Shown: one piece after another, positions 1 to 64,000 of the stretch
Layout of the letters: each line of letters starts with the position of its first letter
Numbering within the stretch: position 1 is the stretch's first letter
From: Epinephelus fuscoguttatus
Lineage: Eukaryota > Chordata > Actinopteri > Perciformes > Serranidae
Reading direction: 5' to 3'
DNA length: 64,000 nucleotides
NCBI RefSeq assembly: GCF_011397635.1
Contig: NC_064767.1
Span: forward strand, 22,370,537 to 22,434,536
The notes under the pieces: model-generated
Database searches by the model: none
Told to the model about the DNA's origin: nothing
Seen by the model: only the letters and a program-made list of their open reading frames with translations
Position numbers and translations under genes: made by a program

Positions 1-370
1 AGGTATAACGTTTACCATGTTCATTGTCTTACTTTTAGCCTGTTCACATTTATAAATCATCATCACCTGCTATTGACAAGGGGTGGAACAACACAGTCTG
101 TAAGTGGCTGGCCATTTTACTGTAACTCATGGGCTATCTGAAAATTTGCTTTAAATTTTGAACAGCATAGCTACAGTGTCTTAAAAAAATATTTAAAAAA
201 AGGTGTTTAAAATGTGCAAATTGAATTATTTTGTCCAATCTGAAGTGGCAATGTCATCATGTCAGGTCAAAGAGCAAGGGTCAGGGTCAGCTAAACTTGG
301 GGACAGATTTGCTATAGCAGGAGCTAATCAATAGTGCAGACAGGCTGAACAGACTGAGAGAAACCAGAAA

Positions 371-675
371 ATTGTCAGGACAGTTTCGGATCTGCTTTTT
401 ATATCCATAAAATTCCTTGGACACAAGGGATATCTACTGTGAGGGCGTAGAAATTGGGATCGATTTTTATGGCAGCTAAAAATGGAGCTGATGAAAATCA
501 TGAGTGGCTTGCGCGCAGAAACAATTGGACGTCCAAAATATTAGAAGTTTTGGCACATGCAGTCCAGAGAAAAATTGTGTCTGAGGTGAGGGAGTGCACA
601 TTCTTTGGACTAACAGCTGATGGAACCACCGATGTAAGTACGTCTGAGCAGTTTTCCAGTAATCATGTGCATACA
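371..675 (+). mobile_element. Decayed hAT-type transposase fragment
   Basis: A plus-strand reading frame from about 454 encodes a stretch resembling the DUF4371/ZMYM-like region of hAT transposases, including VQRKIVSEVRECTFFGLTADG and DGTTDVSTSEQFS. Sequence just upstream (about 381-450) continues the similarity in other frames, so at least one frameshift or stop breaks it. It sits in an intron of the phosphatase gene, opposite to that gene's strand. No terminal inverted repeats or target duplication were found, so this is an old internal fragment. Confidence 0.6.
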
Positions 676-1158
676 TTTATGTTGTGCGGTGCTTCTCACT
701 GAAAATATATTCCTGTATGCATGCAGACAATCACAAAACACAAAGTACAGTTGAGGCTGAAGGGAATGCCATTAGCTTTTTAGGAATTTGCACTAGACAA
801 AAAAAAAAAAAAATCACAAAAGTAATTACAAATCAGTCTGTGGGGAAAGCAAATATTTGTACTAAAATCCATGACAATCCATAAAATAGAGACAGTTGAC
901 ACATTTCACTAAAAAGCAAAAATGTCAGCCTGCCTCTGGCTCAAGAAGAAAAGTCAGAGAATTAACTAAGTTAGTAGGATCCATCCTATGAGGACCATAA
1001 AAGTCAAATGTGCAAAACATCATCCATCTGATATTTGCTGAGATATTTCAGTCTGGACCAAAGTGGTGGACCAGCTGACCAACATGCCACTAGCATGGCT
1101 AAAAATACAAAAATATGGTGAACTAATTAGCAAACCAAACAAAATGTCTTCCGCTTAC

Positions 1159-2513
1159 AGGCAAATCGTTCTCGATGAGGCTGAGGATAACGTCAGTGCA
1201 GATGAAAACTCCTGTACGTCCGATGCCGGCGCTGCAGTGCACAGTGACTGGTCCCTTGTGGTGCACCGCCCTCAGGTAGCGGATGAAACGAACCAGCTGC
1301 TCTGAGCTTTTGGGCACTCCGTGGTCAGGCCAGTGTGTGAACTTCAGGTGACGGACGAAATGGGTCTCACCGGTCTGCAACAACAATAAGTTTAAGAATT
1401 GTTCCAGTAAACCACAATATTAATGCCTTTATAGGAAGACACAAATCTCTTACCTCTGCCTCCACCATGCGGATGATCTTGATGTGGAAGTGCTCCAGGT
1501 ACTGCTGGTTCTCCAGGTGAAGCTGGTACCTGCCGGTGTCCAGAGGCACGCTCAGCCTCTCTGGCCAGTACTTGTGACATTTGATCCTTCCCCGTTCTAC
1601 TTCCTGAGTCATCATGGCAATGACGTCGGATTTGTTCTCCCAGATCATCTGCCAGAAGGCTGGCACTGTGGAAGGCAGAGGGCCCTGACAGGAGATGTAG
1701 AAGAACTGTTCATCGCCTACTTGCATGCGGATGTAGCTGGCGTTGATGTAGTCCTGGTTGTCTCCAATGGCAACACGGGTTTCATCGTCTATGTAGGAAA
1801 AAAAAGAGAGGAAATACCTAAACTTTCTGTGTGTGTGCATGCATCACTGCTTTAATTCATAACTGAAATGAACTAATTACAGCAGCGTCCTCCAACAAAG
1901 ACCACATGCAGACATTCCTTACGTTTTCTAGGTGCTGGATAAATCCATTCATGCCTTGATCATAAACAACAAACACTGCTACCTTGTTGTTCTGCCAAAA
2001 GCATGCAATCTAAGTGTACAGTAAATAAAGCCAAGTAAACAGCTCTGAGGTCTGGAGTCGGGCTCAACAAACCAGCGCTGTGAAGAAGTTTGTCGGTGAT
2101 GAGAGGGGTGATAGACCGAAGGCAGTCAGGAATGTTTTCTGGGTTGGTCCCCCACCTCCTGCTCGTGAGGTCAAAAAAGCCACAGACTGGAAACCAGACT
2201 TTCTAAATAAAATAGTTAAAGGCTACAAGCAAAGGGTCAGATTGGTCAAAAACATGATCGTCTTTTTCGGGACCTTTGCACAACCAGCAACAAGGCATTG
2301 GTGAGGTGTGGCAGCAACCAGCTGGGGGTCACTATCCTTTTCATCATGCTCATTTATTTTAACTCTGACCCTTTTCATCCTGACACACTGAGGGCTAGAG
2401 AAGTAAACACTTCTGTATGTGTGTACTTGAGTGTGTCTATTTTACAGCTTTTTCACATTCTTCAGTATCATCAGTGTTAACCACAGAGCCAGCATCACAC
2501 CCCAGGGTGCGTG

Positions 2514-2562
<49 letters not shown>

Positions 2563-3163
2563 CTCTTTTTCATCCTGTCTCTCTGTATTCATCCCCTGAA
2601 GTTCATATTATTAATACATCCTCTAATATTATTTTCTCCTGACGTAGCTTCCTTTATTAAAAATATAAATCCCAGATAATTACAAGGTTGGTAACAAATG
2701 ACACCTTCTTCATCATCACATACTTGGCTGACTCCAAGGAGATTATAAGTGCGGCTCCAGTGAATTACTGATGCTAATGTAGGGAATGATTTGTTGCGCA
2801 GACATCACTAAAATGCTGTAAACAAACATCTTCTCCACTCCTTTCACTAAAGTCCTTACAGTCAGCAGCTAAGAAAAGTGCTAACAAACAGGCTCTCCTG
2901 TAAATGCCAAGTCTGTGAGTATCCAGGTTTTTACAAGCTTTTGCTCGCCAATAAAAAACTCCAATAGGGGAACATAAAATGAAGCGCATGGGTTTGAACA
3001 AATGGAGAAAGTAAAAGTTGAGATTCGGCCAGGAGAAAGTAAAAGTTTACACAAGTCCTCTCTCAGACTTACAGGGTAGGATGTCTCTGTAGCGGTTCTT
3101 ATCTCTGTTCTCAGGGGCTTTTCCAACCAGGCAGTTGTCAGAGGGCTTCAGATGCTCCAGAGC
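1159..3163 (-). CDS. ptpn20: PTP catalytic domain exons of ptpn20
   Basis: Three exons: 3163-3073 ([10 protein letters not shown] start of the PTP fold), 1788-1454 (DYINASYI substrate-recognition loop, [17 protein letters not shown]) and 1374-1159 (WPDHG acid loop and [10 protein letters not shown] phosphate-binding loop). The catalytic Cys, the invariant Arg and the WPD Asp are all present, so the enzyme should be active towards phosphotyrosine. Phases run 0, 1, 0 with no break. The exon after 1159 should carry the Q-loop and the last helices; it was not found in bases 1-1158 and must lie further left. Wording is closer to PTPN20 than to PTPN13 around the P-loop. Confidence 0.93.
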
Positions 3164-6100
3164 CTGAAATCACCAACACGAGCATAGTAACAAAAAGAAA
3201 ATGGTAACACTTAAAATAGTGCAGCTGGATTATTGTATGTCTGTCCATAAAAATAGTCTAAAACTGCAGTGTTTTAATAATCACAGTATGGATGTGTGTA
3301 TCTGTCTACACCGCTAATTTTCTCTCAGTGTGTCAAAGTGTAGTAAATTATAATAAACTCCTCTGTACAGTTCTTATTGCAGGATCAATGTGGTAAACAG
3401 TTAAATGGCACATTAACTGGTCAACATGTAATTTTACCATATGTTAGAGCTGTCAATGATAACTTTTATTAAAATAACTTTTAGTCATATTTGCTGAAAG
3501 TGTCACTACATCCAGACTGCAGTGCATGAGACAGATAATCTGTAAAAAAAAAAAAATCATGTTGCTCCTCCATCTCGTAGTGCTTCTTATGGCATGTGAA
3601 AGATCCACCGCGGCTGAATGAAAACAACCAATCAGCTGTGTTAGAGAGTCTCTAACGCAGTTGTCAATCATGTCAGTCACTGCTCGTAAACTGTGGTCAA
3701 CTGTCAAACTAGGCAGCGCTGCTTAGCTGTAAAATGTGAAAGTTTGTGACCCTACTGTCATGTTAAAAACAGTCAAGCCAAAACCAAACACCGCCCACCG
3801 GCTGAAGCAAACGTTCTCATTTTACAGCTAAACAGTACACTAAAATATGTTTCTGTGTAAAGTATTAAATAGCTACATATTCAAAACCTCTGTATTTAAA
3901 AATAGAGCATATCTTTTTGGGAAAACCTCCAGCTACTCTTAGTCAAGAAGAAAAATACCTATTCAGAATCTTGAGAATGACAGCATTAAAACAGATAAAA
4001 AAAGCTGACCCACCAGATGTAATAAAATGGAAAAGTATGATTGAAGAGGTAAAGTTCATGGAGAAAGTGACTCACAAAATAAGGAATAGGGAGGATGTGC
4101 TTGAGGAAAGGTGGCTTATAGAGGATGGGAGAATGCAACGATGCTGTCATTGTATTCAATGTATAAAAATGTGTACAGTTATGAGATATTAGTTAGCCCA
4201 CATATTTTTTTAACGATTTAGTTATTAATTTTTTTCCTTTTTTTCCTGTATCGTTATTATACTGTGAATGTATTGGTTGTTTATATCTTTCATATTTTCC
4301 TTTTCACCGACTGATTTTTATTTTTTACAATAAATTGTAAACTAAAAAGCAAATAAGGTGTGTTTCTAAATGGGTGATGGATTCTTGCACATACCATTAG
4401 GAACACTACAAGGGGGGCGTCAGTGGCTTAGTGGATAGAGCAGGCGCCCCAAATACAAGGCTGGCTCTCTCCCCCCTTCACACTTGTCTGTCCTATCAAT
4501 TAAAGGCTAAAGTGCCCCAAAAAATATCTTAAAAGAAACACTACAAGGCAGAGAAACACGATTTTTTTCACTGTCTCGTGTACTGCTGTCTGGATATAGT
4601 GACAGTTTCAGCAAATACGACAAAAACTTATTTTTATAAAAGTTACCTGCCATACCTTGAAGGCAGTTTTACAACTATGAACTAACTATTTTGTCCACAA
4701 CACATACACACCATGAACTCTTTGACCAGTTCCTGCTGGTCGAGTTGATGCTGCAGAATCTGGATGAGAGCTTTGACCCTGGAGCCTGAGTATTGGCTGG
4801 TCTTAGAGGGACTAATAAGAGCTAAACTGGTCAGTTCCTCCTCTGACACTATAGGTGGGCCTGAGGAAACAAGAGAAGAGGATAAGAGTAGCTAGTATGG
4901 CTCAGTATGGATGCAATTTTCCTTCTGACACATCAGCATAGAGGTAAAGGAATAGACACCTGTTTGGGGTGAGGTCATTTCCCAACTGGTGGCCTCAAAT
5001 ACGTCATCTTCCTCTTCGCTGCTCCAGCCGTCTGACTGGGTTTTCCGGATGTCTTTGCAGGACTGGTCCAAAAGTTTGGTCACAATTTGTTTCCTGGGGG
5101 AGTCAGGGGGCAGGGGTGAGACCAGACCATTTTTACTCTTCGGTAGGAGCGGCTGAAATCATGCAAGGCTGAGCTTCCTTTCCCTGCGACTTTTCCACCT
5201 AAAATACAGTATAGACAAAAGGCTAAAATATTTTCTACCGTACTTCTTGTTCCGAGGCTACAGAGAATAAAACTAAACACTTCCTAACTGTTAAACTAAT
5301 TTTGTCTCACTGGGGTTCACGGCCCTTAAGCAACAACACTTCTCCCAGGGTGGTGTTTTATTTATTACTCTCTGCTGCCTCCTTGTGGCCACAACACTGG
5401 AATTCCAGCAGACCAAAACAAAAGAAGAAGCAGCAGGAGAAGGAGGTGGAGAAGGGAGGAAGAGGGAGGATATAAGTAGACAATAAAAGAGGAGAGTAGT
5501 TTGGGAAGTTACTACCTGTCAGTAGCTCCATGCAACATGTCAGTGACATTGAGGGATGGGCAGCAAGCTTGATGAGATGGGGTGCTGTTACAGCTCTCCT
5601 GTTCCACAGACAGACAGCCAGAGGATGCAACAGACAGAAGGAGCAAGATGTTAGTAGTAGAGGTTAGTAAAGAGGTAAGGAGGGGTAAGTTGACAGAAGT
5701 TTACATCATGTACTTGTGTATGTATGCTTTTTAGTGTGCATGTTACCTGTATCGCAGTGTCATCTGTTACAACAGTCAATCGCCGTGGTGGAGGAGGCGG
5801 TGAGGTGATGCACACGCCAGCTGGATTGACCACAGGATCCGAAGTTGCCTCTGAGACAAAGATAGAAAGACACATATATTTAGTAAGGGCCGTTCCTGAG
5901 TCCAAGTCTTTATAAGCCAGTTGTAGGTCAAAATGCAAAGTCTTTGAATGCATTTAAAGGTCCAGTGTGTAGGATTTAGGGAGATATATTGGCAGGAATT
6001 AAATACAATATGATACGTATGTTTTCTTTAGTGTATAATCACCTGGAAATAAAAATGGTGGTATATTTATTACCTCAGAATGAGATGTTTATATCTTCAT

Positions 6101-9100
6101 AGGGTAATTGTTTGGTGATTAATCAGATCAAAACTTAAAATATGTCAACCCTTTTGCCAAGTTTCAAGTAATATTAATAGCACATGCACAGCCCTGTATT
6201 TCAATACTGTTATCCTTCAAAAAATGCATTGTCAAAGGAAAGACAGTTGTACCAGGGGGGCGTTCAACCGGCTTATTCAGCATGACGTCAGGTGAGGAGC
6301 AGGCATCAGGGCTGGACACCGGAGCTGGCTGCTCGGCTAAAATAGCCTCAGTCTGAGCAGACATGTTGGGCAGTGTAGGTGACTCGGAGTAGGTCAGGGG
6401 CAGGATGTCTCTGCAGATGGTGAGCTGTACAGTGCCCTCAGCTTTACGCAGGATATCCACCACCTTACTGTGGCTGAGCCCGGACACGATCACACCGTTT
6501 ACCTAGAGTACACACAGTGAGGATTAGGTTTTTTCCCCCCATGAAGGTTATAATAAAACAGTCAAGATGTCATAGATGTGTGATAGGTTGTCACCTCTAA
6601 TAGAATATCTCCCACTCTGAGCCGACCGTCCTGCTCAGCTACTCCACCAGAGCAGATTTCCTTCACTCTGAGCATGCTGCCATTGGTTCCCCCGATCAAA
6701 GCAAAGCCAAGGCCTCCTCCGTCTGGTTTTGTGAACTCCACCTGCATGATGCAACTCTAAAGGGACAAGAGGAGAAAAGGGCAAGAGAGAAACTTTGAGG
6801 TCAGTTTCTGTCAGTTTTACTCCAGCGTATTACAGGAAAACTTTGTGTTCTGCAGGAAAAAAATGCCTCTCTATTGTTAAAGCATGAATCAGGTGTAAAA
6901 AAAAAAAAAAAAAAAAGCCTGACAGATATACACACATGCAGACAGTGACCCCCAGGAGAGAATGCATTCGCAGATTGACACACAGTAGACTCAAGTTACA
7001 GTGTGTGTTTCAACACTTCAAAAGATGTGCAGGTAAAGAGAAAGAATACACAGAGCGAGCAAGAGGCGATAAAAATAAAGGGGTACACGAGAAACAAATA
7101 GCTTTTGGACAAAGATGAATATTATGTTTGGAAACTTACATCATGTTCTTGTGCGATAGAGAGACATCTGAAATTTCCACCGGTCCTACACACAGCTTCA
7201 ACTGAAAAAACGAGAAGAGTCATCAGTGAATCAGCAGCCACTGCAGACACAACAACTCCAGTTATTGCATAACAAATTATATCCTCAATTAATATTGATC
7301 AAGCCTTTAAAAGCGATGTGCAAGCTAAATAAGAGGAAACGTCTGGAGTTCGGCACTAAGCTTCCCTTCTGTACCAATTTCCATCCATGCAGCCATTTTC
7401 AGCCAATGAAATTTCCGAAACAGACACGCAGAAAAAAACACACCAACCTCCCACCTCTTCGGCCATTTTGAAAGAGAAGTGTTGATTGGTACGTCTCTTC
7501 TATGACAGGTGAACAAGGCTGATCTTTTCAGACTGACCCTCTCCACTGTCCCTTACTGCTGCATACACCGTCACCAGGCAACTGAGCTACCTGCCCTGTG
7601 GACCACTGGCTGTATGGCACTGTGTGTGTGAGTGTGTGTGTACGATGGCTACAGCCCTGCAGTCCAATACACCAGTGGAGGGCCTGAGGCTTGCTAATTA
7701 TTAATCCTGCTGTGAGAGCCCAGGATCTGTCTGTCAGCATTCAGATCACACACACACACACGGACACACACACACACGGAGCTGCAAAGAGAACTATCTT
7801 TCAGCACCGAGCTCCGGCTTCACGCAGACAAAGGCGCAACAAGCAAAACGGTGAAAGGGAACCAGTTATGGCGCTGAAAGAACATGCGAGAGTCCGGAGG
7901 AGAAGAAACTTACCATCTTCAGTAGGAGAGACTTTCTCTGGAGAGACGGGCTCTTCGAAACGAGCGAAGAACTTCCTGTCCTTTTTCCAGTCAAACAGAC
8001 CTACAAGAGAAAAACTTGTTTATAAATGTATATAATTATTTTATGTAACACATGCTCAATCTAAAAAAAAAAAAAAAAAATATCACTAATTACGTGTCTT
8101 CCCAGAACTCAGAACACTTTCTGGTAATGATTGAACTTCTCATCATTGTCAGTTGAGCACAAACATATCTGGTTTCTAAGCAATCCATCAGTGCATATAA
8201 TAACCTAACCCCCCCCCTGTTTATGGTCCTTGTGTTAACTCAAGCAGGTGAACCATCCCATAAATCCTTCAGAGGCCCTTACCGTTCCACTTCGCCTTGG
8301 GGGTCACCGGCTGGTCTTCTCTGTGACAGACAAACAGTAAAGTCATTCAAAGAGACAAACCTATTTCAGTGTCTATCTTTCAAGCCTATGATGGCACCTA
8401 CCTGATGATTTTGAGCTTAACTTTACGAGGGGCGATCTCACAGGCTTTCACTGCATCCTCCAGGGACATTCCCAGGGTGCACCTGCCACAGATGTAGAGG
8501 ATCTTGTCATTGGGTTGGACGCTGCCCTCCTCGCTGGCTGGGGAGCCTGGCACCACCTCCAGACAGTAGATGCCCTGCCATTTGCTGCCAATGCCTCCTG
8601 TCAGCTTTATACCTGGAGAGCACACACACACATATATTAGATACGATCAGATAATAATGGTGATGTATGTGTGTCTTTAAAATGTGTACCCAGCTGTCCT
8701 GAAGCTGTCTTGTAGAGAACTACATCAGGCAGGCTGTCACAGGAAGGCGGGGCCACCAGGTTGGTAACTGCCCTCCCCAGGGTCATATTCAATCGTCTCG
8801 GGGATGACCTGAGAATTGTCATGGCAACATCATCTGCCACACTGGTAACATCATGTCCATTTACCTAGAAACAAATGACAAAGAACGAATCCCTTACAGC
8901 ACATACTCTAACGAACGTTTAAAAACGTGCAGAAATGTAACCAGATGTGTGTGTTTGTGCGCACTGTGATGAGCCTGTCTCCGGCCCTGAGTCGTCCGTC
9001 TGCCTTGGCTGGGTTGTCCAGTATTTCCTGTATGTAGTAGCAGTTGTCAAGCTTGCTTCGAGAGATGGTGAACCCAAAGCTTCCACTCCTGGACTTGGTC

Positions 9101-12100
9101 AGGACCACTGTCAGCTCAAACTCTTTAACAAATGCCTGACAGGAAAGAAGCAATGATCTTTTATCTTTTGAACAGCTACAGAAATTCTCCAAATAATTTT
9201 AACACCAATGCATCATTTTCATCACTTCATGTTTAAACCTAAACACTTCGTCATAACACTCTAGAAAGAGCAAGAGAGTGTAAGATCACTAACTATGGTA
9301 TAACAATGGTGAAACATATTTTAGGGGAGGCACTACAGTTTAATAGAGTAAAACTTTTAACTAATAGATATCGCAATCAAACTTACCCAGTTCATTACTA
9401 ACACTGAACAATTATTTTTTGTCTTACAACTATTCTGGAATGTTATGTTTAAATATGCAAATAACATATTATCTAATTAAATCTGTGCTAATTTGCATAA
9501 ATTTCCAGAACAAAAATCTGAACACTGGATAAAACCAGGTTCAAAATTATTTTTTAATCTGTTGACATATTAGAGTCAAAGGTTTTCAAAGATGGAATTT
9601 TGTATATCTCTTTTTATCATTATGATACTGTCGACAGTCATACAAAAAAATCAATTTTCACCATATTTTTAGGAATAAAATGTTATATAAAATGATATAT
9701 GAGCAAACCACTCGATAAAAACATTCAGAATAGAGATAGGAACTAAATTGGAAGGTTTGGTGTATGTAAGTGCTACTGACGTGGAGATTTCTGACTCAGA
9801 AAATGAGAATAAAAAATTAATTTTGAAAAAATGGACCTTAGAGATATGTATTGTAAAATTCATTACATTTTTTAGATAAAAAATAAAACTCTACAGGTGA
9901 TTAGGGTAAAGGTTATAACTAAATGTCACAATGAAACTTCCCCAGTTGATTAATTATTTGTTTCACTAAATTTAAAGTGTTTTGTTTAAATTATCACGTA
10001 ATGCATTATCTAACTAAGTATGAGCTTTTTGCATACATTTCTAAAACAGAAATCTGAACTAATATAAACTCCTAAATGTGTATTTTGTATTATTTTCTTT
10101 CTACCAGTCTGAAATAAGACATGTTATGGAACCCTGTTCAATAATGAATTGTTAGTGGTGTGTCAATAAACATGTTGCATGTAAAAAAGACAAAGGAAAT
10201 GTCCTGATAAATATTTTAAATAGATTTTTTTGATGTGCAAAATGTACGCAAAGTGTAGTATCTAGTAGTAACCAGCTAACTTTGGTAACTGGTTCATTGA
10301 GCCAAACCCTGAATATTTTCACCAAACTTTATGGAAATGTTTTCTGCTGGGATAATAATTTACGGGAGTAAAAAAGTATTTTTTGATGAAAGTAAAAGGA
10401 GCCAAGAACACAAAACATCCTGAATGTACCTTTCTTCGACTCTCCTCCTCATCCTCTTCATCCTCGTCATCATCATCATCCTTGTATTCCCTTTCTTTCT
10501 TCTCTGGTTCTTCCCTCAGCGGTGTGTGGCTCTGGGCAGCAGGGGGCAGCACTGTGGGTGACAGCGTCAGGGCAGGTGGACTGGCACAGGGAGGCACAGA
10601 GGGCACGACCTGGGCTGTGATGGGGGTCACTGGCGGAGGAGGAGGCTGGGGTGGAGGCACCAAAGGCCTACTGTTCTTGGCCATGGCTTTGTAGTGACTT
10701 GGGAGAAGCCCCTGCTGGATCGGGTGGTGCTTGGCTTTCGGTGGCTGGGTTGTGAGCGGCAGGGATGGGTGGGCCAGGGAGCAAGTGGTTGGAGTGTCAG
10801 ACGATAAACCGAGAGGCGTGATGGTAGTAGTGGGGACGTGGGGGCCGAGGCTTGGATTCTGAGAGCTGAGACTAGAGGAGCTGTTGGAGGTTTGAGAGTG
10901 GAGGCCTGGGAGGTTGGTTGCTGGAGTGTGACTGGGCAGACTGGAGGGAAGGCTGTGAGGAGGCTCCAGTGTGGAGCTGATGGTCAGGTACTCTTCATCT
11001 GCCATGATAGTCAGTCCATTTCCCATCAGGCAGTAGGTCACACTTCCATCTGCCTCCTCTCTGACTCCACTACAGATAAACAGACATTACATAATGTATA
11101 TACAGCACATACAATACGATTCTATCTCAAGAATGTAGGATTTAAATTTGCTGTAATGTAATATGTAACACTTTTAATATATTACCTTGCATATACAGAG
11201 TTTGAACCAGGCTTAGGACAGGCATCCATGAGCATCACAGTTGAGCTCGGTGTCGTTACGACCTCCTCTTCCCCTTCCTTGCTCTTCTTTCCTTCTACTT
11301 CCTGTTGTTCCTCTGGGTTCGCAGTGGTTGGTAGTGACTCTGCTGGAGCCGTAGGAGAGCCACAGGCAGGTGTGCCAGCTGATGCTGGAGAGGCAGGTGA
11401 GGCCGGCGAGACTGGTGACGGAGGTGATGTAGGTGAGGTGGGCGACGGGGGTGAGCGAGGAGGAGATGGGAGTGTCTGGTTGGCCTGCGCTTCCCTCTCC
11501 GGACTCTCCTGGGGGTCCGGGAGTGCTGGAGCTGGAGGAGGTTCTGGGCTTTTCTCGGCTGTGTTTGTTAGATCTTCCTCATGGGTGGGGGGCTGCTTCT
11601 GGGCAGATATTTTGGAATCATACTGAAACTTAAGGAGCTGGCTGTAGTCTTCTCCTAGTCTGATATCCAGGGACCGAGATCGAACCTCACGGAAGGATGC
11701 AGGACTCTACAGAGTTAGAAATGAGGTCAGTCAGGATTACTGGGTCAAACGTAGGTGACTGTTTCTTTTTAAATGTGCCTTTACTTGCATGCAAGTGAGC
11801 TTACCAGTGTGTTGTCATCTGCATCATACAGCACTCCAGGACTTGGCCGGCAGATCAGCAGATGAACTTCAGATGGAGCTCCACGCAGCAGGAACAAAAC
11901 CCTCTGAAACAACACCAGAAGAAAAAGGTCATTGTAACTCCCTGGCAGTACACAAAAGATTAAATGACACATCAAACACCATGACACAACCAGCTTGCTA
12001 TTTTTGGTGGTATTAAAGGATTAGTGCAGCAATGACGTGGCTGAGATCTTAAGAAAGGGCAAAGCCACTGGTGCTGCTCTTACACTCACCAGCCCATTCA

Positions 12101-14766
12101 CAATTCAGAAATCACCTACTGTGCTGCTGTTTGTGAAGAGTTTGAACACTTTTTAGGCCGTAGTTAGCACTTTGTAAACCTTTATATTCTTTGACATTTT
12201 TAACCACATTGCACTCACTTTTTAGTCTCAATTTAATATTGGAAAAAAGATCAAGCAAAATTACAACCACAACAAAACCACTAACACCTATAAGCACCAA
12301 GCAAGCTCTGTTTATGAATGTGGAAATCTGCTGGTTTTAAATTAAGGATAGGATTAATGATCATTTTGAAGGTCCAGTTTTTAGGATTTAAGGGGATATA
12401 TTGTCAGAAATGGAATATGATATGATAAGTATGTTTTCGTAAGTTTATAATCACCTGAAAATAAGAATTGTTGTGTTTCCCTTACCTTAGAAAGAGCCGT
12501 TTATATCTACATAGGGAGCGGGTCTGCCATGGTGCACTGCCATGTTTCTACAGCAGCTAAGAACGGACAGACGCTGGCTCTAGACAGCGCCATTCAAGTT
12601 TTAATATTGGCCACTGCAGTTAGCAGCCCCCTCGCAACGAGCCGAACGTCTCAAAAACACTGATTGTTAATGTGAAACTGCTTTATTCAGTTTTGTAGAA
12701 TTTTACCCTTAAAGTTAAGACTAGGTCCTTGTAAAGATAAGTTATTCTCAGGGCATCATAGACCTTAAAAGAGCTCATAAGGTGAAAAACAGTTAGGAGT
12801 AAAGAGGAGGACTTTTAAGAGGGTTAAACGTTTCTTAAGCAGAGAAAAAATGGCAGGAAGACAAAGAGGTTGGACAAATATTCTCCAAACACTGGACGAC
12901 AGTGAGTAAATGATATGCTACAGATTAGATTGTGCAGGGATAATATTTGTGGTCAATCTCAGTAGGGATATGCACACATTTCCCATCCAATAAAATAACG
13001 CTATAACACGAGAAATAAAGTGATCACAACACTAAGATATTTGAAAAACTGGAAAAATGCATCAGTGCAGCAGTGATGACTTGGGTCTGTCTCTACCTTC
13101 CATCAGCAGTGATCACACTAACAATGACAACACTTTCACAGTCAGCAGTGCATTTCATTTCCACTGGGTGTCCACACCTTACAGGATCACAAAAGGGCGT
13201 GTGTGTGACAACCAATCACATCTGTGAAATGAATGCATCATACCTAGCAATGGGATCAACTACACCTCCTCACTAAGATAAAGGTTTCGGTCTGATAAAA
13301 ACCTCCTGAACAACGAACGCTGCAAGAATCCTAACCGGGAGTTCATGCTGGACACACGAGAGAGGTTTCAGCTGGTTGCAATCTATAACTACTAACACCA
13401 CTAGATGCCACTAAATCCGAGACACTGCTCTTTTAAATACCCCAAACCCTACCTGGTAGGAGAGGTCCTTTACAGGCTCCCTGTTGACAGACAGTATGAC
13501 GTCTCCCTCTCGCAGCAGGCCACTTTCTAGCGCCGGTTGACCTGGGAAAAGACGTTTGATGCGGACCACGCTGCCACGGTCTGGTCCTGAGTGCAGCTGC
13601 GAGATGTTAAAGCTGAAGCCGAGGCCAGACAAACTCTTCCTCAGCACCACTTCAAGCGTGTTTTCTAGGAACGAGAACAGACGGAGGGGAATCTTGGAGC
13701 GTTAATGTGTGTTGCGTAATCTTTAATCTGTAATAGTGTGGGCTACAATTTGGGACAGGGTGATAAAAAAGGGTTTATCAATCCCCCCAGCATACATATC
13801 TTCCTGTGATAAGTATTTATTCTTCTCCAGTAACAAAATCGGATCAAGCAGACAATCCTTTTTTCACATTAAGCCTCATATTTCTTTCACCATTTCCAGT
13901 GAAGAAAAGAGGGCTTTGTAGAGATGAGGAACTGTTCCTTTAACTAAGCCCAGGCAGTGAACAGGCAGCTTCAAGGTTTCAGTGCACGCTGTCTCGAGGG
14001 ACTGAGGGAGCGTCAGCCCTGGATGACTCTGACAGCAACCACAATGTAGCTGTCAGATGACTCACAGTCACCTCTGGGCCATGTGTGTAAGTGTGTGTGT
14101 GCCTGACACTGTCTATCTTTTTTTTTCTCCTCCTATGTGAGCATTATGTGCCCCTTCCTCTCGCCTCTCACCATCAGTCACAAAGCTGTAGTCCTTGGCT
14201 CGACCACTCAAGGTCGTTTCCATGGAGACTTCAGTCCTGGGGGACTGTGTATGTGATGAAATGTGGGCTAAGAGGGGGCAGGGTGAGTCAGGTCTGGGCT
14301 CCAGGATTACTGTGGGCTCCCTTTCCAACAGCAGGCTCACCACCTATGGGAAACAGATGCAGATACAACCCTTTATTTGTACAGTGGTTCATACTTTAAG
14401 TTGTATAAAGTACATTATCATCAGCTACTGTGCTTCTTCCAGATCATATTTATATTCAGCCTTGAATACAGTGCATTGCAAATGTTTCTCTAGATTACTC
14501 TTGATAAGGTCAAAGTATCTTAAGGTACCAACATGTTCTTACAACCTAATAATAAGACTGTGTGATCTGCCACCCTTTTATGGTTCAGCTGGGATAGAAA
14601 ATAGGACCTGAACTCTGGACTAGTAACGCTGACACTGAATATACACATATGTTACAAATGCAATCATATTAGCAAAAGGGAAAGCATGTTTGTGTGTCAT
14701 TTTGTTTTATTGCATGCCCATGATTGCATGTGTTTGCGTGCATGTGTGAGTGTGTGTGTGTGTGTG

Positions 14767-14816
<50 letters not shown>

Positions 14817-17800
14817 CCTCCCCAGTCTTCTTCAGGCACTCGACAGCTTGATGGTGAGTCACTCCCCTCAGGTTGGACCCATCAACCTCCAGCAGTCTGT
14901 CACCTGTCATATGCACAAACACAAATCTCATCATCATTAGCAACATCAATACATAAACGGTTCGAGTGTATGTGTGTGTGTGTGTGTTTGTGTGTGTACA
15001 AGTGGTTGACGGGCATGTCAACAAATCTAAAAGTCGTTCCTGCTCACTGAAGCGTGAACCAAGCAGAGACAGACAGAGACACAGCACGGTGGCCTCAGTG
15101 GAAAACTCACATCCATACAAGTTTTAGAGCTTTTATCTTATGAAGCCTGGTTCAATACACATTCAGTTATTTAGTATTTAGTTTAAGGAAGTTGACAATC
15201 TCCCCCAAGCTAACAAAAAGGGTGACGTATTTCACAATTTTTTCATCATATCTTTTGATGATTATGCAAAGGGAATAGTAAATTTGTCATTCAAAATAAA
15301 CCACTTCAAAAGAAAAAACTTCGAGACTAGTCACTACTTAATCAGAAGTTGAGTAAACATAACCTTTATTGAACATTTTGTGTTTTTGGCAGCCACCTGA
15401 CCACATATCGAAATGACAAATAAAAAGATTACCAATCTGAATCCGTCCATCCTGCTCTGCAGCTCCTCCGAGCACCAGACTCTTGATGTAGATGCCTCCA
15501 TATCTAACATTGGTGTTCATTCCTCCCTTTTGGCAAGAGAGACAAGTAATGAGTCAATGTCTCGGGCCTCAGATAACCTTGGAAACGTACACTGACTCAG
15601 CATAGAGTTACTGTGCACCGTAGCTTGTTACATTTATCGGATTTATTCCAGGACTCTTATTTTAGACTGCATTAGCCTTTAGCTTGGTGTGCCTAATAAT
15701 CTGGCAACTGAGTGCATGAGGTAATGCTGTGTAACCAAAGGAAAGCAATTCACTCACAGCAACACTGATGCCAAGACTACCATTGCTTTTCTTCAGCTCT
15801 ACCACAAACCGCTCCTCAGTTTTCAAACTGATGACAGATGGGGATCTGGAACATGCATCCTGAAACAGAGGAACAAAGAGGTAAAAACTGTTTGAGATTC
15901 TTTATCACATTAATCAGAGCACTTAATCCATTTGACAGTTAGCACTGGTTGAACTCTTTTATCAGCTTTGACCTCATGATCATGACAACAAAAACCCTTA
16001 TCTCTAACCTGAGCGTCATGTATTCGCACAACAGGAATGTGAAGCCTCCTGCTCTGTTTTGGGGTTGCCATGTTGGACAGATTGATGGCCTCCTCCAGCT
16101 CCTCCACGACAGGACGGTACTCAATGCCGCTCAGCGTGGTCTGCGACCCAAAGCTCCTCTCCAATGCCAAACCCAGAGTGCTTTGACTCAAGGAGCTCTT
16201 GCTGTCCTTCAGAGACTCTGATAGGAAAACAGCCAGGTGGGATAATGCATCTCAGTATGCATATAGGCTGAATCTGAGACTGTGCATGTAGAGAAGAAAG
16301 CATTAAGCAGATCTTACGTTTAGGCTGGGACACAATGAGCTCCACCTCATCAGGGCTGCTCTGTAAGATGGCAGCAGCATCACTGAATGTCACTCCTTCC
16401 AAACTCGTCTTGTTTAGAGAGATGAGACGTCCACCTGGAGAAAATAAAGTAATCATCACATAATCCTTGTCATAGGTTTCGCAGCCCAATTTTGTCTCCA
16501 GCAATGTCATGTTTCATGTTGAAGCCAGCGTCTATGTTTCCAGTTTCCATTGTTGGTACTTCGTACCAGGTTTGATTCGTCCATCTTTGTCCGCAGGCCC
16601 GTCAGGCACAATGGAAGCAATAAAGATCCCAAGGTCAAGTTTACCCGTATTGTCCTCGCCCACTATCACAAAGCCTGAAACAGGACCAGAGAAGGAAGTG
16701 AAGGCAAAAGTCTCCTGTAAACAATCAGATCCGTGCTCATTAATTTTACATTGAGTTCACAGCTAAGCCTGCCTTAATAAACTCACCGAAGCCCAGTTTG
16801 GGATCTTTCTTTAGGGTCACGCAGACTATCTCTCTCTCTGGTGGGGTCCTGGTTGGTGTATCAACTGCAAAGCACATCAGTTAAATGGGCCACTTATTTA
16901 TAAATACCTGGTTATTATGTTCAAGATCACAGGGGACAGGTCAGAAGTCTAGCAAAGGGTTAGGTCACATAAACAGGAAAACACATTCACACATATGGGT
17001 ATTTTCCCAGTGACACGTTTTTGGACTGTGGAGCCTCCAAAACACAGGGAAAATATTCTAACTTCTTTACACTATAGTTTTAACCAGTGAGCCACAATGC
17101 CATCCAAATCTGACCATACAGACAGGTGACAAATTAAAGAAAAAGCCTCCATAAATGGGTAGAGAGACAAAACAAATGCAGATGCAGAGTATGAAAATGT
17201 GAATCATATGTTTGGGCCTTCACAGTCAAGACATCTGAATACCAATGGAAGATTTTTGAGCAACATGTCAGACAGTGCTCTCGACAGTACCATAAATATC
17301 AAAATTCCAAATATCTTCTACGCCATGGATGATTAAAGCTACCCAGGAGGCTCATGGTGACTATACTCAGGGGCTGTGTAAACACAAAACAGCAAACATC
17401 CTATTTTTTGCATCTATTTGTTCTCCGACTGTCTTCATCATTCTGAAATCATAACATAACAAATGTTGAGGATGATGCTGCCTCTTAAAAAGAGGCAAAA
17501 TTTGTCTAATGTTACTATTTTGAAGATACATAACATAGGTAGGGTAAGAGTTTGGCATAAATAGCATCACTAATCTTGAAAACTATTTGTGTTATACTAT
17601 GCTTAAGTGGAGTTTCTGCTACATCAAAATCCATGTCATAATAATCTGGGTTGCTCTGACTGCAAATCAAGGCTCCCCGAGTAAATGTGGTCTTCATTAA
17701 CTGTATATAAGGCCAACAGAAGAGCAATTATCCAATTATATACCATAAAGATGTTGATTTCTTCTTTAATTTGTCACCCCTCTGTGTGTGTTCACAAAAA

Positions 17801-20800
17801 AGTAGGCATATTCACCTCGTATGGAGGAAGAGGCGTCTGAGTCCTGCTTCTGTAGCGACACACTGGACATCATTCTGGGAATCGGCTCTGGAGTGCTACA
17901 ACACATGTGCACAGTCGCATTACATAGCTGTTTCCTTGATGTTAACATAGACTGTGATTTTGTATGATGAATATGTTAATAGCATCACAGACTACCTCCA
18001 GCACTGTTGCTCTTTCATGTCCCTGGGGTCTCCTGTTTCAGTGAGCTCCTTGTTCAGTTCTCTGCTCATCTCCCTCCTCATCTCCCTCTGCTGGCGCAGC
18101 CTCGCCTCCAGTTTGGCAGTCAGGTTGTCACAGGACTTGGAGAGGGAGTCTGGCTGACCGGGTGCTAAACCGACGTGGTTCAGCATGCCCTCTGAGCAGG
18201 ACATCCGCTTCAGGTTCAAATTACGACCCCGATAGACATCCATGTTTTCATCTGGAGAAACAGATGTGATATTTATTCTCTATCCTGTTTGACTAAAACC
18301 TTTGTGAGCTTTCTTTTAATGGGCATCAGTGTTCGTCTGGCATTCTGACAAAGTATTAACTCTACATTATCACTAAAACATGCCCACCTGGTATCATGGT
18401 GTGGTTTAGCTGTCGTGACGTCATCTCACTGTGAAACTTGTGCTGTGCCGAGCAGAGGTTCAAGAGGTACTGTGCTATTTTTGAGCTCTCTGTTACAAAA
18501 GTGTGCTTTTTCCCGCTGGGCCCTCCACACTCTATGATCAGCTTACGCCGCTAAAAGGCAGACAGAAGTTAATGTTCATTTACCCTGAGCTTTGTAACAA
18601 AATAATCTGCACAAAGTGATACCTCATTTAGCAAAATCTGACTGAATGGCACTTTACCCCAGTGGATATGGTGTCGGTCTCCCTCCAGAGGAAGCGTCTG
18701 GTGACAGTGCGGAGGTGGTTCTTCATCTCGTACACAATGATTCCTTTGGAACAGACCCCAAAAACCAGCTCTCCCACAACTGGCCTTTTCTCTCTCCCCA
18801 CACGGTGGAACATGACCCCATACTCTGATAACTGCTGGGCAATCTGAGTGGGACATCATTTTACAGTTTAAATTGTAGCCATTTATTTTAACAGTCATTT
18901 AGACTTAAAAGAAGTGGGACAGTATCATTAAACATGTGTGAGTGGATAAACTGGTAGTCTGGATACCTTAAGATACTCTGTTTCTGCCTCTTCGGGCAAC
19001 ATCTGGGCATGACTTGCATGTAGTCTTGGCAACTCCTCCTTGACGTTGGGCAGGGCCAGCTTCTCTAGCATCCTCTTAGACACATAATGCTCTGGCTGGT
19101 AGTAATTTTTACCGTACAGCTGAAAAGACACACAATAGAACCAACTGCTATAACACACTGAGAGATGATGCTGGTATCTACAGACGTAAGGTGAATATTT
19201 TTCATTTTGCCCTAGGTACCTCTGGCATGTAATCCCCAAACTCAGCCTGCAGAGCAAGAGCAGCCAGAAACAAGCCTGTCTCTTCATTACAGTATAGCCT
19301 GTCCTCCAAGATATCCTTACGCAGCTGTAAGTAGTACTGGTGACGGGTCAGTCTGTGCCTAGGAGACAAAAACATTAAGTTACGCTTTTTTAAACAATGT
19401 AATACTGTAAATGAATTTTCTACATATCAGGTAAAGCTGCGGTGTGTAGGATTTAGTGACATCTAATGCTGAAGTTGCGGAACTGAAACTTTCCTGTGTG
19501 TCAAATGTGTAGAACTACAGAGGCTGAGAGGAAATGTGAATGACCCAATCTAGACCCAGTGCTCCCAGAGTACATGGGAGGAAACTCTCTTCAGATGAAG
19601 ACATAAACGGCTCATTCTAAGGTTACGAAAACACATCAATTCTTAATTTCAGGGGCCGTATTCACAAAGCTTCCTAGTGCTAAAAGTTTCAGTAGTGATG
19701 AAATTCTAAGAAAATTCTTAGAACTGTGACGTTTTCTTAGAATTTCCCCTTAAAGTTAAGACTAGGTCCTTGTAAAGATAAAAGTTATTCTCATCTTAGT
19801 CCTCAAAAGAGTGCCTAAGGTGAAAAACTGTTAGGAGCAGGCAGGAGGACTTTTAAGAGGTTTAAGAGTTTTTCATTTAGAGGAGAAAATGGTGGAAAGA
19901 CAGAGGTATGATAAATATTCTCCAACTCTGCATGACAGTGAGTAAATGAATAAATAAATGCCACATATTAGATCGTGCAGGGATAAATTTGTGGTCGATC
20001 TCATTAGGAGTATGCACATATTTCCCCACCTAACTCAATAATGTCATAACGCCAGAAATAAAATGATCGCAATACTAAGATATTTGAAAAACTGGAAAAA
20101 TGCAACAGTGCAGCAGTGATGACTTGTGTCTGTCTCAACCTTCCATCAGCTGAGTGATCACACTAACAATGACAACACTTTCACAGTCAGCAGTTCATTT
20201 CATTTCCACTGGGTGTCCACATCTTACAGGCTCACTAAAGGGTGTGTCTGTGACAACCAATCACATTTGGTAAAAAAATACGTCAAACCTAGCAACACGG
20301 TCAACTACACCTCCTCACTAAGATACAGGTTTCTGTCCCTTCCTCGCTCAGAGTTGCTCAGAGAACTTTCCTAAATCGCTCCTAAGCTCTCTGAGAGTAT
20401 TCTCAGTTTATGAATACAGCCCCAGGTGTTTACATACTAATAAAATCATAGATATGAATATTATATTCACAACATTTCTGCCCATAGAGGACCCCAAAAT
20501 CTACACACTGGACATTCAAACACCAGCACTGTACTTACAAAATGAAGGACATATCATCAACAAAAAATTTGACTCGAAGAAACACCAAAAAGGATAACGT
20601 CTGCCCTTTTTTCCAACTGTCAGGCGCAACTTTGGAGATTTTTGTTTCATGGTCCAAAAAGAAATATTCATCATCTGCAGAATGAGAAAGAAAAGCAAGG
20701 GTGTAAAATCACAAGTTGGACTATTAATATTTTGAAATCAATTTATATTTTGGATGCTGCAATGTGATTTAAAATCAGTGCATCCTGATAGGTTAGGCCC

Positions 20801-21012
20801 CATATTACATGTCACTCTTACCGTCTAAAAAGGCAAGGCCAAAGTAGAAGTGTTCCACCAAGTTTGCGTGAGCCACCACCATGTCGAACACATCTCTCCC
20901 TTTGGACTTAATGTCACAACGAACCACCACGTACTGTCCGTTAGGCAGCACTATAGTCACTTCTCTCTGAGATGAACATGAACGGCCCTTCCTGGACTGT
21001 GGCAGACACACA

Positions 21013-21058
<46 letters not shown>

Positions 21059-24000
21059 CATAAAAACAGACAGACATGCTCACATGCATGCACGTAAATA
21101 TACAAATACTGTGCATGCCAATATGCAAACAGACAAAGTTTAGCATGCAAGAAAAGACAAATTCAAATAGAGTGAAAACACAGCAGCTTACATTTACGCT
21201 GAGCCGAAGCAGATGAGATGGAAAGAACTTACCACAATAGATCCTGGAAGCTCGAGAACGATGTGCTGTTCGTCTGGCATTCTGACAAATTCAGGACCCA
21301 AAGCCTGATAAAACAATAAACTCTTTAAGCAGCAACACATCCAACTGACTTTGGTGCTTCTTTAAACGCTCTGCTGTGTGCTCTCAACTAAATACTGTAT
21401 ACCACCCTCTCCATGATACTGTGGCAAAGCTGCTCGTAGTACAGATACACAACACACACCTTTAGCTAATGTTCTACAAAACATTTCCCTTGCATTTATG
21501 CCACTAAACATACATTTTTAAAAATCCCCGATCTTACCTTAGCCTTCCTCTGGCTCAGGCTGAGCGAGGACTCACTGAAGGTAATGGAAGGACTGTGAGA
21601 CCTGCCGGATGTCTTGGGAGAGATGTCGTGGAGGGGGCTCCTACCAAGCCAACTGCAGTTGCTGTCCCTGTGACGGACCCCACGAGGGAGTCTGAGGGAG
21701 AGAGAGAGGGAGCGGGGAAGGACAGGTTGTGTAATAGTTGTGCGGACAAGTTGGAAAAGTCAAACTCCGAGACAATGTCATGTCCCTCTCAAAGTCACTG
21801 CAGACAATGAAGGAGCACGAAAGGAGGAGGATTTATTTGTGTTGACAAGCATGCAAAGCTAGGTCTAATAGTTGAAGAATCTTTTTCCTGACTGCAGTAT
21901 TAGTGGTGATGATGTGTGTGCATGCATTCATATAGCTCATACCTGTCTAAAGAAGATTGATACAACGGTGTGGGAGAGCTCCTCGGTCTTTGTCTCCACG
22001 GTCTCTGAGGTAAACTCCCTATAAAACAGACATAAAAGAGCACTTGCTTTGTCACAACAGGCATCTCACTGCTGGAAAACACATTAAAGAAAAGCTAGTG
22101 ATGAATTCTGCATCTGCACACCAATGTTAAGGATTTTGACAGTAGGTCAGAATTCCTGCTTTCTACCATATGACTTCTTTTTCAATACCTGACTTTGAGT
22201 CTGAGTCCGTTGAGTATCTTCTCCCTTCAGGACTGCCTTCGCTGAAGTCTGAATGTGGCCCTCTCTTTCCTGTCAACCAGGTAAGAAATGAAAGATGACA
22301 GCAATGTATGATTCCTGTCCGTCTCTGCTCTGGGCTCCCAGGAGACTCTGAGACGTTGGGACAGAAATGAGGCTAGCGGAGGGTTTAGCCTGAAAGCATC
22401 CACGCTCTGTATTTGATTATTGGCTCTCACTGGAGCCTAATCCGGGGGTTTGCTTTAGGTTAAGATTTTAATCCTGTTTATCCACAGAACCTATTTTACA
22501 CCACAAAGACTCCATAAGATAAATGAATCCATTTCAGATCTTTGCTGTAGATGCAAAACTGAGACAAGTAATCACTCACATGTTCTGGAAATGTAATAAA
22601 TTAAACATTAATGGGGTTCAATATTGGAGATTCTTAAAAAGGTTACTGGGTTTGAGATTCCCTTTTAACCTAAACTAGCTTTAAAAAGCGACAGATCTGA
22701 CATTCCTCTTCCCAGAAAAAAAACAAGGTGTGGTTTATCAAAGTGGCCATGACTGCTGGTAATGAATGTATTGTTTATTTATAGAAAAGTGCAGATCCTC
22801 CCCCATCTCCATGTGGCTTAAAGAAATTTGCTCATACACGGCATCAGAAAAAAATATGTTCAATCATAAAAGGAAACCACGTCTTTGATAAATGCTGGTC
22901 TTGTTTAGGAGCTGCATGGAAATATTTCAGTCTTTGTGGGTTGATGACAGGATATGTATGACATATGCATCTGTGTAGACATATAGCCTAGTTGGATTTC
23001 TGTGTATCAGTGTGTGTATATTTCGTTGTTGTGTGGGGATGGGGTGCGGGGCTGGTCTTGTGGGATTATTACATTATTGTATTTTCTTTATCTTTGATAT
23101 TTCAACTCAGCGTTTTCTCCTGCAGACTGCACTGTTAGAGGGAAAAAAATCAATAAGTTGTATAAAATAAATCCTTTTAATCTTGTGGGCCTGTGTACCA
23201 TCTTGAGTCAAAATAGCAATGACTGAAAATACACACTGTAAATATGTTCACATAGGGTCAAAGGTCAGCTTGATTTATGATGTCAAAATGAATAGGAGCA
23301 ATATGATACTCCCCTACAAAACACATATTTTATTTTTGCCACAAAATCCCAGACATTTTAAATCAGCTGCATTTAAAACTTAAGACACAGTTCTGATTTT
23401 TTGAAGTGGGTTTGTACGGGGGATTCAGTCATAGTCAGTGTATCGCATACAGCAGATGTCAGTCGGCACGCCGCCCATTTGGAGAAGCAGGCCGGAGTCC
23501 AACATGGACACTAAGCAATGTACTGCTGTTGATGGTTCAGCAACAAAACATATTATAGCCACCCAAAAAAGTCCCACCTAAAAAAATCAGTATCAGTTTC
23601 AATGTGTGTCATATTGAGAGTATTTTTAGTTCTTTAAATTTTTGTAAGACAGCCCATTCTGACAGGAAAGCTGTCAACGGCTTCAGTTCCCCATCTATAC
23701 TCTTGTCAAAGCCACCAGACTTCAAAACTTCAAAAAATCTGAAGTATCGCTTTACTGATGCATAGGTCATTAATACAAGATCTGCATGTTTGTCAAAGGC
23801 CCTTTTTCCTGTTTATTTCATGCTGATGTTCAGCAAGATTTCATGTCTGCTTTATCCTCTGTTATGTGATGGTTTGGCTGTATTTATAGCCCAGCTTGTT
23901 TAATAAGACTCTAGTTTATCAGGACTCTAACATGTATGCTCACCATGAAGTCTCTCTCTTATCATCTGGCTCCTGCCACTCAAAGGGACGTGACTGTCTG

Positions 24001-26292
24001 GCAGAGAGCCATGATCCATCTGGAGGAAAAGAAACCCCTACCACGGTCAGTATGCAGATTGTGCTTTAAAAATTGTGACACATGTACAATGAAATGGCCT
24101 GCAGAGAAGCTAAGAAGCTTACAGACAGGTACATGCTGTAGATATATATCTAGACTCACTGATTCATGAAAAACCTCCTCCACCAGCTGTTGGATCACTT
24201 TAGTGGGCAATGGCAGGATGGTGGCTTTATGCTGAGATTCACAGGCCTCCAGGATGGAGTTGAGGGTCACCCTGCGGTGGGCCAGGTCCTCACACATGCT
24301 GAGCAGGAGGCTGTTTAGATGGTCACTCAACTGGACTGGCTGAGTGATGAGAGTGGAAAGTCATTACAATAGCTGCGGTGCGAGAGTGTGATGATACTGA
24401 ATCAAAAATGACAGCATTGTATCAGAGGCTCCCACCTGATTTTGAGGTAGGTGAAAATCAACTGACCAGTAGAGAGTCATACCCAGTGAATACACCAGCA
24501 TCTGTGCAACAAAATGAAATGGTTAATGACAAGATGGGTTGGACTTACCAACCAAATCTCACCATAACTAAACCACCTAACTGAGCGTCAATCATTACCA
24601 TTGCATAAACAGAAATTATACAAACTACATGTGGGATTTGGGATTTAAAATGCATGACTAAGCTGACACACAACACCTTGGGGTCGAGCAAGACAGCCAT
24701 ATGCTAAATTATATATCATCTGATAAAATGAAAGGGAATGGACATAGGACACAATAATCAAATTATGATGAAAAACTTAATTAATAATATGTCTTCACTT
24801 TTTTCTTCTTTCAAATAATTTACAGAGGTTGTCTTAAGAATTTCTAAACAAACAATCTAAGCATAATTTAAAGGAGCTCTGCATGATATTTAGAACGTAG
24901 GTTGTCTGTACACAGCTCTCAACATGGAGGTGGCTGTGCTGGCGGCTAGCAGCTAACAGTGCTAACAGTGACAACAGAGCTGACTGTGGTTGAACTGCAG
25001 GGCCGGCGGTACTCTTCTGCAACAACGCCACCCCAATATCAATTGTAACTACCGTATGAGTGCAGGGTAGAATGGCAGTGTTTAGCTAGCCATTGGGATA
25101 CACACACAAGAGTCACATGCACTTAAATGCACGCACGTTTAAACCATCTAACTACAGCAACTTCAGTCTCTGCTCAGGATTCCATCACTCCACTGTTTTC
25201 TTCTTCTTCTTTCATAACAAATGGTTGTTTGCTGCTATTTTAATACTCTGAATATCATATTGAGCTCCTTTAATATGTCAATCATGTAAAATACTCTTTG
25301 AACAGACTAAATAAAAGCAACAATGGTTTTGATTTACATAATGGCTGAGGATACAGCATGTTGTTTTGTACTATGCAGGGAGTGACAATTCCTGCTGCTT
25401 TCAAACACTACCATAAGACACATTGTGATAGGGGATATGAAGCATTTATTAAGTCAGATTACTTATGCCCTAAACTTAATTTGTTTATTTATGAGTTACT
25501 TCAGAGTCTTTTCAGCTCAATGTTAATAAATCAGGGCTTTAAGTGCAAACTTCAGAGCAGTTGTTCCTTTGCTCAGCCACTAGATGGCGTGCTGGCACCT
25601 CAGTCGTCCTTCAACTCTTGACATCCTGAGATTTTACACTCCAAGGAAAGAGACACATGAGGAAATGACTGCAGAGTTTAAAGTTACAGATAATATATAT
25701 TTTTAAAAAGGGCAAAATGAACTAATACTATTCAGTGTTCTGCCATCAATGTCCATGTATAGCTGTTAGGACAGGTCTGAGGATGTATGCACTGACCCTC
25801 TCTATGGCAGGTTTGGTTGAGCTGGCACGGCCCTGCAGCATCTCTGGAGCAGTGAAGGTGGATACCTCATCTGATAGGCCACAATTCTTAAATGCTAAGG
25901 TACCAGTGGCTGACAGCAGCAAGGAGGTGGGGCTTATGATGTTACACATATTGTTGTGACCTGAAAAAAAAAGTGGGAAGTCAGTAATATGTATGATGAT
26001 GCTGCTGCTGATACATTTCTATAGTAAAGTCAGAGTGAAACAGAAATACTGCAGGATACATTCACGTATTTGTTACATGTACACTGCAGGCACATAACAG
26101 TATGGTGATAGCATTAAGACAGGATGAATGTGCACCTACAATAGAGGAGGTTATCTAAAATGCTTTACCCTCATAAGAGACATCCACTAAAGACTCTGCA
26201 GTGCCCAGCAGCAGGGACCAGACCTCTTCCTCCAGCAGAGGTCCCCCTCGTGCCTCCAGTACTTCAGCTAATGTAACAAATGTGCTGCTCAT
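1159..26292 (-). CDS. ptpn20: KIND-FERM-6xPDZ-PTP tyrosine phosphatase (unsplit FRMPD2/PTPN20 type), 3' end off window
   Basis: This is a cytoplasmic, membrane-cortex scaffold phosphatase. I traced 44 coding exons on the minus strand, from ATG 26292-26290 to the donor after 1159, with splice phases that agree at every join except across one unresolved KIND-FERM linker exon. Order: KIND (26292-24160), linker (22269-21538), FERM (21304-18388), PDZ1, PDZ2, PDZ3, a Pro/Ser-rich and acidic linker, PDZ4, PDZ5, PDZ6, then the PTP domain. The traced exons encode about 2,300 residues. The KIND-to-PDZ3 part matches human FRMPD2 most closely (for example [12 protein letters not shown] and LLRGAP.EV.LLICRP), and the PTP matches human PTPN20 (TG.TH.V..L.FT.WPDHG). 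PTPN13 has the same overall plan but five PDZ domains. Flanking mapk8 and arhgap22 support the 10q11-type locus. The final PTP exon with the Q-loop is beyond the left edge. The gene name is inferred from similarity and linkage. Confidence 0.88.
2517..2561. repeat. (CA)n microsatellite
   Basis: A near-perfect CA dinucleotide run of about 45 bases in the intron between the first two PTP exons. Confidence 0.98.
3905..4341 (+). mobile_element. 3' tail of an L1/Tx1-like LINE
   Basis: An open frame (3917-4192) encodes the far C-terminus of a LINE reverse transcriptase: SQEEKYLF, then [20 protein letters not shown], the typical W...M..EV..ME..T helix after the RT domain. A stop follows, then an A/T-rich 3' region ending with AATAAA at about 4330. 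The 5' part is absent, as usual for truncated LINE copies. Confidence 0.6.
4414..4536 (+). mobile_element. tRNA-derived SINE with internal deletion and target duplication
   Basis: The head GGCTTAGTGGATAGAGCAGG is an RNA polymerase III A-box of a tRNA-derived SINE. The tail, with CACACTTGTCTGTCCTATC and AATTAAAGGCTAAAGTGCCC, is that of a SINE family widespread in percomorph fish. The B-box segment between them is missing, so the copy is internally deleted. It is flanked by a 12-bp direct repeat AACACTACAAGG at 4402-4413 and 4537-4548, which defines the insertion. This is not a functional tRNA gene. Confidence 0.85.
4712..5850 (-). CDS. ptpn20: Pre-PTP linker exons of ptpn20
   Basis: Exons 5850-5747 (Pro-rich, [12 protein letters not shown]), 5198-5137, 5093-4960 (acidic, [17 protein letters not shown]) and 4860-4712 ([14 protein letters not shown], then a helix [18 protein letters not shown] that precedes the PTP fold as in PTPN13). 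Exon 5198-5137 is a phase-based call: it has a clean acceptor and a weak GTAAAA donor, is 62 nt long, and is the only length found here that restores frame between 5747 and 5093. It implies an intron of 43 nt. The other three exons are well supported. Confidence 0.8.
5954..6135 (+). repeat. Partial copy of the GGTCCAGTGTGTAGGATTTA element
   Basis: It starts TTTAAAGGTCCAGTGTGTAG and continues with the GGAGATATATTGGCAG and ATAATCACCTGGAAATAA segments found also at 12369, 19437, 60797 and 61437. Only the first third is present. It lies in an intron of ptpn20. Confidence 0.75.
6253..6756 (-). CDS. ptpn20: PDZ6 exons of ptpn20
   Basis: Exon 6756-6595 carries the first half of a PDZ domain with a GLGFALIGG carboxylate-binding loop and [18 protein letters not shown]. 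Exon 6502-6253 completes it ([20 protein letters not shown], then EGTVQLTI) and runs into a Ser/Pro-rich tail. The split after GDILLE at phase 0 is typical of PDZ genes. It is the sixth PDZ counted from the N-terminus. Confidence 0.93.
7140..8320 (-). CDS. ptpn20: Short linker exons between PDZ5 and PDZ6
   Basis: Three small exons: 8320-8283 (38 nt, [13 protein letters not shown]), 8000-7914 (87 nt, [20 protein letters not shown]) and 7201-7140 (62 nt, [20 protein letters not shown]). Each has good AG and GT borders and their phases (2, 1, 1, ending 0) fit the neighbours exactly. There is no recognisable domain. The sequence is basic, then mixed, and probably an unfolded tether. Confidence 0.82.
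7749..7777. repeat. (CA)n microsatellite
   Basis: Two short CA runs separated by a CGGA interruption, intronic. Confidence 0.9.
8402..9135 (-). CDS. ptpn20: PDZ4 and PDZ5 exons of ptpn20
   Basis: Exon 9135-8965 gives the first half of PDZ4 ([33 protein letters not shown]) and exon 8864-8690 its second half ([19 protein letters not shown]). That exon then begins PDZ5 ([13 protein letters not shown]), completed in exon 8612-8402 ([52 protein letters not shown]). PDZ5 has QLGI in place of the canonical GLGF, so its ligand preference may differ. All phases agree (0, 0, 1, 2). Confidence 0.92.
9295..10100. repeat. Two diverged copies of an A/T-rich interspersed repeat
   Basis: About 9330-9560 and 9890-10080 are related in direct orientation. 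Both contain AACTTMCCCAGTT-type, TTAAATATGCAAAT-type and CAGAA.AAATCTGAAC-type segments in the same order. The A/T-rich intron 9136-10429 holds these copies and no exon I can see. Confidence 0.6.
10430..11706 (-). CDS. ptpn20: Long Pro/Ser-rich and acidic linker exons of ptpn20
   Basis: Two large exons, 11706-11186 (521 nt) and 11069-10430 (640 nt), together 387 codons in one open frame. The first starts [20 protein letters not shown] and passes into repeated SP, PSP and TSP units. The second is rich in Ser, Thr and Pro, has a run of nine Pro residues broken by one Gln, and ends in an acidic stretch ([17 protein letters not shown]) before RRK at the donor. This is predicted to be disordered. 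The many Ser-Pro and Thr-Pro pairs are candidate sites for proline-directed kinases. It separates the FRMPD2-like half (to PDZ3) from the PDZ4-PTP half, which is where the split occurred in mammals. Confidence 0.85.
11805..13664 (-). CDS. ptpn20: PDZ3 exons of ptpn20
   Basis: Exon 13664-13453 (212 nt) holds [36 protein letters not shown] and [19 protein letters not shown]. Exon 11903-11805 (99 nt) finishes the domain with [20 protein letters not shown]. The match to the third PDZ of FRMPD2 is close. The intron between them, 11904-13452, contains two nested repeats, one of which ends about 15 bases from the donor of exon 13664-13453. Confidence 0.93.
12369..13437 (+). mobile_element. Inverted-repeat element carrying a second nested element
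   Basis: The outer element starts AAGGTCCAGTTTTTAGGATT at 12369 and resumes near 13315, ending CCACTAAATCCGAGACACTG and CTCTTTTAA at 13437. Between about 12700 and 13313 sits a different repeat (CTTAAAGTTAAGACTAGGTC to CTCACTAAGATAAAGG), which also occurs at 19652-20423. The outer end is about 15 bases from the 5' splice site of the PDZ3 exon 13664-13453. Confidence 0.75.
14172..15859 (-). CDS. ptpn20: PDZ2 exons and following linker of ptpn20
   Basis: Exons 15859-15758 ([17 protein letters not shown]), 15526-15433 ([20 protein letters not shown]), 14903-14818 ([20 protein letters not shown]) and 14343-14172 ([18 protein letters not shown], then a linker). The domain matches the second PDZ of FRMPD2, including YGGIY.KS and the LLEVDG turn. 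The donor of exon 14903-14818 lies directly against a long (TG)n tract. Confidence 0.92.
14748..14817. repeat. (TG)n microsatellite against a splice donor
   Basis: A long TG run that on the minus strand begins right after the donor of the PDZ2 exon ending at 14818 (GAG|GTATACACACAC). A second run lies at 14968-14998. Confidence 0.97.
16009..18251 (-). CDS. ptpn20: Post-FERM linker, PDZ1 and following linker of ptpn20
   Basis: Linker exons 18251-17996 (a charged helix region with [20 protein letters not shown], probably coiled coil) and 17895-17816 (Ser-rich). PDZ1 is in exons 16864-16787 ([17 protein letters not shown]), 16674-16567 ([33 protein letters not shown]) and 16434-16318 ([30 protein letters not shown]). 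Linker exon 16217-16009 follows. The KDP.LGFG..I wording is that of FRMPD2 PDZ1. Phases are continuous (1, 2, 1, 1, 1, 1, 0). Confidence 0.92.
18388..21304 (-). CDS. ptpn20: FERM domain exons of ptpn20
   Basis: Seven exons, about 341 codons: 21304-21233 ([10 protein letters not shown]), 20996-20822 ([29 protein letters not shown]), 20674-20539 ([20 protein letters not shown]), 19358-19220 ([32 protein letters not shown]), 19119-18967 ([19 protein letters not shown]), 18843-18658 ([31 protein letters not shown]) and 18550-18388 ([30 protein letters not shown]). All three FERM lobes are present. FERM domains bind membrane lipids and the tails of membrane proteins, placing this phosphatase at the cell cortex. 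Confidence 0.95.
19437..20518 (-). mobile_element. Reverse-orientation copy of the GTGTAGGATTTA element, host for a nested element
   Basis: The outer copy is in inverse orientation: it starts GTGTGTAGGATTTAGTGACA and ends CTACACACTGGACATTC at 20518. It is interrupted by a 772-bp element at 19652-20423. Its right end is only 12 bases from the donor (20538-20531) of the FERM exon 20674-20539. Confidence 0.75.
19652..20423 (+). mobile_element. 772-bp non-autonomous DNA element with 17-bp inverted ends
   Basis: The left end GGGGCCGTATTCACAAA and the inverted right end GGGGCTGTATTCATAAA match at 15 of 17 bases. The interior matches 12700-13313 at high similarity, which shows a mobile family. There is no coding capacity. 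I could not fix a target duplication, so the superfamily is left open. Confidence 0.75.
21008..21055. repeat. (CA)n microsatellite upstream of a splice acceptor
   Basis: On the minus strand this is a (TG)n tract that ends about a dozen bases before the acceptor (GTCTGCCACAG) of the FERM exon 20996-20822. Confidence 0.97.
21538..22269 (-). CDS. ptpn20: KIND-FERM linker exons of ptpn20
   Basis: Three exons: 22269-22189 (81 nt, [20 protein letters not shown]), 22018-21943 (76 nt, [20 protein letters not shown]) and 21691-21538 (154 nt, [20 protein letters not shown]). They join each other and the FERM exons in phase 1, 2, 0. They are Arg/Ser/Pro-rich and probably disordered. The exon at 22269 must begin one base into a codon, whereas the KIND exon at 24160 ends on a codon boundary. 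So at least one more linker exon lies in 22270-24159; I could not settle it. Confidence 0.7.
22460..23105 (+). mobile_element. Decayed L1-like LINE ORF2 3' end
   Basis: Broken frames on the plus strand give [18 protein letters not shown], the cysteine/histidine motif of L1-type ORF2 tails, and further on [18 protein letters not shown], the usual C-terminal helix. Several stops and frameshifts separate them. It lies in the large intron region between the KIND and FERM exons of ptpn20. Confidence 0.65.
23395..23830 (+). repeat. Interspersed repeat shared with 43055-43652
   Basis: Shared segments include CATAGTCAGTGTAT and GCAGATGTCAGTCGGCACGC, followed by GGAGAAGCAGG, and the AAAAAATCAGTATCAGT motif further on. 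Both copies are intronic. Confidence 0.65.
24160..26292 (-). CDS. ptpn20: KIND domain exons and start codon of ptpn20
   Basis: Four exons sum to 534 nt (178 codons): 26292-26169 from the ATG ([35 protein letters not shown]), 25960-25797 ([22 protein letters not shown]), 24501-24436 ([20 protein letters not shown]) and 24339-24160 ([20 protein letters not shown]). KIND is a catalytically dead protein-kinase C-lobe fold used for protein binding. The APE-like APEML and the YSLGMTLYW helix correspond to kinase subdomains VIII and IX. The start was chosen because it aligns with the FRMPD2 N-terminus; an acceptor lies about 25 bases upstream, so untranslated exon(s) should exist further right. Confidence 0.92.
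24868..25273. mobile_element. Short inverted-repeat element
   Basis: The ends are TTAAAGGAGCTC and GAGCTCCTTTAA, perfect inverted repeats of 12 bases about 406 bp apart. The interior is non-coding. It lies in the KIND-region intron 24502-25796. Confidence 0.6.
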
Positions 26293-28950
26293 CCTGCACA
26301 CATTCCAAGCACGCACCTGAGGATGTGCACACACACATACATAGAAAACACACACGTACAAACCAGAAACACTTGTTAGAGCTTTTGTTCAAGGTCATTC
26401 TAAAGAGAGGTTTCATTTTTCTGGCTTTTGCTCTGTATTCAAATCAAACATCTACATCTGAATATCTTATATGTCTTTCAACACTCATTAAAACTATAAA
26501 CTGCATTAGTAGGATGATTTTCTTTGCTGACTGTCAAGCTAGTTATCCTCTGAATTCTTCTCCCACCACCCTCACTGCACATTCGCCTTCACATCCCTCC
26601 GTGAGGGTATTACTGTGGTTGTCAAAGCCTGTCACCAGTATTTTGTCTTCAGAGACAGTTATGAGAGATAGATCTGAGGAAAAAGACAGTTCTCTGCACT
26701 GGACTGCGATTAGATTATCTTACTCCATTAGACTCACTGCTTCTCGCTCTGTTTCTGCCCCTCCCCATTTCCTAATAGGCTTTCTTCTGACCAGAGGGCT
26801 GTTCTGAGGGAGCTGTGTTTCTGGCACCAAAGCAACTGTGTCATCATGATGCCATGTTAGTTTGTTGTCACCTGCTGTGTCGGTATTACTACAACTATAT
26901 ACAGCTGAGAATGTGGTAGAAACCAGGCAGACAGACAGACAGGGGATGCTGTAGGAAATACAAAGATGCTTTCTCACTTTGAACATTACTCACAGTCATT
27001 TCATGCATCAATTATATAAAATGTATAATTCATATTATTTTGACTACATTATGGATTTAGTTCTTTCTTTTCTCTTTAGACACACATTAGATGAGGTAGA
27101 TACATTAAAACTGAATAAACTACACAGTTAAGTATCAATGCATTCCAAGAAAGTGCCTTATTTTTAAATAAATTGTACATTGCTTTAAGTCTGGGTGGAT
27201 CAGAACACCCGATTAGACTTGACCTGAAAGTGCCATCATTTTGGAAGATTCCAGTAAAAACTAGCACGAATATTTCCATTTGTATCTGTCCCAAAGGGCA
27301 GAAATCACTGCAACACACTGATGTTTAAAAAGTCTGAGAAAGCTTTTACTGCACGCCCAACCTCAGAGAAAGTGTTGACATGAGAATATACTGTAAGTAA
27401 AAACTGAAATGCTGCTTTCTTCCAGGTTTAACTGCATCTTCTCAAACAAATTTTAAAAAAATCAAATCATTATTGATGCATAGTAACATTTTTTTCCTGT
27501 AAATGTTTCAGAGCAGTGACACAAAAGGCTACTCACACAGCTAACCACACAGTGCACTGAACGAAGCAACATGCCTCCACTAACACAAACCAACCCAATT
27601 ACTCTAGGCCTGATTATCCCGCACTTAAACTGAATTTATCCTCGGCTTGTGACACCCACTGTCGACTGAATTCGAGGAAAGTTGCACAAGATTAAACGTG
27701 TGGCTAAAAACAAAAACACCAATGCAACCGTGACGTCACAAGGTCACCTAAAAAATGCACAAGGTCATTTAAATCAGTGTTTAAACTATAGTATTGAAGA
27801 GAAGTATAAAATAATCCGACTGCATCCCTGCATGCCGGTTTGTCGTTATGATGAAGGGATTGAAGAGGAAAGTAGGAACCCTGCCAGGTGCACCCACCCG
27901 TCCACTGTAGAGCACAAACTTTCACAGCTGTACTCCCTCAAAGTGGTCTGTCTACAGGTGTAAAGCTACTGTTGTGACTGCTGCAGGGACCAACACAGCA
28001 ACCTGGCTATTGCTTGCTACTTAAATGAACACCATTGTCATGTATTGCTAGATTTCTGGGGGGAAAACATAAAGAAACTGTGCTTTGCATATAACAACAT
28101 GGCTTTTACCTGAACCATGTTGACTGTCGAGACCATGTGTGACCTCTCCTGCCCTCTCTCCACATTAACATCAAACTTTTGCATCCTATTACAGCATCTG
28201 CATCTGAAGATCTCTCTTCTGCAATTGCAGGATATGTTTTGCTGTCCAAATCCAGCTCCTTTAGTATCTAATAATCTGATAACATGTCCAGCTCACACAG
28301 TTTTTTTCCTCCTGGGTGTAAAGGCATCTTTATTCTCCTATTGATTATGTTTGGACTGAAATGCAGTCAACGACTATTATCCTGTTACATACAAACCACC
28401 CCTGTGATCCATTAAGCAGACACCCACATGATGTGGACACAGACAGAGGAGAAGCTGTACTGTATCCTTGGGAATTTGGGACAATATGCCTCTTCAGGAT
28501 CTAGGTCTCTTACAGCCTTCTTTCTCACTACACTGACAATGAATTCCCACGCTTATGTGCCATGACAAAGTATGATAGTGTGCACCTACAGTGCTCAGAG
28601 TCCTGGTTATGTAGCCACAGCATAAGCAGCCAAACAACACCTTTCACCGAGATGATTTTGTCGTCACAGGCCTGAATATGAAGGCTATACTATGCATTAC
28701 TCTTAAAGGTAAATCTCATTACAGCCCTGTGGATGTATATCAAGGGCTGGTGCCTAAAGTGAATGACTTTACATGTGAAATCTGAGAAGAAATGTCTGTA
28801 AACATGAAGACAAGCACATCATTTCAGCAAAGTGTCAAACAGCAGCACTGTAGGAAGGAGGGAGATGATACAGAATAGCTCCACATTACCTGGTACCATA
28901 TGTAACCTATGTCAGCGGTCTGATCCTTTGTATTATCTTCAGTGCTGCCA
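26293..28950. other. Upstream region of ptpn20, no exon recognised
   Basis: It contains an acceptor-like AG about 25 bases before the ptpn20 ATG, implying an untranslated exon further right. Otherwise I see no coding segment, structured RNA or clear repeat apart from a short CA-rich stretch near 26329-26357. Confidence 0.4.
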
Positions 28951-28954
28951 CCGC

Positions 28955-29545
28955 GGATCCAAAATAATCCTTGTGATCATCGCATTGCTGTTTTGACGTC
29001 CTCTCGGAAAACGCTGCTCGGCTCTGGCAGGTAATTCATCAATGACATTAACTATACATGGTGCCCCATTCATTTGCTCTATCTCCACCAGCACCACGCT
29101 GAAGATCTGAAAAGTTTTTTGCTGTAATTGGGGCTATTCTTAGCGTCTCGCCTTTAAACACATAATTGGATTAGCCTCGCGGTTTGACAGCGACAGGTCA
29201 GAGCCACCAATAGCGGGTGGCGTGAGATCAGCTACACCGATTTAACTAAATCCGTCTGACGCCCAAAGGTGCGGTGGATCCCCGGCGGTAGGTGCACTAC
29301 AGAGAAGCCTGGAAAAGACGAACGACCTCGGCCAGACGAGTGGATTGTAGCCTGCTGCTGTCGGGCTGCTCCCCCACGATGATCATAACACTGCGGGCTC
29401 TCTTCGAACAAGGGGTAAGAAACCGTAGTAGCCGTGTGTTGCAGGGGGAGTCGGTGCTGGGACGTGTATCCATGCCGCTTATTGCGCGCAGCTTGTCTCT
29501 GCAGGCCCCGGGGTATCTGCGCAGGGACAAGGATAAATAACAAGC
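28955..29545. promoter_or_regulatory. CpG-rich segment, candidate ptpn20 promoter
   Basis: By eye this stretch has many CpG dinucleotides (GCGCGCAGC, CCGGCGG, GACGAACGACCTCGG and others), while flanking DNA has few. Its place about 2.7 kb upstream of the first coding exon of the minus-strand ptpn20 fits a promoter. A plus-strand donor-like CTGGCAG|GTAATTC at about 29032 means it could instead serve the plus-strand gene. This is inferred from base composition only. Confidence 0.4.
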
Positions 29546-30034
29546 ATCCCGGGCTGTCAGGTGGGTGCAGGGAGAATTTAAACTACTCAGCGCTAAGTTA
29601 ACGTAATTTTACCTAATGTCCTTACTCAGTCACATGCCTTCGCAGAGCATGGCTCCGTGCATACAGCCGTTGTTGTAGTGTGTAGAAACTGATGCATGAA
29701 CTCCAGGCGGTACCCTGAATACTATGCTACAGACTCCTGCAGAGCCTGTGTATGTCATAGTCCACAAATGATCCCACAGTTTCATGTGGAAAGGAGATAA
29801 GATCCACGGGCTGACAGAAGATACCTATTGTCTGATGACAGTGATCATGCAAATAATATCCTTCAGTTGTTGTATAGGTGTGTATGATCACTGCAGCATC
29901 ACTGTTTACCATAGAAACAGACAAAACCTGGCCTACGTGCCCATTGGATCCTGCATGAACACAAACTAACCAGCTGACTAACTAACTTACTAACTTATTT
30001 ACTTACTTACCTTCTTTGTAAGGACATGGGACTG

Positions 30035-31155
30035 TTAAAGGGGAACTACACCCATTTTCAAAAGTCATACATGTTATTCCTATGGTCTAAGACAGTCCAA
30101 AAACATGTGTAAAGATGAATAACTCTCTTCCAAATCCAAAAACTAGAGTGCTAGAACTCAAATTTGTCATGTCATTGGATATAATGTATGAAGCTGCTCT
30201 GTAGATGATGAATTGAGAAAGATGTTCTAGATGACACTGACTATATGGGTACATTTTCTGTTTCAGATCTGACAACACTACAATAGAATAAAGCTCATTC
30301 TGGTCTAAAAAAGAAAACAAACTTTGTGTTGGTCCAAAAAATCAGTCTTGTCTGTAGAGCCACATAACAAGTTTAAGACTTACTTCTTTTCAGGGATGCA
30401 TGATAATATCAGTATGTAATTGGTATTGGCTGATATCGGCTTTAAAATGAACAGAATTGGCCAACATGTTTTTTCTTATTTTGTACAATGAATATATGAT
30501 ATATGCATTGGAAAGTATTATATTTCATGTCTTCATGTGCCGGTGGGCAATCACAATAAAAATGTGCATGCATGCTACTTCCATATCACAGAGAACACAG
30601 TGTAGCTCCAACCACTGTCACATTTTATTGTCAGCTGTTGCAAAATAGAGTCTCAAATCAGAGGGGAAAAATAGCTGGGGTCATGAAAAAAAGCTAGCAT
30701 TCTCGCTAATGGTGCATGTACAAATTAACACACAAGTGACATTAACTAGCATAAACCATCATGCTCTGAACAGGCAAATCATAGACAATAACAAAAGATG
30801 ACATTTGCATAATGGAACAGAATACAGCAAACTTAACAGCAACTACAAACTACTCAGTCCAGCATGCTGGGAAATGTGGGCGTCACTACAATATAATAAT
30901 AATTCCTCTACAGAAGAAACTTGATCATTAAAATTAGGTAAAAAAGTGGATATATTGATATCTGTATCAGTCATCGGCCAAATAAGATGTTACATATCGG
31001 CATTGGATATCGGCAAAAAATCCAATATCATGCATCCCTACTTCTCTTGTTTTTGGCTTTGAGAGTAGCTAATGTATTGTAAAGTATTGATGGAGCTTTC
31101 CTGGCCATGGATATAACATGTTGGAATTCTTACTTTAGGTGGAGTTCCCCTTTAA
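30035..31155. mobile_element. Inverted-repeat element (TTAAAGGGGAACT ends) interrupted by a hAT MITE
   Basis: The left end TTAAAGGGGAACTACACCCA and the inverted right end TTAAAGGGGAACTCCACCTA match at 18 of 20 bases. The element is split by the 650-bp insertion at 30391-31040. Without it the element is about 460 bp, a typical MITE size. It is intergenic between ptpn20 and mapk8. Confidence 0.8.
30391..31040. mobile_element. hAT-type MITE with 8-bp target duplication
   Basis: The ends CAGGGATGCATGATAATATC and (inverted) TAGGGATGCATGATATTGGA fit the hAT terminal consensus YAGGGRTG. The flanks CTTCTTTT (30383-30390) and CTTCTCTT (31041-31048) form an 8-bp duplication with one mismatch, the hAT length. 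There is no coding capacity. It is inserted inside the element at 30035-31155 and is therefore younger. Confidence 0.85.
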
Positions 31156-31888
31156 TACCACTCAAGATTTATGCATGGTATTTTGTCTGTTCACCAAGTG
31201 ATCAAAGCCTGATTAAAACGGTCCTGATGTAAGAAACCTCTTCAGAAGACAGTGATAACTCAGATCATCTGTTAGTCCACAAATATACAGAAGACCTGTC
31301 AGTCATAAAAACAGGTTTCTAACGCCAAGACTATTTGTTTCCAAATTCTAAAAGGCATTCAAATACTCATGTACACCAACCTACTGGCCTAATTTAAGTA
31401 GACCTGAAGAGGAAAGATTAATTTAACCATTGACTCTTCTGCTTGAAGCTGTGTTTCACTGTATGCCCTTTATGTGGACATTAGACTGTCCTTCCATTTA
31501 CCGCCGTGAAGGACTTTGCAGTAAGGACAGTTTGTGGGGCGACGTGGGCATCAGTTTTCAAAGCATTAAGTGTTAGTTACAGAAAAAAAATGTGAATGAC
31601 GTTTTCACCTGCAGTGGTCCATAAACCATTCAGCCTGGCACTTCCTTTTAGCATACTCTTTATTGTCACCAGAAAAAGACATTTTATGAAATATAAAGCA
31701 AGAAAATAATGTAGTCTTGTATTCCACTCTTCATTACAGCAATATTGGAAATGCCCTTTTCATTTAACAGAACTTGTAATGTGCTGTTGGACTGTCTGTC
31801 ATGTAGTACGGAGTATGGACATAAAGAGTATTAAATAACATCTAATTCATCATGTTTTAAACGGAAGTGGGCCAGTTTATGTATGTAC

Positions 31889-31889
<1 letters not shown>

Positions 31890-31952
<63 letters not shown>
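31890..31952. repeat. (GATA)n microsatellite
   Basis: About sixteen tandem GATA/TAGA units. The rest of 31156-32380 shows nothing I can annotate. Confidence 0.98.
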
Positions 31953-31953
<1 letters not shown>

Positions 31954-32379
31954 AAGACAGATCAAGATCTTTTTGCAAAATAGGCCTGAGTACAGCTGGT
32001 ATGAGAAAAACAAACACGCATAACTAAAGGACACACCATCAGAGACAATAACAGGCATAATTAAATAGATTTGGAGATGGTTTGCATTAAGTCAGTTGGT
32101 CTTATTATATTGATAAAGGTGGAGAGCATTGTTTTACACATTGGTAAATAAAAATCCTCCATAGGTGTTCAGCTGGGTTTATGACTGTAAACGCCACAGT
32201 GTTTTATTCATGTAGTTTTCATACTCACCAAACCATTCAGTGAGATCCGGTGCACAGACGCATCCGCATCTGAATTCTTCCTCCACTCTTTTATTCAGCT
32301 TTTTTCCTTTAATTCGCCCCCATGTCTGTAGATGGACAGGCGGAAGGATGGATAGATGGAGGAGGTGGTGAAGTGGTGG

Positions 32380-33070
32380 GTGTGTCTCTGTGGATGAGTG
32401 ACGTACTGCTGGGACGCATGCCCCGTGCGCACTGCGCGTCCTGGCCCTGTCAGTAGTAGCCAGATGGAAACGTAGGCAAGTGAATTTGGTGAGGTCATGT
32501 ATTTTTAAGCCGCACAACGGAATAAATCATCCTTCACCGGCGGCATAAACAAATAGTGCGGAACATTTCGCCGCCGATCGGACCGCGGGGGGATCGATAG
32601 GTTCATTTGATGACAGAGGTAAGATGAGGATTCGCACCTCTGCTCCTCAGACGTGCTTATTGTTTGGCCGTGGGGGAGGGTCGTATGTCGCTATGTGCAT
32701 ACTGCTTTACCGACTAGACTATTGTTAAAGGGTGTTAAAATGTACCTCCGTGTGTTACTCACCGAAACACTCCCTGTTCTTGTCGTTACAAAGCGATACG
32801 TCCTTACATGGCGTATAGATCGCTCATAGATAGCGGCAGCGGCTCGTATCCACACCGACTGCGCACTGTGTTTCACAAACAGGCCCTGTCATATTACGAT
32901 ACGGCTGTCATGATCGCTGCTATAATGTCTTCTCCTGTTGTGTCCGGCGTATTGTGGCTACGATTTCAGCGAGCATGCACGGATCTGCTCTGATGCAGCG
33001 CGTCTTTACAGTCAGCCAGCTGCCTTTGGTTTCGGCAAGACAAGACGAGGGGTCGTGTGGCCAAGGTTAA
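32380..33070. promoter_or_regulatory. CpG-rich segment with candidate untranslated first exon of mapk8
   Basis: CpG-dense DNA (CCGTGCGCACTGCGCGTCC, TTCGCCGCCGATCGGACCGC) upstream of plus-strand mapk8. A good plus-strand donor, GACAGAG|GTAAGATG, ends at 32618. It could close an untranslated first exon that splices to the acceptor at 35153-35154. The composition and donor are seen; the promoter role is inferred. Confidence 0.45.
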
Positions 33071-33311
33071 CACGCTGACATGGAGTTAAAATAAATAACG
33101 GGTCGATGGTGGTCTTCCACTCAGTCTCTGCTGTCAATCTGAGCCTGAGAGATGGAGGAAGGTCTTCTGTGTCTCTGTCTGTCTCCATCCTGCTGACAGT
33201 TTGAATGTATGGAGTAGGGAAAAGGTCAGTTTAGGATTGGGCATATATGAGGACATAATGTGGCAGAAGGTGTCTTATCCATGAGGTGTAAAGGAGATTA
33301 TAATGCATATG

Positions 33312-33542
33312 TGCAGGGGTGTAGGCTTAGGGGGGTTTAGGGGTCCTCTGACAGCAAATCTGAGCATCAAACACTTATGTTCCTGCATTCTGGTGAATTA
33401 CTATGCACCAATTTATGGCTTTTCTGCATCAATTTCTGCTGTAAATGTATTTTTTCATGTTTTTATTTGGGTACACAAATGCACATGTTCTAAATATTGA
33501 GGGGAACATGTCCCTTGCACCCCCCGAAATCTACACCCATGC
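33312..33542. mobile_element. 231-bp inverted-repeat element
   Basis: The ends are GCAGGGGTGTAG and CTACACCCATGC, inverse complements except one base. The interior is non-coding. It lies in the presumed first intron of mapk8; the rest of 33071-35154 shows no exon or clear repeat. Confidence 0.6.
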
Positions 33543-35070
33543 ATGTGTATGGCTGAGATTGCATTTTTCTCATCTGCTTGAGAACATGCAATGGTATTCC
33601 ACCCATGGAAACAATATACAGTATTACTGTTCAGCGTGTTTATATTAGTAGTGTGTGTTAGCTCATTTTAATGTGTGTTTTATGGTATGAGGTGTTATAC
33701 ACAAGGAGCTACACCATATATTTGTGTGTTGTCTGAATATGTGGACACAGTGTTTTTGTGTTATCTTAGTATAATATGTGTTATCTGCCGTTGCTAGGAA
33801 ATGATCTGTCCTTTAAGTATGTGCTTCAGAAGCCGTTCATTAAATCATTACGCTGAAGCAGCTTGTTTAGAGAAAACAGAGGTTAAGTCATTAGAGGGCA
33901 GTGCGCTCAAGGAATGACCCCCGCTAAAATTTCTGCTTTTGCAGGATTCACAGGACATCTAGATGTGTTACTGCTCCCTGCCTTCAAATCCATCCACGAG
34001 GTCCAGACCTTTTAGGTGCTGCTGAGACTACTGATGTGGCCGCTGCTGCATTCCCTGTAAATACTGCAGCCGACACATAACTGCAATCTAATAGCGTGCC
34101 ATTGATTTCAGAGGTATTTGTCAATGCAGCATGTAGTTGTGAGCATCAATACTAGTTATTTCACAGTGGGAGCAGTAATATTAACACTGTGTGTGACTAA
34201 ATGGGAGTTTAGGGGATCAAATCAGACTGTGAATCTCTCCCTGCACCGACTTGACCCTAATTATCCTCATGGATTGCCATTATTGCTATAATGACCTTAC
34301 CTCAGAGCAAGAGATAACTGAATATACCACCGACAGCACCGCTCACACACTGCAATGCCATTCATAACTGAGACAAGCATAATTGTCTTCCCTGTCTGAA
34401 ATATAAAAAGAGGCGGCAAGTCTATTTTCATGTTGTGAGGGAGGTGGATGTTATGTACGTCTTTGTGACGTTGGAGGAACAGAAGGAGAGCTGACTCATT
34501 TTATTCTGGCAATTATATCCCTCATATGGACAGTGTGTCGGCAGAGTGGAAGAGCGGGGAGGGTGATTATGTTGCTTATATAAGAATTGAGGGACGGGAG
34601 AGGAAGCCGATGTTCGCCTTTTTTAGATTTGAGGTGGTTTTGTTCTAATGAAACATGTTCCGGAACATCATGCACACAAATTGGCGTCTCGGTGTTGAGT
34701 CTTATCTGGGCTCACAGCCGCTTGGTGCAACTTGACCCAGTTAACATGTGCCTGTGGAAGACCCGCTTGTAGAACTGGGCTGGAGTCCTGGGCTGGGCTC
34801 CAAACTCACAGGAATTATCACCGGGCTTGGTTTTCCAGTGTGACAGAGTCAGTGTGAGCGTCAGGTTTCATATGATGGAGTAGACCTCGCCATGGCCTGC
34901 TGTTCTGCCACCACTGCTGATGATATCAAATCTTCCATCCTGGTGTGTTTGCTGGGTTGCTGAGATAAGGAACCGCAGTGCTTGCCTCAAGTGTAAAATT
35001 CAGCAGTGTCTTTTCTCCTTTACTCCTAATCTGCTTTCTGGGGAGCAGGGATTTTCATTTGGCTTCATAA

Positions 35071-43931
<8,861 letters not shown>

Positions 43932-45800
43932 CGCACACATACAATACACACACGCCGGCACACAAAAAGCAAACCTTTCCTCATCAGTGTGTGTGTGATG
44001 GGAGAGGGGTTTAAGGCCAACCGAACTTCTCATGTTAGTTTGTAGAGCCGCGCTTTTAATGTACAGTTTGTTTTTATTTCCCCTCCCCCCTCTACTGCTG
44101 TAAATGATTGTGGTTTGAAAATGTATCATTATTACTGTATTTTTGCTGCAAAGAATCAGAGTATGTTTTGATGTGAATCTGTGATGTATGTTATGAAAGA
44201 GAGGGATTTGAGTGTACTTTACACATTGCTGTTTTTTTAGCTACTGCTACACAGTGGAATACCACACTGTCGGCACTGCAATATTATGTTGAGTATATTT
44301 TTTGAATTGTTCATTTGGCATTTTTGTATTGTTTTTGGGACATTTGAATGACTCTACGCCAACTCTTTTTAACTGTAGACTTTTAGCGCACTTCATCTTG
44401 GATCCAATTGAAAATGATTTTATTTTGATATCATCTTTCTTGTAGAAAGCGTCCCTTGGTGTATCCAAGTTTCTTAGTATTACGTCACCTCTGATTGTGT
44501 GCATCTTGACAAGCAGTCAAATGGTCTGTTGCCCTGACACTGACTTTCTTTTTTACTATAGCATACTGTAAACTGACTGTATTTTAACTTTAGTTACTTA
44601 GCTGTAATTTGTAGGCGATGGTCTGTTGGATGAGGAAGAACAGGGTGAATGTAAGAGAACTGAGACGTGAGGAGCCAGTGATTACTGTTAGCGCTGTAAC
44701 AATTTCATAGAGGCCACTCCACTGGCTAGAATGAGTTCTGTATGTGGGGACTGTCACCAGAGACTAAGTCTAAATTAGTCACTTTACCCTTTTGTCAGGT
44801 TCATTCAGACGTTATTCACAGCTGTCTGATATTTAACATGTTTAATTTAAGTGCCCTTACTCAGTTCAGTGATTTTCAGTCCTCTCCGTTGCAGATGCTC
44901 CTCTCTCCTGTGGTGCGTCTTTCTGAGTTCTACCTCACACGTGCACACACACTCAAACACACATTTTTTGAAGATACAGTATCATGGCACACATTATTTG
45001 AAAGAAATGCGAAAAAGAAGATCCATTTTTTAATTGTATTTGCATTATTTATTTATTTATTTCAAGCTAGGAGGCGTCTATTGTATGTAATGTACATTTC
45101 ATTCAGAATTACTATTTATATGCATTTTGTTTCATTTTTTTTGTTTTCTGTGCAATATAATTCATAGATTAGTATAGTCAGTGATTGATCTGTACATTTT
45201 ACTGTAGATGTATGTATGTTTTCTGAGAGTCAGGAAACAGGCATTTGCTACCTGCCATGGTAACCTTTGGATGTATTTGATGGCTCAAATTCCCAACCTG
45301 TCCCTTTGCCCTTTTCATGGTTGGGCACTCCAGGCAGTTACACCCCCCCCCCCCCCCCCCCCAGCATCAGCTCCCAGAATGCACTTTGGAGATTGTGACG
45401 CATATCCTGACCCTCTCTGGGCCACGCCTCAACTGACTGTTGTGGCTTCCTCTTTTAGTCGTTTTCCTCTCCTCCCATCTCCTCAAAAATAGAAACGATA
45501 GAATAGACTACGCATGAGTTTTCTCTGAGCACATCTGGTTTTAGTGCAGGTATATTTAGAGGAAAGACGGGAAAGCCATTCAGCTCTACTGGGGTGATGC
45601 TGCAGTCTTCTGATGGTTTGACAGCGAACACTGGCAGCAAAGAGTTAAACCTGTTGTGGTGTGATTTGATCAAGCCAGTTGTGTGAAGTTTAGCCTTAGG
45701 ATCTGAAATTGCCTCACTAACAGACCAATTATATACATCAGAAATGGAAACTGTCTACCTTCAACTCCAGCAAATAAAAGAGTTGAATTTTAATGTCTCA
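43932..45800 (+). other. mapk8b: mapk8 3' untranslated region
   Basis: This is the non-coding stretch after the mapk8 stop. It includes a 21-base C run (45342-45362) and several A/T-rich motifs such as ATTTATTTATTT at about 45050, of the type that can destabilise mRNA. No open frame here looks real. The extent is set by the AATAAA at 45773. Confidence 0.6.
45773..45778 (+). terminator. Poly(A) signal AATAAA of mapk8
   Basis: A canonical hexamer followed about 25 bases later by a T-rich stretch (GTTCTTTTTTTCCTGT), as expected of a cleavage/polyadenylation site. It lies 1.84 kb past the stop. Confidence 0.65.
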
Positions 45801-46193
45801 TTGTTCTTTTTTTCCTGTCAAGTCAACATTTTTTTCAAGACTATGAGTTTTAAGGGGGACTGAACAGGGTGTGTATGGGAAAACTATATCTCATATCATC
45901 AATAAGGCTTTTGCTGCTTTCTTAAAGAGGAATTTAGTCAATAAATAATCAGCTACATGACCTATGATGTAACATGGTAAGGAATGGTAAAATGCTTGCT
46001 TGGTCCAGAGGAATTCTCGTTTGGCACCGGCACTGGTCAGTGTAGGCACAAGACGGCTGTACTAAAGAGGACACGATGGCAAGTAGTACTGCACTAGAGG
46101 TATTTGGTCTTAAAAGCTTTGGGGCTGGCTGGTCTTCCCAGTATTCAAGCTCCTCCTCCTCTGATGGACCAGATGAAGGCAGGTTGGTCTGGT

Positions 46194-49100
46194 CTAGTTG
46201 GTCTGTGTTCCTCCTGTGGTCAGATCTCCGAGGGTTTTGAAGAACTCCTCCATCTCTTTCTGGAGGAGAACGTTTCGGTTCTCTGCGTCTTGATGCGCCC
46301 GCTCCGAGTTCCTGAGTCGGATCTCCAGCATGTGGAACTTCTTCTTCTCCTGGTCCAGCTCCTCCTCAAGGCGGTTTACCTGGAACTGGTACTTAGAACA
46401 GGATTCCTCCAACCTCAAAAAAGAAAAGAGGAGGTTATAAATAACAACTTGTGGTGATTTCAATGAGTGATTTGACAGGAAATGATGAGTGACTCATACT
46501 TACTTGCGAATGCAGGTTTCGTAGCTCATCCTCTGCTTCTTCAGCTCCTGCTTGAGCTCAGTCAGCATGTTGGAGAGACCTTCATTTGTTCCTGTGAGAT
46601 CATCCTCAGCACCGCTTGCACTTTGATCCAGAGTACTTGTACTGTCCCTGGCCTCTGTGGGTTTCTCTTGACCCTGCTCTAATTTTACTGCCTTGTCGGT
46701 TCCCTCTGGCTCTGCCAGCGAGATCTCAAAGGACGTCCAGATGGAGGAGGTGTCAGCAGGCAGGCTTAGACTAGATGGGGCAACATTGTCATAGGCAGAC
46801 AGTCTGTGGGATTGGAGGAGGGCTCTATGAGACAGAGGCATTTGAGAGGAGTCGTCATCAGAGTCTCTCTGTGTGTCCTTAAGAGTGGTCTCTTTAAGGG
46901 AAAGGGTTGAATCCTTTAGATTAGAGTCTTTAAGTCTTTCACCAGATGAGGTTGTACGCCTGTGAACTCGGAGGGACGACAAGCCGTTCATCAACCAGTT
47001 ACTTCCACCAGTTGCCGACACATCACCTGCCGACCCCCCTATTTTTCCCCTGGGCCCCCCAGATGCTGTACTGCCTTTGAAGGAGCACCTCCAGGAGGGC
47101 AGGGCTTTAGACTGTTTACTGGGGCTAACAGCTACTTCACTTCCACCTTTCCCTTCAGTTTTGCTATCTGCTTTTCCATCCACTTCTGACTGACCTTTGC
47201 CCTTCCCTTCAATCTGACCATCCTCAACTTTCTCCGAGGGTGTAACAGGGCTTGGTGCAATCAGCTTACTGTCGGAAGAAGGGGTGGAAGGTTGGGGCTC
47301 TTCTTTGGGGGTTTTGGAGCCTGTACCTGAGGAAGGTGGGGTGTCAGTGTCTTCCTGTGAGACCCATTCCACTTTGCACCGCTGAATAGGGCTCAGCTGC
47401 TGCGGAGGAGGAATATTGGCCTCAGTTTCTGGCTCCTCCCGTTGGTAAAGTCGGGCGTGCTCACTGATCAGCACAGTCATGAGGTGCTGCACCTGTGAAC
47501 TTCCTGTGGAAGACATATACACATAAGTATTTACCTGCCTGAAATGTTTCATGGCATTGTACATTGAACTATATTGGAAAGCAAATATAGTCTGCAGGTC
47601 AAGGAGACAATTGACCCCAAATCAGAAATACATATTTTTCCTCTCCTCTTACGTGCTATTTATCAGTCTAGATTGTTTTGGTTTGAGTGTCTGAGTGTTG
47701 TAGACATCAGCCGTAGAGAAGTCTGCTGTCTCTTGAATATATTGAAACCAGATGGCACTCAGCTTGTGGTAGTTAAAGTGCCAAAAAAAATACATTAAAA
47801 CAAACTCAACAGCAATGTCTCATTCCAGAAATTATGACGTGGTTACTCAACATAATCCACAGATGCAGATCTATTTTCTTTCTATGGAACTACAACTGCC
47901 CACCATATCACTTCACAGAGGGAAGTGTGGATCTACTTATGGATGAGAGGCTCGAAACAGCGCAAGATATAAATATTAATGCCATCCTCTTCAGCTGAGC
48001 TGTAATGTTAGCTAGCTCAGTGGTGCTAGCTAGTCTAGCAGTAGATGCATGCTTTTTTCTGCAAGGTGAAACAGTTGACAGGATTGATCAGTAGACAGGA
48101 AATAGTTCCTACATTAAACTGCTCACAACACAATCTGTGGGCTATATGAAGTAACCAGGTTATAATTTCTGTAAAGAGACATTGCTATTGAGTTTTTCAA
48201 ATGTATTTTTTTTTGGTGCTTTGAGCACCTCAAGCAGAGTGCCATCTAGTTCCATTGTATTCAAGAGAAGGAAGACATCTCTATGGCTGATATCTTCAAC
48301 TGAAACCAAAACTAGATTAATAAATAGCAGGTAAGAGGATAAAAATATATAATATATATTTTATTTTGGGGTGGCCTGTCTCACTAACATATGTTGACAT
48401 TGTCACCAACCCTCCATCATGGTTACTGGATCCTCAACTCTGGGTCGAAGGATATTGGGTCCAAACACAGTAGCCAGATTCTGAACACTCATCTTATTCT
48501 CATTGGAGTGAGATTGAACCTCATCCAGAAACCTGACAAGAAAGTAGCAAAAGCAGAACTTGTGTAAAATCATCCCTCGTTCTGTTCCTGTCTAGTAAAA
48601 TTCAAACTAATGAAAAGGAGGACTGAGTCATGATTCTGGCTGGTGTGTGGGTTCAGCTGATGATATTTAAATAGATGCAGAAGGCAGAGAAGACATGCAA
48701 TTATACACACTCAGAGTCAATCAATGTGATGTCACTTCCCCTGATGACGAGGGTGTGGGTGTAATGAACGTTATTTCTCTTGTGTGACAGGCCGACAAAT
48801 CCTCAGTCATCAAACAGTGAATGTGACATAGCAGTAACAAAAAACCCCATCACAGTCATATCTGTGGGCTCAGCAACTACTGAAATATACAGCAGAAAAC
48901 AGGGCGGTGATGACTTACTTGCAGATGTATGTGAGGAGGTTGTAGTTGACCTGAGGAAGGGATTTCACCTGTTTGCCAAGCTCTACAATACCCTTGAAGA
49001 AAAACAAGACATGTTTATTGTCAAGGCAATAGGAACAGGAAATACACAAGTTAAATGTTAAGCAGACATGTAATTACCATTGCTTTGTCCTTGGTAAGAA

Positions 49101-51757
49101 GTGGAGCACAGGAGAGAAACTGTGTGTATTTGGAGAATGGGATTATAGGCTCCGGCAGCTCCCGTATGTACAGCTTTAGTAGCGATGCCACTGTGTGGAC
49201 ATCTGTGGTACTGTAAGAAACAGAGAGTAGACATACAGTTATGAACAGATGATTGCTTGGCATGCTATTGTAGATAAAATGCCCCCTCCCATTGCATCAC
49301 CTGTCAAATACTGGCTTCTCGCCACGGTCAAATGCATCCTGCAGCTCTCGAACATGATTGGTCTGTCCAGGGGCCCTGAAAAGACCCTCCTCTTGGAGCC
49401 CATGTTCGCGTATGAAACACACGCACTGTTCGACCAACACAGGGACCAGCCGCTGATGGCCACACTGGGCCTCGTATAACATTGTCTCCTCTAGGTGCTG
49501 CCCAAAGACACCTGCAGCCATACAGAAAATTAAATCAGGTCATTAGTAGCACAAAATGTTTCCTTGTGTGTACCCAAGAAGTTTACGTCCCCTCTTTAAA
49601 GCATTAATAATATATTTGCTTAATTTTTGTTGTGTTTGCGTGAATGTTTAATAATCACACCTCCTCCAAGCGGAGCCCATATGACTCTACGTATAGCTCT
49701 GACCCACTCCTCCATGTCACTCTGAGAGTTGGCCATCAGCAGGAATGATTCGTGGCTTATGCCTGTTCGATCCTTTTCTCCAGCTCCCCCTGAAAACACA
49801 AACATATTTCATTACTTCCTGGATCAATAGGACAAAATGACTAACACACCTCAAAGCCACTGTGCTTCAAATATGTGAATACACTCATAGAGCAGATATC
49901 ACTTTTAAATACACTTTGCTGATCACACAAACTGTATCATCTGCGAAGAAGTCGCTTTTACCAACTAGAACTCTCAGTATTTCCAATACAACCTTATTAG
50001 CTCCAGCACCCCTGTAAAGTACAAAGAGGCAGCCATGCAGCTCTGCCTCCCTGCCTCTCCTTCCTCTGGCTGCACACAGCTTGATACCACCCGCTTTGAC
50101 ATTTTAGTTTGACATTCTAGTTTAGTTCAGTTTAGCTTTGATTACACTTTGTGAAATTCTCTCCCTTTCAGTGACTTTTTAATCGCTTGCTTTTGAAGAG
50201 GTGGAAGCATTACTCAGTTACAGATGGAGATAAAAGCAGCAAAGCCACCATTCATAAAAATGTTCTTAGTGATGAAATCCTTCCTATAAATGCAATCCAA
50301 AAGACACAGATTTTTGCGAGTGGGTTTGGTAGGGGTTGCTATCAGTACCTGCATTCATTACTACGTCCTGCATTGTGGTGCATAGTGTGTTGTGTGTGAG
50401 AGAAATGACCCAGAAAGCGTAGTGTTCCCTGTGGACACCAGCAAATGCACCATGCCTCTTTTGTCTTTCTGTCCAGGACCTTTTCCTCAGCAACTGTTAT
50501 GAGACCATACTGGTGTGTTTGCATGTTTTACCTCATTTGCTACAAACCACACATCGTTTGCATGACTGCTAACCATTTTCCAAAGCACAGTGTTGTCTTT
50601 TAGATTCTGAATGGGTTTTTCTTAATTTACAAGCAGCCATTGGTCTCCATTTTATTGTATGGTAACGGCCTTATGGTGAACTGAGGGTAGTATATCAGAA
50701 TAAGCATCTTATCTTTTTTCACGACCATCAAAATTGAGTTTAATGCTGCTGTGAGATGATTTGAAACCAGCAGCTGCCTGGGATGAGGAAAACATTCATG
50801 TTCCAGATCATTGCACATCACCGCATGTGTTAGTCAACAATTCTGCATAGTTCATTATTTAAAAAGTAATCACAGATCAATATCAAACTGCAGAATTGCA
50901 GAGCTGCAATACGTTTAAAATGTGCTGCCTGAATTATCAATATAATATTGACTCAGGTAGCCCCCTGTCTACATAGTAAATGAGTTAATCTGTAAACACT
51001 AAAATGGTCCTTGAAGATGCATAAACATACAAAAACACAGAAAGGCCACATGCATAATTAAAAACACTAAACTGCTGCAGCCTAACTGTTTACACCCACA
51101 GCAGAGAACACATGTGATAATGATGCAGTGTGTTCCATTTGGCCCGACACAGCCCTGCAGTAGCTGCTAAATCTGCTGACATTCATGTATTCTAAACACA
51201 GGTAATGTGCTGTACATTCAGTGAGGAAGAGCTTACTTTACTTTTTATGCTCCACCAAAAGCTGAGACAATGCAGCAGAACAGAGAGAGAGAGATGACAT
51301 ACCAGTGTTGTCAGACATGATAGGTGAAAATGTCACAAGTGTTTTTGTGCACGGTGTTTCAATGAATTTTTTTTTTCTCTACAGGACCTTTGATACAATA
51401 CACAAAGACCCTGTTAATCCGGGCAACACAGAGAGTCGCAGGGGGAGACTTGTGGCGTTACAGTATTTCTATAATACATCCCCCTCATTGATGATCAAAG
51501 TTTAAAAAATGTACTTACTACAATCATTAATGGAAACATCCCCAGGATAAATTCTCAGGATGTTACTCAACCTGCTGCAGTAATCACCCATGTTGAACTT
51601 CTGGCCTCAGTAGAACTGAGCAGTGGTGACCCTTACGAAGACCGGGTGCTTGCACGTGAACCTATGCTGATACAACCCAAGATGCTAGTCCATGAGATTC
51701 ATACAGACACTACCATCACAGCAAGTAACTAAGCAAACTGTATCATGTCTTCCAACT

Positions 51758-51805
<48 letters not shown>

Positions 51806-54800
51806 TCCTTCTTTCTTCTTCTGATCTCTCTACTGTACATACTGTCCACTGTTCAGACTGTAATCATGCCAACCCCACGCTGTCAACAGCAGGAATGAAT
51901 GAAGCCGTTGTTGTACCCTCGGACACACGACCGTGGAAATCACATCCTTTCTGCTGTTCTGCATATTTCATGCATGCGTTGCGGCCTGTGACTCATATGT
52001 AGCTATTGGTTTACTTCTGTTTTCCATCCATCACTTTGATTCTGTGGCGGCGAGGTTTACGCAGTGGAAATTACCTGCTGTGTGTATGGTATGATCATAA
52101 TTTCAAGCAACATAGAGAGATGCCATTTTGGATTAACAGCAAACCTGGTATCAGGTTAACGTTCTAGTGGTTGTGGTATATGCACTGATGTTGATGATTT
52201 GGGTTTCATCACCCTCTGTGGCACTCTTAGTCAGACTCCAGCTTTAATCTTGATGTCTTTTTTGCAAAACAACATTATAAGTTTTGGTACTGGTGAGAAG
52301 TTATATCAGATGTGCTTCATCACCTCAGGATTTAGTCTAACACATAGCTTTTAAAAAAATCTTGTCTTGGATGACACTTAGTAATAAACAGATGGCTCAG
52401 CATCACTTGAACAAGCCTTACTTACTGACTCGCTTCCTTGCACACCAAGTCGTCTGTGCCAACTCACCTGGAACGATTTCAAACGGGTGACGACCAGGCT
52501 CATCCTGATTGGCAGGCAGCTCATTGACCTGACTGCCCTGAAGAGGAATACAACCCTGCGGGAGAAAGGAGAGGAAGGTGTGAGACAGACAGATAGAAAG
52601 ACAGACTGACAGGCGGCCAGGCATGAGGAAAACACCTGTACTAACGGTATTCAAGGGCCAAACAAGAAATCAATTAGTGGTTCTGGACTTGGACGTGTAG
52701 TGCATGTTAAACATTATAGAGTTCTGAGTACACTGAGCTCTGGGCATCTGTCCAACAGAGAGAGGTAATGATGATGGAGGGAGGGATGACTCAGGGAAAC
52801 ATCTCTTCATCTATTTATCCCTGTGGAGCTTCCTGTACTGTGCATTTCTGATCCTTCCAGCATAGATAGGCTCAAAGGTCATCTACTAAGTGCTTACAGC
52901 AGAACCACAGGGCAGCTAGTTACCACATTATCGGTGTGTGTCAGGGCAATAACAACACACTATAACATTAATGGAGAGTATGGGGTTGTCTTAAAGGAAC
53001 ACTCCACCCACAAAATGATCATTTGTATATCAGTTACTCACCTCATGTTATCTTAAAATTCATGAGGAAAACTTTGTTTTACTCGCATTCCTCCATGGTG
53101 AACGAAGAATCAAAATATAGAGAAAATTCTTGATGAATTAGAGTGAATGGGGGCCACAATTAACAACAGCAAAACTATATTAAAAAATCTGTTTACAAAC
53201 TCTTGTACAATTTGTGCAGTATAATTCAAGTCTCATTTATCCAATTGTATGCTGAGTACTTCCCAAACCCATGCATTTACGCCAAAACCTTGCGATTTAA
53301 AACATTACTGCATGAGTATTCTGCTCGTAAATTCCATTATTGGAGTTAAAACACACACACTTGCCCAGGTGGGTTACTTTTCCATGTGAGACTGATGCTT
53401 AAATGTGAGAGTTTGTTAACGTGTGTTTGGATATAGCTTTGTTGTCCCGATCCAACCCGAATTTCAATCATTTTCTCCATTTTTGGATTCCTTGTTTACC
53501 TTAGAGGCTTGTGAGAAAAACATTGTCCTCAGTGTAACCCGAGGTAAGTAATTCATATACAAATGATAATTTTGTGGGTTTTCCTTCAAAAAAAAAAAAA
53601 AGATAACAGCATGTAGCTTTAAAAGTCACTGTCACATAATGCAGAGAAGTGCTACATTTTACTAGAGGGCTACAACATGTATTTTACTGCCTGATTTAAA
53701 GGAATCAATAAGCCGTTTACACAGTTGGATAGCACAATGGATCGACTGGCCCGGAGGGAAAACACTAACCAGACAAATTCATGAAGCTTGAATATGTATC
53801 AGGCTTCCAACCAGAATTAATCCGAGCACACAGCAGTGCAGCCTCCTGGGGCACCAGGTGACATCTGGTAACTGTCTTGTACATGTGTTATTCTGTGAGC
53901 GTCACCTGTGCCTTAGTTTCATCCTGGTCCTTGTAGAAATACAGAGCTTCGGTCCTCAGGACAAACCATCGCAGCTGCCAGTTTTTCATGATACTCCGCT
54001 GTCTCTTCAGCCAGCCTGCCTTCAGTGCTTTCTCCTGATCCAGAGGAGAGCAGGGCCTGGAGACCCGAGACAACTCTCCGAGCACCATGCTCTTGGACCG
54101 TGCTACATGAGCATAAGAATAAAAGAAAGACAGAGTGAGATAAAGGCATACAGTTACATGAAGACAGAGGATTCATGTTATTTTAGGATTTTCTGTCTAT
54201 GTTGTTTTGCCATTATTCTAAAAATTCACCCACAGACGATCCTGAATCATTATTCACAGAAGTCTCTCTTGGGTTCAGCTAAGCCCACAGGCTTGACCAT
54301 GCATCCAGATTTCCTCTTAAGTCAATCTACCAAGGCATGTCCTCCATTTTGCAGCGCAGACATCCTGCTTTAACATGAAATCTATCTCTCTATTCCATTA
54401 CATTTTATTATGTGCTTCAGATATTAATGAGGGCATTTATCATTTCTAATTTCATTGCAGTGCAGAGAAGAGTTTTGCTTTGGACCAGGTTGTGTTTTAA
54501 CTGCTACGGACCGATTACAAGCCTGGATTATAGTATATTAGCATAGGTATGCCAAAGGTATAGAGCAAAAACAGTGACAGTAGAGTGATCTCTGGGGAGT
54601 CAGGGAGAGGGAGACAGAGGGAGAGAGATAAACAGACGGCAGATGGAGAGGAGAGAGAAATCAATGGCATCTTTTTTTCCTGTTAATTGCATCTTGCTTT
54701 CTGCTGAGGACAGCAGTGAAGGTATCTGCAAGGGCCTGGACTGAAATCTCTCTCCTGCTTCCTCTCTTTCTCTCTCGCTTATCAGCTCTCTGTCTGGACT

Positions 54801-57800
54801 CCTCTTTTCATTTCTCCCCTTTCTGGATGTCCTTCATTTGCAGAGTCATGATTGCTGGGAAGGGACAAGACCAGAGACCACGTGAAGCAGTCATTAACAA
54901 AACTGTACGCTGACAGCAGGAGCAGGCAGAGCAGGAGCTATAAATACAGCGGACATGGCCGTGTCTCGTACAAAAAGAGGCAGGAAATCTCAAAGAGGAA
55001 CCGCTTTGTTTTTTTAAATCTACTGTCAGCAAAGAACTGTTAGTGTACACGTATCAAAGTGTTGCCCTTTCAGGAAATAATGTTATTCAAAGTGCATCAC
55101 CTCATATTTAATAACATAATAAACTATGACATTATTTGTGATAATCAGTGTTGGAAGAAGTATTCAGATCTTGTACTTACAATCCGTATAATGCCACACT
55201 TTGAAAATTACAGGTAAAAGCTCTGCATTCAAAATTTTAGATTAGTAAAATATCAAAATATGTGACAAGAGAAGACAAGAGAATGTATTTTAAGGGACAG
55301 TTCACCCAAAAATAAAAAATGCATATTTTCCTCTCACCTGTAGTGCTATTTATCAGTCTAGATTGTGTGGTGTAAGTGTCTGAGTGTTGGAGATATCAGC
55401 TGTAGAGATGTCTGCCTTCTCTTGAATATAATGGAATTACTGTAGATGGCACTCGGCTTGTGGTGCTCAAAGCGCCAAGAAACACATCTGAAAAACTCAA
55501 CATCAATGTCTCTTTCCAGAAATCATGACCTGGTTACTCAAAATAATCATCAAAATTTGTTGTGAGCAGTTTCATGTAGGAACTATTTATTACTGTTGTA
55601 GTCGGGTGACGTGGAGCTAATTTTCACCATCATGTGTGCTTTTGGGTAGATTAATCTATAACAGTGCATAATGTTTTATAAACTGATCATATATTTTGAA
55701 TGCAATATCTTAATCTATGAAGAAAGTAGTGAATAAAGTTGTAAAATGAATCTAGTAGAGTAAGAAGTACAATATTACCCTCTGAACTGTACTGTGGTAG
55801 AGGCATACAGTACAGAACAGTACCTCAAATGTGTACTTAGTAATATTCCAGCACTTGTTATGTACAGTATGAAAATGGCCCCAGTCAGTGTTACATTACA
55901 TCATAACCACATTAATTATTAACGATGCATTACTGTAGCATTTGGCTGTTATGTTTGGTCGCAGTGGAGCAAATTTTAACCACATTATTTACTGTTGGGT
56001 AATTTAATCTAACAGAGTGCATCACATTTACAATATTAATCTGTAAAGTAGTTATAGCTGTCAAATGAAAAGGAGTAAAAAGCAGTTTTTCCATCTGAAA
56101 TGTAGTGATGTACAACATTTAAAACACAATGACTTGGACATAATAACCTACTGTACACTACAAGTTTGTACTGTACTTGACTACATGCACTAAGGTCCTT
56201 TCCATCACCACTAGTAAAACTTTTAGATATTAAATTCTGCAATTTACTTCATATTAAGAATTAAATTATTAGCTAATATCAGTATGATTTATCATTGATC
56301 ATTCATAATCAGATACTTATTCATGGGCTTTTTTTTTATTATCATATAAATGAGATCATGTTTATATTTTCGGATGAATATGGTGCAGCATCAAACCTTC
56401 AGATTGGACAAAGTCTCATTAGTAAAATCTTTAAGAAATTATAAAATGTCATGAAGTCTTAATGGTAATTTTGCGCCTATGGTGTCTCAACATAATCATT
56501 TCTTGACAAAAGCACTGTATTATTCATTCACAGGTCCTCATATTGGCAGTTATCCAGCCACACGGATAATGACAGAAGCCTCAACCACATCCGAGTTTTA
56601 CCAATAACTTCCTGTAAGTCCCTACACCACTTAACTACTTTAGGATTCTGCTCCAATATCTCGGCTTCTGAGTGCAGATCCAGCTCTGTGATGCTGTATG
56701 ATGCTGCATAAAAGGGTCAGAGGAGAGCAGGGCTGGGAATCTAATCAAAGGAGAATACCATTACAGCAAATGAGAGATGGCAAGCGCACAAAACGTGGCA
56801 AGCAAAGTGAAGTGGCTACTGCACTCTCCAACTGTGCTCAAGGAGAAGGACGAGGCACCTCTCCTTCCCATCATCTTTTATGGCCTTACTTTTACTGCTG
56901 GATTAGAATAAGACGGCTGCCAGGTGAGAAATAAAACAACAACGTGCCTAAACACACATACACACAAGGAAGGATTCTTGGAGCTGCTGCTAGCCAATAC
57001 ATTACTCTGGGATGTCCATTTTCATACAAAGATGTGAAAGACACTCTCCTGTCAGGGTGGAAATGCCACTGTAACAGCAATTTTGTGGATAATCTTCCCT
57101 ATAACCCAATACTAATCTATTTCTTTGAGATAAGCTGGCAACTGTCACAACTCCCCAGGTCACCTGACACAGTGTGTGTCGGTTGTCTATAGCAACCACC
57201 TGCTACGAGAAGTATTTATACTCCGCATCATGATGATCTGCAGTGCCAGGGGTTGTTCCTGTGATTTACAGCTTCCTTATTCATCTTCACGCAGTCATGT
57301 GAGAGGCATGTATGTGCGGCGTCCCGACTTCACTGGTCACAAGTGGGTTTTACCCGGCGTTAGAGGAACTATGTTTGACAGTCAGCTGTTGTGATTTACA
57401 GGAGCGGAGAGCCCTGCATTCCTTTCGCCACCTCTGATCTAGAGTCACCTGTCAAAACCACGCCAACCCAGAACTAACCCAATAAACCCTGAGCAAATAG
57501 AGATGTGGTCATGTGCTCAGGTGTGAACATGTCAGGATGCCGGCCATTGTTGGAGGGTGGATTATCCTACCAGCAGCCATGTTCACTACAACCCACAGTA
57601 TCTCCACCAGGATCAAATCTTCCAGGAATGAGGAGAGTATAATCAGGAGACATGAGGGATTACATCACTCCGTAGTAGAGCCTGTTAACTCTCAATGAGC
57701 ATTGGACACGAAGATAAAGCCTCAACACTTGAGATCATGCAAGAAAACTCAGGTCATTGCTGATTGTCACAGGGATGCAGAATGACACCGGTGCTACTAA

Positions 57801-58053
57801 CATGGCGCTGTTCCCCCCTTTTTGATGTCATTATCAATGAAAGCACTGACAACAATATTGATGTTACATTATTGCAAAGACAGCAGGACAAATGGAGCTC
57901 TGCAGAGACAGCGAGAGAAAAAGAGAGAAAAAGAGAGAAGGCTGCAGAGAGAAAGAAGCAAGAGAGCATGGAAAGGCAGAAAAGAGATGAAGGGATGGAA
58001 GAAAGGGGAGTGCGCTTACCCCGGCGTGCCTGTTTTATCTTGGGGCTCAGCAT
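46194..58053 (-). CDS. arhgap22: Rho GTPase-activating protein 22, complete
   Basis: A GAP expected to act on Rac-type GTPases at the membrane. Ten coding exons: 58053-58020, 54102-53906, 52555-52468, 49789-49661, 49511-49301, 49210-49078, 48992-48919, 48532-48411, 47503-46504, 46413-46194. They total 2,208 nt, exactly 736 codons including the stop. Domains: PH at about residues 36-148 ([20 protein letters not shown], ending [14 protein letters not shown]); RhoGAP at about 160-330 with the arginine finger R195 in [10 protein letters not shown]; a Ser/Pro-rich exon (330-663) with [15 protein letters not shown]; and a C-terminal coiled coil ([20 protein letters not shown]). The [11 protein letters not shown] start and the [11 protein letters not shown] motif identify ARHGAP22 rather than ARHGAP24. 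Its tail faces mapk8 about 420 bases away. Confidence 0.96.
46504..47503 (-). CDS. arhgap22: 1,000-nt central exon of arhgap22
   Basis: A single exon starts at the end of the RhoGAP fold ([17 protein letters not shown]), then runs through a low-complexity, Ser/Pro/Glu/Lys-rich region. That region includes the conserved islands [30 protein letters not shown] and [13 protein letters not shown], and the exon ends in the first heptads of the coiled coil ([20 protein letters not shown]). A lysine/glycine-rich stretch with [20 protein letters not shown] looks like a locally expanded repeat. Confidence 0.95.
47590..48350. mobile_element. Fold-back element with about 210-250-bp inverted arms
   Basis: The left arm (about 47625-47880) and right arm (about 48140-48350) are inverse complements with scattered differences. 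For example CCTCTTACGTGCTATTTATC on the left faces GCAGGTAAGAGG with AATAAATAGC on the right. The loop holds unrelated sequence. A copy of the left arm also lies at 55291-55600. It is in the arhgap22 intron between exons 48532 and 47503. Confidence 0.7.
49790..52467. other. arhgap22 intron
   Basis: This 2.7-kb intron holds a (TTTC)n tract at 51759-51817. I see no exon, RNA gene or clearly bounded mobile element in the rest. Confidence 0.5.
51759..51817. repeat. (TTTC)n microsatellite
   Basis: About fourteen tandem TTTC units with one TTCC interruption. Confidence 0.97.
52991..53590. mobile_element. Inverted-repeat element, copy 2 (related copy at 36711)
   Basis: It starts TTAAAGGAACACTCCACCCA and ends ATTTTGTGGGTTTTCCTTCA. 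It shares AACGAAGAATCAAAATATAG, ATTCTTGATGAATTAGAGTG and AACAACAGCAAAACTATATT with the mapk8 intron copy. It is in the arhgap22 intron 52556-53905. Confidence 0.75.
55148..55860. mobile_element. Common fish repeat split by a half copy of the fold-back element
   Basis: The outer repeat begins GTTGGAAGAAGTATTCAGATC at 55149 and includes AAAAGCTCTGCATTCAAAA. It resumes near 55610 and runs to about 55860. The inner 55291-55600 matches the left arm of the element at 47590 (GCTATTTATCAGTCTAGATT, GTCTGAGTGTTG). It lies in arhgap22 intron 1 (54103-58019), which is otherwise featureless to me. Confidence 0.6.
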
Positions 58054-59870
58054 GGTTACCGTTGCTGTGCTGCTCCCTCTCACAGAGACATGACTGCATC
58101 CCTCTGTTCACACACTATTCCTCAAACACACACACACACACACTCAGAGGCTCTCGCTGCTGCCTCGCCCTGTTACTCCTCATCCTCTCCGAGCATCTCT
58201 CTCCCCGGCTCACTGTCTAGCACTTGGACACTGTCTCTGTCTGATTTCACACACGCACACTTACAAGCACTTAACCACACACTCTCCTCTGCCTCCCCTC
58301 CTTTCTTTCGTCTCACTCCCCCTGTCCGTCCCACTGGCCCGGCGTGCTGTTGTTCTCACATACCTAGAGCCCTGCCCACTCCCTCTCTCTCCCCTCTCCT
58401 CTCCTGTCTGTCTCTCTGCCTCCTGCTGCACACTCTCAGTATCAGTTTCTCACCGTCTATAAATATGTCTGGCTGTGTGTCCTCTGTCTTGTCACCCATT
58501 TCTTTACATTGGCTCCTGCATCGCTCCACAGTCTTCACAGTCCCTCCAGCTGTTTGCTCATGGAGATTTGATTATGGTCTCCTCTGTACCTGAAGTACAA
58601 CCTCAGATCAATACATTTGATTTAACTGACACCATCCTGGCCATTAAATGTTTGATGCAGAGCACATATTGTCTGCACCTATAAGCCATTGCAGATGTAT
58701 AATACATTTGGATGGACACGTGTGAAAAACTGACGAAACTCCACTGCACAGCGCTCATATTGAGTAACCCGAGTCATTCAGGCTCAGGATTTATAGTCCG
58801 AGGGGAAATGCCACATCGCTCAGTCACTCAGCAATCTGTAGGATGAAAGCCACAACACTTAAGGGTGTGATGTTCTTGTTTCTATTCAGCCTGGTTGGGT
58901 TGTGTTGGGTGTGATAAAGCAGATAAATGCTGGATGAGAGTAAAATGCAGTACAGGGACACTGCTGACTGAGCTTTCTCATAGGGAAAAATAACCTACTT
59001 CGCTCACACGTAACAATCAATGACAAAAGGTTCCTGCCATACACTGCTCTAATAAAGGCTTTATAAAGGAGTGACAGTAGAGGCATAACTATGGGGATTT
59101 AATTCTTTATATTTTCAAAACTACCCTGACTCCTAGATATGGTAGAGAAATGGTGTGGGGCCGGATAAATACCCTAAAATTAGAGCTTAACTTTATATGA
59201 GAGCTCAGATAGCCAGGAAGTTGGACTCTATGAAAGGGTGTTGCGAGATACCAAAGTTGACAATAACCACAATGTTTAAAAATGAAATATTGATGTTGTG
59301 TTAATAATACACATATGATAATATTGTGTGAAAAATAATCCATAGTCTCCTAAATCATTTCTGTTTCTGTCTGTTCTCGGTTTGTCTCCCTCCATCAGCA
59401 TCATATGGTTGCCTTTTCATGATCCATTAAATGTAATTTTCATGCTTTTGTTCATTTATGGTTACATCCTCTCTCCCCTTCTCCCTACACTCATATTTAG
59501 AGTGTACAAGTAATTAATTCCCCTAAAAGGGACAAAATACACAATAAACAGAGCTAAATTTGACTTTGACTGATAGAATTATTCCTTCTTTTTTCCCCAA
59601 ATTTCAAGAAATACTGCGATAATATCATTATTGTGAACTCTTTTGGCCATGCTAATCGTGTAGTAAAACTCTGATATCATGCCAGTACACAACACAATAG
59701 GTCATCACCTTTCTTGATACAATGATCATTGCTCTAACACATAAAAAGACAGAGCTTTACCTGCCAATTCCTTTGGTTTGTCACTGGCGAGAGGAGTCCT
59801 GGATGATCTCATGACAGTGAACCTGTCTGCACAGTGTGTCCCTCTGCACTGGGGCCATCTCTAGAGCCAC
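58054..59870. other. arhgap22 upstream region, no gene recognised
   Basis: This region contains the 5' side of the first arhgap22 coding exon. The DNA is pyrimidine-rich with a (CA)n run at 58123-58143 and CTCTCC-type low complexity to about 58450. It probably includes 5' UTR and promoter, but no TATA box or CpG cluster stands out. Open frames here look like by-products of the low complexity. Confidence 0.35.
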
Positions 59871-59904
<34 letters not shown>

Positions 59905-59913
59905 CACACACAC
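59871..59913. repeat. (CA)n microsatellite
   Basis: A CA run with one GG interruption. Confidence 0.95.
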
Positions 59914-60555
59914 AAGCACACTCCGAGTCTAAACAATGGCAATACTGAAACCTCAATCCTCTGCTTAATTGATAATCACCAAGAACCAAATCAAATGACA
60001 TTCACATACCCAAAGAGAAGGAACTACTATAGCTGCCATCAGTAACACAGCAATGACGCGAGCCTGAAGAATGCTGATGTGAACAGACTCTGATAGAAGG
60101 AAGGAAATAAAGACAGTCATGCGAGTATTACTTGCCATGTCATCTCAGATGGGCAGACCAGACGACTCTGAGTCTGGAGCCTGACTCTCTGTGCTGCATA
60201 AGAACGCATCAAACAGTCCCAAGCAGCTGCTGTGATAGAAGCGACTTTACACAGAAATAAAACACAGCTATGCGATGCTCTCCTGCTGTCCTCCTCTTTT
60301 GAATTTTTTTTAAGTCTGTCTCTTTCTAAGGAAGTGAGCTGCCCTGATGGAGAAGTGAAAACTGCTGACTTCTATGTAAAAAATATTATGGGTTTCTCCC
60401 TCAGCTTTTTTTACTGTACATTTTTCCCACTCACAACGGAGTAAAAATCAATGCTCTGGCTGTTAGTGATCCGACTATGTAAATTAAGAGGGAAGGGCAC
60501 AAGCTTTGAATTTAAAAAGCCTTTCAATGCCAGTCTCTCTCCAGCTACACAGTCA

Positions 60556-60730
60556 GTGATGGAAAGTATCTACAGACATTTACTCTAGTACTCAAGCATG
60601 ATTTTAACACATATGGACTTGAGTATTTCAATTTTATGCTACTTTACACTTCTAGTCAACTACATTTTAGAGACAGACAGACTATGTTTATTACACTTAC
60701 TTTTTATCATATGACATGACACAGTACTAT
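60556..60730 (-). repeat. Fragment of a common fish repeat
   Basis: It contains GTGATGGAAAGTATCTACAG, ATTTACTCTAGTACTCAAGC and TATGCTACTTTACACTTCTA, a pattern repeated throughout percomorph genomes. No ends were determined. Confidence 0.55.
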
Positions 60731-60796
60731 ATTACACATCTATCCAGTAGTTTACAAAGTATCTAAAACTGGCTCCACATTCACCAACGACAGCAT

Positions 60797-61437
60797 CAAA
60801 GGTACAGTGTGTAGGATCTAGTGGCATCTTGCAATAGGCAGGCCCGTCGTTAGGAGGGGTCAAAGGGCACAGATGACCCCGGCCCAAGGCCCAGGGGCAT
60901 CCATGCAAAAGTCTACGCACCACTGGTGTGGGTGTGGCTGAATTTTGAAAATTTAGTCCCCCTGTTCTGTAATGAATTGCTTTCAAAAGTCCTTTTACGA
61001 TGCATTTCTTTTGCATCTTGTCTTGATGCTTTTGATGTTTTATGTGAAGTACTTTGAAATGCTTTGTTGCTGAAATGTGCAGTATAAGTACATTTGATTT
61101 GCCATGCCTTGTTCATATTTCCTAGTGGCTGGCCTGGCAATGAGGTTGCAGAACTGAAATTTCTCCCGTGTGCAAAACTTTTCGGAGAACTATGGTGGCT
61201 GACACAAAAACTCGAATGACTCTATCTATAACCAGTGTTTGATTTGTCAATTCTGGGCCACTGTGGAAACAACATAGCCGACTCCAGAAGAGGCCCCACT
61301 CCATATATGGATATAAATGGCTCATTCTAAGGTGACGAAAACAAATCTTAGTTTCAAGTAATCCAAACATAATTATGAATATTATGTTCCATTCCTGACA
61401 ATAGATCCTACAAGTCCTACATGCTGGACCTTTAAAA
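60797..61437 (-). mobile_element. Reverse copy of the GTGTAGGATTTA element with an insertion
   Basis: It starts AAAGGTACAGTGTGTAGGAT and ends GTCCTACATGCTGGACCTTT. It is split by foreign sequence at about 60839-61120, which begins GGCAGGCCCGTCGTTAGGAG. It is the same family as 12369 and 19437. Confidence 0.7.
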
Positions 61438-61712
61438 GTCCAGTGTGAAGAATAGTTGTGTCTTCATTACCTCAGAATGAGCCGTTTATATCTACATACG
61501 GAGCAGGTCCTCCTCCGTTCAACCTGCCATTTTGCACGTTAGCTCAGAGTAGACAAACCAAACACTGGCTCTGGAGAGGGCCTTTTGTGTTTTCACGCTA
61601 CCTGTAGGCCACCGTAGTTTTGAAAAGGGAGGGGTGTGCAGAGGGGAATTCAGTTGATTGCAATAAGCAACCTCACTGCTAGATGTCACTAAAATGCTGT
61701 TAAGTATCTCAG
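61437..61712 (+). mobile_element. Direct copy of the GTGTAGGATTTA element, abutting the previous one
   Basis: It starts AAAGTCCAGTGTGAAGAATA and contains CAGAATGAGCCGTTTATATC and ACACTGGCTCTGGAGAGGGC, ending at the CTAGATGTCACTAAAATG segment. Together with 60797-61437 it forms a head-to-head inverted pair. Confidence 0.7.
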
Positions 61713-62002
61713 TTCTTTGTCTTCCACTGTACAGTTAGATAAAAAGAGAGTCTCTATTCAGTCTTCTTAAATGGCAGATTTCTGTGATGTTTTTTATTAA
61801 GCATATTTTTCCTACAGCATAAAAAACATTACGGCACACATGAGGTATCATCCTGGAAACAAAAAAAGAAAAAAAAAAACTTACGTAACCACAGATAAAA
61901 TACATTAGTACATCTTAAAATATATTTAAATATCGACAAGTGGCAGCCATTAAATACAATAACACTGACCCAGAGATGGAGAAGTACAGTAAAAGCACTC
62001 AC

Positions 62003-62134
62003 ACCACTCCATATGCATGACAGGCAGTTCAGTAGACACTAAATAATACCATGTGATGTAGCCGCTCACATAGTCCAGACACACCAGCCTCTGAGGGGTG
62101 TGGGGAACATCATCTATAATCGAGAAATATGGTC
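62003..62134 (-). CDS. Candidate internal exon of an unidentified gene
   Basis: Bases 62134-62003 on the minus strand are open, preceded by a strong acceptor (TTTCCTTGTGTCCCTCAG) and followed by a GTGAGTG donor. The length is 132 nt, a whole number of codons with phase 1 at both ends. It reads GPYFSIIDDVPHTPQRLVCL then DYVSGYITWYYLVSTELP. I do not recognise the protein. It lies downstream of the DHHC stop codon on the same strand, so it is either another gene's exon or a chance open stretch. Confidence 0.3.
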
Positions 62135-62827
62135 CTGAGGGACACAAAGGAAATGAGTCTGTTTAATTGAAGGCATGAAAAGAGCATGTCTCATTAGTGA
62201 GAGCAGAGGAAGTGCCATGGCCCGAATGACTGGGAGCAGGTCGGAGAGGTAATGTCATTATGTTAGGAACAAAGTCTTGCAGTGCGCCTGCTCTTAACCA
62301 TTATCATACTAATGCTAATGTTACATGGGTACACAAATCTTCACAGCTTTGAGCAATGCTTTACATCATGACACTTTTATTCAGAACAATGGCGTTAAAA
62401 AAAGCATGCTGATGTGGAATATAAAAACAGATAGGAATGTAAGCTTTCACTCGGAGGCATTCCCTGCTAAAACACAGTTTTGGAAATATCCAACACTTAA
62501 CACAGAACAATGTAAACCAACAAGTTAATTATTAGAACATTTTTATCTTAAAAGTATTCAGTGAGGTCTCTAAAAACTAGTTGAACATTTAAACTCTTAG
62601 TGGTAGTTATCCTGCTAGCCACTGCTGACGAATCAACACTACAGCCTACTGTATATTAAAATAGAATATTGAGATATCACCAAATTCTACATTCAAGTAC
62701 AACATGTTATATGGCATTAGAGAGTTATTGAATCTAAAGACATTATCACAAGGTTGAGTGCACACCAAAGACTCTGTAAACTGGGAAGGAAGTGAGCGAT
62801 GAAACAACAGCCGGACACAAGACAGTT

Positions 62828-63316
62828 TTAAATGTCTATGGCAGTTTTGTCCTCTCTTGTTTGTATGCTGCCAACCCGTCTGCGACCCTCCAGCAGAAAC
62901 GACAGCACGATAACCCATCGCTGTATTAGTGACCTCTGTCGCACTGAGCTCTCACACTGTCTGAAGTAGGTGGTCGTTCCCGTTGCAACGGCATCAAACT
63001 GCTCGGTCAGTAGCCAAACCTCCCAAAGTAGTGTCAACGCATTCATAACCATCATGACCACGACCCAGAACTCCTCCCCCAACAACGTGAGCCACAATGA
63101 CAAGCTGTGACTGCCCGCAGACATCTTGTCATACAAGGAATTTGCTGCCGTGAAAACAAAAAGAATGTGGGCAATCACCATGGAGAGAATGAAGAGGAGG
63201 AAGAGGCGGTGGTTACCCCGGCCGACACACCGGTTGAGGAAAAGGCAGTGGTGGTCATAGTCTTTAATGCACACGTCACATAACTTGCAGTGTTTTGTGT
63301 AGTCGGGCTGAAACAA
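62828..63316 (-). CDS. DHHC palmitoyltransferase, last coding exon
   Basis: This is the terminal coding exon of a protein S-acyltransferase. It starts at a good acceptor (63318-63317, after a long pyrimidine tract) and ends with a stop at 62830-62828. It carries the second half of the cysteine-rich domain, HCKLCDVCIKDYDHHC then NRCVGRGNHRLF, with the catalytic DHHC Cys. Two membrane spans follow (LFLLFILSMVIAHILFVFTA and FWVVVMMVMNALTLLWEVWL), then a basic cytoplasmic tail. Where most family members have TTxE after the last span, this has TTTYF. Upstream exons should be beyond the right edge. I cannot assign the paralogue: the Tyr in DYDHHC and the LFLN/GNHRLF wording differ from the common ZDHHC groups I can recall. 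Confidence 0.88.
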   Translation of the reverse strand: MFQPDYTKHCKLCDVCIKDYDHHCLFLNRCVGRGNHRLFLLFILSMVIAHILFVFTAANSLYDKMSAGSHSLSLWLTLLGEEFWVVVMMVMNALTLLWEVWLLTEQFDAVATGTTTYFRQCESSVRQRSLIQRWVIVLSFLLEGRRRVGSIQTREDKTAIDI

Positions 63317-63395
63317 CTACGAGGAAAGCAAAGACAGGGTGGGGAGAAGAGCAACATTCTTGTTATTTGATGTAGCCCATCAACGAGAAAATGTG

Positions 63396-63781
63396 CATCT
63401 TTAAAGGTTCAGTAGGTAACTTTACTGGGCTGACTGCCGGCAACGTTTACGATGGAATGGTAACTTGTAACGTAACTCAGTGCATGAGTTGATGACCTGA
63501 ATCCATCAACACACCTTAAAAACCAATGTGACAACTTTGACCATCATTTAAATTTTTATTATACAACAGTTAGTTCCGGCCCTGCAATCTGATTGGTCGA
63601 GAGACAGTAAAACCGTGATGGTATTGGAGTACAACATCGCGGTTATTTCACTGTGTATGTACCACTCCGCCTCACAGCTGACTGCAATCAACAATCAAAT
63701 CAAAACTGACAGTTAGTGTCAGTTAGGTCAGCAGTTGCGTTGTAGGCTAATTAATTCATCCACTGTCAAACAGCCAAAAAT
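63396..63781 (+). mobile_element. Probable left part of a mobile element running off the window
   Basis: It begins TTTAAAGGTTCAGTAGGTAA, a MITE-like end, and leads through GTTCCGGCCCTGCAATCTGA and GGTCGAGAGACAGTAAAACC into the open frame at 63782. I associate the latter segments with repeated fish elements. No right end is visible inside the window, so the class is not determined. Confidence 0.4.
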
Positions 63782-64000
63782 ATGGATTTATTTCCTAAAA
63801 TAAGTTTTGAATTGAACTATGAATGGTCATCAGAGGAAGATGAGGGAGAGGAGAAGCTGAATCCATCTGAGCACACATCCAGGTTTGTCAGTGTTTCATC
63901 AGCGGAGCTCAATGACTTGGAGAAAAGCAACACACTGTCAGATCAGAAGGCAGAGTCAGATGTGCCTGTGAAGCGACTGAATTGTCTCTCTCAGATGACA
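63782..64000 (+). CDS. Open 5' part of an unidentified, possibly transposon-borne, gene
   Basis: From ATG 63782 the frame is open for 73 codons to the window end: MDLFPKISFELNYEWSSEED, then an acidic/Ser-rich stretch with RFVSVSSAELNDLEKSNT. The R.V.VS..EL..L motif resembles the N-terminus of KIAA1958/Crypton-recombinase-like proteins often carried by fish elements, but the match is short. No stop is reached, so it is partial. It stands opposite to, and immediately upstream of, the DHHC exon. Confidence 0.35.
   Translation, partial: MDLFPKISFELNYEWSSEEDEGEEKLNPSEHTSRFVSVSSAELNDLEKSNTLSDQKAESDVPVKRLNCLSQMT

Follow-up and report, generated by a model that had tools for sequence, protein, structure and literature searches.

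Gene Organization

We identified a 42-exon coding chain on the minus strand of the window (the whole stretch of 64,000 nucleotides of Epinephelus fuscoguttatus DNA that was analyzed), which ran from 26292 to 1159 as a single open frame of 2,314 codons and contained no stops. All 42 donors were GT and all 41 acceptors were AG. The first coding exon of this gene, to which we refer as ptpn20/frmpd2, opened with an ATG at 26292, and a GT donor was present just past 1159. Both end points were exactly those given in a preliminary description of the locus, which had counted 44 exons rather than 42. KIND, FERM, PDZ repeats and PTP were present in one frame, as in full-length PTPN20, and Pfam matches bore out the proposed domain order of KIND, FERM, PDZ1-3, linker, PDZ4-5, PDZ6 and PTP. 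The structure and domains of ptpn20 and the genes adjacent to it in this E. fuscoguttatus window are listed in Table 1.

Table 1. Coordinates of the parts of the ptpn20/frmpd2 gene and of two neighboring genes.
Feature	Position	Strand	Evidence
Exons 1-4: start codon and KIND	24042..26292	-	Pfam KIND 32.3 bits, cut-off 26.7
Exons 5-7: KIND-FERM linker	21538..22269	-	Ends partly hand-set for open frame
Exons 8-14: FERM, N, M and C lobes	18388..21304	-	Pfam FERM_N 66.9, FERM_M 81.6, FERM_C 60.7 bits; PDB FERM matches
Exons 15-16: post-FERM linker	17816..18251	-	Gene model
Exons 17-19: PDZ1	16318..16864	-	Pfam PDZ 49.8 bits
Exon 20: linker	16009..16217	-	Gene model
Exons 21-24: PDZ2	14172..15859	-	Pfam; PDB PTPN13 PDZ2 1vj6 107.1 bits, FRMPD2 5zds 98.8 bits
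Exons 25-26: PDZ3	11805..13664	-	Pfam; PDB PTPN13 PDZ3 6gbd 117.0 bits
Exons 27-28: long Pro-rich, acidic linker at supposed FRMPD2/PTPN20 boundary	10430..11706	-	Gene model; shuffle test
Exons 29-31: tandem PDZ4 and PDZ5, two weak donors	8402..9135	-	Two PDZ stretches in Pfam, 92.1 bits over the piece
Exons 32-34: short linker, exon 34 (7706-7591) doubtful	7591..8320	-	Gene model
Exons 35-36: PDZ6	6320..6756	-	Pfam PDZ 61.1 bits, E 1.4e-16
Exons 37-39: linker ahead of PTP	4712..5848	-	Gene model
Exons 40-42: PTP with WPDHG and a second, 10-residue motif (letters not shown)	1159..3163	-	Pfam Y_phosphatase 222.3 bits, profile 1-198 of 234
mapk8 (JNK1), in divergent orientation to ptpn20	34534..43908	+	Exons; C-terminal half MAPK8 > MAPK10
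arhgap22-like PH-RhoGAP gene	46194..54102	-	PH 80.6, RhoGAP 94.7 bits

A homology-free automatic chain, based on codon usage and splice scores alone, consisted of 53 exons, 17 of which were not kept; 36 of the 42 model exons had both ends the same as in this chain. Exons 1, 4, 5, 7, 29 and 30 were placed by hand to hold the frame open, and exons 4 and 7 were also present in a stricter automatic chain of 29 exons, which was itself dropped because much of FERM, PDZ4 and other parts were missing from it. The single frame through KIND, FERM, PDZ and PTP claimed earlier was thus recovered, with a phase agreement that is partly by construction since six exons were hand-set. By a simple score, four of the 42 donors (15433, 8965, 8690 and 6320) and one of the 41 acceptors (17895) fell below zero, and two of these four weak donors were located at PDZ4 exons. 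Exon 34 is doubtful and was outscored by an alternative exon at 7201-7140. A six-frame motif scan of the 64-kb window for an exon with the PTP Q-loop gave no match, suggesting that the gene probably runs past the left edge and that its final PTP exon probably lies beyond it. Scans of the same window for tRNA genes and Rfam families also gave no matches.

Two kinds of repeats were observed within the gene. The donor at 14818 (minus strand, third PDZ2 exon) abuts a long CA-type repeat (GTATACACAC...), which could cause variable splicing there. A repeat of ~600 bases, probably a mobile element, occurred in introns in two copies (12690-13292 and 19731-20337), which were ~7.04 kb apart and 76-89% identical in pieces.

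The Pfam search was carried out with five pieces, which covered the model apart from most of the two long linker exons (27 and 28) and apart from exons 34 and 37. KIND was a modest match. When the FERM part was compared with PDB sequences, radixin and merlin were at the top (~114 bits) and PTPN21 scored 89.7 bits; no PTPN13 chain was present among the 45 matches listed.

PDZ Domains

PDZ stretches were distributed over the searched pieces as 1 + 2 + 2 + 1, giving six PDZ domains in the model versus five published, with PDZ6 (6756-6320) located between PDZ5 and PTP. The possibility that PDZ6 is a false exon of the gene finder was ruled out by its Pfam match (E 1.4e-16). For the piece with PDZ2 and PDZ3, the multi-PDZ protein DLG4 was the top PDB match (138.4 bits summed, at most 51 per domain), followed by PTPN13 PDZ3, PTPN13 PDZ2 and, lower, FRMPD2 (Table 1). 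For the PDZ4-5 piece, an InaD-like chain was first (61.1 bits) and FRMPD2 scored 35.4 bits, and the 35 matches listed included no PTPN13 chain. PDZ6 best matched multi-PDZ DLG4 (104.8 bits) and InaD-like (92.1 bits) chains among the best 60 of 227 matches. The idea that it is nearest to a PTPN13 PDZ domain was not upheld, as PTPN13 PDZ2 and PDZ3 scored 46.8 and 44.6 bits among the same best 60 of 227.

The PDZ6 intron occupies the same alignment column and has the same phase (phase 0) as one of the PDZ4 introns; another intron position is common to PDZ1 and PDZ2, and a third to PDZ1 and PDZ5. This common intron is the sole sign of a PDZ4 origin. Within the protein, PDZ6 is 40% identical to PDZ2, 40% to PDZ3 and 31% to PDZ4, and the last value speaks against a recent PDZ4 copy. 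A histidine is typical of class I PDZ domains, and inspection of the alignment by eye placed a histidine of this type in two of the six domains, PDZ2 and PDZ6. We see an even chance that the protein has, in a complete sixth PDZ domain with a class I-type histidine and perhaps of PDZ4 descent, a partner-binding site next to PTP that is absent in PTPN13. If general in fishes, PDZ6 would represent one route of divergence between the two paralogues.

Identity of the Phosphatase Domain

The motif WPDHG was found at residue 2257 of the model and the second, 10-residue motif (letters not shown) at residue 2288. We take WPD and this second motif to be catalytic motifs of classical PTPs, and by these motifs the domain would belong to that class. 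Among the best 60 of 244 PDB matches to the PTP region, PTPN13 (1wch, residues 69-327 of 328) scored 285.4 bits, with a match extending upstream of the catalytic core, and the next single-domain chain was PTPN3 (202.5 bits). Three two-domain receptor PTP chains had higher summed scores than PTPN13 (289.4 to 294.2 bits), each amounting to ~140-151 bits per domain. The PTP region thus appears nearest to the PTPN13/PTPN20 pair, the score being unable to pick one of the two because these best 60 of 244 matches contain no PTPN20 chain. The only NCBIfam match of the PTP part, a weak one to XopH (21.3 bits versus a cut-off of 500), was dropped as a shared PTP motif. An open frame on the plus strand (451-702), immediately beyond exon 42, resembled a piece of a hAT-type transposase by eye; Pfam gave nothing for this frame at E 0.01.

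Neighboring Genes and the PTPN13 Alternative

Over most of its length, the neighboring kinase matched one MAPK8 chain in PDB with 671.1 bits, and the next MAPK8 and the longest MAPK10 chains with ~649 bits. Its C-terminal 149 residues scored 284.1 bits with MAPK8 versus 263.8 bits with MAPK10 at near-equal coverage, and this difference of 20 bits makes mapk8 the better name. The arhgap22-like neighbor is known as a PH-RhoGAP type only, ARHGAP24 and ARHGAP25 not being told apart from it. DHHC palmitoyltransferase exons were also observed (62005-63307, minus strand; Pfam DHHC 90.8 bits for exon 63307-62956). Human ZDHHC16 is presumably not located beside ARHGAP22. A smelt BAC that carries ZDHHC16 as well as FRMPD2 and MAPK8 (PMC3499448) suggests that the DHHC gene is perhaps zdhhc16.

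In human, a table row of deletions at 10q11.22-11.23 contains GDF10, PTPN20A, PTPN20B, FRMPD2, MAPK8 and ARHGAP22 (PMC7217839), and a row for 4q22 contains ARHGAP24, MAPK10 and PTPN13 (PMC1687196). The mapk8 and arhgap22-like neighbors agree with human 10q11.22, so that the gene appears to occupy the location tabulated for PTPN20, beside MAPK8 and ARHGAP22, rather than that of PTPN13 beside MAPK10 and ARHGAP24, the neighboring kinase being nearer to MAPK8.

These neighbors bear on the possibility of a fish orthologue of PTPN13 itself, in which nothing would be joined relative to mammals. Within the pair, PTP, PDZ2 and PDZ3 did best match PTPN13 chains among the matches listed. However, the PTP score cannot choose when no PTPN20 chain occurs among those matches, and the KIND-FERM spacing is short as in FRMPD2, a feature we take to be an FRMPD2 trait. 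Moreover, the kinase is nearer to MAPK8, whereas PTPN13 is listed in print with MAPK10 (PMC1687196). We regard a PTPN13 orthologue as the most improbable reading of the locus. PDZ2 fits PTPN13 better than FRMPD2, and the best 60 of 244 matches to the PTP region include no chain of PTPN20, so that the assignment to PTPN20 and not PTPN13 rests on the neighbors and on the domain positions of FRMPD2.

The Supposed FRMPD2/PTPN20 Boundary

Two linker exons occupy the supposed boundary (11706-11186 and 11060-10430; 521 and 631 bases, GC 0.56 and 0.58). Of the three sense frames of each, a single one was open, and all three antisense frames were closed. Any of three frames was open in 6 of 1000 dinucleotide shuffles of the former and 2 of 1000 of the latter, and the openness of these exons therefore exceeds chance. 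Together with their GT-AG borders, this supports the long linker exons described at the claimed mammalian split.

An unbroken frame across two such exons argues against two adjacent genes, frmpd2 (KIND to PDZ3) and ptpn20 (PDZ4 to PTP), which have their own promoters and were joined by gene prediction only. The separate listing of FRMPD2 and PTPN20 in human databases and the weak donors at PDZ4 would fit two genes, as would the poly(A)-like hexamers and TATA-like words in introns flanking the linker. However, the density of these hexamers in the boundary introns (6 in 3,066 bases, 1.96 per kb) did not exceed that of the remaining introns (30 in 15,126 bases, 1.98 per kb). In 500-base tiles of the first 30 kb, no CpG-rich tile was found before PDZ4, and a CpG ratio above 0.7 occurred only at 29001-29500, upstream of exon 1. 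In addition, joint transcripts have been published for both zebrafish and human. Van Eekelen et al. (2012) proposed that frmpd2 and ptpn20 are parts of one ptpn13-like transcript and demonstrated this in zebrafish embryos by RT-PCR and sequencing (PMC3335823). They also amplified and sequenced the joint FRMPD2-PTPN20 product of human HEK293 cells, and pointed to genes of the joint form in medaka and Tetraodon. We consider two separate genes very unlikely, though a shade less so than a PTPN13 orthologue.

These published transcripts mean that the joining was already known and that the contrast with mammals was overstated: the statement that mammals split the gene is not supported in that form, the shorter separate isoforms being compatible with a joint human transcript. 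PTP-only isoforms from earlier 5' RACE are compatible with the data of PMC3335823 according to its authors, and its Fig. 1 legend includes long transcripts and both short kinds in Fugu and Tetraodon. Accordingly, one locus may produce the long protein together with FRMPD2-like N-terminal and PTP-only forms through internal starts and ends, which is compatible with a full-length ptpn20 gene; no clear internal promoter was seen here in a scan limited to CpG, TATA-word and poly(A)-hexamer counts. Multiple products seem to us a real possibility, with a chance somewhat below even.

Proposed Identity, Function and Origin

We are highly confident that the gene is teleost full-length ptpn20 (also annotated frmpd2), a sister of PTPN13 that probably stems from an early duplicated block and most likely has a PTPN13-like role. 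One transcription unit would encode a cytosolic tyrosine phosphatase whose N-terminal KIND is followed by FERM, six PDZ domains and, at the C terminus, PTP. For E. fuscoguttatus, we infer its catalytic activity, partners, duplication history and expression. Most likely it would work as PTPN13 (PTP-BL) does, with FERM and PDZ domains tethering it to the cell cortex and presenting partners to the phosphatase by their C-terminal peptides. In zebrafish, knockdown caused defects of gastrulation movements that were rescued by dominant negative RhoA (PMC3335823), and full-length Ptpn20 may feed into RhoA control of these movements.

As a sister of PTPN13, ptpn20 would have arisen by an early vertebrate duplication of a block in which a JNK gene and an ARHGAP22/24-like gene accompanied a PTPN13-like gene. 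The 10q11 and 4q rows look like matching blocks, and the simplest history is thus the duplication of one block that contained a single PTPN13-like gene. PTPN13, with the same domain plan beside MAPK10 and ARHGAP24, likewise leads us to infer a single-gene ancestor, which was likely one PTPN13-like gene. Of the suggestion that fish keep a single ancestral gene, the PTPN13-like single gene itself is borne out by the frame, the domains and the zebrafish RT-PCR (PMC3335823), and its ancestral state is a probable extension of these data.

Our findings agree with the 2012 report, in which a single PTPN13-like phosphatase lies behind the two genes annotated in human, and a 2023 review describes FRMPD2 as the missing upper half of PTPN20 (PMC9900141). 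Databases that separate FRMPD2 and PTPN20 could misread function and variants. As the joining has been known since 2012, the only small surprise at this locus is the sixth PDZ domain.

Comparison with Known Relatives

The closest known system is the full-length PTPN20 of zebrafish and human (PMC3335823), which has the same joining of frmpd2 and ptpn20 and the same KIND, FERM, PDZ and PTP domains. It differs in the count of PDZ domains, five being given for full-length Ptpn20 in that report versus six in the E. fuscoguttatus model. Titles and abstract openings of the literature found tell of no full-length PTPN20 with six PDZ domains. We regard the difference as variation or as undercounting in the literature, and not as a defining feature.

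PTPN13 (PTP-BL, PTP-BAS) has the same domain order and provided the best single-domain match to PTP (best 60 of 244), as well as the best match of PTPN13/FRMPD2 type to PDZ2 and PDZ3 among the matches listed. It differs in its human location with MAPK10 and ARHGAP24, and five PDZ domains are reported for it (PMC1687196, PMC9900141).

The smelt BAC JQ514278 (PMC3499448) contains FRMPD2, MAPK8 and ZDHHC16, and the syntenic region to which it belongs also includes ARHGAP22. It likewise represents a teleost FRMPD2 with MAPK8, and exons near the 3' end that resemble earlier ones were reported in it. These FRMPD2-like exons were annotated there as a possible local duplication and not as extra PDZ domains of one gene, and they may be the same thing as PDZ6.
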